The notes below the pieces were generated by a model that had not been told where the DNA came from, did not search any database, and saw nothing but the letters and a program-made list of their open reading frames with translations. 64,000 bases of DNA from Cellulomonas sp. ES6 (GTDB lineage Bacteria; Actinomycetota; Actinomycetes; Actinomycetales; Cellulomonadaceae), in the NCBI RefSeq assembly GCF_030053835.1, contig NZ_CP125655.1, forward strand, positions 1,302,001 through 1,366,000, read 5' to 3'. This document shows, one piece after another, positions 1 to 64,000 of the stretch; positions within the stretch are counted from its first letter, which is position 1; every line of letters starts with the position of its first letter. Position numbers and translations under genes: made by a program.

Positions 1-1016
<1,016 letters not shown>

Positions 1017-1109
1017 GGGACTCCAGACGGCCGAGGGGGTGGCGGGGACGTGCGACGGCCCCGTCGCACCAGCCTAGGGCCGGGCGGCGGGGCCGTCGTG
1101 GGGGTGGTG

Positions 1110-1961
1110 TCAGTCGCGGCCCTGGAGGATCGCGAGGATCCGCAGGAACTCCAGGTACAGCCAGACCAGGGTGACGATGAGCCCGAAGGCGGCGGACCAG
1201 GCGAACTTGTTCGGCACGCCCTGGTCGACGCCGCGCTTGATGGCGTCGAAGTCCATGATGAGGCTCGCGGCGGCCAGGCCGACGGCCACCAGGCCGATGA
1301 CGACGCCGAGCCAACCGCTGCGCAGCGGCCCGAAGCCGTCGCTGTCGACGAAGAAGAACATCACGACGTTGACCAGCGAGTACGCCAGGTAGCCCACCAT
1401 CGCGATGAGCAGCCAGCGCGTGAACTTCGGGGTGACGCGGACGCGGCCCGACTTGAAGAGGAACAGCGCGGCACCGAAGGTGGCGAACGTGGCGATGACG
1501 GCCTGCAGCACGATCGGCTGCGTCGACTGCCCGTCGAACGTGAGGTTCTGGAACGCCAGGCTGATCCCGCCGAGGAACACGCCCTGCGCCACCGTGTACA
1601 GCGTGATGAGCACGGGGCTCGGCTCGCGCTTGAACGCGTTGACGAGGCCGAGCACCAGGCCGGCGATCGCGCCGATCGGCCAGATGCCGGGCGCCAGGTT
1701 CCAGGTCGCCGCCGCGACGACGACGAGCAGCGCGAGCAGCCCGCCCGTCTTGACGATGACGTCGTCGTAGGTCAGGCGGCGCGTGTCACGCGTGGTCGCG
1801 GACGGCGCGCCGTACATCTGCTCGAGCGTCGACGCCTCGACGACCGGGCCCGTCGAGCCGAGGGTGCCCGTCGGGGCACCCTGCTGCGGGCGGGCGGCCC
1901 GGTTCCCGCGGGCGCGCGGGTCGCCGAAGACGGCGCTGTTGTTGAACACCGGGTTGCTCAT
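1110..1961 (-). CDS. Bax inhibitor-1/YccA family membrane protein
   Basis: A 283-residue integral membrane protein of the BI-1/YccA (TMBIM) family. About the first 75 residues are hydrophilic and rich in Gly, Pro and Arg; the rest is a run of about seven hydrophobic segments starting near LLALLVVVAAATW and ending with the tract GLIVTLVWLYLEFLRILAIL. Family members act as pH-sensitive ion leak channels or modulators of membrane proteases; the bacterial role is poorly defined and no more specific job can be read here. The ATG has GGAGG four bases upstream. It is divergent from the ABC transporter genes; the 255-bp gap holds both promoters. Confidence 0.85.
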   Translation of the reverse strand: MSNPVFNNSAVFGDPRARGNRAARPQQGAPTGTLGSTGPVVEASTLEQMYGAPSATTRDTRRLTYDDVIVKTGGLLALLVVVAAATWNLAPGIWPIGAIAGLVLGLVNAFKREPSPVLITLYTVAQGVFLGGISLAFQNLTFDGQSTQPIVLQAVIATFATFGAALFLFKSGRVRVTPKFTRWLLIAMVGYLAYSLVNVVMFFFVDSDGFGPLRSGWLGVVIGLVAVGLAAASLIMDFDAIKRGVDQGVPNKFAWSAAFGLIVTLVWLYLEFLRILAILQGRD

Positions 1962-2216
1962 CGGTCCTCCAGGGTCGGTTCGAGATCGAGCCGGCAGTGG
2001 TTCACCACCCTAGAACGCCACGCCGCCCCCGGAAGTTCCCCGGCGCACGACGCGACCTGCGCGGGAGCCCGGACCCGACCGGGTCATCCGTGAGGAGGAC
2101 CCGCGTCGTCCCCCCGGGCGAGCGCGGGGCCGGACGGGTTCGGCCGTGCGACCGTTCCGCGCCGGCGCACCGGTCCGTACGGTCGTGACGTACCGGAACC
2201 CACCAGTGAGGACACC

Positions 2217-3161
2217 ATGATCGAGGCACGAGGACTGACCAAGAGGTACGGCAGCAAGACCGCCGTCGCCGGCATCGACTTCACCGTGCAGCCGGGCAAG
2301 GTCACGGGCTTCCTCGGCCCGAACGGCGCCGGGAAGTCCACCACCATGCGGATGATCATGGGCCTGGACCGCCCGACGGCCGGCACCGTCACGGTCAACG
2401 GCCGCCCCTACGCGCAGCACCGCTCCCCGCTGACGGAGGTCGGCGCGCTGCTCGACGCGAAGGCGGTGCACTCGGGCCGCTCCGCGACCAACCACCTGCG
2501 GGCCGTCGCCGCGACCCACGGCATCGGCCGCAAGCGCGTCGACGAGGTCATCGAGATGACCGGCCTGCGGGGCGTCGCCGGCAAGCGCGTCGGCGGGTTC
2601 TCGCTCGGCATGGGCCAGCGCCTGGGCATCGCCGCGGCGCTCCTCGGCGACCCCCGCACGCTGATCCTCGACGAGCCGGTCAACGGCCTCGACCCCGAGG
2701 GCGTGCTGTGGGTCCGCAACCTGGTCAAGCACCTGGCGGGCGAGGGCCGCACCGTGTTCCTCTCCTCGCACCTCATGAGCGAGATGGCGCTGACCGCCGA
2801 CCACATCCTCGTGATCGGCCGCGGCCGGATCATCGCGGACGCCCCCGTGGCGGACATCGTGGCCGGCGCGTCCGGCGCGAGCGTCCGGGTCCGCAGCCCC
2901 CAGGCGGCCCAGCTCGCCGACCTGCTGCGCGGCCCCGACACCACCGTGACCTCCGTCGAGGCGGGCCTGCTGGAGGTCGCGGGCGCCACCGCCCCGGCCG
3001 TCGGCGAGCTCGCCGCGCAGCACGGCCTGGTGCTGCACGAGCTCACGCCGGTGTCCGCGTCGCTGGAGGCGGCCTACATGTCGCTGACCGCCGACGACGT
3101 CGAGTACCACTCCGACCCCGCGGCCCTCGCCGCCACGACCAGCCAGGAGGCCCGGCGATGA
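2217..3161 (+). CDS. ABC transporter ATP-binding protein (CcmA-type)
   Basis: ATPase subunit of an ABC exporter, 314 residues. Walker A is GPNGAGKST (about residues 34-42), the signature is FSLGMGQRLG and Walker B is LILDEP, followed by an H-loop in SSHLMSEM. The last 90 residues form an extension typical of the DrrA/CcmA group. ATG is preceded by GAGG. The stop overlaps the start of the permease by four bases, so the two are translationally coupled. The linked histidine kinase and response regulator suggest inducible efflux, for example of a lipid-active antibiotic or peptide; the substrate cannot be read from sequence. Confidence 0.9.
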   Translation: MIEARGLTKRYGSKTAVAGIDFTVQPGKVTGFLGPNGAGKSTTMRMIMGLDRPTAGTVTVNGRPYAQHRSPLTEVGALLDAKAVHSGRSATNHLRAVAATHGIGRKRVDEVIEMTGLRGVAGKRVGGFSLGMGQRLGIAAALLGDPRTLILDEPVNGLDPEGVLWVRNLVKHLAGEGRTVFLSSHLMSEMALTADHILVIGRGRIIADAPVADIVAGASGASVRVRSPQAAQLADLLRGPDTTVTSVEAGLLEVAGATAPAVGELAAQHGLVLHELTPVSASLEAAYMSLTADDVEYHSDPAALAATTSQEARR

Positions 3162-3991
3162 GCGCCACCGCCACCGTCCCCGCCGCCCGCCGCGCCGGCT
3201 CGTCCCGCGCCGCCGGCGACGTCCGCGTCACGTTCCCGCGGCTGGTCCGCTCGGAGTGGATCAAGCTCTGGACCGTCCGCTCGACGTGGTGGGTGCTGCC
3301 CATCACGGTGCTCGCGCAGACCGGCATCGCGTGGATGATCGCGTACTTCGGCACCCGGGAGATGGAGTCCGGGGGCATGGACCTCGGCCGCTTCACCGCC
3401 GGTGACGTCGTCGGCGGCATCCAGTTCGCGCAGCTCGCGATCTGCGTGCTCGCGGTGCTCACCATCACCGGCGAGTACTCGACCGGGATGATCCGCAGCA
3501 CGCTCACCGCCGCCCCGACCCGCACGCCGGCCCTGCTGGCCAAGGGCCTCGTCGTGGTGGTCGTCGCGTGGGTCACCGGCGTGGTCGGCACCCTCGCGTC
3601 CTGGGCCGTGACGTACCCCGTGCTCGGCGAGCAGTACCGCGTGGACCTCGGCGACGCCGTGAACCAGCGGATCTTCGTCGGCGCGCCGCTCTACCTCGCG
3701 GCGATCGCGCTGCTCGCGTACGGCATCGGCGCGCTCCTGCGGCACTCGGCCGGCGCGCTCGCCACCGTGCTGGGCCTGCTGCTGGTGGTCGAGAGCGTGT
3801 TCGCGATGGTCCCGTGGACGTTCTTCCAGAAGGTGAGCCCGTACCTGCCGATGTCCGCCGGGTCGCAGCTCGTGCAGAACGGCGGCCCCGACGCCACGCT
3901 GTCCCCCTGGGAGGGCTTCGGGGTGCTGGTGGCCTGGGGCCTGGTCGCGCTCGCCGGCGCGCTGGTGCTCGCGAAGCGCCGCGACGCCTGA
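3158..3991 (+). CDS. ABC transporter permease
   Basis: Membrane subunit of the exporter, 277 residues, ABC-2 type. A short hydrophilic N-terminus is followed by LVRSEWIKLWTVRSTWW, the cytoplasmic helix common to these permeases, and six hydrophobic segments. TITGEYSTGMIRSTLTAAP (about residues 105-123) is the conserved loop after the second segment. The ATG overlaps the ATPase stop (ATGA). Presumed to form the transport pathway with the preceding ATPase. Confidence 0.88.
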   Translation: MSATATVPAARRAGSSRAAGDVRVTFPRLVRSEWIKLWTVRSTWWVLPITVLAQTGIAWMIAYFGTREMESGGMDLGRFTAGDVVGGIQFAQLAICVLAVLTITGEYSTGMIRSTLTAAPTRTPALLAKGLVVVVVAWVTGVVGTLASWAVTYPVLGEQYRVDLGDAVNQRIFVGAPLYLAAIALLAYGIGALLRHSAGALATVLGLLLVVESVFAMVPWTFFQKVSPYLPMSAGSQLVQNGGPDATLSPWEGFGVLVAWGLVALAGALVLAKRRDA

Positions 3992-4109
3992 CCCGGCCGC
4001 GCCCGTGGCAGGGTGGCCCCGTCCCGCTCCGGCGGGGCGGGGCCGCCGCCGTCCCGACCCGCCCGTCCACGCCGTCCACCCGTCCGCTCCGCCGCCCCCG
4101 GAGGTCCCG

Positions 4110-5582
4110 CTGAGCCCGAGCACGAGCCCGGCCCCGGATGCCGCCCCGCAGGCCTTCACCGAGCTCGACGCGCGGCGGCTCGGCCGCGTCCGGCGCTTCT
4201 TCGCCCGGCACCCGGTCGCGTCGGACGTGCTGGTCTGCCTGGTGTACGCGGTGGCGGGCGTGTCGGAGGCCGGCCCGCAGGGCTCGACCGGCGTCCTGCT
4301 GGACGGCGGCCCCGCGGCGACCGCGCTGTCGCTGGCGCTCACCGTCGCCGGGCTGGGCGTGCTGGCCGTCCGGCGGCGCTGGCCGGTCCGCGTCGCGCTC
4401 GCCATGGCCGCGCTCGGCCTGCTGCAGGTGCTCGTCGACGGGCACGTCGGGGCGTTCGACCTGGGGTTCGCGCTCGCGCTGTACGTCGTCGCGGCCAGCC
4501 GGCCGCAGCGCGTCGCCTGGTCGGTGCTCGGCATCGCCACGGTGGTGGTCGTCGGCGCCCTGGCGCTGTGGGGCGGGCGGACGGAGCCGGAGCCCGGCTC
4601 GGTGACGGTGACGACCTCCGAGGGCACCGACGTCCGGCCGCTGCCGCAGCCGGTCCTCGCCTCGGACGCGCCCAGCTTCCTCCTGGTCGGCCTCGGGGCG
4701 TTCGCGATCGGCGCGAACGTGCGGGCGCGCCGGCTGCACACCCGTGCGCTGGTCGACCGGCACCAGCAGCTCGTCGACGCCGGCGAGCAGCACGCGAAGC
4801 TCGCCGCGGCCGCCGAGCAGACCCGGATCGCGCGCGAGATGCACGACGTGGTCGCGCACGGCCTCACGGTGATGATCGCCCTGTCGGACGGCGCGCGGGT
4901 GGCCGTGCGGCGGTCCCCGGACGACGCGGTGGCCGCGCTGGACCTGCTGTCCGAGACCGGCCGGTCCGCCCTCAACGACATGCGGCGGATGCTCGGCGTG
5001 CTGCGCGGCGCGGACGTGCCGCTGGAGCCGCAGCCCGGCACGCACGACCTGGAGTCGCTGGTGCAGCAGTTCCGCGCCGCGGGTCTCACGGTCCACCTGA
5101 CCACGGCGGGGCCCGCGCTCCCCGCGGACGCCGGCCTGGCGCTGACGGTCTACCGCGTGGTCCAGGAGTCGCTGACGAACGTGCTGCGCCACGCCGGCAG
5201 CGGCGCGCGCGTGGACGTGCTCGTGCGGCACGGCGCGGGCCGCATCGGGATCGAGGTCGTGGACGACGGCGGCGGCGCGGACCCGGTCGCGGAGCCCGAC
5301 CCGGAGCCGGGCCGGCGCGCGCGCCTCAGCGGGCGCCTCGCGGAGCGGCTCGAGGACCCGCTGGCCACGCGCACCGACGCCGGCGGCACCGAGACCCTCG
5401 TGCCGGGTCAGCCGGTCCGGACGGGGCGCGGGCTGGTGGGCATGCGGGAGCGCGCCGCGGTCTACCGTGGCTCCGTGGCGGCGGGGCCGCACCGGGGCGG
5501 CTGGCGGGTGCACGTGGAGCTCCGCACCGAGGACTCCGGGACCGCGACCACCACCGACGAGCACGACGAGGAGCGCACGTGA
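4110..5582 (+). CDS. Sensor histidine kinase, HisKA_3 (DesK/NarL-partner) type; probable CTG start
   Basis: Membrane sensor kinase of about 490 residues. The N-terminal half has several hydrophobic segments; the dimerization box REMHDVVAHGLTVM carries the phospho-acceptor His at about residue 245, followed by the ATPase domain with the N-box VVQESLTNVLRHA and a G-box near GRGLVGMRERAAVY. A roughly 35-residue low-complexity insert separates the two ATPase boxes. The start is uncertain: GGAGGT at 4100-4105 is followed four bases later by CTG at 4110, in frame, with no nearby in-frame ATG or GTG except a GTG at 4005 lacking a ribosome-binding site. The stop overlaps the response regulator start by four bases. 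Confidence 0.85.
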   Translation: MSPSTSPAPDAAPQAFTELDARRLGRVRRFFARHPVASDVLVCLVYAVAGVSEAGPQGSTGVLLDGGPAATALSLALTVAGLGVLAVRRRWPVRVALAMAALGLLQVLVDGHVGAFDLGFALALYVVAASRPQRVAWSVLGIATVVVVGALALWGGRTEPEPGSVTVTTSEGTDVRPLPQPVLASDAPSFLLVGLGAFAIGANVRARRLHTRALVDRHQQLVDAGEQHAKLAAAAEQTRIAREMHDVVAHGLTVMIALSDGARVAVRRSPDDAVAALDLLSETGRSALNDMRRMLGVLRGADVPLEPQPGTHDLESLVQQFRAAGLTVHLTTAGPALPADAGLALTVYRVVQESLTNVLRHAGSGARVDVLVRHGAGRIGIEVVDDGGGADPVAEPDPEPGRRARLSGRLAERLEDPLATRTDAGGTETLVPGQPVRTGRGLVGMRERAAVYRGSVAAGPHRGGWRVHVELRTEDSGTATTTDEHDEERT

Positions 5583-6319
5583 GCAGCACCGGGGACGCGA
5601 CGGGGTCCGGCACCGGGCCGGGGGCGACGGGCCCGGGCGGCGCGTCCGGCCCGGTGCGCGTCCTGCTGGTCGACGACCAGCCGCTGCTGCGCATGGGCTT
5701 CCGGCTGGTGCTCGACGACGAGGACGACCTCACGGTGGTGGGCGAGGCCGGCGACGGCGCGGAGGCGCTGCGCCAGGTCGCCGCCCTGCAGCCCGACGTC
5801 GTGCTCATGGACGTCCGGATGCCCGGGACGAACGGCATCGAGGCGACGCAGCGGATCGTCGCGTCCGGGTCGCCGTCGCGCGTGCTCATCCTCACGACGT
5901 TCGACCTGGACGAGTACGCGTTCGCCGCGCTGCGGGCCGGCGCCAGCGGGTTCCTGCTCAAGGACGCGCGGCCGGCGGAGCTCACCGACGCGATCCGGGC
6001 GGTGGCGACCGGGGACGCCGTGGTCTCCCCGCGGGTCACGCGCCGGATGCTCGAGCTGTTCGCCGAGGAGCTGCCGGGCGCCGCGGCGGACGCCGCCCCG
6101 CCGCGCGACGACGCCCGGCTGGCCGAGCTGACCCAGCGCGAGCGCGAGGTGCTGCTGGCCGTGGCCGAGGGGCTGTCGAACGCGGAGGTCGCGCAGCGGC
6201 TGTTCCTGTCGGAGGCCACCGTCAAGACGCACGTCGGCCGCATCCTGGCGAAGCTGGGCGTGCGGGACCGGGTGCAGGCCGTGGTGTTCGCGTACGAGTC
6301 GGGCCTGGTCGGGCGCTGA
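5579..6319 (+). CDS. LuxR/NarL-family response regulator
   Basis: DNA-binding response regulator, 246 residues. After about 25 Gly/Thr-rich residues comes a receiver domain (VRVLLVDDQPLLRMG) with the phospho-acceptor Asp at about residue 78 in LMDVRMPG, and a C-terminal LuxR helix-turn-helix (LTQREREVLLAVAEG through VKTHVGRILAKLGV). The GTG start overlaps the kinase stop, so kinase and regulator are coupled. Likely target: the adjacent ABC exporter genes. It ends four bases before the convergent MFS gene. Confidence 0.92.
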   Translation: MSSTGDATGSGTGPGATGPGGASGPVRVLLVDDQPLLRMGFRLVLDDEDDLTVVGEAGDGAEALRQVAALQPDVVLMDVRMPGTNGIEATQRIVASGSPSRVLILTTFDLDEYAFAALRAGASGFLLKDARPAELTDAIRAVATGDAVVSPRVTRRMLELFAEELPGAAADAAPPRDDARLAELTQREREVLLAVAEGLSNAEVAQRLFLSEATVKTHVGRILAKLGVRDRVQAVVFAYESGLVGR

Positions 6320-6323
6320 CGCC

Positions 6324-7556
6324 TCAGGCCTCGCCGACGGCCTCCTCCGGCGTGCCCTCCACGGCGCGCGCCGCACGGTCCCAGGCGCGCCACGTCAGCC
6401 GCTCCCCCACCGCGGTCGCCATCGACTGCCCCTTCCAGGCGAACACCACGGCACCGAGCAGCAGCACGCCGGCGCCCACCCAGTAGGGGGCGGTCGGGCT
6501 GACGGGGTGCAGCAGGCCGGCGATGACCGGCGCGGGTGCCGCGAAGCCCCAGCGCACGAGGTTGAACGCCGCGGTCGTGGTGCGCCGCTCGGCACCGCCG
6601 ATGCCGAGCGCCAGGTCCGTCAGGTTGGCGTTGGCGATGCCCATGCACACGCCCGCGAGCACGAGGACGACGACGGACTCCGCGGTCCCGGCGCTCGTGG
6701 CCAGCAGGACGAGCGCGACGAGCAGCCCGCCGACCGCGACCCCCACGGTGGCGACGGCGCCGACACGGTGCGCGAGCCGGTGCCCGACCACGAGGATGCC
6801 GACGGCCAGGCCCACGCCCCAGGCGGTGAACACCAGGCCGAGCGGGATGACGCCGAGGCCGAGGAACACCGGCGTGTAGCCGAGCACCACGAAGAACACG
6901 AAGTTGTAGGCCGCGGTCACGACGCACAGCGCGCGGAACGCGGGCCGGCGGTAGGGCTGCAGGACGTCGCGCAGCCGCAGCGGGGTCGGCGGGTCCTGCG
7001 GGTCGCGCAGCCGGGTGACGGACATCGCGAGCGCCAGCAGCATGAGCACGCCGCAGGCCGCGAAGGGCACGCGCCAGGAGATCTGGCCGAGCAGCCCGCC
7101 GAGCAGCGGGCCGACGGCGAAGCCCAGGCCCACGCAGGTCTCGAACAGCTCGACGACCCACTCCCGGTCCGTCGCGAGCGCGACCAGCAGCACCATCGCC
7201 GTCGCGAAGAACATGGCGTTGCCGAGGCCCCACAGCCCGCGCAGGACGGCGAGCTGGGTGATCGAGCCGGACAGCGAGGCGAGCACCGAGGCGACCGCGA
7301 CGACGCTGACGCCGGTGGCGAGCACGGCCCGGTACCCGAACCGGCCGGTGGCGATCACCGCGGGGATCATCCCCACCGCCATGACGACCAGGTACGCCGT
7401 GAACAGCAGCTCGATCTGCCAGGTGGAGGCGCCGATCTCCGTGCCGATGACGGGCAGGATCGGGTCCACCACGGCGATGCCCGCGATGGCGAAGAACGCC
7501 GTGAGGGCCGTGGCGTAGATCGCCGTGCGGTGCGGTTCGTGGTGGCGGCTGGGCAT
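6324..7556 (-). CDS. MFS transporter (DHA1-like, 12 TM)
   Basis: Major facilitator permease of 410 residues with about 12 hydrophobic segments. The motif-A region reads GRFGYRAVL and the N-terminus IVDPILPVIGTEIG is typical of drug:H+ antiporter family 1. ATG with AGGAG upstream. It is divergent from a MarR-type regulator, and a perfect palindrome lies between them, so ligand-controlled efflux is likely. The substrate is unknown. Confidence 0.88.
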   Translation of the reverse strand: MPSRHHEPHRTAIYATALTAFFAIAGIAVVDPILPVIGTEIGASTWQIELLFTAYLVVMAVGMIPAVIATGRFGYRAVLATGVSVVAVASVLASLSGSITQLAVLRGLWGLGNAMFFATAMVLLVALATDREWVVELFETCVGLGFAVGPLLGGLLGQISWRVPFAACGVLMLLALAMSVTRLRDPQDPPTPLRLRDVLQPYRRPAFRALCVVTAAYNFVFFVVLGYTPVFLGLGVIPLGLVFTAWGVGLAVGILVVGHRLAHRVGAVATVGVAVGGLLVALVLLATSAGTAESVVVLVLAGVCMGIANANLTDLALGIGGAERRTTTAAFNLVRWGFAAPAPVIAGLLHPVSPTAPYWVGAGVLLLGAVVFAWKGQSMATAVGERLTWRAWDRAARAVEGTPEEAVGEA

Positions 7557-7591
7557 ACGTCTCCTGGGGAAGCTCGTCGTCGGGGGTTTAT

Positions 7592-7604
7592 CTGTACTAT
7601 ACAG
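7592..7604. promoter_or_regulatory. Palindromic operator between MFS pump and MarR regulator
   Basis: Perfect 5-3-5 palindrome CTGTA-CTA-TACAG in an AT-rich stretch that contrasts with the surroundings. It sits 36 bp upstream of the MFS start and 62 bp upstream of the marR start, where a MarR dimer would repress one or both divergent promoters. Assignment to this regulator is by position only. Confidence 0.7.
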
Positions 7605-7665
7605 CCATCGGCCACAGCACCGCGTGGCAGACTGCCGACGCCGACGACGAGGACCCGAGGTGACC

Positions 7666-8127
7666 ATGGAGCAGCCCGCCGACGCGGTGCGCACGATCGA
7701 GGCCCAGGTGGCGATGCTGCTGCGCCTCGCAGACCGGACCCGCCGGGCCGGGGCGCGCGCCCGCGGCGAGATCGAGCGGTCCGCGTACCTCGTGCTCTCC
7801 GTCCTGGCCGTCGAGGGCACCGCCAGCGTCAACGCGATCGCCGACGCCCTGCGCCTCGACCCCTCGACCGTCACGCGCCAGGTGCTCGCGATGGAGCAGG
7901 CCGGGCAGGTCCGACGCACCGCCGACCCGGGCGACGGCCGCGTGACGCTGGTCGCCCCCACCGACGCCGGGCTCGAGGCCCTCGCGACGACGCGGGACGT
8001 CCGGGCGCGCGTGTACGCCGAGGTGCTCGACGGCTGGCCCGAGGACGACCGCGCGGAGCTGGCGCGGCTGCTGACCCGCCTCAACGCGGACATCGACACC
8101 TGGGGCCGGGCGCACCCGGCGCGCTGA
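7666..8127 (+). CDS. MarR family transcriptional regulator
   Basis: Winged-helix regulator of 153 residues. The recognition helix region reads SVNAIADALRLDPSTVTRQVLAMEQAG, followed by the wing RRTADPGDGRVTLVAPTDAG, both characteristic of MarR. The ATG at 7666 is chosen because GAGG lies just upstream; a GTG two codons earlier is the alternative. Divergent from the MFS gene with a palindromic operator between them, suggesting autoregulation and control of the pump by a small ligand. Confidence 0.9.
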   Translation: MEQPADAVRTIEAQVAMLLRLADRTRRAGARARGEIERSAYLVLSVLAVEGTASVNAIADALRLDPSTVTRQVLAMEQAGQVRRTADPGDGRVTLVAPTDAGLEALATTRDVRARVYAEVLDGWPEDDRAELARLLTRLNADIDTWGRAHPAR

Positions 8128-8298
8128 GGGCGCACCGGCGGGCGGAGCCCGGACGCGGGCCCGGGCACGTGACCGGACACGGGCCGGGCACGTGACGGGG
8201 CCCCGCACCAGCACCTACGCTCGTCACCGGCGGTCGACACCCCGGGGCCGCCTCCCCCGGCGCCGCCCGGCGTCCGGCACCCCGACCGGAAGTGCCCC

Positions 8299-9210
8299 GT
8301 GACCTCTCCCGACCTCGCAGCCGCGCCCGCGGGCCCTCCCCGCAAGGGCCGCACCGCGCTGCGCGCCGTCGTGCTGCGCACCCAGCACCTCACGCCCGCG
8401 ATGGTCCGCGTGACCCTGGGCGGACCGGGCCTCGCGGGCTTCCGGCCGTCCGCGGCCGCGGACTCCTACGTGAAGCTCGTGTTCCTGCCCGGCGTCGGCC
8501 GCACGGTCACCGGCGCGGACGCCCTCGCGCTGTGGACCACGCCCGAGGGCGTCGTCGACCTGGCGGCCGCCCGGGAGGCCCTGCCGCCCGAGCACCAGCC
8601 CCGCCTGCGCACGTACACGGTGCGGGCGTGGGACGACATGGAGCTCACGCTGACGCTCGACGTCGTCGTCCACGGCACCGCCGGCCTCGCGGGTCCGTGG
8701 GCCGCGACCGCCGCTCCCGGGGACGAGGTCGCGGTCGTCGGGCCGGGCGGCGGGTACAGCCCGGACCTGGGCGCCGACCACCACCTGCTCGTCGGCGACG
8801 CGTCCGCGCTGCCCGCCGTCGCGGTCGCGCTCGAGCGGCTCGGCGACGCCGCGTCCGGGCTCGCCGTGCTCGAGGTGGCCGACCGCGGCGAGGAGGTCGC
8901 GCTGCACGTGCCCGACGGCGTCGCGCTGCGCTGGGTGCACACCGGCGACGCCGCACCCGGCGCGCGCCTGGTGGAGGCCGTGCGCGAGCTGCCGTGGCCG
9001 GACGGCCGGGTGCACGCGTTCGTGCACGGGGAGGCCGGGGCGGTGCGCGACCTGCGGCGGTACCTGCGGGTCGAGCGCCGCCTGCCCGCCGCCGACCTGT
9101 CGATCTCCGGCTACTGGCGCCTGGGGACCGACGACGAGGGCTGGCGCGCCGCGAAGCGCGACTGGCTGCGGGGCATCGAGGAGTCGGAGTCGGCCGAGGG
9201 CCTCGACTGA
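8299..9210 (+). CDS. Siderophore-interacting protein (FAD/NAD(P)H ferric-siderophore reductase)
   Basis: Cytoplasmic flavoprotein of 303 residues that releases iron from imported ferric siderophores by reduction. The FAD-binding motif RLRTYTVRAWD lies about one third in, the NAD(P)-binding part contains LVGDASALPAV, and the C-terminus has the family hallmark ISGYWRLGTDDEGWRAAKR. GTG start with GGAAG upstream. No siderophore transport or synthesis genes are adjacent and no iron box was recognised. Confidence 0.9.
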   Translation: MTSPDLAAAPAGPPRKGRTALRAVVLRTQHLTPAMVRVTLGGPGLAGFRPSAAADSYVKLVFLPGVGRTVTGADALALWTTPEGVVDLAAAREALPPEHQPRLRTYTVRAWDDMELTLTLDVVVHGTAGLAGPWAATAAPGDEVAVVGPGGGYSPDLGADHHLLVGDASALPAVAVALERLGDAASGLAVLEVADRGEEVALHVPDGVALRWVHTGDAAPGARLVEAVRELPWPDGRVHAFVHGEAGAVRDLRRYLRVERRLPAADLSISGYWRLGTDDEGWRAAKRDWLRGIEESESAEGLD

Positions 9211-9265
9211 CCCCCCGCCGGCGCCCCGGGGCTCCCGCGGGGCCCCGGAGCCCGCGGGACCGCGG

Positions 9266-9544
9266 TCAGGCGCCCGGCGCCAGGTGCCACGGACGCGCCG
9301 GGTCCGTCGCCCGCGGGTCCGCGGCCAGCCGCACCGCGTAGGTCGCCGGCGGCGGGCCGTCCGGCACCGGCCCCAGGTACTCGTGCCCCGTGAGCCGGCA
9401 CCACGCCGGCAGGTCGACCGGCGCGACCGGGTCGGACGTCGTCAGGTGCACGACCGTGCCGGCCGGCAGCTCGCGCGCGCGGTCGCGCAGCAGGACCAGG
9501 AGGCGGGCGCAGCCCAGGTCGCCGCCGTCGATGTGCACCGTCAC
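9266..9544 (-). CDS. TusA-like (SirA/YedF fold) small protein
   Basis: A 92-residue protein resembling the TusA/SirA sulfur-carrier fold: HIDGGDLGCARLLVLLRDR resembles the cysteine-bearing first helix, followed by a beta-strand-like VVHLTTSDPVA and the second helix PAWCRLTGHEYLG. The canonical CPxP is replaced by CARL, as in a divergent actinobacterial subgroup, so a sulfur-relay role is not certain. GTG start chosen to give the family length; longer in-frame starts lack a ribosome-binding site. Confidence 0.7.
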   Translation of the reverse strand: MTVHIDGGDLGCARLLVLLRDRARELPAGTVVHLTTSDPVAPVDLPAWCRLTGHEYLGPVPDGPPPATYAVRLAADPRATDPARPWHLAPGA

Positions 9545-9584
9545 GAGGCGTGACCGTACCAACACCCGCGGGCCGGCCGTGCCG

Positions 9585-9986
9585 TCAGCGCTGACCCTCC
9601 TGGCGCTCCGCATCCTGCTCCTCGCGGTACTCGAACTCCGCCGGGTCGATGCCGCGCTCCACCAGCAGGCGGTCGATCTTCGCCTCCAGCCGCTCGTCGC
9701 CCTCCTTCGACTGGGAGGAGCCCCAGTAGTAGAAGACGGCGAGCCCGGCGGCCTGCCACACGAGCTGGAGGAACTCGGACTGCCAGTTCTCGAACGTCGA
9801 CGACAGGAACGCCGGGAAGAACTCCGGCCACGCGAACGCCTGCTGGTGCTCGGCCGCGTCGTTGCGGAACTCGACGAGCTGGAACGCGAACTGCCCCACC
9901 CACGAGAGCAGGAACAGCGTGCCGGTGACGATCGCGAACGAGTACGCGGTGAAGAACCGCGGGCGGTGAGCCCCGGGTCCGGCCAC
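9585..9986 (-). CDS. DUF6766 family membrane protein
   Basis: A 133-residue protein of unknown function. A hydrophobic segment (AIVTGTLFLLSWVGQFAF) is followed by a soluble loop and the conserved block SSTFENWQSEFLQL leading into a second hydrophobic segment (LAVFYYWGSSQSKEG), which I recognise as the DUF6766 pattern. The GTG start has a near-perfect GAAGGAGGT seven bases upstream, suggesting strong translation. Confidence 0.78.
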   Translation of the reverse strand: MAGPGAHRPRFFTAYSFAIVTGTLFLLSWVGQFAFQLVEFRNDAAEHQQAFAWPEFFPAFLSSTFENWQSEFLQLVWQAAGLAVFYYWGSSQSKEGDERLEAKIDRLLVERGIDPAEFEYREEQDAERQEGQR

Positions 9987-10005
9987 GTCGCACCTCCTTC
10001 TGCAC

Positions 10006-10026
10006 CCGGGTCCCCGACGGACCCGG
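10006..10026. terminator. Hairpin downstream of the GAF-ANTAR gene
   Basis: Perfect 8-bp inverted repeat CCGGGTCC / GGACCCGG with a 5-nt loop, 74 bp beyond the stop of the ANTAR gene and just upstream of the next gene on the same strand. No T-run follows, as is common in high-GC actinobacteria. Confidence 0.4.
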
Positions 10027-10099
10027 CGACTCCGCGAGTGTCATCCCGCGGGCCGGGCGGCGCACGGCGGCGGCGGTCAGCGGTCGGGCAGGCGGCGGC

Positions 10100-10810
10100 T
10101 CACGCCACGTCGCGCGGGGCGGGGACCACGCCCGGCGCCGGCACGGCCCCGGCGACCAGCCCGGCGGCCACCTCGCGGGCGTCCCGGTGGGTGGCCGCGT
10201 CCCGCAGGTACGCCAGCGCCTCGGCCGCGTCGCACCGGCGCTGCGCCATCACCACCCCGACCGCCCGGTCGATGAGCGGCTGGGACCGGCTGCACGCCAG
10301 CAGGTCGTCCATCGTGTGCGCGAGCGCGATCACCTCGTCGCGGGCCCGCACCACCGACGCGATGCCCTCCGCGATGCCCGCGGCCCGCTCCGCGACCTCG
10401 TCCCAGCGGGCCGGGCGGCGCCCGTACAGCGACAGGTGCACGGTCACGTCACGGTGGACCCCCGCGACCACCGCGGCCGACCGGAAGCCCTGCACCCGGC
10501 AGGCGTGCGCCCACACCGGCCACCGCCTCTGCACGTCGGGGTCCGCCAGGTCCGGCAGCAGCACCGGGTCCCCGGTCAGCCGCACCTGGTACCGCGGGCC
10601 CCGGCGCGGCCGGTCCTGCGCGCCGTCGCAGCGGGCCGCGCCGACCGAGGACGCCGCCAGCCAGCGGTCCACTCCCCGCACCGTCGCGGCGGCGCAGGCG
10701 TGCGCGTCCACCGCCCCGGCGGTGCGACCCGCCTGGTCGGTGAGCGTCTGGATGAGTGCGTCCAGCGAGGCGTCGGCGTGCAGCCGGACAGCCTCGTCGT
10801 GACCGGGCAT
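10100..10810 (-). CDS. GAF and ANTAR domain-containing regulator
   Basis: A 236-residue regulator. The first 160 residues fit a degenerate GAF sensor domain. The last 70 form an ANTAR RNA-binding domain: SQPLIDRAVGVVMAQRRCDAAEALAYLRDAA. ANTAR proteins bind paired hexaloop hairpins in nascent RNA and prevent termination; the target and ligand cannot be read from sequence. It ends in an alanine/proline-rich tail. ATG start with a G-rich ribosome-binding site. It lies downstream of the tRNA on the same strand. Confidence 0.85.
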   Translation of the reverse strand: MPGHDEAVRLHADASLDALIQTLTDQAGRTAGAVDAHACAAATVRGVDRWLAASSVGAARCDGAQDRPRRGPRYQVRLTGDPVLLPDLADPDVQRRWPVWAHACRVQGFRSAAVVAGVHRDVTVHLSLYGRRPARWDEVAERAAGIAEGIASVVRARDEVIALAHTMDDLLACSRSQPLIDRAVGVVMAQRRCDAAEALAYLRDAATHRDAREVAAGLVAGAVPAPGVVPAPRDVA

Positions 10811-10985
10811 CGGGTCCCCCCGCGAGCTCGCGCCGGCCTGCGCGCCGCTGCACAGGGGGTCAGGATGGCGCTCTCCGGCGCGGTGCGCCACCGGAGGGCG
10901 CCGCCGGATCCCGGCTGCACGCCCCGGCGGCCGTCCGGGCTTGCGTCGGCACGAGGACACCGGGGGCTCCGGATCGAGGTCGAGG

Positions 10986-11059
10986 TGCCCCCGGCGGGGG
11001 TCGAACCCGCACTGTGCCGGGTTTAAGCCGGCTGCCTCTGCCGGTTGGGCTACGGGGGC
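10986..11059 (-). tRNA. Class I tRNA with anticodon UAA (would read UUA)
   Basis: Read on the minus strand the 74 bases fold as a complete cloverleaf: acceptor GCCCCCG/CGGGGGC, a 3-bp D stem, anticodon stem GCCGG/CCGGC with loop CTTAAAC (anticodon TAA), a five-base variable loop ACAGT, T stem GCGGG/CCCGC with loop TTCGACC, and discriminator A. CCA is not encoded (CC is followed by T). UAA normally means leucine, but bacterial tRNA-Leu is class II with a long variable arm, which this gene lacks, so the amino acid it carries is uncertain. The flanks (10811-10985 and 11060-11134) hold no gene that I can support. Confidence 0.85.
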
Positions 11060-11134
11060 CGGGGCCATCCTGCCACCCACGCCGGACGTCCGGACCCGCG
11101 GGGAGGGACGGGCGCGGGTGCACGAGGACGGAAC

Positions 11135-11167
11135 GGGCCCGGGGCGTCGTCGGACGCGCCCGGGCCC
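11135..11167. terminator. Terminator of the DHA2 MFS gene
   Basis: Strong hairpin: 9-bp GGGCCCGGG/CCCGGGCCC, a one-base bulge, then five more pairs and a 4-nt loop GTCG, starting 11 bp beyond the stop of the minus-strand transporter gene. No U-tract. Confidence 0.6.
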
Positions 11168-11178
11168 TCCTCCGCGGC

Positions 11179-12705
11179 TCAGTGCACCGCAGGCCGTTCC
11201 CCGGCCGGCGGCCGGCGCACCAGCAGCGACGCCCCGACCGCGACGACCGACACGACGCCGCCCCACAGGAACGCGTCCTGCACGCCGGCCGTCGTCGCGT
11301 CGAGCACGTCCGCGCCCGCCGCGAGCCGCCCGGCCGTGGTGGTGGACAGCACCGTGATGAACAGCGCGGTGCCCGCGGCGCCCGCGAGCTGCTGGACGGT
11401 GTTGACGATCGCGCTGCCGTGCCCGTACAGCTCGCGCGGCAGGGTGCCGAGCGCGGACGTGAACAGCGGCGTGATCATGAACGCGAGCCCGGCGGACAGC
11501 AGCGTGTGCACCGCGACGACGGCCGCCGCCGAGGTCCCCGGGTGCAGCGTCGACATCAGCCACAGCGCGGCGCTGAGCGCGACGGCGCCCGGCGTGACGA
11601 GCGGACGCGGCCCGAACCGGTCGAACAGCCGCCCCACGAGCGGGGACAGCGCACCCATGACGACGCCGCCGGGCAGCAGCAGGAGCCCGGTCTGGAGGGT
11701 GCCGCGGCCCAGCACGCCCTGCAGGAAGATCGGCAGCACGATGAGCGCGCCGAACATCGCCATGAACGAGATGACCAGCACGAGGGTCGACACCGTGTAG
11801 GAGCGGTGCGTGAAGACGCGCAGGTCGAGCAGCGCGCCCGTCGTCCGCTGCAGGGCGAGCTGCCGCCGGACGAACACGGCGAGCGCCACCACCCCGACGG
11901 TCAGCGGGATCCAGGGTGCGACCGGCGCGTGGCCGCCCGCCGACTCCCCGATGCTCGACAGCCCGAAGATCAGCGCGCCGAAGCCCACGGCGGACAGCGC
12001 CAGCGAGACGACGTCGAGGCGGGCGTCCCGCGGGGTCGTCACGTCGCGGACCCGCCACACCCCGAGGCCCAGCGCGACGAGCGCGATCGGCAGCATCACG
12101 AGGAACACCCACCGCCAGGACAGCTGCGACAGCACCAGGCCGGACATCGTCGGGCCGACCGCGGGCGCCACGGAGATGACGATGGAGATCGTGCCCATGA
12201 CGCGGCCGCGGATCGCCGGCGGCACCAGCGTCAGCACCGTCGTCATCAGCAGCGGGATCATCACCGCGGTCCCGCTCGCCTGCACCACGCGGCCGGCCAG
12301 CAGCACGCCGAACCCGGGCGCCACCGCGGCGATCGTCGTGCCGGCGGTGAACAGCGACATGGCCGCGACGAACACCTGCCGGGTGCGGAACCGGTCCATG
12401 ACCCAGCCGGTCGCGGGGATGACCACGGCCATCGTCAGCATGAACCCGGTGGTCAGCCACTGGCCCGTCGCCGCGGAGACGCCGAGCTCCTCCATGAGCA
12501 CCGGCAGGGCGACGCCCATCGCGGTCTCGTTGAGGATGACGACGAAGCCGGCGACCAGCAGCAGCGCGATGACGGTGCGGTCGGCCGGGTCGAGCCGCAC
12601 CGGCGCTGGCGCGGCCTGCGGCTCGGCGGGCGCGGGCGGCTGGTCCGCGGCTCCGCGCGGCGCGGGCGGAGGAGACGGCGGCAGGGTGCCGGTGCGAGCA
12701 GTCAT
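11179..12705 (-). CDS. DHA2 family MFS drug exporter (EmrB/QacA-like, 14 TM)
   Basis: Proton-coupled multidrug efflux permease of 508 residues with about 14 hydrophobic segments. Motif A is GWVMDRFRTRQVF, motif C is SVAPAVGPTMSG, and SWRWVFLVMLP is the hallmark of the QacA/EmrB group. The first 45 residues are Pro/Ala-rich. The ATG has GAGGGAGA upstream. It stands alone; no regulator gene is adjacent, though the 504-bp upstream region is long enough to hold control elements. Confidence 0.9.
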   Translation of the reverse strand: MTARTGTLPPSPPPAPRGAADQPPAPAEPQAAPAPVRLDPADRTVIALLLVAGFVVILNETAMGVALPVLMEELGVSAATGQWLTTGFMLTMAVVIPATGWVMDRFRTRQVFVAAMSLFTAGTTIAAVAPGFGVLLAGRVVQASGTAVMIPLLMTTVLTLVPPAIRGRVMGTISIVISVAPAVGPTMSGLVLSQLSWRWVFLVMLPIALVALGLGVWRVRDVTTPRDARLDVVSLALSAVGFGALIFGLSSIGESAGGHAPVAPWIPLTVGVVALAVFVRRQLALQRTTGALLDLRVFTHRSYTVSTLVLVISFMAMFGALIVLPIFLQGVLGRGTLQTGLLLLPGGVVMGALSPLVGRLFDRFGPRPLVTPGAVALSAALWLMSTLHPGTSAAAVVAVHTLLSAGLAFMITPLFTSALGTLPRELYGHGSAIVNTVQQLAGAAGTALFITVLSTTTAGRLAAGADVLDATTAGVQDAFLWGGVVSVVAVGASLLVRRPPAGERPAVH

Positions 12706-12941
12706 GGGTCTCCCTCGGTCGGGTGGTCGTCCACCTGGGGGTGCAGGGGCCGCTCGCGGGCGCGGGGGCGCCGGGCGCAGGGCAGCGGTACGTCGTCGAC
12801 CTGGAACCCCCGCCGGGGGACGGGCATTCCGGGTGTCCGCCGGTCGGACGCCGGCGACTGCGCCATGGTGCCACCCGGCACCGACACGGACGCCAGCGAT
12901 TTCCGCCCCCGGGCCCCCGTCGACCCCGCGCCCGGTCGCCC

Positions 12942-12990
12942 CTCGGCCCTCGGCCCTCGGCACTCGGCCCTCGGCACTCGGCCCTGGGCA
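12942..12990. repeat. Seven tandem 7-bp units (CTCGGCC/CTCGGCA)
   Basis: Seven contiguous heptamers: CTCGGCC, CTCGGCC, CTCGGCA, CTCGGCC, CTCGGCA, CTCGGCC, CTGGGCA. Likely slippage product; length may vary between strains. Confidence 0.85.
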
Positions 12991-13012
12991 CGACACCGCC
13001 CGCCCACGGCCC

Positions 13013-13128
13013 CGTTCGGAGGCTCCCGACGTGGTCGGAGACCTCCACGCGTCATCGGAGGTGTCCGGGGAGGTCTCCGATGACGCGCAGAGGTCTCCGT
13101 ACGCGTTCGGAGCCTCCGACGGGGTCGG
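13013..13128. repeat. Dispersed palindromic repeat element, copy 1
   Basis: Starts with CGTTCGGAGGCTCCCGACG and ends with GCGTTCGGAGCCTCCGACG. Between them is a perfect 13-bp inverted repeat CGCGTCATCGGAG / CTCCGATGACGCG (13048-13060 and 13075-13087, loop 14 nt). The same CGTTCGGAGGCTCC...CGGAGG...CCTCCGA theme recurs twice at 49998-50309, so this belongs to a dispersed family. It lies downstream of the NDH-2 gene and may also terminate transcription. Confidence 0.75.
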
Positions 13129-13209
13129 TGGGCGGGCGGGGGGCGGCGGACGGCGGGTGGTGCGGTGGCTGCGCCGGCGGCCGCGGGGGCCGGGGGCGGG
13201 GTTGGCCCG

Positions 13210-14676
13210 TCAGGCCGTGGCGCCTGCCGTGGGCTTCGGCTCGGCGGCGGGCTTCGCCTCCGTGCTCGCGACCGGGCTGTGGTCCTCGGCGGCGGGCTCG
13301 GCCTTCGGGCGGGGCGGGACCGACGCGGCGCGGAACTCCGCGCGCGGGTCGTGCAGCGAGCCGAGCGGCACGACCTCGCGGCGCCACAGCAGGTTCGCGG
13401 TCCAGCCGGCCATGATGCTGAGCTTGCGGTTCAGCGTCGGCATGGCGAACACGTGGTACGTGCGGTGCATGACCCACGCGAGGAACCCGCGGACCTTGAT
13501 GCGGCCCATGAACTGCGCGACGCCCTTGTACATGCCGAGCGACGCGACGGCGCCGATGTTCTTGTGCTTGTAGTCGGTCGGCTCCGCGCTGCGCAGCACC
13601 CGGGCGAGGTTGTCCGCGAGGTGCGTGGCCTGCCGGATGGCGTGCTGGGCGTTCGGCGGGCAGAACTGGCCGGGCTGGGTCAGGTCCGGCACGGCGGCGC
13701 AGTCGCCGGCCGCGTAGGCGTCCGCCACGATGTTCCCGTCGGCGTCGGCGACCTGGAGCGTCGGCAGGGTGATGACGCGGCCGAGCTTGTCGAGCGGCAG
13801 GTCCGAGTTCTGCAGCACCGGGTTCGCCTTGACGCCCGCGGTCCACACGATGGTCTCGGAGTCGAACTCCGTGCCGTCGGACAGCACCACGTGGCCGTCG
13901 ACGCACGAGCTGAGGAACGTCGACAGGAACACCTCGATGCGGCGCTTGCGGAGCTGCTCGAGCGTGTAGCCGCCCAGCTCCTCGGACACCTCGGGGAGGA
14001 TCCGGCGCGAGCCCTCGACGAGCACGAACCGCAGGTCCTCCTGGTCGAGCGAGCGGTACTGCTTGACCGCGTCGCGCGCCATGTCCTCGACCTCGGCGAT
14101 GGCCTCGACGCCCGCGAAGCCGCCGCCCACGAACGTGAACGTGAGCATCCGCCGGCGCAGCTCCGGGTCCCAGGTGGACGACGCCAGGTCGATCCGCCCG
14201 AGCACGTGGTTGCGGACGGCGATGGCCTCCTCGACGTTCTTGAAGCCGATGGCCTGCTCCGCGAGCCCGGGGATGGGCAGCGTGCGGGCGACCGACCCGA
14301 GGCCGACGATGAGGTGGTCGTAGGTGATCCAGTACGGGTCGCCCTCCTCGGGCGTGACCTCGACGGTGCGCTCGGCGTGCTTGATCGCCGAGACCTTGCC
14401 CTGGAGCACGTCGATGCCCTTGAGGGCGCGCCGGTGCGGCGCCACCACGTGGCGGGCGTCGATCGACCCGGCCGCGGCCTCCGGGAGGAAGGGGGCGTAG
14501 GTCATGTAGGGACGCGGGTCGACCACGACGATCGCGGCCTCCCGGTTCCCGAGACGCCGGCGCAGCCGCCGGGCGGAGTACAGCCCCACGGAACCGCCGC
14601 CGAGGATGAGGATGCGCGGCACCTTGCGGGGCTTCCCCGACGCGCGCGCGGGGGTCGTGACGGTGGCCTCAGACAT
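13210..14676 (-). CDS. ndh: Type II NADH dehydrogenase (NDH-2)
   Basis: Single-subunit NADH:menaquinone oxidoreductase, 488 residues, peripheral on the inner face of the membrane; it feeds electrons to the quinone pool without pumping protons. FAD-binding motif LILGGGSVGLYSARRL at about residues 23-38, NAD-binding motif FVGGGFAGVEAIAE at about 184, and the second FAD motif YAAGDCAAVPD. The region around residues 400-440 (NRKLSIMAGWTANLLWRR) fits the amphipathic membrane-binding segment. The last 45 residues are a low-complexity Pro/Ala/Glu tail, longer than in classical NDH-2. ATG start; a short promoter region separates it from the upstream gene. Confidence 0.9.
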   Translation of the reverse strand: MSEATVTTPARASGKPRKVPRILILGGGSVGLYSARRLRRRLGNREAAIVVVDPRPYMTYAPFLPEAAAGSIDARHVVAPHRRALKGIDVLQGKVSAIKHAERTVEVTPEEGDPYWITYDHLIVGLGSVARTLPIPGLAEQAIGFKNVEEAIAVRNHVLGRIDLASSTWDPELRRRMLTFTFVGGGFAGVEAIAEVEDMARDAVKQYRSLDQEDLRFVLVEGSRRILPEVSEELGGYTLEQLRKRRIEVFLSTFLSSCVDGHVVLSDGTEFDSETIVWTAGVKANPVLQNSDLPLDKLGRVITLPTLQVADADGNIVADAYAAGDCAAVPDLTQPGQFCPPNAQHAIRQATHLADNLARVLRSAEPTDYKHKNIGAVASLGMYKGVAQFMGRIKVRGFLAWVMHRTYHVFAMPTLNRKLSIMAGWTANLLWRREVVPLGSLHDPRAEFRAASVPPRPKAEPAAEDHSPVASTEAKPAAEPKPTAGATA

Positions 14677-14756
14677 ACGTCAACGGTACGTCCCATGACT
14701 TGTTGAAAGCGACCCGACCCCACGTGATCCTGGGCACAAAGTCCCGGGAGGACCCG

Positions 14757-15923
14757 TCACGGTGTGGCGGTGGCCCCCGGCTCGGGGCTCGCCGACGGCT
14801 CCGACCCGGGACGTTCGTCCTGGCCGGCGGGCTCCTCGCCGGCGGACTCCTCCGTGGTGGTCGTCCCGTCGTCGACGATCGCCGGGGCCTTGGCGAACGG
14901 CCGCGGCGGCTGCTGCGGCTCGGTCGTCAGCAGCCCCTCGGTCGTGGTCTCCGAACCGTCACCGCGCTCCCAGGCGAACTCCGCCGACGGTGCGCCGCGC
15001 AGCGGGTAGACGTTCCACCGCTCGCGACCGTCCTCGTCCTGCACGGGCAGGAACGACCACTCCCCCGCGACCCCCGGCAGCGACCACCAGCCCCAGCCGC
15101 CGTCGGTGACCGTGCGCACGGGCCTGCCGCGGTCGTCGTACACCTGCACGTCGGTCAGCGCGTCGCCTTCGGCGTCGTAGACGAACAGGTTGCTGACCTG
15201 CATCCCGTCCACCCACACGCCGTCCTGCGGCTGGGTCTCGACGTACTCCGTCGAGTACCGCACCCGGGTGACCTCCCAGTCGCTCGCGACGGCGACCACC
15301 GGCACCAGGAGGACCGCCGCGGCAGCCGACACCACGACGGGGACCACCCGCCCGCGCCGCGGCACCCAGCGCCCGCGACCCCACTGCACGCTCACGACCG
15401 CCAGCACCGCGAGCACCAGCATCGTCACGGGGTTGCGCGGCAGCCAGCCCTGGGTGAAGCCGAACACGAACGCGATCGCCTGGTACACGACCCACGCGCG
15501 CGCGAGCCACCACACCGGGCGCAGCGAGACGAGGAAGTCGCGCAGGGGCGGCCACCACGGCTGCGCGCCCAGCTCGGACCCCATCCGCGCGAGGCCGAGC
15601 CGCAGCCGGGCCCACGCGCGCCGGGCGGGCGACCGGAGGTCGGGCACCGCGTCCGCCGGCTCCGGCAGCCCGGCCGCCAGGCGCAGCTCGCGCGCGTAGT
15701 CCCGCGGGTCCCCGAAGCGCACCCGCAGGTCGGCCGCGTCGCCCCCGGGAGCAGCCTGCGACTCGTCGGCCAGCGCGTCCGCCAGGTCGGCCTCGAGCCC
15801 GTCGGTCAGGTCGTCGACCTGGTCCTGCGGCAGCCCCGTCAGGTGGGCGCGGACCCGGGCGGCGTACTCCCCGACGTCCTGCACCGGCCCGGACGCGGGC
15901 GCGGCGTGGGCGGTCCCGGTCAC
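14757..15923 (-). CDS. HAAS-domain membrane protein (DUF1700-like)
   Basis: A 388-residue protein. The N-terminal 90 residues fit a HAAS/DUF1700 helical domain (RVRAHLTGLPQDQVDDLTDGL... through VRFGDPRDYARELRLAAGLP). Three hydrophobic segments follow (about residues 125-215). The C-terminal part is a predicted extracellular beta-rich domain with YVETQPQDGVWVDGMQVSN and then a low-complexity Thr/Glu/Pro tail. It overlaps the upstream padR gene by four bases, a widespread pairing in which the PadR repressor controls its membrane partner. Function beyond a possible envelope-stress role is unknown. Confidence 0.8.
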   Translation of the reverse strand: MTGTAHAAPASGPVQDVGEYAARVRAHLTGLPQDQVDDLTDGLEADLADALADESQAAPGGDAADLRVRFGDPRDYARELRLAAGLPEPADAVPDLRSPARRAWARLRLGLARMGSELGAQPWWPPLRDFLVSLRPVWWLARAWVVYQAIAFVFGFTQGWLPRNPVTMLVLAVLAVVSVQWGRGRWVPRRGRVVPVVVSAAAAVLLVPVVAVASDWEVTRVRYSTEYVETQPQDGVWVDGMQVSNLFVYDAEGDALTDVQVYDDRGRPVRTVTDGGWGWWSLPGVAGEWSFLPVQDEDGRERWNVYPLRGAPSAEFAWERGDGSETTTEGLLTTEPQQPPRPFAKAPAIVDDGTTTTEESAGEEPAGQDERPGSEPSASPEPGATATP

Positions 15924-16246
15924 GCTGCCTCCTCCTCGAGCAGGCGGGACATCGTGCCCGCGAACTCGCGCCAGTCCTTGCGCTGGGCGGCGAGCATCGC
16001 CCTGCCCTGCGCGTTGATCCCGTAGTACTTGCGGTGCGGCCCCTCGTCGCTCGGCACCACGTAGGACGTCAGCGCGCCCTGGGAGTACAGGCGCCGCAGC
16101 GTCCCGTAGACGGAGGCGTCGCCCACCTCGGCGAGGCCCGCGGACCGCAGCCGGCGGACGACGTCGTAGCCGTAGCCGTCCTCGTCCGCGACCACGGCCA
16201 GCACCGCGACGTCGAGCACCCCCTTGAGCAGCTGGGTCGTGTCCAC
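15920..16246 (-). CDS. PadR family transcriptional regulator
   Basis: A 108-residue winged-helix repressor. LLKGVLDVAVLAVVADEDGYGYDVVRRL, SVYGTLRRLYSQGALTSYV and RKYYGINAQGRAML are the conserved PadR elements. The GTG start is set by GGGAGG upstream. Its stop overlaps the start of the HAAS protein gene. Two strong inverted repeats lie 45-117 bp upstream. Confidence 0.9.
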   Translation of the reverse strand: MDTTQLLKGVLDVAVLAVVADEDGYGYDVVRRLRSAGLAEVGDASVYGTLRRLYSQGALTSYVVPSDEGPHRKYYGINAQGRAMLAAQRKDWREFAGTMSRLLEEEAA

Positions 16247-16290
16247 CGCGCCTCCCGCATCACCGCCGGCCCTGCGGCCGGTCCGTCCGT

Positions 16291-16327
16291 CCCGGGGTGC
16301 GGCGCCCCCTGTCCGCCGCACCCCGGG
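16291..16327. terminator. Perfect 14-bp hairpin between ppx and padR
   Basis: CCCGGGGTGCGGCG / CGCCGCACCCCGGG with a 9-nt loop. Both flanking genes are on the minus strand, so it could terminate ppx transcripts or lie in the padR leader. Confidence 0.6.
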
Positions 16328-16335
16328 CTGCTGGC

Positions 16336-16363
16336 GCGGGAGTCGACCCTCCTCGACTCCCGC
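16336..16363. promoter_or_regulatory. Perfect 11-bp inverted repeat upstream of padR
   Basis: GCGGGAGTCGA / TCGACTCCCGC separated by CCCTCC, only eight bases from the preceding hairpin. Either a second terminator of ppx or the PadR operator. Confidence 0.45.
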
Positions 16364-16440
16364 AGGTCACACGGTACTACAGTTCGCGCAGTACCGGGCA
16401 GAAACGGATAGTCCGCATGTCGCAGCACGTGCGACGCGGA

Positions 16441-16520
16441 CGGCCCCGGCGGGACGCCAGGCCGGGCGGTCAGCCCCGGCGGGACGCCAGGCCGGGCGGT
16501 CAGCCCCGGCGGGACGCCAG
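16441..16520. repeat. 30-bp tandem repeat spanning the 3' end of ppx
   Basis: Units start at 16441, 16471 and 16501 (the last covers only 20 bases before diverging); the first two differ by one base. Each junction carries the TCA that is the stop codon of the minus-strand ppx, so the coding end LASRRG-stop is repeated downstream of the real stop. Confidence 0.85.
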
Positions 16521-17471
16521 CCGCTCGGCGACGCTCCAGGCGATGCCGTCGAGGATGTCGTGCTCCGAGGTGACGACCTCGGTGAGCTCGCCGCCGGCGG
16601 CCGCGACCTCGGCACGGACCCGCTGCACGACCTCGCGCCACACCAGGGCGCCGGCGCCGATGACGTCCACCCGGCCGGGGTGCATGAACCCCAGCGCCGC
16701 GCGCGACGCCCGGTCCCGTGCGAGCAGGTCGTCGCAGGCCGCGACCACGGCGTCGACCGGGAGCACGGAGCCGTCGATCGCCGCGGGGTCGTACGCGGGC
16801 AGGCCCAGCGCGTGCGCGGTGACGGTGGTGACGGACCCGGCGAGCCCCACGAGGGTGGCGGTGCGACCGAACGGCACCTCTGCCGCCGCCACGTCGAGCG
16901 CCGCGCGGACGTCGCGGACCGCGGCCCCGACCTCGTCCGCCGCGGGCGGGTCCGACCGCAGGTGGCGCTCGGTGATGCGCACGCAGCCGACGTCCATCGA
17001 GTACGCGGCCTCCGGGGCGCCGTCCCCCAGCACCACCTCGGTGGAGCCGCCGCCGAGGTCGACCACCAGGTACGGCGCGTCGTGCCGCGCACCCAGCACC
17101 CCGGTCGCGCCCCGGAACGAGAGCGCGGCCTCCTCGACGCCGCCGATGACCTCCGGCTCGACGCCGAGCGCCTCGCGCACACCCGCGACGAACTCGTCGC
17201 GGTTCTCCGCGTCGCGCGACGCGCTGGTCGCGACGAACCGGACCGCCTCGACGCCGAGGCCCGCGCACACCTGCGCGTAGCGGCGGGTGGCGTCCAGGGT
17301 CCGCGCGAGCGCCTCCGGTGCGATGCGTCCCGTGCGGTCGACGCCCTGCCCGAGCCGCACGACCTCCATGCGGCGGTCGAGGTCCACGAGAGTCCCCGCG
17401 GACGGGTCGACGTCGGCCACCAGGAGCCGGATGGAGTTGGTCCCGCAGTCGATGGCAGCCACACGCGTCAC
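16500..17471 (-). CDS. ppx: Ppx/GppA family phosphatase (exopolyphosphatase)
   Basis: Hydrolyses terminal phosphates of inorganic polyphosphate and/or the pentaphosphate of pppGpp in the cytoplasm. 323 residues, the single-domain actinobacterial length. ASKHA ATPase-fold motifs: VAAIDCGTNSIRLLVADVD at the N-terminus, VVDLGGGSTEVVLG mid-protein, and GAGALVWREVVQRV near the end. The GTG at 17469-17471 is preferred because GGGAGG sits nine bases upstream; an ATG at 17478-17480 abuts that site and is less likely. The last codons lie within a 30-bp tandem repeat. Confidence 0.88.
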   Translation of the reverse strand: MTRVAAIDCGTNSIRLLVADVDPSAGTLVDLDRRMEVVRLGQGVDRTGRIAPEALARTLDATRRYAQVCAGLGVEAVRFVATSASRDAENRDEFVAGVREALGVEPEVIGGVEEAALSFRGATGVLGARHDAPYLVVDLGGGSTEVVLGDGAPEAAYSMDVGCVRITERHLRSDPPAADEVGAAVRDVRAALDVAAAEVPFGRTATLVGLAGSVTTVTAHALGLPAYDPAAIDGSVLPVDAVVAACDDLLARDRASRAALGFMHPGRVDVIGAGALVWREVVQRVRAEVAAAGGELTEVVTSEHDILDGIAWSVAERLASRRG

Positions 17472-17512
17472 GCGTGCCATCCTCCCATCCCCCGGCGGGT
17501 GCGCCCGGCGGC

Positions 17513-18073
17513 TCAGCAGGTGCAGCGGTCCGGCCGCCACACGTCGCGCAGCATCAGCAGGACCTCGTCGCCGACCGGGTTCACACCGGGACCGGCCGCC
17601 AGGGCGTGCCCCACGACCACGTGCAGGCACTTCACCCGCGTCGGCATCCCCCCGGCGGAGACCCCCGCGATCTCCGGCACGTCGCCGAGCGCCGCCCGGT
17701 CCGCCAGGTACGCCTCGTGGGCGGCCCGGTACGCCGCACCCAGCTCCGGCTCGCTCTGGACCCGGGCCGTCAGCTCCTTCATCAGGCCGCCGGCCTCGAG
17801 CGTGCTGACCGCACCGACGGCGGGCGGGCACGTCAGGTAGTACGTCGTCGGGAACGGGGTGCCGTCGTCCAGCCGGGGCGCGGTGCGCACCACCAGCGGC
17901 CGTCCGCACGCGCACCGGGCGGCGACCCCCACCACGCCGCGCGCCGGCCGGCCGAGCTGCTCCCGCAGCACCGCGAGGTCGGCGTCGGTCACGTCGGGCG
18001 CGTCGTGCCGGGCGCGCGGCACCTCGGCGGGGTCGGGCAGGGCGCCCACGGTGGTCGGGGGCAGGTCGGTCAC
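17513..18073 (-). CDS. DUF501 family protein
   Basis: A 186-residue protein of the DUF501 family, which regularly follows the eno and FtsB-like genes in actinobacteria. Conserved features are the CACGRPLVVRTAPRLDDG segment, FPTTYYLTCP, LEAGGLM and the C-terminal GMPTRVKCLHVVVGHALA with its paired Cys and His. No enzymatic function is established. GTG start. It lies 44 bp after the FtsB-like gene and 41 bp before ppx, in an apparent operon. Confidence 0.9.
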   Translation of the reverse strand: MTDLPPTTVGALPDPAEVPRARHDAPDVTDADLAVLREQLGRPARGVVGVAARCACGRPLVVRTAPRLDDGTPFPTTYYLTCPPAVGAVSTLEAGGLMKELTARVQSEPELGAAYRAAHEAYLADRAALGDVPEIAGVSAGGMPTRVKCLHVVVGHALAAGPGVNPVGDEVLLMLRDVWRPDRCTC

Positions 18074-18117
18074 GGCGTTCCTCGGGTCGGGCTGGTCGGC
18101 GGCGGTCGGGGCAGACC

Positions 18118-19083
18118 TCAGGGCGTCGGCTCCGCGTCGGGGGCGCCGTCGCCCGGGCTCGGGGTCCCGTCGGCCGGCGCCGACCCATTGTCCCCCGCCT
18201 CCGGGTCCTGCGCGGACCCGCCGGCCTCACCGGTCCCGGCGACACCCGCGACCTGCACGGAGTCCCAGAGCCGCGCGTACCAGGGCCGCGTCGGGTCGTC
18301 GGAGTCCGCCGAGGTCGCGGGCCCGGCCGGCGCCTCGTCCGCGGGCTGCTCCTCCGGCACGACCTCCGGGTCCGCCACGCGCAGCGCCCGCTCCCCCGGC
18401 ATCACGAACGCCAGCCGCGACCGGGCCTGCGCCTCCACGTACGCCGGGTCCGACCAGCGGTCCAGCTCCGCCTGCAGGTCGTCGTTCGCCTGCTCGGCGG
18501 CGGCGACCTCGGCGCGGAGCTGCTCCAGCTGCACCTGCTGGTCGAGGTACTGCCGCAACGTCGGGAAGACCAGCACGAACGCGATCGAGAGCACGACGAG
18601 CATCACCAGCGCGCGGACGGTGAACAGCCGCGGCAGCCGCTGCTGGACGGTCTCGGCGCGGGGACCCCGGCGGTCGGCGCCGCCCGTGCGCGCGCCCGGG
18701 CGGGAGCTGCTGGGGCGACCCGCCGCGGGGCGTGGCGGCGCGGAGCGCGCGCGGGACGCCGTGGGACGCGGGGCCGCGGGACGCGGGACGGACTGCTGCG
18801 GCACGCCCGGGCGGGGGCTGCCCGCGGTGCCGACGGTGCCGGGCGCGGGTGAGCGCGGCACGGCCGCGGTGCTGGGCGCCCCCGGGGTCCGGGCCGGCGT
18901 GCGCGGCGCCGTCGCGGGACGGGGCTTCCCGGTGCGGCTCGCGCCGGCAGCTCCCCTGCCCGCAGCCCCTCTCGCCGGCGCGGGTGCCTGCCCGCGGGCG
19001 GCGTCGGTGCGGCGCGCCGCCTCGCGGCTCACGTCGTCCCCGGCCCCGGTGCGGGGCGCGGCGGGACGACGAGGGGCGGGCAT
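18118..19083 (-). CDS. FtsB/DivIC-like septum formation initiator
   Basis: Bitopic cell-division protein of 321 residues. A long disordered Ala/Pro/Arg-rich cytoplasmic region (residues 1-150) precedes one transmembrane helix (about 153-174), then a coiled coil (QYLDQQVQLEQLRAEVAAAE...) and the DivIC hallmark SDPAYVEAQARSRLAFVMPGE; the last 90 residues are acidic and low-complexity. FtsB/DivIC proteins join FtsL and FtsQ to activate septal wall synthesis. Position between eno and DUF501 is the standard actinobacterial order. ATG 19081-19083; an upstream in-frame start is possible but lacks support. Confidence 0.88.
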   Translation of the reverse strand: MPAPRRPAAPRTGAGDDVSREAARRTDAARGQAPAPARGAAGRGAAGASRTGKPRPATAPRTPARTPGAPSTAAVPRSPAPGTVGTAGSPRPGVPQQSVPRPAAPRPTASRARSAPPRPAAGRPSSSRPGARTGGADRRGPRAETVQQRLPRLFTVRALVMLVVLSIAFVLVFPTLRQYLDQQVQLEQLRAEVAAAEQANDDLQAELDRWSDPAYVEAQARSRLAFVMPGERALRVADPEVVPEEQPADEAPAGPATSADSDDPTRPWYARLWDSVQVAGVAGTGEAGGSAQDPEAGDNGSAPADGTPSPGDGAPDAEPTP

Positions 19084-19176
19084 GGACCCGATTGTGCCCC
19101 GCCCGGCCCCGCCCGCCCCGCAGGTGGCCCGGCCGTGTCCGCCGCCACGCACACGATCCGCACATCCCCCGACCCC

Positions 19177-19247
19177 GCGAGGTCGGCACGTCCAGGCGAG
19201 GTCGGCAGCTCCAGGTGCCGACCTCGCACCGGGACTGCCGACCTCGC
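19177..19247. repeat. Four-box inverted array (GCGAGGTCGGCA x2, TGCCGACCTCGC x2)
   Basis: Boxes at 19177-19188 and 19196-19207 point one way; 19216-19227 and 19236-19247 point the other. All four are identical 12-mers, spaced 19-20 bp start to start. It lies 94 bp upstream of the FtsB-like gene and downstream of the eno terminator. Could be a nested hairpin in RNA or a multi-box operator. Confidence 0.85.
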
Positions 19248-19278
19248 GGACCAGGAGGGGGCGACGGGGGTGGACGCG

Positions 19279-19317
19279 CCGGAGGCCGGCAGCCCCGTCA
19301 GGGCTGCCGGCCTCCGG
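19279..19317. terminator. Terminator of eno
   Basis: Perfect 17-bp stem, core GGAGGCCGGCAGCCC / GGGCTGCCGGCCTCC with loop CGTCA, beginning 15 bp after the eno stop. Confidence 0.75.
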
Positions 19318-19332
19318 TGTGAGCGTGAGGGC

Positions 19333-20649
<1,317 letters not shown>

Positions 20650-20713
20650 TCAGCCTAGTGCCGTCCGCCGCGTGCGTCGGTGGGACCTTCGGCGAGCGGC
20701 CGGTGAACACGCG

Positions 20714-20760
20714 ACGACGGGCCCCGGGCGGCCGTGGCGGCCGGGCCCGGGACCCGTCGT
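20714..20760. terminator. Terminator of pntAB
   Basis: Long imperfect hairpin closed by ACGACGGG / CCCGTCGT, starting 9 bp after the pntB stop. Confidence 0.6.
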
Positions 20761-20769
20761 GCGGGGGCG

Positions 20770-22155
20770 TCAGAGCGCGGCGACGATGCGCTCCACCTGG
20801 TCCTTCGCGTCGCCGAACAGCATGGCGGTGTTCTCGCGGAAGAACAGCGGGTTCTGCACGCCGGCGTACCCGGTGGCCATCGACCGCTTGAACACGATCA
20901 CCTGCTTGGCGTGCCAGACCTCGAGCACCGGCATCCCGGCGATCGGCGAGCCCGGGTCCTCGAGGGCCGCGGGGTTCACCGTGTCGTTCGCGCCGATGAC
21001 GAGCACCACGTCGGTGTCCGCCAGGTCGTCGTTGATCTCGTCCATCTCGAGCACGATGTCGTACGGCACCTTGGCCTCGGCGAGCAGCACGTTCATGTGC
21101 CCGGGCAGGCGGCCGGCGACGGGGTGCACGCCGAACTTCACGTCGACGCCGGAGGCCCGCAGCCGCGCGACGAGGTCCGCGACCGGGTACTGCGCCTTGG
21201 CCACGGCCATCCCGTAGCCGGGGGTGATGACGACCGAGCCGGCGTTCTTGAGCAGCTCGGCGACCTCGGCCGCCTGGATCTCGCGGTGCTCGCCGTAGTC
21301 CTGCGCGGACGCGCTCACCGTGCCGCCCTCGGCGCCGAAGCCGCCCAGGATCACGCTGATGAACGAGCGGTTCATCGCGCGGCACATGATGTACGACAGG
21401 ATCGCACCGGAGGACCCGACGAGAGCGCCGGTGACGATGAGCAGGTTGTTGCTCAGCATGAAGCCGGCGGCCGCCGCGGCCCACCCGGAGTACGAGTTGA
21501 GCATCGACACCACGACGGGCATGTCGCCGCCGCCGATCGCGGCGACCAGGTGCCACCCGAGCGCCAGCGCGACGACCGTCATGCCGACCAGCGGCACGAG
21601 CGACGGGCTCGCCAGGAACCACGCCATGAGGCCGCCGGAGACGACGAGCGCGCCGAGGTTCAGCCAGTTGCGGCCCGGCAGCGTCAGCGGGGCGGACTTC
21701 ATCTTCGCCGACAGCTTGAGGTACGCGACGACGGACCCGGTGAAGGTCACGGCACCGATGAGCACGCCGAGGAACACCTCGACCAGGTGCACGGCGTCCG
21801 CGTGCGTCTCGGTCAGGTAGGAGTTGAAGCCGACGAGCACGGCCGCGATGCCGACGAACGAGTGCAGCATCGCGATCATCTCGGGCATCTGCGTCATCTC
21901 GACGCTGCGCGCCCGCCACGTGCCGACGGCGATGCCGATGACGAGCACGAGGGCGATGAGCAGCAGCGTGACCAGCGGGCTGCGCTCGGACTGGTCGAGG
22001 CTGAGCACGACGGTGGCGGCGAGGGCGAGGCCCATGCCGACCATGCCGAGCAGGTTGCCGCGCCGGGCGGTCTCCTGCTTGGACAGCCCCGCGAGGCTCA
22101 GGACGAACAGGACGGCGGCGACGAGGTACACGCCCTGGACAGCGGAGGTGAGCAT
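20770..22155 (-). CDS. pntB: NAD(P) transhydrogenase subunit beta
   Basis: Membrane subunit of proton-translocating transhydrogenase, 461 residues. The first 270 residues carry about eight or nine hydrophobic segments; the rest is the NADP(H)-binding domain III with [11 protein letters not shown], the block [20 protein letters not shown] and [12 protein letters not shown]. It couples hydride transfer from NADH to NADP+ to proton import, supplying NADPH. The ATG is one base after the pntA stop. Confidence 0.96.
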
Positions 22156-22156
22156 C

Positions 22157-23719
22157 TCAGGCCTCCTCCTTCCGGAACATCCCGATCATGCGGTAGGCCA
22201 CGAGGAAGCCACCGAAGATGTTGATGGAGGCGACGCTCGCCGCCGCGAACGCGAGCGCCGACACCACCCAGTCGTCGCTGCCGATCTGCAGCAGGGCGCC
22301 GACGAGGATGATCCCGGAGATGGCGTTCGTCTGGGCCATCAGCGGGGTGTGCAGCGAGTGGCTGACGTTGGAGATGACGTAGTAGCCGACGAACACCGCG
22401 AGCACGAACACGGTGAAGTGCCCGAGGAACGCGGCCGGCGAGAACGTGATCGCCAGCGCGAGCAGCACGGCGCCGAGCGCGAGCCCGACCATCTGCCGCC
22501 GGCCCTTGCGCGCCGCGGCCTCGCGGGCGAGCCGGGCCTTCTCGGCCGGGTCGACCGGCGCGACGGCGGGCACCGCGTCCGCGGCGGGCGCCGCGGAGAC
22601 CTGCACCGGCGGGGGCGGCCACATCACCTCCCCGGCCCTCGTCACGGTCATGCCGCGCTGCACGACGTCGTCCACGTCGAGCACCAGCGCGCCGTCCTTG
22701 CCCGGCGTGAGGAGCTTGAGCAGGTTCACCACGTTGGTGCCGAAGAGCTGCGAGGTGTGCCGCGCCATCCGGCTGGTGAGGTCGGTGTACCCGAGGATCG
22801 TCACGCCGTTCGCGGTGACGACCTTCTCCCCCGGGACGGTGAGCTCGCAGTTGCCGCCGCCGGACGCCGCCAGGTCGACGATCACGCTGCCCGGCCGCAT
22901 CGCGGCGACCATCTCGGCGCTGATCGTGCGGGGCGCGGTGCCGCGCACGAGGGCCGTCGTGACGACGATGTCCGCCTTGGCCGTCTCCGCCGCGTACATC
23001 TCCGCGGTGAGCCGCTCCTGCTCCTCGGTCAGCGCGCTCGCGTAGCCGTCGGCGCTGACCTCCTGCTGGGCGGCCTCGGCCTGGACGAACGTCGCGCCCA
23101 TGGACTCGATCTGCTCGCCGACCTCCGGGCGCACGTCGTAGGCGCGCACCTGGGCGCCGAGGCTGCCGGCGGCGCCGATGGCCGCGAGCCCCGCGACGCC
23201 GGCTCCGATCACGAACACCGTGGCCGGGCGCGTCTTGCCCGCGGCGGTCACCTGGCCGGTGAACATCCCGCCGAACTCCTCGGCGGCCTCGATGACGGCG
23301 CGGTAGCCGGCGACGTTGGACATGGTGCTCAGGACGTCGAGCGCCTGCGCGCGCGAGATGCGCGGGACCGCGTCGAGGGCCAGGGCCGAGACGCCACGGG
23401 CCGCGAGGGACGCCACGAGCTCGGGGTGGGCGGCCGGGGCCATCATCGACACCAGCGTGGCGCCGGGGGTCAGGGCGGCGATCTCGGCGTCACCCGGGGC
23501 GTTCACGGCGGTGACCACGTCGCTGGCCCAGACCTCGGCGGCGTCGGCGAGGGCCGCGCCGGCCTCGGCGTAGGCCGCGTCGGGGAAGCTCGCCGCGGCA
23601 CCCGCGCCGTGCTCGACCACCACCTCGTACCCGAGCTTCGCGAGCTGGGCGACGGTGGCGGGCGTCGCGGCGACCAGGCGCTCGCCGGGCCGGCTCTCCT
23701 TCGGGACGCCGATCCTCAT
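22157..23719 (-). CDS. pntA: NAD(P) transhydrogenase subunit alpha
   Basis: A 520-residue protein combining the NAD(H)-binding domain I (N-terminal 375 residues: [47 protein letters not shown]) with a C-terminal membrane part of about four helices (residues 425-515). This is the fused, E. coli-like PntA rather than the split PntAA/PntAB seen in some actinobacteria. A charged low-complexity linker joins the two. ATG with GAGGAGGGG upstream. Directly followed by pntB. Confidence 0.96.
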
Positions 23720-23889
23720 CGACCCCTCCTCATCCGTGGACGCGCACCCGGGGGTGCGCTGGACCGGCCGCGCGGGGGCGTGGCCGCGACCATCCTGCCC
23801 AGCCCGGGGGCGGGGCGTGCCGGACCTTCGGCCCGGCAACCGCTTTCCTGCTGCTGGGGGCGGTGTGACAAACCTCGCGGCGGGCCCGG

Positions 23890-24621
23890 TCAGTCCGCCT
23901 GCTGGACGCCCGCGGCCTCCGCGGCCCGCAGCCGGGCCTCCCACGCCGCCGTCGCGCGCCGCAGCTCGCCCTCCGCGTCGAGCCCCTCGCGGCGGGCCTC
24001 CTGCACCAGCGCCAGCAGCCGCGCGCCGAGGTCGGCGCCGTCGGCGGTCCCGTCCCCGGTCGCACCGGCGGCCGTGTCGAGGCCCGCGCGGGCCGCACGC
24101 GAGGCGACCTTCTGCGCCCGGGCCAGCGCGCCCATCGCCAGCGGGACGCCGTCGAGCACCGACTCGCGCTGCTTCTCGACCCGCTTGATGCGCTCCCACT
24201 GCCGGTGCACGCCGTCGGCGCCGTCGACCTCCGCGCCCGCGAAGACGTGCGGGTGCCGGCGGACCAGCTTCGCGACGAGGTCCGCCGCGACGTCGTCGAC
24301 GTCGAACGGGTCGTCCGGGTCCTCCTGCGCGATGCGGGCGTGGAAGACCACCTGCAGCAGCAGGTCCCCCAGCTCCTCGCGCAGGTTCGCCCGGTCGCCG
24401 CGCTCCACGGCCTCGGCGACCTCGTAGGCCTCCTCCAGCACGTACGGCACCAGCGACGCGTGCGTCTGCTCGGCGTCCCACGGGCAGCCGCCCGGCGAGC
24501 GCAGCCGGTCCATGACGGCGACGAGCCGGCGCAGCGGGTCCCCGGCCCCGGCGTCGCCCCCGGCACCCGGGTGCCCGTCGCCGGGCCCGCCCGGCCGCGA
24601 GGTGCCGGGCGCGGCGGTCAC
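23890..24621 (-). CDS. mazG: MazG family nucleoside triphosphate pyrophosphohydrolase
   Basis: House-cleaning enzyme that hydrolyses non-canonical or surplus NTPs to NMP and PPi. 243 residues with an all-alpha MazG domain: [22 protein letters not shown], then [15 protein letters not shown] supplying the metal-binding acidic residues, and RRHPHVFAG. The C-terminal third is lower-complexity. The GTG start overlaps the stop of the upstream lipoprotein gene by four bases, so the pair is co-translated. Confidence 0.9.
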
Positions 24622-25169
24622 GGCGTCGCGTCCGCCGCGGCGTCCTGGGCGACGAGCCACGGGTAGGTGGTGGACCCGATCGTGCCCTCGTCGGTCCGCG
24701 TGCCGTAGCGCGGGTTGATCGTGAAGTCGAGCGACGACAGGTCCTCCTGGAGCGCCGTCAGCCGCGCGTCGGCGTCCGAGGCGCCCTGGAGCGCCTGCAG
24801 CGAGAGCACGTAGCGCATCACGTCGACGGCGGGCTCGGAGAACTCGCGGTCCTCGGTGCCGCCGGCCGCGGCGACCTGCTGCTGGAGCGCCTCGCCCGCC
24901 TGCTCCGGCGACACGCCCACGCCCGCGTCCTTCGCCGCACCCACGACGAGCGGCTCCTGCACGAGGACGCCCACGATCGCGGACTGCGTCACGCCCTGGA
25001 GCACGTCGGCGAGCTCGCGCGTGGCGCTGTCGACGTCGGCCGCCGACACGACGCGGTCACCGACCACCGCCGCCGCGCCGGGCTGACCCCCGCTACACGC
25101 GGCGAGCGCCGCCACCAGCGCCGCGGCGCCCGTCACCGTCAGCAACCGCCTGCTGGACCTCCGCGTCAC
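24618..25169 (-). CDS. SurA N-terminal-like lipoprotein
   Basis: A 183-residue lipoprotein. Signal peptide with lipobox LAAC at about residues 22-25; the mature part resembles the helical chaperone segment of SurA-type proteins ([22 protein letters not shown]). No PPIase domain is present. Between mfd and mazG this gene is common in actinobacteria. The GTG start at 25167-25169 gives a complete signal peptide; the ribosome-binding site is weak. Confidence 0.8.
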
Positions 25170-25290
25170 CGCACGCTCACCTTGCCTTCTCCTGGTCGCA
25201 CCCTCGCCCGACCGGGCCATCGTAGAGGCCGCGCCTGGCAGCCCGGGACGCCACGCGCGCGGACGGCCCCGGGCGGCCCGGGCGCGCCGG

Positions 25291-28200
25291 TCAGCGCCCG
25301 GCCGTGCCGACACCCGCCGCCGCGGCCACGTCCCCGAGCACCACCGCGTCGATGAGCTGGCGCGCCCAGGTCAGCACCGCCTCGCCGTGCAGCGGCTTGC
25401 CGCCGATGCGCGCGGTCGTCGGGAACGGCACCAGCACCGTGCGCAGGGCCGGCTTGAGCACCGAGCCCGGGTAGAGGCGCTTGAGCCGCAGCTGCGCGGA
25501 CTCCGGCAGCTCCACCGGCGCGAACCGCACGAACCTGCCCTGCGCGGTGACGTCGCTCAGGCCGGCCGCGCGGGCGTGCAGCCGGAACCGCGCGACCGCG
25601 AAGAGGTTCGTCACCGGCTCGGGGATCGGGCCGTACCGGTCCACCAGCTCCTCGGAGATCTCCGTCAGCGCCGCCTCGTCGGCCGCCGCCGCGAGCTTGC
25701 GGTACGCCTCGAGCCGCAGCCGCTCGTGCGCGATGTAGTCGTGCGGGATGTGCGCGTCCACCGGCAGCTCCACGGTGACGTCCGGCAGCTCCTCCGGCTG
25801 GTCGCCGCGGTAGGACGCCACGGCCTCGCCGACCATGCGGATGTACAGGTCGAACCCGACGCCCTCGATGTGGCCCGACTGCTCGCCGCCCAGCAGGTTG
25901 CCCGCGCCGCGGATCTCGAGGTCCTTCATCGCCACGGCCATGCCCGCGCCGAGGTCCGTGTTCGCGGCGATCGTCGCGAGCCGGTCGTGGGCGGTCTCCG
26001 TCAGGGGCTTCTCCGGCGGGTACAGGAAGTACGCGTACGCGCGCTCGCGCCCGCGGCCCACGCGCCCGCGGAGCTGGTGGAGCTGCGACAGCCCGAGCCG
26101 GTCGGCGCGCTCCAGGATGAGGGTGTTCGCGTTGGAGATGTCCAGGCCGGTCTCGACGATCGTCGTGCAGACCAGGACGTCGAACCTCTTCTCCCAGAAG
26201 TCGACGATCACCTGCTCGAGCTGGTGCTCGTTCATCTTCCCGTGCGCGACGGCGACGCGGGCCTCCGGGACGAGCTCGTTCAGCCGGGACGCCGTGCGCT
26301 CGATGGACTCGACCTTGTTGTGGACGTAGAACACCTGGCCCTCGCGCAGCAGCTCGCGGCGGACGGCGGCGGCGATCTGCTTCTCCTCGTACGCGCCGAC
26401 GAAGGTCAGCACCGGGTGGCGCTCCTCCGGCGGCGTGGCGAGCGTCGACATCTCGCGGATGCCCGTGACCGCCATCTCCAGGGTCCGCGGGATCGGGGTC
26501 GCGGACATCGCGAGCACGTCGACGTTGGTCCGCAGGGCCTTGAGCGTCTCCTTGTGCTCGACGCCGAAGCGCTGCTCCTCGTCGATGACGACCAGGCCGA
26601 GGTCCTTGAACCGGATCTCGCCGGTGATGAGCCGGTGCGTGCCGATCACGATGTCGACCGAGCCGTCGCGCAGGCCGTCGACGACCGCCTCGGACTCCGC
26701 CTTCGTCTGGAACCGCGACAGCGCCTTGACCGTCACCGGGAAGCCCGCGTACCGCTCGGTGAACGTGTCGAGGTGCTGCTGGACCAGCAGCGTGGTGGGC
26801 ACGAGCACCGCCACCTGCTTGCCGTCCTGCACGGCCTTGAACGCCGCGCGCACCGCGATCTCCGTCTTGCCGTAGCCGACGTCGCCGCAGATCAGCCGGT
26901 CCATGGGGATCGGCTTCTCCATGTCCTGCTTGACCTCGTCGATCGTCGCGAGCTGGTCCGGGGTCTCCACGTACGCGAACGCGTCCTCCAGCTCGCGCTG
27001 CCACGGGGTGTCCGGGCCGAACGCGTGGCCCGGGGTCGCCATGCGGGCGCTGTAGAGCCGGATGAGCTCCCCGGCGATCTCCTTGACCGCCTTGCGGGCG
27101 CGCCCCTTGGTCTTCGCCCAGTCGGAGCCGCCCATCTTGTTGAGGCTCGGGGCCTCGCCGCCGACGTACTTGGTCACCTGGTCGAGCTGGTCGGTCGGCA
27201 CGAACAGCCGGTCCCCCGGCTGGCCCCGCTTCGACGACGCGTACTCGATGACCATGTACTCGCGGGTCGCCGCGGCCGCGCCCGAGCCGATGGTCCGGGA
27301 CACCAGCTCGACGAACCGGCCGACGCCGTGCTGCTCGTGCACGACGAAGTCGCCGGGCCGCAGCTGCAGCGGGTCGACGACGTTGCGCCGGCGGCTGGGC
27401 ATGCGGCGCATGTCGCGCGTGCTCGCCCCGGGGCGGCCGGTGAGGTCGGACTCGGAGAACACCGCCAGGCGCAGCCCCTCGGCCACGAAGCCGGGGCCGA
27501 CCTGCGCCGGGGTGACCAGCACGACGCCGCCCTCGGGCTCGGCCTCGAGCGCCGGCACCAGGCGCGCGGGGACGTCGGCGGCGCGCAGCTGCTCCGTCAT
27601 GCGCTGCGCGGGGCCGTGCCCCTCGGTCGCCAGGACCAGGCGCCAGCCGTCCTGCTGGAGCCGCCGCACGTCCGCGACGGCGCGGTCGACCTCGCCGCGG
27701 TAGCGCTCGACGTCGCGGGCGGCGACGACGAGCGTCTCGACGCCGTCCGCGGCGCGCAGCCCGTCCGGGTCCCCCTCCGCGGCGTCGGCGTCGAGCGTGA
27801 ACGGGCTGAGGGTCCACCAGCCGAGCCCGCGCACGGCGGCGAGCGCCCGGACCTCCGCGAACGAGGCGAACGACGCGGCGGACAGGTCCAGCGGCGTCGC
27901 CGCACCGGCCGCGGCCGACGTCCACGCCGCCTGGAGGAACTCCTCCGTGGTGGCGACCAGGTCGTGCGCCCGCCGGCGGACGCGCTCGGGGTCGGCCAGC
28001 ACGAGCAGCGCGTCGTCGGGCACCAGGTCGAGCACCGGGACCATGCGGTCCACCAGGGCGGGGGCGAGCGACTCCATCCCCTCGACGGCGATGCCCTGGG
28101 CGAGCTTGTCGAGCATGTCCACGGCACCCGGCAGCCGCTCGACGAGGGAGGCGGCGCGCTCGCGCACGTCGTCGGTCAGCAGGATCTCCCGGCAGGGCGG

Positions 28201-28944
28201 TGCCCACAGCCCGTGGTCCGCGATCTCGAGGCTGCGCTGGTCGGCGACGGAGAACCAGCGGATCTCCTCGACCGTGTCGCCCCACAGCTCGATGCGCAGC
28301 GGGTGGTCCTCGGTCGGCGGGAACACGTCGAGGATGCCGCCGCGGACCGCGAACTCGCCGCGGCGCTCCACCATGTCGACCCGGCTGTACGCCGCCGCGA
28401 CGAGCCGCTCGGCGACGTCGGTGAGGTCGGCGCGGTCGCCGGGCGCCAGCGCGACGGGCTCGAGCTCGCCCAGGCCGTCGACGACGGGCTGCAGCAGCGC
28501 GCGCACCGGCATCACGAGCACCCGGATCGCCCCCGCGTGGCCGGGCTCCGGCTCGGGGTGCGCCAGCCGGCGGAACACCGCGAGCCGCCGGGCCACGGTG
28601 TCGGCCCGCGGGGACAGCCGCTCGTGCGGCAGCGTCTCCCAGGACGGCAGCACGGCCACGTCGTCGTCGGGCAGGTAGCAGCGCAGCGCGGCTGCCGTCT
28701 CGTCGGCGTCGCGCCCGGTCGCCGTCACGACGACGAGGGGCCGGCCGGCCGCCGAGCGGGGGCGGTCCGACGGCGGCACCGCCTCGCCGGCCGTCGCGCG
28801 GGCGCCGGCGAGGGCGGCGAGCAGCGGCGGCCGCACGCCGGCCGGCCCCACGACGTCGACCGCGCCGCGGGCGGGCACCAGCTCGACGGCGCGCGCCACC
28901 GCGGGGTCGGTGAGCAGGACGGGCAGCAGACCGGCGACGTTCAT
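25291..28944 (-). CDS. mfd: Transcription-repair coupling factor
   Basis: ATP-dependent translocase that removes stalled RNA polymerase and recruits UvrA; 1217 residues, full length. UvrB-like N-terminal module, RNA-polymerase-interaction domain around [15 protein letters not shown], helicase domain with Walker [18 protein letters not shown] (about residue 690) and the DEEQRFGV box (about 787), the TRG region [16 protein letters not shown], and a C-terminal D7 domain. ATG with GGAAGG upstream. A 10-bp hairpin element lies 37-59 bp upstream of the start. Confidence 0.97.
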
Positions 28945-28980
28945 GGGTTCCTTCCGCCACGGGGGCGCACAGCACGAGAA

Positions 28981-29003
28981 CCCCGGATCCAGGGGATCCG
29001 GGG
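28981..29003. repeat. Perfect 10-bp hairpin CCCCGGATCC-AGG-GGATCCGGGG
   Basis: Inverted repeat with 3-nt loop, lying between two divergent genes where no terminator is needed. Could affect the mfd leader or bind a protein. Confidence 0.7.
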
Positions 29004-29075
29004 TGGGTGCACCACTCTACGAGCGCCCACCGACAGGCTCACCCGGGAGCAGATCCTTGACACGATCTCACCCAG

Positions 29076-29092
29076 TTTGTCCTAATTTGCCC
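29076..29092. promoter_or_regulatory. Glycan-locus motif, site 1
   Basis: On the minus strand CAAATTAGGACAAA, a match to the shared core AAATCGGACA. It overlaps the predicted -10 of the acyltransferase promoter, which would suit a repressor. Confidence 0.5.
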
Positions 29093-29252
29093 AGGAGGTT
29101 TCGCCTTCAACGGACCCGGTCGGGCAGGACCCGGTTCACCAGCCCGGCCCGCCGGGCCCGCCGACGGCGTGCACCCACCCGCGCCGCACCCGCCCCCGGG
29201 CCCGCCCGGGACAGCACCGGCCACCCCTGCCGCCGACCCACCGGGAGACGAC

Positions 29253-30917
29253 ATGACGGGAACCGCACCCGCGCCCGGCGCGCCACCGGCGGCACCCCCG
29301 GCCCCCGCCGGTCCGGCACCGGCCGCGCCCGACGGCGCCGCCACGCTGCTGCCCGTGCTGTGGAGCCTCAACGGCCTGCGGGCCGTCGGCGCGCTGCTCG
29401 TGATGCTGTACCACATCAACTCCTGGAACCTGCAGGTGGTGCGCGGCTCCAGCGCCGGGTTCACGGGGGTCGGGCTGTTCTTCGTCCTGTCCGGGTTCGT
29501 CCTGACGTGGACCGCCCGGCCCGGCACCACCGTCGGCACGTTCTACCGCCGGCGGCTCGCGCGCATCCTCCCGAACCACGTCGTCACCTGGCTGCTCGGC
29601 CTCGCGATCGCCGTGGTCCTGCTGGAGCAGGTGCTCGACCCCACCACCGCGCTGGTCGGCCTGCTGCTGCTGCAGGCCTGGTCGCCGGACGCCCAACTCG
29701 TCTTCGCGGTCAACGGCGTCACGTGGTCGCTGTCGTGCGAGATCGCGTTCTACGTGGCGTTCCCGCTGCTGCTGTGGGGCCTGCGGCGCCTGCGCCCCCG
29801 CACCCGCACGGCCGTCGCGGTCGGCGCGCTGGCCGTCCCCCCGCTCGTGGGCGTGCTGTGGCCCGCGACGATCCCGCTGCTGTTCCACCTGCCGCCGGCG
29901 CGGCTCCCGGAGTTCGTGCTCGGCATGGTCACCGCGATGGCGGTGCAGGAGGGGTGGCGGCCCCGGGTACCCGCACCGGTGCTGCTCGGCCTGCTCGCCG
30001 TGGGCATCCTCGGCGCGGCCGCCGTCACCGTGCACCCCACGGTGCTGACCGCCGCGCTCGCCGTCGTCTTCGCGCCGCTGGCCGCCCGCTGCGCGTGGGG
30101 CGACATCCACGGCGGCAACCGCTGGGCGCGGCACCCCGCTGTCGTCGTCGCGGGGGCGCTGTCGTTCTCCTTCTACCTGCTGCACGAGCTCGTCATCAAG
30201 ATGGTGCTCGTGACCCCGCTGCGCGGGCCTGGGACGATCCCGCTGGTGCTCGTCGTGTCCGCCGCGCTGGCGTTCGGCCTGTACCGCGGCGTCGAGATCC
30301 CCGTGCGCGCCCGGCTGCTCGCCGGCTCGCGGCAGCCGCGGCCCTCGCTCGCCGAGCTCGGCGCCGCCGCCCACTCGCCCGCGGAGCGTCGCCCGCGGCA
30401 CTCGCGCCCCCGCTCCGCGGCGTGGTCGTTCCCCGTGCCCGCCACGGCAGGTCCGGCGGTCGCGCTCGCCGTCGCGGCACCGCCCGCGGGCGCTGCGGCG
30501 CTCGGCTCGGCGGTCGGCCACGGCGCAGGGGGCTCGTCGGTCGGCCTTGCCGCACCGGGCTCGGCCGTCGGACCCACCGCACCGGGCCCGGCCGCCCCGG
30601 GTCCGGACACCGGTCCGGCCGCCACCTCGGCGACCCTCGGCGGGTTCGGGACGCCCGCAGCGCCGGGTGGGTCCACCGCACCGGCGGCACCGGCCGCGTC
30701 CATCCCCCCGGTCCCCTCCGCCGACGACGCCCGGTGGGCGGGCCCCCCGTCGCCCGGCGCACCCGGCTGGCGCCCTCCCGCCGCGCCGCGCACGCCTCCG
30801 CCCGTGCCGGTGCGCGTGCGGCCGTGGGCACCGCCGCCGCCCCCCGGCCCGGTGTCGTCTCCCGGTTCCGCCGCGTCGACGGGCGCCGCCCCGGCCGACG
30901 ACGCGCCCCTGCTCTGA
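29253..30917 (+). CDS. Acyltransferase 3 family membrane protein
   Basis: Integral membrane O-acyltransferase of 554 residues. LNGLRAVGALLVMLYHI carries the conserved R and H of the family; GLFFVLSGFVLTWTA, FYRRRLARILPNHVV and WSLSCEIAFYVAFPLL follow as expected. About ten hydrophobic segments end near residue 365. Such enzymes acetylate or otherwise acylate cell-surface sugars. The last roughly 175 residues are a low-complexity Ala/Pro/Gly tail, unusual for the family. ATG with GGGAG upstream; a GTG at 29169 would add a further low-complexity stretch. Confidence 0.88.
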   Translation: MTGTAPAPGAPPAAPPAPAGPAPAAPDGAATLLPVLWSLNGLRAVGALLVMLYHINSWNLQVVRGSSAGFTGVGLFFVLSGFVLTWTARPGTTVGTFYRRRLARILPNHVVTWLLGLAIAVVLLEQVLDPTTALVGLLLLQAWSPDAQLVFAVNGVTWSLSCEIAFYVAFPLLLWGLRRLRPRTRTAVAVGALAVPPLVGVLWPATIPLLFHLPPARLPEFVLGMVTAMAVQEGWRPRVPAPVLLGLLAVGILGAAAVTVHPTVLTAALAVVFAPLAARCAWGDIHGGNRWARHPAVVVAGALSFSFYLLHELVIKMVLVTPLRGPGTIPLVLVVSAALAFGLYRGVEIPVRARLLAGSRQPRPSLAELGAAAHSPAERRPRHSRPRSAAWSFPVPATAGPAVALAVAAPPAGAAALGSAVGHGAGGSSVGLAAPGSAVGPTAPGPAAPGPDTGPAATSATLGGFGTPAAPGGSTAPAAPAASIPPVPSADDARWAGPPSPGAPGWRPPAAPRTPPPVPVRVRPWAPPPPPGPVSSPGSAASTGAAPADDAPLL

Positions 30918-30974
30918 CGGGCGCACCCGGCGGGGTCGTCCCGCTGCGGGGCTCGCCGGGACGGGCGGCGCGCG

Positions 30975-32206
30975 TCAGGACGCCGTGCGGTCCGGCAGCG
31001 CGGCCGGGGCAGCGCGCCCGCCGCGTCCGCGGCCCCAGAAGTCGCCCGCCGTCCCGCGGGGCCCGCGGGCGGGGACGACCGGCACGACCCGCGGGACGAC
31101 CGGCCCCGGCCGGGCCTCCTCGGCGCGGGCCGGGGGCGCGTGACCAGGGCGACCGGGGACGCCGCCCGGGGCGCACCGGCGCCGCCGGGCACGTCGCCGG
31201 CGGCGGACCGCGGCGCGACACGGTCGGGCGCACGCCGCAGCCGCAGCAGCGCCGTCGCGCGGGCGCGGGCCGCGCGGGCGGGCAGCAGGCGCTCAGCCGG
31301 CGCACGCCGGGCGGTGAGCAGCAGCACCGCGAGGCCGTGCCGCACGACGGCGACCACCGCGGGGAGCAGCGCGGGTGCGCCGCGGCCGAGGTGCCGCGCC
31401 ACGTAGGCGTCGACCCGGCCGCGGGTCCGGGCACGGGCCGCGACCGACCGCCGGCCCGCGCGGGCGGGGTCGCGTGCGAGGAGCACCGGCTGCCCGGCGA
31501 CCGGCGCCTCGCGGAAGCCCGCCCCCACGGCGTCGCGGCGGAACACGACGGCCGCGCCCTCCTCGTCCGCCCGCAGCCCCTCGTCGAACCCGACCGACTC
31601 CAGCACCGCCCGCGTCGCCGCGCCGGCGGCGGCCGGCCAGGCACCCGGCGGCGGCGGGTCGGCCACCACGCCCAGCAGGCGGTCCGCGCGCGCGGCGGAC
31701 GGCGCGCGACCCGGGGGGTGGACGGCGCCCGCGACGAGGTCGGCCCGCCCGGCGCGCAGCGGCGCCGTCAGCGCGGACACCCAGGCGGCGGGGACCCGCA
31801 CCTCCGCCAACGTGAAGAGCAGGTACCGCCCCCGGGAGGCCGCGACGCCGAGGTTGCGGGCCCGCGCGGGCCCCACGCCGGGCGCGGCGACGACCCGGAC
31901 CCGACGGTCCATGCCCAGGCCCGGCGGCAGCGCGGCGACGTCCCCGACGACCAGCACGACCTCGCCGCCGAGGCGGTGGCCCCGCAGCCGCACCGCGGGC
32001 GCGACCGCACCGGCGCCTGCGGATCCGTCGGGTCCGCGGGCCGCGACGTCGAGCGACGCGAGCACGCCCCGCAGCGTCTCCGGGAGACCCGGCTCCGCGC
32101 CGCGGGCCACGACCACCACGGAGACGTCGACGCGCCCCGGCACGGCTTCGGGCACGCTCACCTCCGGCGGCACGGCTCCCGGCACGGGCACCGGGGATGG
32201 GCTCAT
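30975..32206 (-). CDS. GT2-like glycosyltransferase, degenerate active site and apparent frameshift
   Basis: GT-A fold family 2 protein: VDVSVVVVARG at the N-terminus and GPARARNLGVAASRGRYLLF, but the acidic metal-binding motif expected next is replaced by TLAE (about residues 130-133). The reading frame is good to about 31137; beyond that the frame with coding-like third positions is the one ending PAALPDRTAS at the stop 30975-30977, reached if one base is added in the run of five G at 31132-31136. Without it the frame runs on to 30173, antisense to the acyltransferase gene. Start ATG 32204-32206; a GTG further in, after GGAGG, is possible. It looks like a decaying paralogue of the next gene upstream. 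Confidence 0.6.
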
Positions 32207-32241
32207 ACCCTCCCAAACCGGACAGGCGCGGTCGAGGCGGG

Positions 32242-33381
32242 TCACTCGTCCGGGTGGCGCTCCCGCGTCCCGGACGGCTCCGGTGCAGCCGCGGCGCCCG
32301 GGCCGCCGGTGCCACCCGGAGCATCGGGGCCACCCGGGCCGTCAGTGCCAGCCAGGCCGTCCGGGCCACCCCGGCCGTCGGCCGCGAGCCCCGCGACCTC
32401 CGCGGGCGGGAACGGCTCGGGGTCCGGCAGCCCGCCGAGCGCGTACCCGAGCCCGAACCCCGTCGACCAGGACAGGCGCGCCACGTCGCCCCTCGACCGC
32501 ACGCGCGCGAGCTCCCCCGCGACCGTCCCGGCGCGGCGCGCGACGCGGACCGGCCTGCTGCGCAGCAGCTGCCGCCGGGGCGCCGGGACGACCGGCGCGG
32601 TGACGTCCGCCGGCGGCGCGGGCTCGTGGTGCACCGCGAGCGCCTCGCGGACGTCGCCGTAGCGCGCCGCCAGCCAGCGCTGCCCCATGCCGCTGTGCCG
32701 GCCCTGGTCCCAGGTGTCGCGCAGCCCGTGCCGCAGCCGCATGTGCACGACCGCCGCCGGCTCGAACTCCAGCCGGCTGCCGGCGAGCTGCGCCCGCCAG
32801 CACAGGTCGGTGTCCTGCAGCCACCGCGCGCGGGGGTCGAAGCGCCCGATGCGGTGGAACAGCTCGCGGCCGATGCCGAGGTTGCTCGCCGCCGCGCACG
32901 GGAGCCACGGCAGCGGCTCGGTGTACTGGAGCCCCTCGACCTGCGGCAGGGCGCGCGACCGGCGGGCCGACCGGTCGTTGAGGCGGTGCCACTCGAGGCG
33001 CCCGGCGACCACGCCCGTGCGGTCGACCGCGGCGCCGAGGGCGTCGATCCACCCGGGGGCGACGACGTCGTCCGCGTCGCAGAACAGCAGCGTGCCGCCG
33101 CGCGCCACCTCGGCCGCCGCGTTGCGCGCCGCTCCCGCGCCCGGCGTCCCGGAGGCGTCCACGAGGCGTGCCTGCGGCAGCCAGGAGCGTGCGTCCTCGA
33201 CGACGTCGCGGGTGCCGTCGGTGGAGCCGTTGTCGGCCACGATGACCTCCCAGGACCGCTCGGCGCGCTGGGCCGCGAGGGCGCGGAGCTGGTCCGGGAG
33301 GGTGGCGGCGGCGTCGCGCGCGGCGATCACCACGGAGACGGTGACGGGGTCGGGATCGGCGTGGCGGTCGGACGCGCGCAT
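32242..33381 (-). CDS. Glycosyltransferase family 2
   Basis: A 379-residue GT-A glycosyltransferase acting on the cytoplasmic side. VTVSVVIAARDAAATLPDQLRAL opens the nucleotide-binding half, SWEVIVADNGSTDGTRDVV and GTLLFCDADDVVAPGW supply the acidic residues, and WLQDTDLCWRAQLAG fits the catalytic region. The last 70 residues are low-complexity. ATG with GAGGGGGA upstream. One copy of the shared motif lies 12-35 bp upstream of the start. It heads a two-gene unit with the degenerate GT2 gene. Confidence 0.9.
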   Translation of the reverse strand: MRASDRHADPDPVTVSVVIAARDAAATLPDQLRALAAQRAERSWEVIVADNGSTDGTRDVVEDARSWLPQARLVDASGTPGAGAARNAAAEVARGGTLLFCDADDVVAPGWIDALGAAVDRTGVVAGRLEWHRLNDRSARRSRALPQVEGLQYTEPLPWLPCAAASNLGIGRELFHRIGRFDPRARWLQDTDLCWRAQLAGSRLEFEPAAVVHMRLRHGLRDTWDQGRHSGMGQRWLAARYGDVREALAVHHEPAPPADVTAPVVPAPRRQLLRSRPVRVARRAGTVAGELARVRSRGDVARLSWSTGFGLGYALGGLPDPEPFPPAEVAGLAADGRGGPDGLAGTDGPGGPDAPGGTGGPGAAAAPEPSGTRERHPDE

Positions 33382-33392
33382 GGTCCCCCTCT

Positions 33393-33416
33393 GGGTCAAA
33401 TCATGACATTTCACCC
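33393..33416. promoter_or_regulatory. Glycan-locus motif, site 2
   Basis: CAAATCATGACATTT within a near-palindrome flanked by GGGT and ACCC, 12 bp from the GT2 start on the minus strand. Confidence 0.5.
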
Positions 33417-33519
33417 ATCGAAGCACGCACCTGTCCGGCCCGCACGCCGTGGCACCGCGGGCCACGCGACCCGGCGCCCCGTCCGTCTCGGCCCCGCCCC
33501 CGGCCCCCGGGGGACCCGG

Positions 33520-34038
33520 TCAGTACCGCTCGGGCCCGTAGTCGATCCGGTAGTGCTGCTCGCGCGGGCGCTCGCCGATCGGCTTCGCCGGCACGCCCCC
33601 GACGACCGTCCACGGCGGCACGTCCTGCGTGACCACCGCGCCGGCCGCCACCACGGCGCCCTCGCCGATCGTCACGCCCCGCACCACCGTGGACCGGCTC
33701 GCCAGCCACGCCCGGTCCCCGATGACGATCGGGCCGAGCCGCCCCGCGAACCCGGGGTCGCGCAGGTCGTGGTCCGCCGTCACCAGCAGCACGTGGCTGG
33801 CGATGACGACGTCGTGCCCGATGTCGATGCCGCCGCGCGCGTCCACCTGGCAGAACCGCCCGACGTGGCAGCGCCCCGCGATCCGGAGGTTGCCCGGCTC
33901 CAGCACCTCGGAGCCTCCGAACAGGTACACGTGCTCGCCGAGGTCCGCCCCGAGCCGGCGCAGCGTCGCGATGCGCAGCGCGTTGCTCGGCACGTGCGTG
34001 ATGACCCGGTTGAAGACCAGCTCGCCCCGTCGTCCCAC
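33520..34038 (-). CDS. Hexapeptide-repeat acyltransferase (serine acetyltransferase-like fold)
   Basis: A 172-residue left-handed beta-helix acyltransferase of the WcaF/LbH type. Hexad repeats run from VYLFGGSEVLEPGNL through IGEGAVVAAGAVVTQDVPPWTVVGGVPAKPIGERP, the last being the family signature. It would O-acetylate a sugar using acetyl-CoA. The GTG start has GGAGG six bases upstream and lies one base after the stop of the preceding GT gene. Confidence 0.9.
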   Translation of the reverse strand: MGRRGELVFNRVITHVPSNALRIATLRRLGADLGEHVYLFGGSEVLEPGNLRIAGRCHVGRFCQVDARGGIDIGHDVVIASHVLLVTADHDLRDPGFAGRLGPIVIGDRAWLASRSTVVRGVTIGEGAVVAAGAVVTQDVPPWTVVGGVPAKPIGERPREQHYRIDYGPERY

Positions 34039-34039
34039 C

Positions 34040-35185
34040 TCAGGCCTCCTTCCCGCGGGCCGCGCCCGCGCGCTCCGGGTCCCGCGCACCGCCCAGCCGC
34101 GCGGCGATCGCCCCCGGCACGTGCTCCCGGCGCACCAGGTCGCGCCCGGCCTGCGCCCGGTCCAGCCGGTCCGCCGGGTCCGCCACGAGCGCCTGCACGG
34201 CGGCCAGCAGCGCCCGCTCGCCCGGCTCGCCGTCGCCGACCACCACCACCCGGGCCTCGTCGAACAGGTGCGACGCGCCGCGGGAGTCGTTGGTGACGAC
34301 CGCGCAGCCGTGGCCCAGCGCGGCGACCAGCGGGCCGCTCACCGCGAAGGCGCCGCCACCGCCCCACCCGTCGCGCCGCCACCGCACGACGACGGCGGCG
34401 CGCGCGAACGCGGCCCGGACGTCGGCCTCCGGCAGGAACCCCAGCAGCCGGACGCGGTCGGGCACGCCCCGCGCCGCCGCCTCCTGGCGCAGCCGCTCCT
34501 CGGTGGCCGGCGAGGCCGCCCCGACGACGAGCGTCCAGCCGGCGGGCAGGTCCCCCGCCGCCCGGACCAGCGGCAGCACGTCGGCCGCGTCCGCGACGTA
34601 GCCCGGGACGAGCACCTCGGTCCGCCCCTCGACCGGCGCCTCGGCGACGGCACCGACGTGCGGCACGTCCTGCACCGGGCGGGTGAGCCGGTGCGCGTGC
34701 TCGAGGGCCCGGGCGCCGGCCGGCGACAGGCACAGCACCCGCTCCGCGCGCTGCAGCAGGTCCCGCTCCGCCCGCCGCCCGAGCACGGCCGAGAGGGCCG
34801 CGGCGACGCGGCGCCCCCCGCGACGGTCGAGCAGGGTGGTGAAGAAGGCGCCGCCGGAGAGCTCCGGCACGTCGTGCACCATCAGCCAGACGCGCCGCCC
34901 GCGCCGGGCCAGCCACCAGGCCGCCCAGAACTCGGCGAGCCCCCGCCCGGCCTGCTCGACCACGAGGACGTCGGCGGGGTCGCGGCGCGCGAGCCGCCGG
35001 GCGAGCCGCACGGCCAGCACCGCCGACTGCGACGCCCCCGGCTCGGGCGGCAGCTGCTCGACGTCCACCTCCCCGAGCTCCTCCAGCACGGGGCGGAACG
35101 CCTGGGCGTAGGCCGCGACGCCGCTCGGGCTGGGCGGCAGGCGCGTGACGTGCACGAGCCGCAGCCCCGCGGGGGCCGCCGTCAC
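34040..35185 (-). CDS. Glycosyltransferase family 4-like
   Basis: A 381-residue GT-B-fold protein. RLVHVTRLPPSPSGVAAYAQAF fits the acceptor-side Rossmann start, and the C-terminal half contains the donor-side pattern LLGFLPEADVRAAFARAAVVVRW and VAALGHGCAVVTNDSRGASH, in which the usual E-x7-E is not clearly kept. GTG start overlapping the upstream stop by four bases; closely followed by the acyltransferase. Sugar specificity unknown. Confidence 0.82.
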   Translation of the reverse strand: MTAAPAGLRLVHVTRLPPSPSGVAAYAQAFRPVLEELGEVDVEQLPPEPGASQSAVLAVRLARRLARRDPADVLVVEQAGRGLAEFWAAWWLARRGRRVWLMVHDVPELSGGAFFTTLLDRRGGRRVAAALSAVLGRRAERDLLQRAERVLCLSPAGARALEHAHRLTRPVQDVPHVGAVAEAPVEGRTEVLVPGYVADAADVLPLVRAAGDLPAGWTLVVGAASPATEERLRQEAAARGVPDRVRLLGFLPEADVRAAFARAAVVVRWRRDGWGGGGAFAVSGPLVAALGHGCAVVTNDSRGASHLFDEARVVVVGDGEPGERALLAAVQALVADPADRLDRAQAGRDLVRREHVPGAIAARLGGARDPERAGAARGKEA

Positions 35186-36054
35186 CGGGCTCCCCGCGAA
35201 CCGCCGCGGGCCGCGCCGCGCACGCCGTCCCGGACCCCGACGGCGGCGCGCTGGACGCCCTCGACGGCGCCCAGCAGCCGCGTGCGGCGCCGCGGCACGT
35301 CCTGCGTCAGCCGGCCGGTGCGCTCGTCCTCCAGCAGCGAGCCGTACAGGTGCCCGAAGGTGTGCAGCGCGGCGACGGCGAACCCCGCGCGGCCGTCGCG
35401 CCAGACGCCGGAGTAGACGGTGGACCGCAGCAGCTCGCGCAGCAGGGCCACGGGGTCGTCCAACCGGGTGAACCGTCCGGGGTTGTTCGCGGCGTACCGC
35501 AGGATCTTCTCGGTCGTCTGGGCGACGGAGCGGAAGTTCAGGTGGGCGATGGCCGGCACGGACTCCGGCGCGTCGATGCCGCGGCCGTCGAGCACCGGCG
35601 GGACGTGGGCGAGCGCGGGCTCGGCGTAGTGCGCCCGCCCGCGCCGCAGCAGGGCGAACTTGGCGCTCCCTCGCAGCGAGTGCTCCAGCAGCCGGCCGAA
35701 CGCCACGTTGTCGTACCGCAGGCGCACGCCGGCGACGTCGTCGGGACCGTCGAGCACGGGCTGCAGGGCCGCGCGGAACCCCGCCGGGAGGTGCTCGTCC
35801 GCGTCCACGAACAGCACCCAGTCGCTGGTCGCCGCGTCGAGCCCGAGCTGGCGCACCTGCTCCACGACGGGCGCGTCCGGGACCGGCACCAGGCGCGCCC
35901 CGTGCTCCGCGGCGACCGCGGAGGTGTCGTCGCGCGACCCCATGTCGCAGACGAGCACCTCGTCGAAGCCGGCCAGCCGCGGCAGGCAGTCGCGCAGCAG
36001 GTCGGCCTCGTCTCGGGAGTACACGACGGCGCTCACGGTGCCCGGGGAGGTCAT
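35182..36054 (-). CDS. Glycosyltransferase family 2 (WaaE-like)
   Basis: A 290-residue GT2 protein. SAVVYSRDEADLLRDCLPRL, EVLVCDMGSRDDTSAVAAEHG and SDWVLFVDADEHLPAGF are the GT-A motifs; the pattern of residues after the DADE motif resembles the WaaE/KdtX-type subgroup. No good ribosome-binding site precedes the ATG, and a TACGCT element eight bases upstream could be a -10 for a leaderless transcript. First gene of a three-gene unit with the GT4 and hexapeptide acyltransferase genes. Confidence 0.88.
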   Translation of the reverse strand: MTSPGTVSAVVYSRDEADLLRDCLPRLAGFDEVLVCDMGSRDDTSAVAAEHGARLVPVPDAPVVEQVRQLGLDAATSDWVLFVDADEHLPAGFRAALQPVLDGPDDVAGVRLRYDNVAFGRLLEHSLRGSAKFALLRRGRAHYAEPALAHVPPVLDGRGIDAPESVPAIAHLNFRSVAQTTEKILRYAANNPGRFTRLDDPVALLRELLRSTVYSGVWRDGRAGFAVAALHTFGHLYGSLLEDERTGRLTQDVPRRRTRLLGAVEGVQRAAVGVRDGVRGAARGGSRGAR

Positions 36055-36100
36055 GGCGTCGAGCGTAGGTGGGGGTCCCCCGGAGGCGGCACCGCCTCCA

Positions 36101-36125
36101 GGGTGAATTCCGGCGAAAGCGGACA
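36101..36125. promoter_or_regulatory. Glycan-locus motif, site 3
   Basis: GGGTGA followed by GAAAGCGGACAT, in the divergent gap between the GT2 unit and the LhgO-GT4 unit; a TAGCCT box lies 20 bp further toward LhgO. Confidence 0.5.
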
Positions 36126-36231
36126 TAGCGGGCATCGCGGACGGCTAGCCTCGCGGTGCGGACAGGGGGTCCGCCCACCGCCCGGTCGCGGCGGCCAGCG
36201 GCCCGACGGGGCCACCCGGAAGGAGCACGGC

Positions 36232-37452
36232 ATGAGCCACGTCCTCGTCGTCGGCAGCGGCATCGTCGGGCTGGCGGTCGCCGCCCGCCTCGCCGCGCGC
36301 GGCGACCAGGTCACCGTCCTGGATAAGGAGGACGGGCTGGCCCTGCACCAGACCGGTCGCAACTCCGGTGTCGTGCACTCCGGCCTGTACTACCCGCCGG
36401 GCAGCCTCAAGGCGACGATGGCCGCCGCGGGCACCCGGTCGCTCACCGCCTACGCCCGCGAGCGCGGCGTCCCGGTCGAGATCTGCGGGAAGCTCGTCGT
36501 CGCCACCTCCGAGCGCGAGCTGCCCGGCCTCGAGAAGCTCGCGGACCGCGCCGTCGCCAACGGGGTGCCGGCCCGCCGCCTCACGCCGGCCGAGGCCCGC
36601 GAGTACGAGCCGCACGTGCGGGCGGTCGGCGCGCTGCGCGTCGAGTCGACCGGCATCGTCGACTACCCCGGCGTGTGCCGCGCGCTCGCCGCGGACGTGG
36701 AGGCGGCGGGCGGCAGCGTCGTGCTCGGCGAGGAGGTGCTCGCCGCGCGCACCGTGCCCGACCGGCCCGGTGCCCGCGGCCGCGTCGAGGTGCGCACCGA
36801 CAAGGCGGACCGCGAGGTCGACGCGCTCGTCGTCTGCGCCGGGCTGCACGCCGACCGCATCGCACGCGCGTGCGGGCTGGAGCCGGAAGCGCGGATCGTG
36901 CCGTTCCGCGGGGAGTACTTCGAGCTCACCCCCGAGGCCGGCGAGCAGGTGCGCGGGCTGATCTACCCCGTGCCGGACCCGCGGTTCCCGTTCCTCGGCG
37001 TGCACCTCACGCGCGGCATCGAGGGGCACGTCCACGCCGGCCCGAACGCCGTGCTCGCGCTCGCCCGGGAGGGCTACACCTGGCGCGACGTGTCGCCGGG
37101 CGACATGGCCGACGCGCTGGGCTGGCCCGGGCTCTGGCGGCTCGCCGCCCGCAACCTCGTGCCGGGTGCGGCCGAGGTCGGCCGCTCGCTGTCCACGCAC
37201 GCGTTCGCCCGGAGCCTGTCGCGCCTGGTGCCCGGCATCACCGCCGGGGACCTCGTGCCGGCCCCGGCAGGCGTCCGCGCGCAGGCGCTGCGCCGCGACG
37301 GCGGGCTGGTCGACGACTTCCTCGTGCAGACCACCGCGCGCCAGGTGCACGTCCTCAACGCGCCGTCCCCCGCGGCCACGGCGTCGCTGGAGATCGCGCG
37401 CCACATCGTCGAGCAGCTCGACGCCACCCTCCCCCTGGAGCACGCCGCGTGA
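36232..37452 (+). CDS. lhgO: L-2-hydroxyglutarate oxidase-like FAD-dependent oxidoreductase
   Basis: Flavoprotein of 406 residues. VLVVGSGIVGLAVAARLAARGDQVTVLDKE is the FAD-binding start; HQTGRNSGVVHSGLYYPPGSLKA and FRGEYFELTPEA, then LIYPVPDPRFPFLGVHLTRGIEG, are the LhgO hallmarks. LhgO oxidises L-2-hydroxyglutarate to 2-oxoglutarate and passes electrons to quinone. ATG with GGAAGGAG upstream. Its place at the head of a unit with a glycosyltransferase, inside a glycan locus, is unexpected; a different hydroxyacid or sugar-acid substrate is possible. Confidence 0.85.
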   Translation: MSHVLVVGSGIVGLAVAARLAARGDQVTVLDKEDGLALHQTGRNSGVVHSGLYYPPGSLKATMAAAGTRSLTAYARERGVPVEICGKLVVATSERELPGLEKLADRAVANGVPARRLTPAEAREYEPHVRAVGALRVESTGIVDYPGVCRALAADVEAAGGSVVLGEEVLAARTVPDRPGARGRVEVRTDKADREVDALVVCAGLHADRIARACGLEPEARIVPFRGEYFELTPEAGEQVRGLIYPVPDPRFPFLGVHLTRGIEGHVHAGPNAVLALAREGYTWRDVSPGDMADALGWPGLWRLAARNLVPGAAEVGRSLSTHAFARSLSRLVPGITAGDLVPAPAGVRAQALRRDGGLVDDFLVQTTARQVHVLNAPSPAATASLEIARHIVEQLDATLPLEHAA

Positions 37453-37502
37453 GCCTGCCCACGGCGACCCCGGCAGCGAGTACCTGGTCGAAGGAGACCA
37501 CG

Positions 37503-38621
37503 ATGCGCATCGCCCTGATCGTCCGGCACCCCGTGCTGCCGGAGGTGACCGCCGGCGGCATCCTCGACCTGCACCACCTGGCCCGGGAGCTCGTGCGCGC
37601 GGGCCACGTGCCGGAGGTCGTCGCGACGAAGTACGGCGGACGACGGCTGCTGCCCCGCCGCGCCCTGCAGCGGCTGCGGCCGCACCACCCGGCCGCCTGG
37701 GCGGACGACGCCCAGGGGTACCGGACCACGCGCTACGGCCCGTGGTCGATGCGGGCCGGCGTCGAGCGGCGGCTGGACCACGGCGACTGGGACGTGGTCG
37801 CCCTGCAGGACGTGGCCACGTTCGACCTGGTCGAGCCGGTGCACCGCCGCGGGATCCCCCTGCTGATCCGCATCGTCGCGATGCAGGAGGTCGACGAGCT
37901 CGCGCGGCGCAGCGCCGCCGACCCGCGCTTCGCCGCCGTGCTGCGCGACCCGCGGGTGCGCGTGGTCAGCAACTCCCGCTACGTCGCCGGCCGGGTCCGG
38001 GACGCGCTCGGCCTGGAGACCCCCGTGGTCTACCCGCCGATCGACCTCGGCGACTGCCGCACGACCGGGCACGACCCCGTGCACGTCACGATGGTCAACC
38101 CCCGGGACGTCAAGGGCATCGACACCACGCTCGCGGTCGCCGCGCTGCTGCCGCACCGGCAGTTCCTGCTGCAGGAGGCGTGGGCGCTCGACCCGGAGGA
38201 GCGCGACGCCCTGCTCGCCCGGCTGCGCACGCTGCCGAACGTGCGGCTCGCCCCGGTGACCGACCGCATGGCGGAGGTCTACCGGCGCACCGCGGTCCTG
38301 CTCGCGCCGTCCCGGGTGGTCGAGACGTTCGGGCGCGTGGCGCTCGAGGCCGCGGCCAACGGCATCCCCGTGGTCGCGACGCGCGCCGGCGGGCTGCCCG
38401 AGGCGGTCGGCCCCGGTGGCGTGCTCGTGGAACCGTCCGCGGGCCCGCGGACGTGGGCCGGCGCCGTCGAGGGCCTGCTCGCGGACCCGGCGCGGTACGC
38501 CCGCGTCGCCGCCGCCGGCCGGGCGCACGCGGCGCAGCCGGCGTTCGACCAGAGCGTGGTGGCCGCCGCGATCCTGCGGGTCGCGCTCAGCGCGGCGGGC
38601 GGGACGACGCTGGCCGCCTGA
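37503..38621 (+). CDS. Glycosyltransferase family 4
   Basis: A 372-residue GT-B glycosyltransferase. The N-terminus MRIALIVRHPVLPEVTAGGI leads the acceptor domain; the donor domain holds VTMVNPRDVKGIDTTLAVA and APSRVVETFGRVALEAAANG, with the conserved E-x7-E pair, then GIPVVATRAGGLPEAV. The ATG at 37503 is preceded by GAAGGAG; a GTG at 37449 overlapping the lhgO stop is possible but lacks such a site. In one unit with lhgO. Confidence 0.9.
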   Translation: MRIALIVRHPVLPEVTAGGILDLHHLARELVRAGHVPEVVATKYGGRRLLPRRALQRLRPHHPAAWADDAQGYRTTRYGPWSMRAGVERRLDHGDWDVVALQDVATFDLVEPVHRRGIPLLIRIVAMQEVDELARRSAADPRFAAVLRDPRVRVVSNSRYVAGRVRDALGLETPVVYPPIDLGDCRTTGHDPVHVTMVNPRDVKGIDTTLAVAALLPHRQFLLQEAWALDPEERDALLARLRTLPNVRLAPVTDRMAEVYRRTAVLLAPSRVVETFGRVALEAAANGIPVVATRAGGLPEAVGPGGVLVEPSAGPRTWAGAVEGLLADPARYARVAAAGRAHAAQPAFDQSVVAAAILRVALSAAGGTTLAA

Positions 38622-38698
38622 GTGCGCCGGATGTGCCGAGTGCGCCGGATGTGCCGCGTGCGCTGAATGTGCCGAGTGCGCTGAATGCGCTGCGCCGA
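38622..38698. repeat. Tandem 18-bp repeat (GTGCGCCGGATGTGCCGA)
   Basis: Units at 38622-38639, 38640-38657 and 38658-38675 with one or three changes, then a longer degenerate copy to 38698. It begins right after the GT4 stop codon. Confidence 0.85.
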
Positions 38699-38714
38699 GT
38701 GCGCCTGAGCCCAT

Positions 38715-38766
38715 CGGCGTCTGCACGCGCAGACGCCGGGCCCCTGATGGAGGGAGGGGCCCGGCG
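38715..38766. terminator. Two overlapping hairpins, bidirectional terminator
   Basis: CGGCGTCTGC / GCAGACGCCG (38715-38738, loop ACGC) and a 12-bp stem including CCGGGCCCCT / AGGGGCCCGG (38734-38766). They share bases 38734-38738, so only one can form fully at a time. They lie between converging genes. Confidence 0.7.
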
Positions 38767-38786
38767 CCGGTCGGTGGACGCGCTGG

Positions 38787-39626
38787 TCAGCGCATCATGT
38801 CGCGCATCATCGCCCGCACGGGCGGGTACTCGGAGAGCAGCTCCCCCGCGGTGCGCGTGCGGTAGCCGTCCGCCGCGATCCGCCGCAGCAGCGCGTCGAG
38901 CACGGCGGCGCGGTCGTGGCGGGGCAGCTCCGACGGGTCGGACGCGGTCTCCGGGTCGGCCCGGGTGTCGTGCATGAGCACGAGCGCCCCGGGGTGCAGC
39001 GAGGCGTACGCCCGGCGCACCATCTCGTCCTGCTCGCCGTGGTACCAGTCCTCCACGGAGGACGACCACAGCACCACCCGCAGGCCCTGGCGCGCCCACC
39101 CGCGGCGCTGCCGCACGGTGTGCGAGCCGTACGGGGGCCGGAACAGGTGGATCGGCCGCCCGGCGATCTGCTCGACGACGGCGCGCGACTCCGCCACCAC
39201 GCGCATGGACTCCTCGTACGGCACCTGCGCGAGCCGGCGGCGGTGGTCGCGGCTGTGCAGCGCGAGCTCGTGCCCCTCGGCGACGATGCGCCGCACGAGG
39301 TCGGGGTGCTGCTCCGCGGCCTCGCTGAGGACGAAGAACGTGGCGTGCGCGCCGCGCTCGCCCAGCACGTCGAGCAGGCGCGGCGTGTGGTGCGGGTCGG
39401 GGCCGTCGTCGAACGTCAGCGCCACCACCCGGTCGAGCGTCTCGACGCCGACGAGCGCCGCGAGCGGCTGCAGGACGGGCCGCGCCAGCTCGACGACCGC
39501 GCGCCGGGGCAGCGGCCGCGGCGCGGGGTCCCCGAACTCCCCCATGTCGCGGCGCAGCACGACGCGCCCCCGACCGGGGTGCAGCCGCGGGGCGGACTGC
39601 TCGCGGGGGACGAGAGGTGTCGGCAT
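38787..39626 (-). CDS. Polysaccharide deacetylase family protein
   Basis: A 279-residue NodB-homology (CE4) protein that removes N- or O-acetyl groups from polysaccharide. Motif 1 is ALTFDDGPDPHHTP (catalytic Asp at about 73, metal Asp at 74), motif 2 ELALHSRDHRRR supplies the two His ligands, motif 3 is LFRPPYGSHT, and motif 5 is ALVLMHDT. No signal peptide is visible, so it may act inside the cell on precursors or be exported otherwise. ATG with GGAGG five bases upstream; one shared motif lies 111-134 bp upstream. Confidence 0.92.
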   Translation of the reverse strand: MPTPLVPREQSAPRLHPGRGRVVLRRDMGEFGDPAPRPLPRRAVVELARPVLQPLAALVGVETLDRVVALTFDDGPDPHHTPRLLDVLGERGAHATFFVLSEAAEQHPDLVRRIVAEGHELALHSRDHRRRLAQVPYEESMRVVAESRAVVEQIAGRPIHLFRPPYGSHTVRQRRGWARQGLRVVLWSSSVEDWYHGEQDEMVRRAYASLHPGALVLMHDTRADPETASDPSELPRHDRAAVLDALLRRIAADGYRTRTAGELLSEYPPVRAMMRDMMR

Positions 39627-39736
39627 GGGGGCCTCCTGCGCGGCGGGCCGGGCCGGGTGGCGCCGGGCGGCGCGCTCACGGTGCGTCGGCGGGGTGGGCT
39701 GGCCGGGCCAGTCTGCCCGCCTGGGGGCGCCCTGGA

Positions 39737-39760
39737 TGTCCGATTTGCGGCTTTTCACCC
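39737..39760. promoter_or_regulatory. Glycan-locus motif, site 4
   Basis: On the minus strand GGGTGA, eight bases, then AAATCGGACA, a perfect core. It lies between the GMC oxidoreductase stop and the deacetylase start, so it serves the deacetylase. Confidence 0.6.
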
Positions 39761-39781
39761 CATCGCCGGAACGCGGGTCGT

Positions 39782-41455
39782 TCACCCGAACGTGGCGAGG
39801 ACCTCCTCCGCGAGCCGCGACGCCAGCGCCACGAGGGTCAGCGTCGGGTTCGCGAAGCCGCCCGTCGGGAACACCGACGTGCTCGCCACGTACAGGTTGC
39901 CCAGCCCGTGCACCCGGCAGTCCGGGTCCACGACGCCGAGCGCCGGGTCGGCGTGCATCCGCGTCGTGCCCAGGTAGTGGTTGGTGGAGGAGCCGAGCAC
40001 CACGGGGTCCACACCCGCGAGCGCCGGGCGCAGCTCCCCCAGCCCCGCACGCCGGACCGCCTCGGCGACCAGCGCGTGCGCGCCCGCCGCGGCGCGGGCG
40101 TCCTCGGGCGTCCACCGCCAGTCGACGCGCAGCCGCCGGACCCCGAACGCGTCGGTCTGGTCCCCGAGCGTCACCCGGTTGCCCGGGTGCGGCGCCTGCT
40201 CCGCCTGGTGCAGCACCCGCAGGTGGTCGAAGTGCCGCGACGGCCGCCGGAAGGTCGACCACCCGCCGTGGCCCACGTAGGTCGAGCGCCGCCCGCCGGA
40301 GTGCAGGGCCTGGCGCAGCACCGACCCGCCGCCCGAGATCGCGCCCCACAGGTCCGCCGCGCCCGGCAGCCGGCGCGCCCGCAGCGCGTCCCGCACCGCG
40401 ACCGCCGACCGCCGCGCCGCCGCACCCCGGTCGTCGCCGGCCTCCGGCTCGCGCTGGCTGGCGTGCCGCGGGAAGAACATCGTCGACAGCTGCGTCACGG
40501 GCTCCGACCGCAGGGCGTCGTCGCTGAGGCGCAGGTGCCCCATCACGGGCACGCCCTCGATGGTCCGCAGGTCGTACAGCGCCATCTCGTCCACCAGCGA
40601 CCGGTCCGCCGGCTCCAGCACGCCGCCGTCCACCAGCGGGTGGTCCATGAAGTTCCGGCCCAGCGGGTCGGTGCCGCGCGCCCCGCCCGCGCGCTCCAGC
40701 GCCCGCCGCACGCCGGTCGAGCCGAGCATGAGCTGGGTGGTCGCCAGCCCGCCGCCCGCGAGCACGACCGTCGGCGCCCGGAACACCACCTCGCGCCCCG
40801 GCACGCTCATCGTGCGGACCTCCGTGACGCGCGTCGCGCCCGGGTCGGTGCGCAGCTCCACGACGTACGCGTGGTGGAACACCGTGCAGGACGGGTCGCC
40901 GGCGACGGTCCGGATGTGGCGTTCCGCGAACTCCCGCCGGTCGGCGAACTGGAACACGTCCGTCGTCACCACCGCCTCGTCCAGCGGCAGGCGGGTGGCA
41001 CCCGGGCGCTCCCACGGGTCGGCCGCGTACCCCTCGGGCCGCAGCCCGAACAGCTCCTGCGCGCGCCGGAAGCCGGGCTCGAGGTCGGCCGGCGTGATCG
41101 GCCAGCCGCTCCCCGGCAGCCACGGCCGGGCCTCCAGGTCCGCGTCCGACAGCGGCACCAGGCGCAGCCCGCGCCGCCCCCCGCCGAGGTCGACGCTCCA
41201 CAGGTTCGCGTTCCCGCCGACCCGCCGCGTGCCGCTGATCTGGTCGACCGTCCCGAACTCGAGCCCGTCCGCGGCGAGCTGCAGCCGATCCGCCTCCGGG
41301 TCCAGGTCCGGGCCCCCGGACTCCAGCACCGCGACGGTCAGGCCCCGGGCGAGCAGCCCCAGGGCGACCGTCACGCCGGCCGGGCCGGAGCCGACGACGC
41401 AGACGTCGGCCGTGCGGACAGCTCCCGGACGCAGCGTGCGCGCGTCGACGATCAT
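39782..41455 (-). CDS. GMC family oxidoreductase
   Basis: FAD-dependent alcohol/sugar oxidoreductase of 557 residues. ADVCVVGSGPAGVTVALGLLARG is the FAD-binding start, followed by GTRRVGGNANLWSVDLG and, at the C-terminus, STNHYLGTTRMHADPALGV with the conserved His and VHGLGNLYVASTSVFPTGGFANPT. Related proteins sit in other polysaccharide loci, where they are thought to oxidise a sugar hydroxyl. ATG with GGGGAGGGG upstream. The substrate is unknown. Confidence 0.9.
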   Translation of the reverse strand: MIVDARTLRPGAVRTADVCVVGSGPAGVTVALGLLARGLTVAVLESGGPDLDPEADRLQLAADGLEFGTVDQISGTRRVGGNANLWSVDLGGGRRGLRLVPLSDADLEARPWLPGSGWPITPADLEPGFRRAQELFGLRPEGYAADPWERPGATRLPLDEAVVTTDVFQFADRREFAERHIRTVAGDPSCTVFHHAYVVELRTDPGATRVTEVRTMSVPGREVVFRAPTVVLAGGGLATTQLMLGSTGVRRALERAGGARGTDPLGRNFMDHPLVDGGVLEPADRSLVDEMALYDLRTIEGVPVMGHLRLSDDALRSEPVTQLSTMFFPRHASQREPEAGDDRGAAARRSAVAVRDALRARRLPGAADLWGAISGGGSVLRQALHSGGRRSTYVGHGGWSTFRRPSRHFDHLRVLHQAEQAPHPGNRVTLGDQTDAFGVRRLRVDWRWTPEDARAAAGAHALVAEAVRRAGLGELRPALAGVDPVVLGSSTNHYLGTTRMHADPALGVVDPDCRVHGLGNLYVASTSVFPTGGFANPTLTLVALASRLAEEVLATFG

Positions 41456-41667
41456 CGCCCCTCCCCCGGGTCCGTCCGCTCGCTCCTCGGGCGGACGGGG
41501 AAGTCCTACACCCTCCGCGGGTCCGCGCGGGAGGGGTGTCCGGGTGAGAACCGGGCGACCGAGCGGGACCAAGGCCCCACGGGCCGCCGCGGGGCGCCTC
41601 GTACGGTGCCCGCAGGCAGCCAGCCGCATGCCTCTCATCCGACGACGGATCGACCTCGAGGACAGAC

Positions 41668-41988
41668 GTGCGGCACACGAGACGAACGCTCCTGGCAGCC
41701 CTGGCGACAGCCCTCCTGCTCATCTCCGGCGGCGCCACCGCCCAGGCCGGCGACGGGTCGTGCAACGCCGGCTACATCTCCGCCAACGGCAAGCAGTGCC
41801 GGCAGACGCGCTTCTACGAGCACGCAGCCGACACGAACGGCCAGCCGTACGGCGCCTACGTCACGCTCAACAGCCGGACCTGGTCCTCGACGTTCAACCG
41901 CGACCCCGACCTGCGCAACGGCGCCTGGACGGTGACGAGCGACTTCAACGACCGGATCAGCGGCTTCGTCCACACGAGCTGCGGGTGA
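41668..41988 (+). CDS. Small secreted three-cysteine protein (unrecognised)
   Basis: A 106-residue precursor with a clear Sec signal peptide (RR then a hydrophobic core, AQA cleavage site at about residue 27), leaving a mature protein of about 79 residues with Cys at about 32, 44 and 105. I do not recognise the family. The GTG start has GAGGA upstream; the stop overlaps the next gene by four bases. As the first gene of an operon with a lipoprotein, an adaptor and an ABC transporter it could be a secreted effector or bacteriocin-like product, but that rests on context only. Confidence 0.85.
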   Translation: MRHTRRTLLAALATALLLISGGATAQAGDGSCNAGYISANGKQCRQTRFYEHAADTNGQPYGAYVTLNSRTWSSTFNRDPDLRNGAWTVTSDFNDRISGFVHTSCG

Positions 41989-42908
41989 GGCCCCGCCAGA
42001 CCCGGCGACCGGCGGCAGGAGCCGGCGCAGGGCTGCTCGTGGTCGCCCTCCTCGTCGGCTGCGGTGCGAGCGACCGAGCCGCCCCGACGCCGACGACGGC
42101 GCCCGGTCTCGACCTCGGCGCGACGCTCGACAGCGCGAGCGGTGCCGTGACGCTGCCGTTCGAGCGGTTCATCGCGTCCGGCGAGGAGGAGGCCCTGTTC
42201 GACGCCGCCCGGGAAGCGCTCGTCGCCCGGTGCGCCCAGGAGCTCGGGGTCCCGTACTACGGCATCGAGCACTCCTACCCCGAGGAGTACCGCTCGGACA
42301 TGGCCTGGGGTCCGTGGACCGTCGACCAGGCCGAGCGGTTCGCGAACACGCTGCCGCTGACGCCCGCGGACCAGGTCGCGAACGGGCTGGTGCCGGCGGG
42401 ATCCGCCGCCGCAGACCGCTACCACCCGAACTTCGAGCTGACCGACGACCAGCGCGCCGCGGTGGAGTCGTCCTGCACCGACTCGGAGGACTACCGCTAC
42501 TTCGAGCAGGTCGGCGTCGGCGACGGCCCCTGGGACGAGCAGATCGCGCCGATCTGGAACTCCCTCCCGGACCGCGACGACGTGCAGACGCTGCTCGGCG
42601 AGCTCGGCGCCTGCTACCGGGCGGCGGGCCTCCAGCCCGTGACGGGGCAGCCCTGGCTCGTGACCGCCGGGTCCTGGGAGATCAGCGAGGAGCAGGTCAC
42701 CATCGCCCTGCAGATCGTCACGTGCAAGGACGAGGTCGACTTCACCCGGCGGATCGCCGGCATCGAGGCGGGCCTGCAGGCCGCGGTCGTCCTGGAGCAC
42801 GCCGACGAGCTGGTGGCACAGCGCGCCGAGCTCGACGCGGCGGTGCAGCGCGCGCGGGAGGTGCTCGCCGAGAACGCCGACGTCATCCACCACGGTGCCG
42901 GGTCGTGA
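41985..42908 (+). CDS. Lipoprotein of unknown function
   Basis: A 307-residue lipoprotein: lipobox LLVGC at about residue 26, then a Thr/Pro-rich linker and a helical domain containing spaced cysteines (ALVARCAQELGVPYYGIEH, ESSCTDSEDYRYFE, LGELGACYRAAGLQP, ALQIVTCKDEVDF). I know no function. GTG start overlapping the small-protein stop, and its own stop overlaps the next gene (GTGA at both junctions), so it is tightly coupled within the operon. Confidence 0.85.
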   Translation: MRPRQTRRPAAGAGAGLLVVALLVGCGASDRAAPTPTTAPGLDLGATLDSASGAVTLPFERFIASGEEEALFDAAREALVARCAQELGVPYYGIEHSYPEEYRSDMAWGPWTVDQAERFANTLPLTPADQVANGLVPAGSAAADRYHPNFELTDDQRAAVESSCTDSEDYRYFEQVGVGDGPWDEQIAPIWNSLPDRDDVQTLLGELGACYRAAGLQPVTGQPWLVTAGSWEISEEQVTIALQIVTCKDEVDFTRRIAGIEAGLQAAVVLEHADELVAQRAELDAAVQRAREVLAENADVIHHGAGS

Positions 42909-44197
42909 CTCCCCGGGCCGGACGAGCCGGGGCGGCAGGTCGACGCCGGGGTCGCTGGATCGCCGTCTGGGCCGGCGCCGCGGCAGGTGCGGTCGTCCTG
43001 GCGTTCGCCGCGGGCGCACTCGTCCGCTCCCCCTGGGACGACGCCGTCGACGCGGGGGCGACGCGCCCGGAGGTCACCGCCGTCGTCGAGCACCGGTCGC
43101 TGGTCCTCGACACAGCGGCGACACGGGGCGAGGTCCGGCTGGGCACCGACGTCGTCGTCCCGGCGCCGGCCGCGGAGCCGGTGGCCATGGTGACCGCGGT
43201 GCGGGTCGAGCCGGGGCAGCGGGTCGACGCCGGCGCCGCCCTCGCTGACGTCGCGGGCCGGCCCGTCATCGCGTGGACGCTGCCGTTCGGCCCCTACCGG
43301 GACCTCGTCCCCGGGGACGAGGGTCCCGACGTCCGTGAGATCCAGACCGCGCTGACCCGCTCGGGTCACTACGGCGGTGCCGTCGACGGCGTCTACGGCA
43401 CCGCGACCGCCCGGGCCGTGGACGCGCTGTACGCCGCGGTCGGGGCAGAACCGCCTCCGCCGGAAGCGGACGCGGTCGAGGCGGCGGCGCGGACTCAGGA
43501 CCAGGTGCGGGCGGCGACGGAGGCCCTCGCCGCTGCCCGCGCCGAGGACGGGTCGCCCACCGCGGGGACGACGCAGGCGGCGCAGGACCTCGACCGCGCC
43601 CGCCGAGAGGCTGCCGCAGCGGTGCTCGCGGCATCGACGCCGCTGCCGCGCGGGGAGATCGCCCTGGTGCCCGAGAGCGGGGCCGTCGTGACGCAGATCG
43701 CCGCGCTCGGCACCGACCTCTCGGACGGCGGGGTCCCGCTCGCGACGCTCCGTGCGGGCGTCCCGCAGGTCCTGGCGCGCGTGGGGGTCACGAACGCGTC
43801 CGCCTTCAGCGTCGGGACCGAGGTGGAGGTGCGCGGCGTCGACGGCACGGCCCGCGCCGTCGCGACCGTGAGCGCCGTCTCGGAGTTCCGGGCCACCGCG
43901 ACGGACGCCGGGCAGGCACCGGGATACGACCTCCAGCTCGAGCTGGACGCAGCCCACTCGTTCGCCCACGAGGACGACGTGCTGCTGGTGCCCCTCGAGG
44001 GCACGCCGGCGCTGGAGGGCCTCGCAGTCCCGCTCACCGCGATCCGCGACGACGAGCACGGCGCCTACGTCCTCGTCAGCGGAGGGGCTGCTCCGCGGAA
44101 GGTCGAGGTGGACGTGGAGGGCACCGCGCAGGGATGGGCCGTCGTCTCGGGCCGGGACCTCGAGGTCGGCGACCTCGTCGTGGTGCAGATCGGATGA
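42905..44197 (+). CDS. Peptidoglycan-binding periplasmic adaptor (HlyD/MacA-like)
   Basis: A 430-residue membrane-anchored adaptor. One transmembrane helix near residue 20-40, a biotinyl-lipoyl-like region with AMVTAVRVEPGQRVDAGAA, an inserted peptidoglycan-binding domain (VPGDEGPDVREIQTALTRSG and GGAVDGVYGTATARAVDALY, about residues 137-180), an alpha-helical section, and beta-rich domains toward the end. MacA-like adaptors link a MacB-type transporter to the wall. GTG start overlapping the upstream stop. Confidence 0.85.
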   Translation: MTPRAGRAGAAGRRRGRWIAVWAGAAAGAVVLAFAAGALVRSPWDDAVDAGATRPEVTAVVEHRSLVLDTAATRGEVRLGTDVVVPAPAAEPVAMVTAVRVEPGQRVDAGAALADVAGRPVIAWTLPFGPYRDLVPGDEGPDVREIQTALTRSGHYGGAVDGVYGTATARAVDALYAAVGAEPPPPEADAVEAAARTQDQVRAATEALAAARAEDGSPTAGTTQAAQDLDRARREAAAAVLAASTPLPRGEIALVPESGAVVTQIAALGTDLSDGGVPLATLRAGVPQVLARVGVTNASAFSVGTEVEVRGVDGTARAVATVSAVSEFRATATDAGQAPGYDLQLELDAAHSFAHEDDVLLVPLEGTPALEGLAVPLTAIRDDEHGAYVLVSGGAAPRKVEVDVEGTAQGWAVVSGRDLEVGDLVVVQIG

Positions 44198-44886
44198 CCG
44201 TCGTCGAGCTCGACGGGGTGACCAAGTCCTACCCCGGGCGCGAACCGGTCCCCGTGCTGCGGGACGTGGGGCTCTCGGTGCGGGCCGGGGAGCGCCTCGC
44301 GGTGGTCGGGCGGTCCGGCGCGGGGAAGTCGACGCTCCTCAACCTGCTGGGTCTGCTCGACGTGCCCACCTCCGGCCGGTACCGGCTGCTCGGGTCCGAC
44401 ACGTCACGGCTCCGCCGCGGCGACCGCGACCGGCTGCGGTCGGGCACCATCGGCTTCGTCTTCCAGGAGCACCACGTCCTCGGGCACCGGACGGTGGGCG
44501 AGAACGTCGACCTCGCGCTCGCAGCGTCCGGCGTGCCGCACCGGGACCGGCCGACCCTGGTCGACGCAGCGCTCCGGCGGGTCGGCCTCGGGGCGCACGT
44601 CCAGGCGCGCAGCGGGCTGCTCTCCGGGGGCGAGAAGCAGCGGCTCGCCGTCGCCCGGGCGGTCGTCACCCGACCGAGGCTGCTGCTCGCGGACGAGCCG
44701 ACCGGGAACCTCGACGACGAGAACGCCGCCGACGTCCTGCGGCTGTTCCGCGAGCAGGCCGACGACGGCGTGGCGGTCGTCGTCATCACGCACTCCGCCC
44801 GGGTCGCCGCCTGGGCCCACCGTGTGCTGGAGGTCGCCGACGGCCGGCTGCGCGCGACGGCACCGCCCGCCGGAGCCCGTCCATGA
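44194..44886 (+). CDS. ABC transporter ATP-binding protein (MacB/LolD-type)
   Basis: A 230-residue ATPase: Walker A GRSGAGKSTLL, Q-loop FVFQEHHVLGHRT, signature LLSGGEKQRLAVARA and Walker B LLLADEPTGNLD, all typical of the MacB/LolD group that drives mechanotransmission. The ATG overlaps the adaptor stop (ATGA), and its stop overlaps the permease start. Confidence 0.92.
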   Translation: MTVVELDGVTKSYPGREPVPVLRDVGLSVRAGERLAVVGRSGAGKSTLLNLLGLLDVPTSGRYRLLGSDTSRLRRGDRDRLRSGTIGFVFQEHHVLGHRTVGENVDLALAASGVPHRDRPTLVDAALRRVGLGAHVQARSGLLSGGEKQRLAVARAVVTRPRLLLADEPTGNLDDENAADVLRLFREQADDGVAVVVITHSARVAAWAHRVLEVADGRLRATAPPAGARP

Positions 44887-46097
44887 GTCGTCTCGTCCGG
44901 GGCGGTCGCGTGACGTGGACGCGCGACGTGCTGCGCGACGTCCTCGTGGAGATGGGTGCGCGCCGCTCGCGATCGGTCCTGGCCGTGGTCGCCGTCGCTC
45001 TCAGCGTCGGTGCCCTGCTCGCCTCGGTGGGGCTGTCGCGCGCCGCGGCGCGCCAGGTCGACGCCGACCTCGCCGCCGCGACGCTCGACATGGTCACGGT
45101 CACGGTCGCCCACGCGTCGGGGACCGACGCGGAGGGGACGACGTTCCCCTCCGACGCGCCCGCCCGGGTGACGGCCCTGGCGCCCGTCGTCGGGGCGGGC
45201 CTGCGGATCGACGTGTCGCCTCTGCGCGCGACGTCCGTCACACGGGCGCCGGTCGCCGGATCGGACCCGCAGGACGCAGGCCTGCTCGTCTCGGGGATGA
45301 CGTCGGGCTACCTCGAGGCGGCGCAGGCGGACGCCGGGCCGGGTGCGCGGTGGCTGGACCACGAGGAGCCCGTCGTGCTCCTGGGCGTCCGCGCGGCGGC
45401 CGCCCTGCACGTGCCCGTCACCGACGACCCCCGGGGCCTGAGCGTGTGGGTCGACGGACGACGCCATGACGTCGTCGGGTTCCTGGACGAAGGGCGCACG
45501 GACCTGGAGCGCGTCGTGGCGATCCCGTACCGCGGTGCCGTCAGGAGCGTCGGCGGCGACCGGGAGGCGCGGATGCTGATCCGCAGCGTCCCGGGGGCGG
45601 GGGCCGTCGTCGCCGACGTGGTCCGTCTGGCGATCAGACCCGACGCCCCAGCCGCGCTCGCCGCGTCACCGGTGCTCGACACCTCGACCGTCCGTGCCGG
45701 GGTCTCCAGCCGGCTGGGGCGTCTCGTCGGGTGGGTCGGTGCGCTGCTGCTCGCACTGTCCGTGCTGCTCATCTCGGGTTCCATGGCCGTCGGCGTGCTG
45801 ACCCGGACCCCGGAGATCGGCCTGCGGCGCGCGCTCGGCGCCTCGCGCGGCACCGTCGCGGCCGTGTTCCTGGTGGAGGGTGCCGTGACAGGAGCCCTCG
45901 GCGGCCTCACGGGCGCGGCCCTGACCGCGTGGTCGGTCACCGCTGCCGCGGCCGCGAGCGGGTGGACGGCAGGGCTCGACGCGTGGTGGGTCGTCGTCGG
46001 GCCTGCTCTGGGTGCGGCCGTCGGCACCGTCTCCGCGGTCCGCCCTGCGCTGCGGGCGGCCGCGATCGAGCCGGCGCTGGCCGTCCGCTCGTCCTGA
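44883..46097 (+). CDS. ABC transporter permease (MacB/FtsX-type)
   Basis: A 404-residue permease. One N-terminal transmembrane helix, a large extracytoplasmic domain of about 220 residues, then three C-terminal helices and the FtsX-domain pattern GVLTRTPEIGLRRALGASRGTVAAVFLVEGAV split across them. With the preceding ATPase and adaptor it forms a MacAB-like machine; likely substrate by context is the small secreted protein or another envelope peptide. Confidence 0.9.
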   Translation: MSRLVRGGRVTWTRDVLRDVLVEMGARRSRSVLAVVAVALSVGALLASVGLSRAAARQVDADLAAATLDMVTVTVAHASGTDAEGTTFPSDAPARVTALAPVVGAGLRIDVSPLRATSVTRAPVAGSDPQDAGLLVSGMTSGYLEAAQADAGPGARWLDHEEPVVLLGVRAAAALHVPVTDDPRGLSVWVDGRRHDVVGFLDEGRTDLERVVAIPYRGAVRSVGGDREARMLIRSVPGAGAVVADVVRLAIRPDAPAALAASPVLDTSTVRAGVSSRLGRLVGWVGALLLALSVLLISGSMAVGVLTRTPEIGLRRALGASRGTVAAVFLVEGAVTGALGGLTGAALTAWSVTAAAAASGWTAGLDAWWVVVGPALGAAVGTVSAVRPALRAAAIEPALAVRSS

Positions 46098-46136
46098 GCC
46101 TCGTCCGCGCGTGCCGGGCTGCCCGCAGGACCGTTC

Positions 46137-46160
46137 GGGCGAAATGTCCGACTTTCACCC
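46137..46160. promoter_or_regulatory. Glycan-locus motif, site 5
   Basis: AAATGTCCGACTTTCACCC; on the opposite strand GAAAGTCGGACATTTC, a core match, flanked by an inverted GGGYGAAA/TTTCACCC pair. 100 bp upstream of the cytidylyltransferase start; a TAGCCT box lies in between. Confidence 0.6.
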
Positions 46161-46259
46161 GTTCATACCTGTCTGGGTGGAAATGCCCCGACTAGCCTCG
46201 GGGCCAGAGCCGGCAGTCCACGCGGCCACCACACCCCCGTCCCCCGCCCTGGAGGAGCC

Positions 46260-47084
46260 ATGACCGCAGGCGAGCCCGACCCGGCCGACATCCCGGTGGT
46301 GATCCTCTGCGGCGGCATGGGGACGCGGCTGCGCGAGGCCAGCGAGAAGCTCCCGAAGCCGCTGGTCGACATCGGCGGCCGCCCGATCCTCTGGCACATC
46401 ATGAAGACCTACGGCGAGCACGGGTTCCGCCGCTTCGTGCTGGCGCTCGGCTACAAGAGCGACCTGATCAAGCAGTACTTCCTCGACTACCGGCACCTCA
46501 CGTCGGACTTCACGCTGCACCTCGGCGCGGACGGCGCCGGCTCCGAGCCCGTCTTCCACGGCACCGCCGCGAAGGAGGACTGGGAGATCACGTTCGTCGA
46601 GACCGGCCTGACGACGGCGACCGCCGCCCGCATCCGCCGTGTCGCCGACCACCTCGACGCCCCGCGGTTCGCCCTCACGTACGGCGACGGCATCGGGGAC
46701 GTCGACATCACCGCCGCCCTACGCCACCACGAGGAGCACCGCCTGCTCGGCACGCTCACGGGCGTCCACCCGTCCAGCCGGTACGGCGAGATGCGCGTCG
46801 ACGGCGACACCGTCGTGGAGTTCAACGAGAAGCCGACGCTCGCCGACGGCTGGGTCAACGGCGGGTTCTTCCTGTTCGAGCGGGAGTTCGTCGACAAGTA
46901 CCTCGACGACGACCCGACCGTGATGCTCGAGAGCGCACCGCTGCAGCAGCTCGCCCGCGACCGCCAGCTCTCCGTGTACGAGCACGAGGGCTTCTGGATG
47001 GGCATGGACACGTTCCGTGACTGGACGGAGCTGAACGGACTGTGGGACGCAGGTCGCGCCCCCTGGAAGATCTGGGAGGACTGA
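46260..47084 (+). CDS. rfbF: Sugar-phosphate cytidylyltransferase (RfbF-like)
   Basis: A 274-residue nucleotidyltransferase making a CDP-sugar, probably CDP-glucose from glucose-1-phosphate and CTP. LCGGMGTRLREASEKLPKPLV is the nucleotide-binding start; GGRPILWHIMKTYGEHG, LTYGDGIGDVDI, NGGFFLFEREFVDKYL and EGFWMGMDTFRDWTELNGLW match RfbF. First gene of a four-gene unit for a nucleotide sugar. No RfbG-type 4,6-dehydratase is recognisable by its usual start, so the final sugar is uncertain. Confidence 0.88.
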   Translation: MTAGEPDPADIPVVILCGGMGTRLREASEKLPKPLVDIGGRPILWHIMKTYGEHGFRRFVLALGYKSDLIKQYFLDYRHLTSDFTLHLGADGAGSEPVFHGTAAKEDWEITFVETGLTTATAARIRRVADHLDAPRFALTYGDGIGDVDITAALRHHEEHRLLGTLTGVHPSSRYGEMRVDGDTVVEFNEKPTLADGWVNGGFFLFEREFVDKYLDDDPTVMLESAPLQQLARDRQLSVYEHEGFWMGMDTFRDWTELNGLWDAGRAPWKIWED

Positions 47085-47088
47085 GCGC

Positions 47089-48117
47089 GTGCGCATCCTG
47101 GTCACCGGCACCGAGGGGTACCTCGGGAGCCTGCTCGCCCCGACGCTGCTGGGCCGCGGGGACGAGGTCACCGGCCTCGACACCGGCTACTACAAGAACG
47201 GCTGGCTCTACAACGGGGTCCACGAGACGCCGCACACGCTCGTCAAGGACATCCGGCACGTCACGCCCGACGACCTCGCCGGGTACGACGCCGTGGTGCA
47301 CATGGCCGAGCTGTCGAACGACCCCATCGGGGACCGCATCGGCGAGGTCACGTACGACATCAACCACCACGGCTCCGTCGCGCTGGCGTCCGCCGCGAAG
47401 CGCGCCGGGGTGTCCCGGTTCGTCTACATGTCGTCGTGCTCCGTGTACGGCGTCGCCGACGGGACCGTCGACGAGACCAGCCCGGTCGACCCGCAGACCG
47501 CCTACGCCCGGTGCAAGGCCCTGGTCGAGCGGGACGTCACCGCGCTCGCGGACGACGACTTCTCCCCGACGTTCCTGCGCAACGCGACCGCGTTCGGCGC
47601 CTCGCCGCGGCAGCGGTTCGACATCGTGCTCAACAACCTCGCCGGCCTCGCGTGGACGACGCACCGCATCGCCATGACGTCGGACGGCACGCCCTGGCGG
47701 CCGCTCGTGCACGGCCTGGACATCGCCAAGGCGATCCGCGCCGTGCTCGACGCCCCGCGCGAGTCCGTCCACGCCCAGGTGCTGAACGTCGGCGCGGACG
47801 CCAACAACTACACCGTGCGGGAGATCGCCGAGACCGTCGGCGCCGAGTTCCCCGGGTGCGAGGTGTCGTTCGGCGCGCCCAGCGCGGACAACCGGTCCTA
47901 CCGGGTGTCGTTCGCGAAGATCCGCGAGGTGCTGCCCGGCTTCGACACCGACTGGGACGCCGCGGCCGGCGCCGCGCAGCTGCACCGGGTGTTCGAGCAG
48001 GTCGCCCTCGACACCGAGACGTTCACCGGGCGCGGGCACACGCGCCTCGCGCAGATCGAGCACCTGCTCAAGACCGGGCAGCTCGACCCCCAGCTCTTCT
48101 GGACGGTGAACCCGTGA
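47089..48117 (+). CDS. NAD-dependent epimerase/dehydratase (extended SDR)
   Basis: A 342-residue extended short-chain dehydrogenase. RILVTGTEGYLGSLLAPTLL is the NAD-binding glycine motif; SRFVYMSSCSVYGVADG and the catalytic YxxxK in TAYARCKALVE follow. Such SDRs epimerise, dehydrate or reduce a nucleotide sugar; here a CDP-sugar is likely from the neighbour. GTG start four bases after the cytidylyltransferase stop. Confidence 0.9.
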   Translation: MRILVTGTEGYLGSLLAPTLLGRGDEVTGLDTGYYKNGWLYNGVHETPHTLVKDIRHVTPDDLAGYDAVVHMAELSNDPIGDRIGEVTYDINHHGSVALASAAKRAGVSRFVYMSSCSVYGVADGTVDETSPVDPQTAYARCKALVERDVTALADDDFSPTFLRNATAFGASPRQRFDIVLNNLAGLAWTTHRIAMTSDGTPWRPLVHGLDIAKAIRAVLDAPRESVHAQVLNVGADANNYTVREIAETVGAEFPGCEVSFGAPSADNRSYRVSFAKIREVLPGFDTDWDAAAGAAQLHRVFEQVALDTETFTGRGHTRLAQIEHLLKTGQLDPQLFWTVNP

Positions 48118-48701
48118 AGTACACCCCCACCGCCGTCGACGGCGTGACGATCGTCGACCTGGAGCCGCGCGGCGACGACCGCGGGTTCTTCGCCCGGACG
48201 TTCGACACCACCGAGTTCGAGGCGCACGGGCTCGACACGACGGTCGCGCAGTGCAACCTGTCGTACAACCACCGTGCGGGGACGCTGCGCGGGCTGCACC
48301 GGCAGGTGCCCCCGTACGCCGAGGGCAAGCTCGTGCGCTGCACCGCCGGCGCGATCGTCGACGTGGCCGTGGACGTCCGGCCCGACTCGCCCACCTACGG
48401 GAAGCACGTGATGGTCGAGCTGTCCGCCGCGAACCGGCGCGCGCTGTTCATCCCGCCGTACGTCGCGCACGGGTACCAGACGCTCACCGACGACGCCGAG
48501 GTGGTCTACCAGGTCAGCGGCCCCTACGCGCCCGAGGGCGAGCAGGGCTTCCGGTACGACGACGCCGCGTTCGGCATCGAGTGGCCGGTGCCCGTCACCG
48601 TGATCTCGGACAAGGACGCGTCGTGGCCGCTGGTCGGGTCGGACGGAACGCCCGCGTCCGCGGGCGCGCCGGCGTCGGCGTCGGCCGAGGTGGCGCCGTG
48701 A
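48114..48701 (+). CDS. rfbC: dTDP-4-dehydrorhamnose 3,5-epimerase-like protein
   Basis: A 195-residue cupin epimerase. RGFFARTFDTTEFEAHG, the hallmark GTLRGLHRQVPPYAEGKLVRC with catalytic His, and the FIPPYVAHGYQTL loop fit RmlC/RfbC-type 3,5-epimerases. No dTDP-rhamnose genes are in the window, so it may act on a CDP-sugar here. GTG start overlapping the SDR stop; the stop overlaps the next gene. Confidence 0.88.
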   Translation: MKYTPTAVDGVTIVDLEPRGDDRGFFARTFDTTEFEAHGLDTTVAQCNLSYNHRAGTLRGLHRQVPPYAEGKLVRCTAGAIVDVAVDVRPDSPTYGKHVMVELSAANRRALFIPPYVAHGYQTLTDDAEVVYQVSGPYAPEGEQGFRYDDAAFGIEWPVPVTVISDKDASWPLVGSDGTPASAGAPASASAEVAP

Positions 48702-49981
48702 TCGTCGTCGACTCGCTGCTGCGCGCCCGGCAGGCCGACGGCGCCCCGATCCGGGTGGCGCTCGTCGGCTCGGGGTTCATGGGCCGCGGGCTCGTCAACC
48801 AGATCGTCAACTCCGTGCCCGGCATGGACGTCGTCGCGATCGCCGCCCGCCACCCCGAGCAGGGCGTGCGTGCCTACACCGAGGCCGGCCTGACCGGCGT
48901 GGTCGAGGTCGACTCCCCCGCCGCGCTGGCCCGGGCCGCCGCGTCCGGCACGCCCGCCGTCACCGCCGACCACCGGGTCGCGATCGCGTCCGACGCGGTC
49001 GACGTGGTCGTGGACGTCACCGGCGCCGTCGAGTTCGGGGCCCACGTGGCGCTCGCCTGCTTCGAGCACGGCAAGCACCTGGTGCTCATGAACGCGGAGG
49101 TCGACGCGACCGTCGGCGCCGAGCTCGCGCGCCTCGCCGACAAGGCCGGCGTCGTCTACACCGGCTGCGACGGCGACCAGCCGGGCGTGCAGATGAACCT
49201 GCACCGGTTCGTCACCGGGCTCGGGCTGACGCCGCTGGTGGCCGGCAACATCAAGGGCCTGCAGGACGAGTACCGCACCCCCACCACGCAGAAGGCGTTC
49301 GCGGAGCGCTGGGGGCAGGACCCGCACATGGTCACGTCGTTCGCCGACGGCACCAAGGTGTCCGTCGAGCAGGCTCTCGTCGCCAACGCCACCGGCATGT
49401 CCGTGCACCGGCGCGGGATGCTCGGCCGGGACCACGACGGGCACGTCGACGAGCTCACCACCCGGTACGACGTGGACGAGCTGCGGGCGCTCGGCGGGGC
49501 GGTGGACTACGTGGTCGGGGCGCGCCCCGGGCCCGGCGTCTACATCCTGGCCACCCACGACGACCCGAAGCAGCGGCACTACCTGGAGCTGTACAAGCTC
49601 GGCACCGGGCCGCTCTACTCGTTCTACCAGCCGTACCACCTGTGCCACTTCGAGGTGCCGACCACCATCGCGCGGGCGTTCCTGCTCGGCGACGCGACCA
49701 TCCGGCCGCTCGGGGCGCCGACCGTCGAGGTCGTCACCACCGCCAAGACGGACCTGCCGGCGGGCACCGTGCTGGACGCGCTGGGGGGCTACCACTACTA
49801 CGGCCAGGCGGAGAAGGCGTCCGTCACGCGCACCGAGCAGCTGCTGCCGGTGGGCGTCGCGGAGGGGTGCCGCCTGGTCCGGGACGTGCCGAAGGACGCC
49901 ACCCTGACGTACGCCGACGTGGAGCTGCCCGAGGGCCGCCTGGTCGACCGCCTCCGCGAGGCCCAGTCCGCCCTGACCTGA
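48698..49981 (+). CDS. SAF-domain NAD(P)-dependent oxidoreductase
   Basis: A 427-residue protein: a homoserine-dehydrogenase-like Rossmann domain (IRVALVGSGFMGRGLVNQIVN, VDVVVDVTGAVEFGAHVALAC) and a C-terminal SAF-type domain (TVEVVTTAKTDLPAGTVLDALGGYHYYGQ through EGCRLVRDVPKDATLTYADVELP). Proteins of this form recur in polysaccharide loci beside nucleotide-sugar genes; the reaction is not established to my knowledge. GTG start overlapping the epimerase stop. Last gene of the unit. Confidence 0.85.
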   Translation: MIVVDSLLRARQADGAPIRVALVGSGFMGRGLVNQIVNSVPGMDVVAIAARHPEQGVRAYTEAGLTGVVEVDSPAALARAAASGTPAVTADHRVAIASDAVDVVVDVTGAVEFGAHVALACFEHGKHLVLMNAEVDATVGAELARLADKAGVVYTGCDGDQPGVQMNLHRFVTGLGLTPLVAGNIKGLQDEYRTPTTQKAFAERWGQDPHMVTSFADGTKVSVEQALVANATGMSVHRRGMLGRDHDGHVDELTTRYDVDELRALGGAVDYVVGARPGPGVYILATHDDPKQRHYLELYKLGTGPLYSFYQPYHLCHFEVPTTIARAFLLGDATIRPLGAPTVEVVTTAKTDLPAGTVLDALGGYHYYGQAEKASVTRTEQLLPVGVAEGCRLVRDVPKDATLTYADVELPEGRLVDRLREAQSALT

Positions 49982-49997
49982 CCCCGCGCCAGACTCG

Positions 49998-50091
49998 CGT
50001 TCGGAGGCTCCGAACGTGCTCGGAGGGGTGCGCGCGCCATCGTGGTGGTCCGCGGACACCTCCGAGCACACGCGGACCTCTCCGAAAGCGC
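49998..50091. repeat. Dispersed palindromic repeat element, copy 2
   Basis: Opens with CGTTCGGAGGCTCCGAACG (palindrome apart from its centre) and contains a 47-bp stretch (50020-50066) identical to the one in copy 3, itself running from TCGGAGG to CCTCCGAG. Confidence 0.85.
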
Positions 50092-50100
50092 GCGGGACCT

Positions 50101-50157
50101 GCGAGAGCGCGCGGCACCCGCGAGAACGCGCGGCACCCGCGAGAGCGCGCGGCACCC
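50101..50157. repeat. Three tandem 19-bp repeats (GCGAGAGCGCGCGGCACCC)
   Basis: Units at 50101, 50120 and 50139; the middle one has a single change (GAGAAC). A degenerate unit precedes at about 50083. It links repeat copies 2 and 3. Confidence 0.9.
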
Positions 50158-50200
50158 GGGAACCACCCCAACTCCCCCAGTGCGGCCCGCCACCCCGGCA

Positions 50201-50309
50201 CGTTCGGAGGCTCCGAACGCAATCGGAGGGGTGCGCGCGCCATCGTGGTGGTCCGCGGACACCTCCGAGAGCACGCCGACGCCTCCGAGCACGTTCGGAG
50301 CCTCCGAGG
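50201..50309. repeat. Dispersed palindromic repeat element, copy 3
   Basis: Same opening 19-mer as copy 2, identical 47-bp core at 50223-50269, and a final CGTTCGGAGCCTCCGA at about 50292-50307. Copies 2 and 3 are direct repeats about 203 bp apart. Confidence 0.85.
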
Positions 50310-50451
50310 GGAACGAGGGGCGGGGGGGCGGGGGCGGGGGCGGGAGGCGGTGAGCCGGGGGGCGGTGAGCGGGGCCGCGAGCGGGGTGCGGGTGCTCGGG
50401 TGGGCGGCGGGTGCGGGTGGGGTGTCACCCGGATGCCAGGCAGTTCACCCG

Positions 50452-50476
50452 GGGTGACGGGACAAATCGGACAAAT
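50452..50476. promoter_or_regulatory. Glycan-locus motif, site 6
   Basis: GGGTGA, then two direct copies of GGACAAAT nine bases apart forming AAATCGGACAAAT, the best match to the shared core. A candidate -10 TAGACT lies at 50484-50489; the next gene starts 82 bp downstream. Confidence 0.65.
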
Positions 50477-50557
50477 GCGCTCATAGACTCGCCAGCACGG
50501 GGGCCCGGGACACCCGCCCCGACCAGTCACCGTCCGACGCCGAGAGAGGGGACCGCT

Positions 50558-51847
50558 GTGCCCGCGACACCCGCGACGCCCGTGTCACCCACCGCGCTGC
50601 GCGCCCGTGCCGTGACGTTCTACCTCCCCCAGTTCCACCCGGTGCCCGAGAACGACGCCTGGTGGGGACCCGGGTTCACGGAGTGGACGAACACGGCGAA
50701 GGCCCGGCCGCTGTTCCGCGGGCACGTCCAGCCGCACCTGCCGGCGGACCTCGGGTTCTACGACCTGCGGATGCCCGAGGCCCGCGAGGCGCAGAGCGAC
50801 CTGGCCCGGCGGTACGGCGTCGAGGCGTTCGTGTACTGGCACTACTGGTTCGGCGGCGGCCGGCGGATCCTCGAGCGCCCGTTCGCCGAGGTGCTCGCGT
50901 CCGGCGCGCCGTCGGTGAAGTTCTGCCTGGCGTGGGCCAACCAGACGTGGAGCGGCATCTGGCACGGCGCCAGCGACCGCATCCTGATGGAGCAGACCTA
51001 CCCCGGGCCGGAGGACGAGCAGCGGCACTTCGACACGCTGCTGCCGGCGTTCCGCGACGAGCGGTACCTGCGGGTGGACGACCGGCCCGTGTTCTACGTG
51101 TTCCGCCCGGAGGAGCTGCCGGACGCCGCGGCGTTCGTCGACCGCTGGCAGGCGATGGCCCGCGCGGCCGGCCTGCCCGGGCTGTACCTGGTGGCGGAGG
51201 TGTCGGACCTGCTGGGCCGCGGCCCGCGCTACACCGACGTGGACGGCGCCGGGTTCGACGCCGGCGTGTACATGCGGATCCCGGCGCGGCAGACGCGGGC
51301 CGACGTGCTGCGGATGCGGGTGGGTCGCAAGCTCGGCCGCCCCGAGGTGTACCCGCACGCCCCCGACTTCCAGCCGGCGCCCGCCGGGCTGTCCGACCGG
51401 CTGCAGCCGTGCGTGTACCCGAACTGGGACAACACGCCGCGCTCCGGTGCGCGCGGGCTGGCGGTCACCGGGTCGACGCCGGAGCTGTTCGCGCACCACG
51501 TCCGGCAGGCCGCCGACTCGCTGCAGGACCGCCGCCCCGCCGAGCGGCTGCTGTGGGTCAAGTCGTGGAACGAGTGGGCGGAGGGCAACTACCTGGAGCC
51601 CGACCTGGAGCACGGCCACGGCTGGCTCGAGGCGCTCCGGAACGGGCTGACCGACCCGGCGGCGGCCGGACGGACCTCGCCCGGGCAGACGGTGCCGACC
51701 GCAGCCCGGGACGGCGGAGCCTCGGAGCCCGCCCGGAGCCCCGAGCCCGCGCGCAGCCCCGAGCCGACCCGCACCCCCGCGCCGGCCGCCGCCTCCCGGC
51801 CGGTCCCGGCCCGTGCCGCCGTCGCGGAGGGGGGCGCGCATGGCTGA
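50558..51847 (+). CDS. WbsX-like (GH99-related) glycan biosynthesis protein
   Basis: A 429-residue protein of the WbsX type: AVTFYLPQFHPVPENDAWWG, FTEWTNTAKARPLF, and YGVEAFVYWHYWFGGGRRILERP are hallmarks; KFCLAWANQTWSG and LLWVKSWNEWAEGNYLEPD fit the catalytic half of the GH99-like barrel. These occur in O-antigen and capsule loci; the reaction is uncertain. The last 60 residues are Pro/Ala-rich. GTG start with GAGAGAGGGG upstream; overlaps the next gene by eight bases. Confidence 0.88.
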   Translation: MPATPATPVSPTALRARAVTFYLPQFHPVPENDAWWGPGFTEWTNTAKARPLFRGHVQPHLPADLGFYDLRMPEAREAQSDLARRYGVEAFVYWHYWFGGGRRILERPFAEVLASGAPSVKFCLAWANQTWSGIWHGASDRILMEQTYPGPEDEQRHFDTLLPAFRDERYLRVDDRPVFYVFRPEELPDAAAFVDRWQAMARAAGLPGLYLVAEVSDLLGRGPRYTDVDGAGFDAGVYMRIPARQTRADVLRMRVGRKLGRPEVYPHAPDFQPAPAGLSDRLQPCVYPNWDNTPRSGARGLAVTGSTPELFAHHVRQAADSLQDRRPAERLLWVKSWNEWAEGNYLEPDLEHGHGWLEALRNGLTDPAAAGRTSPGQTVPTAARDGGASEPARSPEPARSPEPTRTPAPAAASRPVPARAAVAEGGAHG

Positions 51848-53048
51848 GCCCACCCGCGCGGACGCCACGACGGCCGCCGTCACGACGGCGGCCACCACGG
51901 ACCCCACCACCGGCACCACCGCCGACCGCCCCCTGCGCATCGCGATGGTGTCCTACTACCTCCCCTCCGGCAGCAAGATCGGCGTCGGCTTCCAGGCGCA
52001 CGAGCTGGCCGCGGAGCTGGCCCGCCGCGGGCACCACGTCGCGATGTTCAGCGACTGCCCGCCGGTGCCCGGTGCCCCGTACGAGCACCGGCACGTCGCG
52101 ATGTCCGGGTCCCTGCGCACGTTCCGGTTCGCGACCGCGCTGCGCCGGCAGGACCTGTCGGGCTTCGACGTCCTGCACGCGCACGGCGACGACTACTGGC
52201 TGTGGCGCCGCCGCGCGCCGCTGCACGTGCGGACGGTCCACGGCTCGTGCTTCGAGGAGGCCCGGCACATCCGCGGCGCCAAGGAGAAGCTCCGGATGCT
52301 GCTGCTCGGCGTCAGCGAGGTGGTCGCGTCGTACGTCGCCGACCGGGTGGTGGTCGTGTCGCCGCAGACCCGCCGCTGGGTGCCGCGCTCCCACGCGGTG
52401 GTCCCGAACGGCGTCGACACGACGCGCTTCACCCCCGCGGACGACGGCGCGCGCGCCGACCACCCGGTGGTGCTGTTCGTCGGGACCTGGCACGGCCGCA
52501 AGCGCGGGCGGGACCTGGCGGCGGCGTTCCAGCGGGACGTGCTGCCCCGGCTGCCGGACGCCGAGCTGTGGATGGTCACCCGCGACGCGCCGCAGGACCC
52601 GGGGCCGGGTGTGCGGGTGCTGGGGCGGCTGTCCGACGCCGAGCTCGCGGACGCCTACCGGCGCGCGTGGGTGTTCTGCCTGCCGTCCTCGTACGAGGGC
52701 TTCGGCATCCCGTACGCGGAGGCGATGGCCAGCGGGCTGCCCGTGGTCGCCACGCCGAACGTCGGCGCCCGCTACGTCAGCGACGAGGGCCGCGCCGCGG
52801 TGCTGACCGAGCTCGACGGCCTGGGCGCGGCGCTCGCCGACCTGCTCGAGAGCCCGGACCGCCGCGCCGACCTCACCGCGCGCGGCCTGGACCGCGTCCG
52901 CAGCTTCTCGCTCACCGCCGTCGCCGACGCCTACGAGCGCCTGTACCGCGGCGGGGCTCCGGCCGGCCGGACCACCGCCGCCCGGACCACCGCCGGCACG
53001 GCGCCCGCCCCCCAGACCACCACCGCCCAGCACGGAGAGTCCCGATGA
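51840..53048 (+). CDS. Glycosyltransferase family 4
   Basis: A 402-residue GT-B glycosyltransferase. LRIAMVSYYLPSGSKIGVGFQAHELA begins the acceptor domain; VVPNGVDTTRFTP, VVLFVGTWHGRKRG and PSSYEGFGIPYAEAMASG (E-x7-E present) make the donor domain. The first 35 residues and last 30 are Thr/Ala-rich. The ATG overlaps the WbsX stop; the gene overlaps wzt by four bases. Confidence 0.9.
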   Translation: MAEPTRADATTAAVTTAATTDPTTGTTADRPLRIAMVSYYLPSGSKIGVGFQAHELAAELARRGHHVAMFSDCPPVPGAPYEHRHVAMSGSLRTFRFATALRRQDLSGFDVLHAHGDDYWLWRRRAPLHVRTVHGSCFEEARHIRGAKEKLRMLLLGVSEVVASYVADRVVVVSPQTRRWVPRSHAVVPNGVDTTRFTPADDGARADHPVVLFVGTWHGRKRGRDLAAAFQRDVLPRLPDAELWMVTRDAPQDPGPGVRVLGRLSDAELADAYRRAWVFCLPSSYEGFGIPYAEAMASGLPVVATPNVGARYVSDEGRAAVLTELDGLGAALADLLESPDRRADLTARGLDRVRSFSLTAVADAYERLYRGGAPAGRTTAARTTAGTAPAPQTTTAQHGESR

Positions 53049-54253
53049 CCGACGCCGCCATCCGCGCCACCGGGGTGGGCAAGCACTACCGGATCGCCAC
53101 CAGCGGGGACGCCCCGACGACCGCCGCCGAGGCGGTGGTGCGCCGGCTGCGCCACCCGATGGAGCGCCAGCAGTTCGAGGAGTTCCGCGCGCTGGACGAC
53201 GTGTCGTTCGAGGTCCCGTGGGGCGAGGCCATCGGCATCCTCGGTCGCAACGGCGCGGGCAAGTCGACGCTGCTCAAGCTGCTGACCCGCGTGGCGGCCC
53301 CGACCCGCGGCCGCATCGAGCTGGGCGGCCGCGTCGGGTCGCTGCTGGAGGTCGGCACCGGGTTCCACCCCGAGCTGACGGGCCGCGAGAACGTGTTCCT
53401 CAACGGGACGCTGCTCGGCATGCGGAAGTCGGAGATCAAGGCCCGGTTCGACGAGATCGTGGCGTTCTCCGGCGTCGAGAAGTTCCTCGACACCCCCGTG
53501 AAGCGGTACTCGTCCGGCATGTACGTGCGGCTGGCGTTCGCCGTCGCGGCCCACCTGGACACGGAGATCCTGGCGATCGACGAGGTGCTGGCGGTCGGCG
53601 ACGCGGAGTTCCAGGCGAAGTGCATCGAGCGGATGCGGACGGTCGCCGCCGAGGGCCGCACGGTGCTGTACGTGTCGCACCAGATCCAGACGGTCAAGGC
53701 GCTGTGCACGTCGGCGCTGTTCCTCGAGCACGGCAACCTCGTGATGCACGGGGACGTCGACGACGCGATCGAGCTGTACCAGACCAGCCGGGACCGCGCG
53801 GCGCTGAGCCAGACGGACATCGAGCGCCGCCCGGGCTCCGGCGAGCTGCGCATCACGTCGGCCACGATCTCCAGCCCGCTGTACCGGACCACCGAGCCGA
53901 AGACCATCGAGTTCCTGGTCTCCGCCAACGCGGACTACATCGGCAAGTACTTCGTGTCCTGCCACATCAACGACCGGCACGGCACCACGATCCTGCAGTG
54001 CGACTCCCGGGTCAGCGGCCTGTGGCTGGACCCGGCGCAGGAGCAGAAGATCGCGCTGACGATCAAGGAGCCCTGGCTCAAGCCCGGCGAGTACTCCGTC
54101 GACCTGTTCGTGTGCTCCTCGGGTGTGCTCGACGCGTTCGAGGGCGCCGGCCGGTTCGAGATCCACCCCGTGCTGCCCTACCCGCAGGCCGTGTCCGACG
54201 AGGGGCTCGACGCCGGCCTCGTCCTCGCCGACTTCGACTACGAGAGGCGGTGA
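53045..54253 (+). CDS. wzt: Polysaccharide ABC exporter ATP-binding protein (Wzt-like)
   Basis: A 402-residue ATPase of the Wzt/TagH type. Walker A LGRNGAGKSTLL, GSLLEVGTGFHPELTGRENVFLNG, signature RYSSGMYVRLAFAVA and Walker B EILAIDEVLAVGD are diagnostic of polysaccharide exporters. The C-terminal 140 residues form a beta-rich domain as in Wzt proteins that recognise the modified end of the polymer, so this exporter may be substrate-selective. ATG overlaps the GT4 stop. Confidence 0.93.
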   Translation: MTDAAIRATGVGKHYRIATSGDAPTTAAEAVVRRLRHPMERQQFEEFRALDDVSFEVPWGEAIGILGRNGAGKSTLLKLLTRVAAPTRGRIELGGRVGSLLEVGTGFHPELTGRENVFLNGTLLGMRKSEIKARFDEIVAFSGVEKFLDTPVKRYSSGMYVRLAFAVAAHLDTEILAIDEVLAVGDAEFQAKCIERMRTVAAEGRTVLYVSHQIQTVKALCTSALFLEHGNLVMHGDVDDAIELYQTSRDRAALSQTDIERRPGSGELRITSATISSPLYRTTEPKTIEFLVSANADYIGKYFVSCHINDRHGTTILQCDSRVSGLWLDPAQEQKIALTIKEPWLKPGEYSVDLFVCSSGVLDAFEGAGRFEIHPVLPYPQAVSDEGLDAGLVLADFDYERR

Positions 54254-54258
54254 CCGCG

Positions 54259-55083
54259 ATGGCCACGCGCGCGATCGTCATCACCCCGCCCGGCCGGCTG
54301 CCGCTGCCGTCCGTCCGCGAGCTGTGGGAGGCCCGCGAGGTCTTCACCCGGTTCGGCACCCGGGACCTCAAGCTGCGTTACCGGCAGACGGCGCTCGGCG
54401 TCATCTGGGTGGTGCTGCAGCCGCTGCTGAGCGCCGGCATCTTCTCGGTCGTCTTCGGGCAGATCGCGAACCTGTCGAGCGACGGCGTGCCGTACTTCGT
54501 GTTCTCGTTCGCCGGGATGCTCGCGTGGACGCTGTTCAACGGCATCGTGTCCCGGGCGGCGCCGTCGCTGGTGAACAACCAGGCGCTGGTGTCGAAGGTG
54601 TTCTTCCCCCGGATGCTGGTGCCCCTGTCGTCGGTGCTGTCCGTGCTGGTGGACTTCCTCGTGGCGTCCGCCCTCATGGTGGTGCTGCTGCTGGTGTACG
54701 GCGTGCAGCCCGGGTGGGCGATCGTGACGCTGCCGCTGTGGGTGCTGGCGGTCATCCTGCTGGGCTCCGGTCTCGGCATGGCGTGCTCGGCGCTCATGGT
54801 GAAGTTCCGCGACGTGGCGTACGTGGTGCCGTTCGCGCTGCAGACGCTGCTGTACGCGAGCCCGCTGGCGTACTCGCTGTCCGAGGTGGGCGAGAGCATC
54901 CGCTGGCTGTTCGACATCAACCCGCTGACGTGGGTGCTCGAGGGCTTCCGCTGGGCGCTGCTCGACCTCGCCCAGCCGGCCCCGTGGCAGATGGTCGCCA
55001 CGGCCGTCGTCAGCGTCGTCGTGTTCGCCGGCGGCGCCCTCGTCTTCTCGAAGATGGAACGTGGCTTCGCGGACGTGATCTGA
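54259..55083 (+). CDS. wzm: Polysaccharide ABC exporter permease (Wzm-like)
   Basis: A 274-residue ABC-2 permease with six hydrophobic segments. RDLKLRYRQTALGVIWVVLQPLL is the conserved N-terminal amphipathic helix and first segment, and FFPRMLVPLSSVLSVLVDFL the usual second block. With Wzt it exports a lipid-linked polysaccharide. ATG at 54259, with GGTGA as ribosome-binding site; a GTG at 54250 overlapping the wzt stop is nearly as good. Confidence 0.92.
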   Translation: MATRAIVITPPGRLPLPSVRELWEAREVFTRFGTRDLKLRYRQTALGVIWVVLQPLLSAGIFSVVFGQIANLSSDGVPYFVFSFAGMLAWTLFNGIVSRAAPSLVNNQALVSKVFFPRMLVPLSSVLSVLVDFLVASALMVVLLLVYGVQPGWAIVTLPLWVLAVILLGSGLGMACSALMVKFRDVAYVVPFALQTLLYASPLAYSLSEVGESIRWLFDINPLTWVLEGFRWALLDLAQPAPWQMVATAVVSVVVFAGGALVFSKMERGFADVI

Positions 55084-55107
55084 CGTGCCGGCTCCGAGGG
55101 GGACGAC

Positions 55108-58100
55108 GTGACCAGCACCGTGGGCTCGAGGCCGGGCGGGGACCGTGGGCGCGCGCGCTGGGCGGTGGCGGCGGTCGTCGTCGCGGGCGCCGTCGTCGCG
55201 ACGGGCACGACGGTGGCGCTGACCCGCGACCGGGAGGCCGCCGTGTCCGCGACCGGTGAGGACGCCCCGCCCGCGGGCGTCCCGGCCGCGCGGATGTGCG
55301 GCGTCGCGGACCCGGGGCGGTTCGCGGCGCTCGCGGCGGACGCCCCGTCGGTGGAGCCGACCGCGCTGGTGCCGGACCTGGTCGCGTCGGGTGGCGGCGA
55401 GCCGGCGGGCCTCGAGGCCGTGGGCGACCACGTGGCGACGCTGGCCCGTGCGGACGACGGCGACGCGGCCGTCGTGACCGTGTGGTCCCCGGACGGCGAC
55501 GCCGAGCGCGTGGTCACGGTGACGGCGCCGCGCGGGGGCTCCGCGCCGGACACGTTCACGCTCTCCCCCGACGGCGACGTCATCGCCCCGACCGGCTCCG
55601 CGGACGGCCGGCAGGTCGGGTCGTGGACCGAGGGCGACGAGCCGGCGACGGTGTGGGACCTCGCGGACGCGGGCGACGGCCGCGTCATCGACGTCCTGCC
55701 GTTCACCGCGGGCGACGACGACGCGGTGGCCGCCGTGGCGTTCGAGCGCTCGCGCACACTGGTGCTGCTGCACGCCGACGGCACCGTGGCCGACGGGCCC
55801 GAGCTGGCCTGGGACTGGTACCCGCGGTTCTACCCGCAGCCGGACGGCTCGCTGTTCGTGCTGAGCGACGCCGACGGCGAGTCCTCGTACACGACGCTGA
55901 CCCGCTACGACGCGGAGGGCGGCGTGCTGCTGCAGGTCGGCGGCACCATGACGACCGACTCCGGCAACGGGCGCGCGCAGACCCTCGACCACCCGTCCGG
56001 CGTGGCCCCGGCCCCGGACGGCGACGGGTTCCTCGTGTCGGGCCCCACCTGGCGCGTCGTCGAGATCGGGCCGGACGGGATGTGGCGCGGCATCGCGCTG
56101 TCCGGCGAGGGCCAGGGGTCGACGTTCCGGCTCGCGGACCACACCCCCCTGACCCGGGCGGGCGACGACTACTACTTCCTCTCCCCGGCCGAGAGCGGCG
56201 GGGTGCAGCTCAGCCGCGTGTCCGCCACGGGGCTGCGCACCCTGCTGGACGCGCCGATCACCTGGAACGTCTCGGTGTCGGGGACGACCGACAAGCTGGG
56301 CTACGGCGCGGGGCTCGCCACCGACGCGACGTACGACTACTTCGCGGACGGGCAGACCCCGGCCGTGCACGCGCAGTTCGACCCGTGGTGGGGCACCGTC
56401 GCGGACGACTACGAGGTCCGCTACGAGGTGAGCGGCGACCCGTGGGCGCAGCCCGCCGTCGAGACCGTGAGCGGCACCGTCGCGATCCCCGAGGGCGGCG
56501 GCGAGGTGCCCCTGGACCTGCCGGCGGCCCGGCCGGGCCCGTACCAGGTGCACGCGACGCTGGTCGAGAAGGCCACCGGCGAGGTCCGCACCGCGACGTG
56601 CCTGCGGTACGCGGTCGGGGCGCCGGGCGCGACGTTCGACCCGGACGGCCTCGCGGACGGCGCGGACTGGGGCGGCGCCGGCCCGCTGCGCGGCGTGCAG
56701 CTCGCCGACGAGCTCGGCCTGGGGACGCACCGCGTGCAGCTCGACGTCGCGGGCATGGTGCCGGAGGACGCGGCGCCGTCCGTCGGCGCGCTGAACCTGT
56801 CGGCCATCCCGGGCGCGACCGAGGACGACCCGTTCGCCGGGCTCGCGGCCGCGGCCACCGAGGCGGCCGAGCGCGGCGTGAACCTGTACGTGCAGGTGGG
56901 CGAGGCGGACGAGCGCGCCCAGCAGGCCGTGGCGGACGGCACCTGGGGCGACTGGGTCACCGCGATCGTGACGGCGGTGCACGAGGGCGCCCCGGACGTG
57001 CACCTGTGGGCGCCGTGGAACGAGCCGAACAACACCGGGTTCGGGGACGGGGCCTCCTACGTCGAGCAGGTGCTGGAGCCGTTCGCCGCGGCGGTGCACG
57101 CGATCGACCCGCAGGCTCGGGTGATCGGCGGGAACGCGCTGAACGTCGTCGTGCCCTGGTACCGGCAGGCCGTGGACGCCGGTGCCTGCGACTCCTGGGA
57201 CGTCGTGGGCATCCACCCGTACACCGGCTTCAACCGGTCGTGGGACGAGGAGGGCGAGCAGGGCCCGATCGGGCAGATCACCCAGCTGCGCGAGGTGCTC
57301 GCGGCGTGCGGCGACGACGTGCCGGTGTGGAACACGGAGTCCGGCTGGTGGTCCGACGGCCCGGCGAACGAGTGGGGCCAGGCGTACGACGTCGCCCGCA
57401 CGTCGCTGTGGCAGAGCGAGCTCGGCGTCGACGCGTGGATGTACTTCTTCAGCGAGGGCGGCTGGGGCGAGGGCAACAACACCTGGTCGCTGGTGCAGGT
57501 CGGCTCGTTCGTGAAGCCGGGCGCGCTGGCGATGGCGACGGTCGGCGACCTGCTGGCCGGGCGCCCCGCCGCCGAGCAGGCCGACGTGGAGGACCCGACG
57601 GTGCGCGCGATGACCGTCGGACCGGTGCCCGGGGCGGACGACGGGCCGGCCGCCGAGCCGCTGCTCGCGGTGTGGACGCTGGACGCCGTCACCGACGTGG
57701 CCCTGCTCGCCGACGAGGACGCGTCCGTGACCGTCACCGACGTGTACGGCGGCACCCGCACGGTGGACGTCGCCGCCGGGGAGTCGACCCGCCTGCGCGT
57801 CACCGGCGCGCCGCAGTACCTGTCCGCGCCGGCGGGCGCCGGGCTGCGGGTGGCGGCGCTCGACGGCGGGGCGAACCTGCTCGCGGACGCCGACGTCACC
57901 GCGTCGTCCACCTCCGCCGGCGACGTCGCGACCCTCGTCACGGCCGCCGGCGCCCTGGCGGACCCGTGGCGGGCCGGCCCGACGACCGACGGCGAGCCGG
58001 ACGTCAGCCCGTGGGTCACCGCGACGCTGCCGGAGGCGACGACCCTCGACCGGGTGGTGGTCGGCTCGGCCGGCATCCGGTGCTGCACGGCGGGCCTCAA

Positions 58101-58377
58101 GGACGCCGTCGTCGAGGTCGAGGACGCCGACGGCGCCTGGACCGAGGTCGGCCGCGTCACGGGCGCGTTCCTCGAGCGCACCCACGTCGTGCGGTTCGAC
58201 CCGGTCGAGGCGACGGCCGTGCGCGTCACCGTCCCGACCACCGAGCAGCGCGACGTCACCATCCCCAGCGCGAACTACGGCGGCCAGACCGGCGGCCTGC
58301 TCCCCGCGTGGGAGCCGGTGCGGCCGGAACCGACCTGGCCGGTCTCCCTCGTCAGCCTCGCCGCGTACGGCCCCTGA
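55108..58377 (+). CDS. Membrane-anchored GH-A-like glycoside hydrolase with propeller and discoidin-like domains
   Basis: A 1089-residue protein. One transmembrane helix (about 18-39), then a region of blade-like repeats to about 430 resembling a beta-propeller, an Ig-like stretch (430-505), a TIM-barrel section with the clan GH-A pair: WNEPN (acid/base Glu at about 639) and WNTESGW (nucleophile Glu at about 744), and a C-terminal F5/8-type (discoidin-like) sandwich (about 910-1089). Faces outside. GTG with GAGGGGG upstream. Set in the exporter operon, it may trim, transfer or bind the exported polymer. The domain order is unusual. Confidence 0.85.
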   Translation: MTSTVGSRPGGDRGRARWAVAAVVVAGAVVATGTTVALTRDREAAVSATGEDAPPAGVPAARMCGVADPGRFAALAADAPSVEPTALVPDLVASGGGEPAGLEAVGDHVATLARADDGDAAVVTVWSPDGDAERVVTVTAPRGGSAPDTFTLSPDGDVIAPTGSADGRQVGSWTEGDEPATVWDLADAGDGRVIDVLPFTAGDDDAVAAVAFERSRTLVLLHADGTVADGPELAWDWYPRFYPQPDGSLFVLSDADGESSYTTLTRYDAEGGVLLQVGGTMTTDSGNGRAQTLDHPSGVAPAPDGDGFLVSGPTWRVVEIGPDGMWRGIALSGEGQGSTFRLADHTPLTRAGDDYYFLSPAESGGVQLSRVSATGLRTLLDAPITWNVSVSGTTDKLGYGAGLATDATYDYFADGQTPAVHAQFDPWWGTVADDYEVRYEVSGDPWAQPAVETVSGTVAIPEGGGEVPLDLPAARPGPYQVHATLVEKATGEVRTATCLRYAVGAPGATFDPDGLADGADWGGAGPLRGVQLADELGLGTHRVQLDVAGMVPEDAAPSVGALNLSAIPGATEDDPFAGLAAAATEAAERGVNLYVQVGEADERAQQAVADGTWGDWVTAIVTAVHEGAPDVHLWAPWNEPNNTGFGDGASYVEQVLEPFAAAVHAIDPQARVIGGNALNVVVPWYRQAVDAGACDSWDVVGIHPYTGFNRSWDEEGEQGPIGQITQLREVLAACGDDVPVWNTESGWWSDGPANEWGQAYDVARTSLWQSELGVDAWMYFFSEGGWGEGNNTWSLVQVGSFVKPGALAMATVGDLLAGRPAAEQADVEDPTVRAMTVGPVPGADDGPAAEPLLAVWTLDAVTDVALLADEDASVTVTDVYGGTRTVDVAAGESTRLRVTGAPQYLSAPAGAGLRVAALDGGANLLADADVTASSTSAGDVATLVTAAGALADPWRAGPTTDGEPDVSPWVTATLPEATTLDRVVVGSAGIRCCTAGLKDAVVEVEDADGAWTEVGRVTGAFLERTHVVRFDPVEATAVRVTVPTTEQRDVTIPSANYGGQTGGLLPAWEPVRPEPTWPVSLVSLAAYGP

Positions 58378-58414
58378 CCCCGTCCGACCCGCTCCCGCCG
58401 ACCAGGAGGTCGCC

Positions 58415-59302
58415 ATGCCACCCCGGGCCACCGTGGGGATCCCCGTCTACAACGGGGAGAAGTACCTGCCCGCCGCCCTCGACTCCGTGCGCGCGCAGGA
58501 CGAGGAGGACATCGAGATCGTCATCTCCGATAACGCCTCCACCGACGCCACCGAGGAGATCTGCCGCGCGGCGGCCGCCGAGGACCCGCGCATCCGGTAC
58601 GTCCGGCAGGCGGAGAACCGCGGCGGGCGGTGGAACTTCAACCACCTCGTCGAGCTCGCGCGGGCGCCCTACTTCACGTGGGCCGCCGCGGACGACATCC
58701 GGCGCCCCGCCTTCGTGCGCCGGTGCCTGGAGGTGTTCGCCGACTCCGACCCCGCGACGGTGCTCGTCTACCCGCGCACGCAGATCATCGACGCCGGCGG
58801 CCTGGTCACCGAGGACCTCAACGACGCCGACCTGGCCTGCGACGAGCCGACGCCGCACGAGCGGATGGCGCACTTCCTGCGGGCGCAGGCCGCCCACATC
58901 TTCTACGGCCTGCACCGCACCGAGGCCCTGCGCAGCACGCGCGGCATCCGGCCGACGGTCGGCAACGACCTCGTGATCCTCGCGGAGCTGGCGTGCCGCG
59001 GGCCGTTCGCCCTGGTCCCGGAACAGCTGTTCCTGCAGCGCCGGCACGCCGAGCAGTTCTCCGCGCAGGGCCAGGCGCAGATCGCGTGGCACGCCCCGAA
59101 GGCGTCCGTCCGGTTCGCGTTCCCCCACACGAAGGTCAGCGTCGAGCTGGTGCGCGGCGTGCTGTCCTCGCCCCTGGACGCCGCCGAGACGGCCCGATGC
59201 CTGGCGACGATCCCGGTGGCGTGGACGCTGCCGCGCTGGCGCGGGCCCGCCGCGGACGTGTGGGCGGCGCTGGGCCTGCAGCCGCGGAGCTCGCGGCGGT
59301 GA
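58415..59302 (+). CDS. Glycosyltransferase family 2
   Basis: A 295-residue GT-A glycosyltransferase. ATVGIPVYNGEKYLPAALDSV, IEIVISDNASTDATEEI, and TWAAADDIRRPAFVRRCLEV supply the nucleotide and acidic motifs. ATG with AGGAGG upstream. Its stop overlaps the next GT by four bases. Confidence 0.93.
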   Translation: MPPRATVGIPVYNGEKYLPAALDSVRAQDEEDIEIVISDNASTDATEEICRAAAAEDPRIRYVRQAENRGGRWNFNHLVELARAPYFTWAAADDIRRPAFVRRCLEVFADSDPATVLVYPRTQIIDAGGLVTEDLNDADLACDEPTPHERMAHFLRAQAAHIFYGLHRTEALRSTRGIRPTVGNDLVILAELACRGPFALVPEQLFLQRRHAEQFSAQGQAQIAWHAPKASVRFAFPHTKVSVELVRGVLSSPLDAAETARCLATIPVAWTLPRWRGPAADVWAALGLQPRSSRR

Positions 59303-60522
59303 GCGCGGTGGCGGGAGGCGCGACGGCGGACGCGGCTCCGGGTGGCGTCCCGGCCGCCCGGGTCCCGGAGGTGCACGTCCTCACGCCCGGGGACCACTTC
59401 TCGCCCCGGACGGGGTCGGCCATCCCGACGGTCGTCGACGGGCTGTGCGCCGCCCTGCCCGCGGGCACGACCCCGCGCCCGCGCGTCGTGGTCGCCGACG
59501 GCACCTACCCCGACCGCTACCCGAGCGCCGAGGCGGTGGGCTACCCGCAGGCCGCGGCGCGCCGCACGGACCGCTACCTGGACGCCGCCGCGGGACGGCT
59601 CGGCCTCCCCCGGCCGGGCGTCCGCCGGACGCTGCGCCCGACCCTCGCGGCGCAGGACGACTGGGACCCCGGCGTGGTGCTCGCGCACAACGCGCCGCAG
59701 CTCGTGCCGCTGGTGCACGAGCGGCACGCGGCCGTGCTGTACGCGCACAACCTGCTGCTGCGCACGTACTCCCCGCGCGAGGCGGACCGGGTGCTCGGGC
59801 GCGCGGCGGCGATCGTCTGCGTCAGCGCCGCGCTCGCCGAGCAGACCGCGGCGCACCTGCCCGCGCGGCTGCGCGACCGGCTGCGGGTGGTGCCCAACGG
59901 GGTCGACACCGCACGGTTCGCCCCGCGGGCCGACCCCGCGCGCGGCGAGCGGCTGCGCGTGCTGTTCGTCGGCCGGATGATCCCCGACAAGGGCGCGGAC
60001 GTGCTGGTCTCCGCGGTCGAGCGCCTCGGCCGGGACGACGTGGCGCTGACGCTCGTCGGCTCGCAGAACTTCGACGCGGGCGCCCGGCCCTCCCCCTACG
60101 AGCGCGACCTGCGGGAGCGGGCGGCGGCGCTCGGCGACCGGGTCCGGATGCTGCCGTTCACCGCGCGGGCCGAGGTCGCGGAGCTCTACCGGCAGGCCGA
60201 CGTCGTGGTGGTCCCCTCGCGGTGGGCGGAGCCGTTCGCGCTCACCGTCATGGAGGGCATGGCCTCGGGCGTGCCCGTGGTGGCGTCGGCGGCCGGCGGG
60301 ATCCCGGAGGTGCTGGGCGACGCGGGCGTGGCCGTGCGGCCGGACGACCCGGACGACCTCGCGGCGGCGCTCGAGGCGCTGGCCGACGACGAGACGCTGC
60401 GCCGGCAGGTGGGCGCGCGCTGCCGCCGCCGGGCCGAGGCGCGCGACTGGCGCTGGGCCCGCGGCGTGCTCGACGGCGTGCTCGCGGAGGTCGCCGGTGT
60501 TTCACCCACGCCGGTCGGGTGA
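59299..60522 (+). CDS. Glycosyltransferase family 4
   Basis: A 407-residue GT-B glycosyltransferase. EVHVLTPGDHFSPRTGSAIPT opens it; VVPNGVDTARFAPRAD, VLFVGRMIPDKGADVLVSA and PSRWAEPFALTVMEGMASG (E-x7-E) form the donor site. GTG overlapping the GT2 stop. It ends 14 bp before site 7 of the shared motif. Confidence 0.92.
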   Translation: MSAVAGGATADAAPGGVPAARVPEVHVLTPGDHFSPRTGSAIPTVVDGLCAALPAGTTPRPRVVVADGTYPDRYPSAEAVGYPQAAARRTDRYLDAAAGRLGLPRPGVRRTLRPTLAAQDDWDPGVVLAHNAPQLVPLVHERHAAVLYAHNLLLRTYSPREADRVLGRAAAIVCVSAALAEQTAAHLPARLRDRLRVVPNGVDTARFAPRADPARGERLRVLFVGRMIPDKGADVLVSAVERLGRDDVALTLVGSQNFDAGARPSPYERDLRERAAALGDRVRMLPFTARAEVAELYRQADVVVVPSRWAEPFALTVMEGMASGVPVVASAAGGIPEVLGDAGVAVRPDDPDDLAAALEALADDETLRRQVGARCRRRAEARDWRWARGVLDGVLAEVAGVSPTPVG

Positions 60523-60536
60523 ACCTCTTGCACCAA

Positions 60537-60559
60537 TTGTCCGTTTTGTTCCGGTGACC
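60537..60559. promoter_or_regulatory. Glycan-locus motif, site 7
   Basis: TTGTCCGTTTTGTT; on the minus strand AACAAAACGGACAATT, a core match with an approximate direct repeat. 16 bp before the next start. Confidence 0.5.
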
Positions 60560-60574
60560 GGCACGATGGTCACC

Positions 60575-62680
60575 ATGCGCGTCCTGCGGATCTCCCACAG
60601 CGCCGTCGTCACGGCGTGGCGCGGTCGCGAGGCCGCCCTGCGCGCCCGCGGCCTCGAGGTCCGCACGCTCTCGGCCCGCCGCTGGGAGGAGGGCGGCCGG
60701 GACGTCGACCTGGACCCGCAGCCCGGCGAGGACGTCGTCGGCGTCCGCACCGTCGGCCGGCACCCGAACGTCTTCCTCTACGACCCGCGGCCGATCTGGC
60801 GCGCCCTCGGCGAGCGGTGGGACGTCCTCGACATCCACGAGGAGCCCGCCGCCCTCGCGACGGCGGAGGTGCTGCTGCTGCGCGCGCTGCGGCGGTCCCG
60901 GGTCCCCTACGTCCTGTACTCCGCGCAGAACATCGCCAAGCGCTACCCGCCGCCGTTCCGGTGGTGGGAGCGCCGGGCCCTGCGCCACGCCGGCGCCGTC
61001 AGCGTCTGCAACACCGAGGCCGGCGACGTGCTGCGCGCCAAGGGGCTGACCGCCCCCGCGCACGTCATCGGGCTCGGCGTCGAGCAGACCGGCCCGGCGC
61101 CCACGGACGCCGGCGTAGCCGGTGCGGCTGCCCCCGCTCGCACCGGCTACGTCGGCCGCCTCCTCGCGCCGCACAAGGGCCTCGACGTGCTGCTCGACGC
61201 CGCCGAGGCCGACCCCGGCCTGCACGTCGCCATCGCCGGCGCCGGCCCGCACGAGGCCGCCCTGCGGCGCCGGGCGTCCTCCCCCGCCCTCGCCGGGCGC
61301 GTCACGTTCCACGGGCACCTCGCCGGGGCGGAGCTCGCCGCGTTCTACCGCGGCATCGGCGTGCTCGCCGTGCCGTCCGTCGCCGCGCCCGGCTGGCTGG
61401 AGCAGTTCGGCCGGGTCGCCGTCGAGGCGATGGCCGCCGGGGTCCCCGTCGTGGCGTCCGACTCGGGCGCGCTGCGCGACGTCGTCGGCGGGGCCGGCGT
61501 GCTCGTCCCGCCCAGCGACGCCCCCGCCCTCGCCGGTGCCCTGCGCACGGTGCTCGACGACCCCGAGCACGCCGCGCGGCTGCGCGAGGCCGGGCTGCGG
61601 CGGGCCGCGGAGTACACGTGGGACGCGATCGCCGAGCGGTACGAGGCCCTGTACCGCGGGCTGCTGCCCGCCGGGTCCGCCGCGGACGCCGGGGCCACCG
61701 GCGCGGAGCCCGGCACCGACCGGGGCGTCGAGGTGGTCGTCGTGGCGTACGGCGCGGCCGACCTCCTCCGGCGCGCCCTCGCCCCCGTCGCCGGCGCGCT
61801 GCCCGTCACCGTGGTCGACAACTCCGGGGACCCCGACGTCCGCGCCGTGGCCGAGGCGGCCGGCGCGCGCTACCTCGACCCCGGCGCCAACCTCGGGTTC
61901 GGGGCCGCCGTCAACCACGCGCTCGCGCACCGGCTGCTGCCCGGCGCGGACGTGCTGCTGCTCAACCCGGACGCGCGCGTGGACCCGGACGGGATCGCCG
62001 CGCTGCACGAGCGGCTGCGCGCCGAGCCCGACCTGGCCGCCGTCGGCCCCGCGCAGGTCGACGAGGATGGGGAGCCCGCCCGCGTCCGGTGGCCGTTCCC
62101 CACCCCCCGCGCCGCCTGGCGGCAGGCGGCGGGCCTCGGGCTCGGCCCGGACCGCGGGGACGGCTTCGTGATCGGCTCCGTGCTGCTGCTGCGCGCCGAG
62201 GCGCTCGCCCGGGTCGGCGGGTTCGACGAGTCGTACTTCCTGTACTCCGAGGAGACCGACTGGCAGCGCCGGGCGCACGACGCCGGGTGGCGGTCGGCGG
62301 TCGTCCCGGAGGTCGTCGCCCAGCACGCCGGCGGCGGGACCAGCTCCGACCCGGCCCGCCGGGAGACGCACTTCCACGCCGGCCAGGAGCGCTACCTGCG
62401 CCGGCACCACGGCGCCACCGGGTGGGCGTCCGCCCGCGCGGCCGTCGCCCTCGGGGCCGTGCCCCGCGCGCTGCTCCCCGGGGACCGCGGCCGCGCCGCC
62501 CGGCTGCGGCTGCGGCTCTACCTGGGCGGGCCGGTGCGCGCCGAGCAGGCGCTGGGCGACCTGCGCGCGCCGCGCGGCGGCGGGACCGCCGGGGCCGCCG
62601 CGCCCGTCCCGCCCGCTGCGCCGGGTCCCGGCGCGCGCCCCCTGCCCGAGTCCGTCGACGAGCGGGAGCCCGCCGCATGA
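60575..62680 (+). CDS. Two-domain glycosyltransferase (GT4-GT2 fusion)
   Basis: A 701-residue fusion. Residues 1-385 are GT4: MRVLRISHSAVVTAWRGRE, YVGRLLAPHKGLDVLLDA, and PGWLEQFGRVAVEAMAAG (E-x7-E). Residues 400-640 are GT2: VEVVVVAYGAADLLRRAL, VTVVDNSGDPDVRAVAEA, VLLLNPDARVDPDGI, and FDESYFLYSEETDWQRRAH typical of rhamnosyltransferase-like GT2. No clear ribosome-binding site; ATG at 60575 is preferred over 60566 by homologous N-termini. Two linked transfer steps are likely. Its stop overlaps the next gene by four bases. Confidence 0.9.
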   Translation: MRVLRISHSAVVTAWRGREAALRARGLEVRTLSARRWEEGGRDVDLDPQPGEDVVGVRTVGRHPNVFLYDPRPIWRALGERWDVLDIHEEPAALATAEVLLLRALRRSRVPYVLYSAQNIAKRYPPPFRWWERRALRHAGAVSVCNTEAGDVLRAKGLTAPAHVIGLGVEQTGPAPTDAGVAGAAAPARTGYVGRLLAPHKGLDVLLDAAEADPGLHVAIAGAGPHEAALRRRASSPALAGRVTFHGHLAGAELAAFYRGIGVLAVPSVAAPGWLEQFGRVAVEAMAAGVPVVASDSGALRDVVGGAGVLVPPSDAPALAGALRTVLDDPEHAARLREAGLRRAAEYTWDAIAERYEALYRGLLPAGSAADAGATGAEPGTDRGVEVVVVAYGAADLLRRALAPVAGALPVTVVDNSGDPDVRAVAEAAGARYLDPGANLGFGAAVNHALAHRLLPGADVLLLNPDARVDPDGIAALHERLRAEPDLAAVGPAQVDEDGEPARVRWPFPTPRAAWRQAAGLGLGPDRGDGFVIGSVLLLRAEALARVGGFDESYFLYSEETDWQRRAHDAGWRSAVVPEVVAQHAGGGTSSDPARRETHFHAGQERYLRRHHGATGWASARAAVALGAVPRALLPGDRGRAARLRLRLYLGGPVRAEQALGDLRAPRGGGTAGAAAPVPPAAPGPGARPLPESVDEREPAA

Positions 62681-64000
62681 CCACGACCACGCCACCCGCC
62701 CCGCCCGGTCCCCCGGCGGCGCTCGGCTCGGCGCTCGCCTCGGCGCCCGGCTCCGCGCTCGCCCCCGGGGTCGAGCCGCACGGGGCTCCGCCGCCGCCGG
62801 GCGTGCTCGAGCGCGTCCCCGGCGCGGGGGTGACGCGCCGGGTGGCGCTCGCCGCGGGGCTCGCCGCCCTGGGCGTCGTGCTGGTGCTGCTCACGTCCGT
62901 GCAGCCCTGGCTCACGCTCGGCGCGGGCGTGCTCGTCCTGGTGGTCGGCCTCACCCTGCGGGAGCCGCTGGCGATCCCGGTGCTCGGCATGCCGTTCCTG
63001 CTGCTGGTGAACCGGGTGGGCGGGGCCCTGTCCCTGTCGGACCTCGTCCTGTTCGCGGGGTTCTGGCCGGCGCTGCTGTTCGCCCGCCGACCCCTGACCG
63101 GCGCGATGCGCGGCGTGCTGTGGGCGACCGCGTTCTACCAGGCCACCGTCCTGTTCACCGTCATCGCGAACCCCTACGTGGCGAACGCCGTCGAGTGGCT
63201 GCACTCCTGGCTGCTGGTCGGGGGCGCCCTGCTGGTCGGCTGGGCGATCGGCGCCGCCGGGCACGCCCGGCTCGCGCTCGGGCTCTACGTGGCCGGGGCC
63301 GTCGTGGTGACGCTCGCCGCGCTGACGCAGTTCGTGGTGAACCTCGCGCACGGCAGCACCGCGCCGGTGTACCTCAACGAGCCGTTCCTCATGCACAAGA
63401 ACTACATCGGGTGCGTGCTGGCCTTCGCGGCGATCGTCGTCTACGCCCGCCCGCGGTGGCTGCGGTGGAACGACCTCGTGTGCCTCGCCCTGTTCGTGCT
63501 GTTCGTCGCGGGCATCCTCGTCGCGCAGTCCCGCCAGGCGCTGATCGGGCTCGCCGTCGCCGTGGCCGTCGTGGCCCTGCGCCCCGACCCCCACCGGCAC
63601 CGCTCGAAGGTCGTGCTGCTCGCGGTCGCGGGCGGCGCCCTCGTCGTCGGCACCCTCGTGCAGGACCAGCTCGAGTCCGGCGACCAGTACAACTCGGCCT
63701 ACCAGCGCCTGATCTGGTTCCGGCAGTCGCTGCTGATCTGGGAGCAGTACCCCTGGTTCGGCGCCGGCCTGCGCTGGTGGTACACCGACCGGTTCGACGA
63801 GAAGTTCCAGCCGCCGAACGCCGAGTTCGAGATGCTGTCGTCGGGCGGCATCGTCGGCCTCGTCGGGTTCCTCGTCATGTTCCTGGCGATCCTCGTCATC
63901 CTGTGGCGGGTCGACTCCCGCTACGGCACCCTCGCGTTCGTCCTGGTGCTCATGCGCCTCGTGCAGGGCCAGTTCGACCTGTTCTGGGTCGCCGCGCAGG
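62677..64000 (+). CDS. O-antigen ligase-like (Wzy/WaaL family) membrane protein, 3' end beyond window
   Basis: At least 441 residues. After 60 Pro/Ala-rich residues come about ten hydrophobic segments, with a large outer loop (PWFGAGLRWWYTDRFDEKF and NAEFEMLSSGGIVGLVGFL) of the O-antigen ligase/polymerase family, where conserved Arg and His lie. LMHKNYIGCVLAFAAIVVY and QSRQALIGLAVAVA are typical. It would ligate or polymerise the exported glycan. The ATG overlaps the fusion GT stop (ATGA). The frame stays open to the right edge. Confidence 0.88.
   Translation, partial: MTTTTPPAPPGPPAALGSALASAPGSALAPGVEPHGAPPPPGVLERVPGAGVTRRVALAAGLAALGVVLVLLTSVQPWLTLGAGVLVLVVGLTLREPLAIPVLGMPFLLLVNRVGGALSLSDLVLFAGFWPALLFARRPLTGAMRGVLWATAFYQATVLFTVIANPYVANAVEWLHSWLLVGGALLVGWAIGAAGHARLALGLYVAGAVVVTLAALTQFVVNLAHGSTAPVYLNEPFLMHKNYIGCVLAFAAIVVYARPRWLRWNDLVCLALFVLFVAGILVAQSRQALIGLAVAVAVVALRPDPHRHRSKVVLLAVAGGALVVGTLVQDQLESGDQYNSAYQRLIWFRQSLLIWEQYPWFGAGLRWWYTDRFDEKFQPPNAEFEMLSSGGIVGLVGFLVMFLAILVILWRVDSRYGTLAFVLVLMRLVQGQFDLFWVAAQ

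Follow-up and report, generated by a model that had tools for sequence, protein, structure and literature searches.

Tandem 9-bp repeats upstream of surface-glycan genes in Cellulomonas resemble the operators of a BldC-family regulator

We analysed a window of 64,000 nucleotides from Cellulomonas sp. ES6 (contig NZ_CP125655.1, positions 1,302,001 to 1,366,000), in which seven gaps of a surface-glycan locus carry AT-rich repeats of 9 bp. The sites are named here after the positions at which the original prediction placed a shared motif (29076, 33393, 36101, 39737, 46137, 50452 and 60537); scores are from a two-unit model of the repeat, p values are from local-composition shuffles, and genes were called with our own composition-based script, so that starts and gaps are approximate. 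Two sites are weak and not individually significant, and in both the second unit overlaps a GGGTGA element. Site 29076 has two putative units (AATTAGGAC AAACTGGGT; 29070..29087, minus strand; score 13.7, gap p=0.082) in the gap from which the gene at 25291-28944(-) and an acyltransferase gene at 29355-30917(+) (Pfam PF01757) diverge. Site 33393 (AATCATGAC ATTTCACCC; 33399..33416, plus strand; score 12.8, gap p=0.17) lies 17 bp before a GT2 gene (32242-33381(-), Pfam), and the element that it overlaps reads GGGTGAA.

The other five candidate operators are individually significant. Four in-phase units at 36107..36142 (plus strand; ATTCCGGCG AAAGCGGAC ATAGCGGGC ATCGCGGAC; best pair 14.3, p=0.002) occupy the divergent gap between a GT2 gene (35182-36054(-)) and an FAD-oxidoreductase/GT4 unit starting at 36232(+), both assigned by Pfam. 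Three units at 39729..39755 (minus strand; AAAAGCCGC AAATCGGAC ATCCAGGGC; score 14.7, p=0.002) precede a polysaccharide deacetylase gene (38787-39560(-)), and a pair at 46137..46154 (minus strand; AAGTCGGAC ATTTCGCCC; score 16.2, p=0.002) precedes a nucleotidyltransferase/epimerase unit from 46260(+). The units TGACGGGAC AAATCGGAC AAATGCGCT (50455..50481, plus strand; score 15.4, p=0.014) lie upstream of a WbsX gene (50612-51847) and a GT4/Wzt-type/ABC2-type export unit, and four further in-phase units (60521..60556, minus strand; CACCGGAAC AAAACGGAC AATTGGTGC AAGAGGTTC; best pair 19.1, p=0.002) lie upstream of a GT4-GT2 fusion gene at 60566-62680(+).

Pattern inspection of the window placed AT-rich sites at all seven predicted positions, exactly or within ~20 bp; the pattern originally given for them, AAA[TG]nCGGACA[AT][AT], matches literally once, at 46143. 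The shorter CGGACAWW has four matches in the window, each at one of the seven sites, which is not rare by count alone (1.57 expected; 12 of 100 shuffles reach four). CGGACA is replaced by ATGACATTT at 33393, AGGACA at 29076 and CGGACATC at 39737. The 9-bp direct repeat, which had been noticed at several sites, proved to be the key feature, and WWWWCGGAC in tandem describes the motif better. Two-unit scores range from 12.8 to 19.1 in the seven glycan gaps and are at most 9.0 in 23 of the 24 other gaps of 30 bp or more; the exception (7557-7665; score 15.6, p=0.038) has no CGGAC core. The sites are intergenic and concentrated in the glycan locus, as proposed. They do not precede all of its units: no site was found in the GMC-oxidoreductase gap (41456-41667) or in the gaps of the ABC/FtsX unit (42039-46097). 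The statement that none lies upstream of mfd is also inexact, because site 29076 shares its divergent gap with the gene given that name.

Spacing was assessed on CGGACAWW sites outside called genes, a set from which window sites 29076, 33393 and 39737 are thus absent; duplicate L024, genus loci L016 and L021 (no gene called around the site) and off-genus loci L009-L011, L028, L029, L031 and L032 were also left out of the site sets, and L030 additionally of the spacing set. Merging 33 sites by similarity gave 25 non-redundant ones, four of them from the window (36101, 46137, 50452 and 60537). Further units occur in these at +9 (z 7.4) and +18 (z 4.5), a head-to-tail arrangement; the upstream unit is weak at -9 (z 2.1, versus 3.5 at -13).

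The two-unit model takes its consensus from the available part of PMC5859096, and its weights were set after the motif had been seen. Scanned over 464 kb (the window and 400 kb sampled from the genome), it ranked all seven sites in the top 20, which none of 393 column-permuted controls did (mean 1.1, maximum 6). Natural operators give 17.9 (whiI) and 10.1 (smeA repeats 1-2) on the same scale, with six of the seven sites between them and one above; for other true pairs the score is low, at 4.9 for smeA repeats 2-3 and -3.2 for the crystal 18-mer taken as printed. Pattern searches took in the whole genome; the scope of the tandem model was the window together with some of the retrieved stretches. 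The additional regions from the same genome were hand-picked, three of them from 99 and 51 pattern matches, plus both window flanks. Across 19 genomes of the genus, AATCGGACAWW occurs 32 times, compared with once for its reversed control.

The repeats fit a known class, the direct-repeat operators bound by the small protein BldC, a regulator described in spore-forming Streptomyces. Each BldC protomer is described as binding a 9-bp direct repeat, with arrays running in either direction (PMC5859096, in part), and the WWWWCGGAC unit is nearly letter-for-letter equal to the operator of the BldC-DNA crystal structure, CAATTCGGACAATTCGGACA. The AT-rich tetrad followed 4-5 bp downstream by a C-G pair that marks such operators (AATTXXXX(C)) was found here, for example in AAATCGGAC and ATTTCGCCC, and is individually significant at five of the seven window sites. 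The expectation that the regulator is encoded outside the window also agrees with the genome, which holds two BldC-family genes elsewhere (NF033787, 104.8 and 100.9 bits; cut-off 77). Both paralogues, BldC-A and BldC-B, consist of the winged helix-turn-helix alone and retain nearly all published DNA-contact residues. In an alignment with 6ama/6amk, read by eye, both keep Lys26, Arg30, Trp31, His46, Arg47 and Arg48; in BldC-B, Lys33 (a phosphate contact) is replaced by Gln and Ile40 (an interface position) by Val. Either protein could be the binding partner. We consider it probable that the repeats serve as operators of a BldC-family regulator. Upstream of BldC-B itself we observed a site scoring 11.9, possibly autoregulatory, with a similar one in L054-L056; a different CGGACA element occupies the position upstream of BldC-B in L065-L067 and L069.

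Binding by a different direct-repeat regulator, such as a response regulator or another excisionase-like protein, with convergence explaining the likeness to BldC operators, is unlikely. Some response regulators do bind direct repeats (PMC5859096, in part), and a histidine kinase/LuxR-type regulator pair (L004) carries strong sites itself. In the order-wide sample of 198 genomes, the tandem pattern does not clearly follow BldC: it was found in 13 of the 87 genomes that encode BldC and also in 10 of the 111 genomes without a strong BldC match (p=0.26), at hit-to-control ratios of 15:0 and 10:4, respectively (p=0.04). The repeats of response regulators are usually 10-11 bp apart, against a period of 9 bp here. 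Additionally, the CGGAC core, AT-rich tetrad, period and variable copy number are all as for BldC, and the same genome encodes two BldC proteins.

A second element accompanies the repeats, as had been noted: GGGTGA occurs in all seven glycan gaps and in 3 of 24 others. The longer GGGTGAA lies at 33410..33416, 39754..39760, 46154..46160 and 50444..50450 on the minus strand, at 36101..36107 on the plus strand and at ~60517-60523 (plus), near a GGGTGAAA element at 60500..60507 (minus; genome 1362500-1362507). We regard it as quite improbable that GGGTGAA carries the main regulatory signal, with the CGGACA repeats in a secondary role. Of the gaps compared, GGGTGAA occurs only in glycan ones (6 of 7 versus 0 of 24 others), and GGGTGAAA has 22 genomic copies, compared with 2 for its reversed control, 5 of them within ~44 kb around the locus. 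The spacing and orientation of the element relative to the repeats vary, however, and the 16 other copies of GGGTGAAA lie near mixed genes (judged from ten genes beside 9 of these copies), with a BldC-like score above 11.5 near one. BldC does not account for GGGTGAA. BldD was rejected as its factor in this genus because no orthologue was detected there: the best match in 19 genus genomes to an approximate query reached 31.5 bits, and the same query found BldD at 74-80% identity in 4 of 10 other genomes. A role for GGGTGAAA as a chemotaxis promoter was unsupported, with an MCP domain in only one of the ten genes.

A promoter element, whether -35-like or recognised by an alternative sigma factor, is a very improbable reading of the motif: -10-like sequences follow the arrays at 50452 (TAGACT) and 36101 (TAGCCT) and the block upstream of whiB sits just before TTGAC, but distance to the gene varies, up to four units stand in phase, and orientation is mixed (same as the gene at 39737 and 50452, opposite at 33393, 46137 and 60537, and in divergent gaps at 29076 and 36101). 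Mixed orientation and tandem repeats instead favour a regulator-binding site, as originally argued.

The proposed surface-glycan regulon is largely right, with two of its seven sites weak, but it appears wider than glycans. Similar strong sites lie at the gap between fliA-like and flgN genes and at the two-component pair, and a weak one (12.2) precedes a whiB-family gene; thus a glycan-only regulon was rejected. Another similar site lies at a polyprenyl glycosylphosphotransferase gene. Upstream regions of fliA-like genes reach p<0.05 in 6 of 20 loci (the same genome, three of the 13 other genus genomes with a match, and L114 and L116 from other families). Those of whiB do so in only 4 of 27, although a block stands out when 18 are aligned. 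A candidate between dprA and xerC in the same genome (L008) was dropped at a tandem-model score below 11.5; its core is found again in L015 and L036, where it also lies between dprA and a XerC-like gene.

Conservation, proposed as a check, holds among close relatives. The WbsX-gene operator recurs in 8 of the 8 closest loci tested and was not found in 17 of the 25 loci tested in all (4 other Cellulomonas, 3 second copies and 10 other genera); these 25 were drawn from 80 WbsX loci, leaving out L157, whose match begins at a contig end. In L034, a site lies beside a 57%-identical deacetylase, as site 39737 does here, and one similar to site 46137 (at L034:1350) lies upstream of a 95%-identical nucleotidyltransferase. 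Judged from these loci, site conservation fades outside the closest species.

A BldC-family regulator, as a MerR-like protein made of the winged helix-turn-helix alone, would place one protomer on each 9-bp unit, the wing entering the narrow minor groove of the AT-rich 4 bp and the recognition helix reading the GC part of CGGAC. On adjacent units, protomers would form a head-to-tail stack that bends the DNA, in an array that may run with or against the gene. Such a filament near surface-glycan promoters would most likely repress until BldC falls or is displaced; at some promoters its effect may be positive. Together, the predicted sites suggest that surface sugars, and possibly swimming as well, come under the control of a developmental regulator in an organism in which BldD, the partner regulator of BldC, was not detected. 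Cellulomonas is not known to sporulate. We tentatively propose that the duplicated pair forms head-to-tail, possibly mixed, filaments on surface-glycan, flagellar and whiB promoters, which would couple these genes in a switch between sessile and motile states or between growth phases; this role may be older than sporulation control.

The locus offers seven concrete candidate operators with a clear class of targets, and two proteins are candidates for binding them; the role of BldC outside spore-formers is therefore directly testable. There, a review, in the part available, only suggests a role in entry into stationary phase (PMC4255298), and in the open-licence literature, seen in part, we found nothing that describes an action of BldC on glycan genes of Cellulomonas. 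The 2019 regulon paper, as excerpted, considered BldC sites not predictable bioinformatically because their consensus is loose (PMC6428758); in this genus, BldC-like sites are pronounced enough to be recognised in the sequence.

Comparison with known systems places these arrays close to the whiI and smeA-sffA operators of Streptomyces (PDB 6amk, 6ama), with which, as far as the consulted part of PMC5859096 describes them, they share 9-bp direct repeats, an AT-rich tetrad and CGGAC-like core, two to four units, either orientation and a regulator with nearly complete DNA-contact residues. The Cellulomonas system differs in its predicted surface-glycan and flagellar targets, two BldC paralogues, no BldD found and an accompanying GGGTGAA. 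In Streptomyces venezuelae, whiB is a direct BldC target and the regulon, in the sections available, is described for development (PMC6428758); here the site before the whiB-family gene is weak and the densest predicted target is a glycan/export locus. In Actinoplanes missouriensis, portions of PMC11064477 describe BldC in sporangium development, with 22 acyltransferase genes unchanged in a bldC deletion, and place BldC in one network with FliA-family sigma factors, as here predicted sites adjoin a FliA-like gene.

On sequence grounds, the seven AT-rich sites in gaps of the surface-glycan locus (29076, 33393, 36101, 39737, 46137, 50452 and 60537) are a real operator set of a known kind with unexpected targets, and binding by BldC, a small MerR-like regulator known from Streptomyces, is predicted. 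The motif of the original prediction matches literally at one place only, and the number of CGGACAWW matches in the window is by itself not unusual (4 versus 1.57 expected; G+C 75.8%). Comparison of window sites with those of relatives shows that the core is a single unit within an array of tandem repeats spaced every 9 bp, as in ACCGGAACA AAACGGACA ATTGGTGCA AGAGGTTCA at 60537 and ATTCGTACA AATCGGACA TTTCGCCCA adjoining a DUF4012 gene in locus L003. When 25 non-redundant sites were aligned on the core, against a background of shuffled flanks with the searched core kept fixed, z was 7.4 for a second unit, offset by +9, and 4.5 for a third, offset by +18. Offset +19 is raised as well (z 3.6), and on the upstream side the peak falls at -13 (z 3.5), above -9 (z 2.1). 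AATCGGACAWW occurs 32 times versus once for the reversed pattern in 19 genomes of the genus, and 12 times versus once in 10 genomes of other families, while CGGACAWWT in the ES6 genome (4.12 Mb, one contig) gives 12 versus 0 for the control.

We searched the window, together with 20 stretches of 20 kb sampled from its genome, with a model of two WWWWCGGAC units, its consensus taken from the operator repeats printed in PMC5859096 and its weights set by ourselves after the motif was seen. All seven sites, in 3,973 intergenic bp, rank within the top 20 distinct sites, a result matched by 0/393 column-permuted models (mean 1.1, maximum 6). Two others lie elsewhere in the window, at 7598 (intergenic) and 58524 (coding), and 11 (4 intergenic, 7 coding) in the 400 kb sampled outside. 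Among the 31 window gaps of at least 30 bp, all seven glycan gaps score at least 12.8, as does one non-glycan gap, and the other 23 score at most 9.0 (Fisher p 3e-6 for glycan versus other gaps). Five of the seven are significant against local shuffles; 29076 (p=0.082) and 33393 (p=0.17) are not, and the second unit of each overlaps a GGGTGA element. Convergent gaps of the window carry no site. The exceptional gap, 7557-7665 (15.6, p=0.038), is divergent and lies in the left half; its AT-rich, partly palindromic TATCTGTACTATACAGCC at 7589-7606 lacks a CGGAC core, and is perhaps the site of another regulator.

A site before every unit of the locus, as originally proposed, does not hold, since the GMC-oxidoreductase gap and the ABC/FtsX-unit gaps have none. 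Nor is a regulon confined to glycan genes supported, since sites elsewhere in the genome also adjoin flagellar, kinase/regulator and, weakly, whiB-family genes. These extra regions were chosen for a CGGACA-type match, and so show neighbours rather than unbiased enrichment. Sites precede genes for a polyprenyl glycosylphosphotransferase just right of the window (17.2), an acyltransferase (18.9) and a GNAT-domain protein (16.5), adjoin a DUF4012 gene (21.7) and a gene pair for a histidine kinase and a LuxR-type regulator (up to 18.4), and include a weak one before a whiB-family gene (12.2). Several repeats occupy the gap between flgN-flgK and a sigma-70 gene whose best NCBIfam match, FliA_WhiG, falls below its cut-off. 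Other scored sites, adjoining MarR-type (18.2), DinB-type (13.8) and LysM-SLT (12.5) genes, do not share this theme. Across loci, p<0.05 was reached upstream of the fliA-like gene in 6/20 and of whiB in 4/27; in S. venezuelae, whiB is among the genes that BldC targets directly (PMC6428758). In L119-L137, the region upstream of the whiB-family gene also contains GAACGACACGCGTGTAATTC, a block that hardly varies and includes palindromic GACAC/GTGT; a TTGAC resembling a -35 element stands a short distance before it. Separately, three genomes (L008, L015, L036) have AATCGGACATT between dprA and a gene for a XerC-like recombinase; in a fourth, the relative L017, dprA is instead followed by a WhiG sigma gene (over cut-off), and the core stands between these two.

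A second element, GGGTGAA, is present in 6/7 glycan gaps versus 0/24 others. The sequence GGGTGAAA occurs 22 times genome-wide versus 2 for the reversed control; by coordinates, six copies lie within ~60 bp of BldC-like sites, and five of the 22 fall within ~44 kb around the glycan locus (binomial p 3e-6). The other 16 include two inside called genes and at least three that by eye resemble rRNA or tRNA, and ten genes tested near nine of them were mixed. An intergenic cluster of GGGTGAA-type elements, similar to the site at 33393, was also seen in L235 (~1992); the gene next to this gap encodes a lysylphosphatidylglycerol-synthase membrane domain.

The operator at 50452, upstream of the WbsX gene (50612-51847), scores 13.1-15.4 in all eight of the nearest loci tested (L149-L156; shuffle p 0.005-0.055); six of these records carry the name Cellulomonas, one is Cellulosimicrobium cellulans and one a MAG. 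By its WbsX protein the genome falls in the Cellulomonas clade: the nearest loci belong to a 'Micrococcales' MAG (99%) and to Cellulomonas pakistanensis, C. sp. IC4_254 and C. hominis. The operator was not found (scores at most 10.5) in 17 further loci, of which four are from other Cellulomonas (L158, L159, L160, L187), three are second copies and ten come from other genera. In the relative L034, a nucleotidyltransferase gene (95% identical) has one site upstream, and a deacetylase gene (57% identical) has another beside it. Across the order, matches to the strict tandem pattern number 25 versus 4 for controls in 198 genomes, divided 15:0 in the 87 with BldC and 10:4 in the 111 without, a weak tie to BldC presence.

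ES6 encodes two strong HTH_BldC proteins (NCBIfam), at 3103447 and 733112. Both align with BldC structures 6ama/6amk and, in an alignment read by eye, retain the residues published as contacting the bases and grooves. All 19 genus genomes contain one or more matches above the cut-off, and 18/19 contain at least two; other sampled family members had one BldC in 10/11, with part of the candidates scored. With the query sequence used, BldD was not found among the 19 genus genomes (best 31.5 bits) and was present in 4/10 other genomes of the order (74-80% identity).

BldC protomers would polymerise head to tail on the repeats, and the filament would bend DNA near glycan promoters. As BldC represses a subset of its Streptomyces targets (PMC6428758), the most likely effect is that the surface-glycan genes would be repressed in one growth state; we infer the sign of regulation, the signal and which paralogue acts. 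Relative to their genes, two of the seven arrays have the same orientation, three the opposite, and two lie in divergent gaps; neither these counts nor the fliA-like frequency shifts the balance of readings. In the operator descriptions of PMC5859096, the BldC crystal DNA is CAATTCGGACAATTCGGACA, one protomer binds each 9-bp direct repeat AATTXXXX(C), repeats number two at whiI and four at smeA, and they run in either orientation relative to the gene. On the tandem-model scale, the smeA crystal 18-mer as printed scores -3.2, smeA repeats 2-3 score 4.9 and repeats 1-2 10.1, natural whiI reaches 17.9, and the seven window sites range from 12.8 to 19.1.
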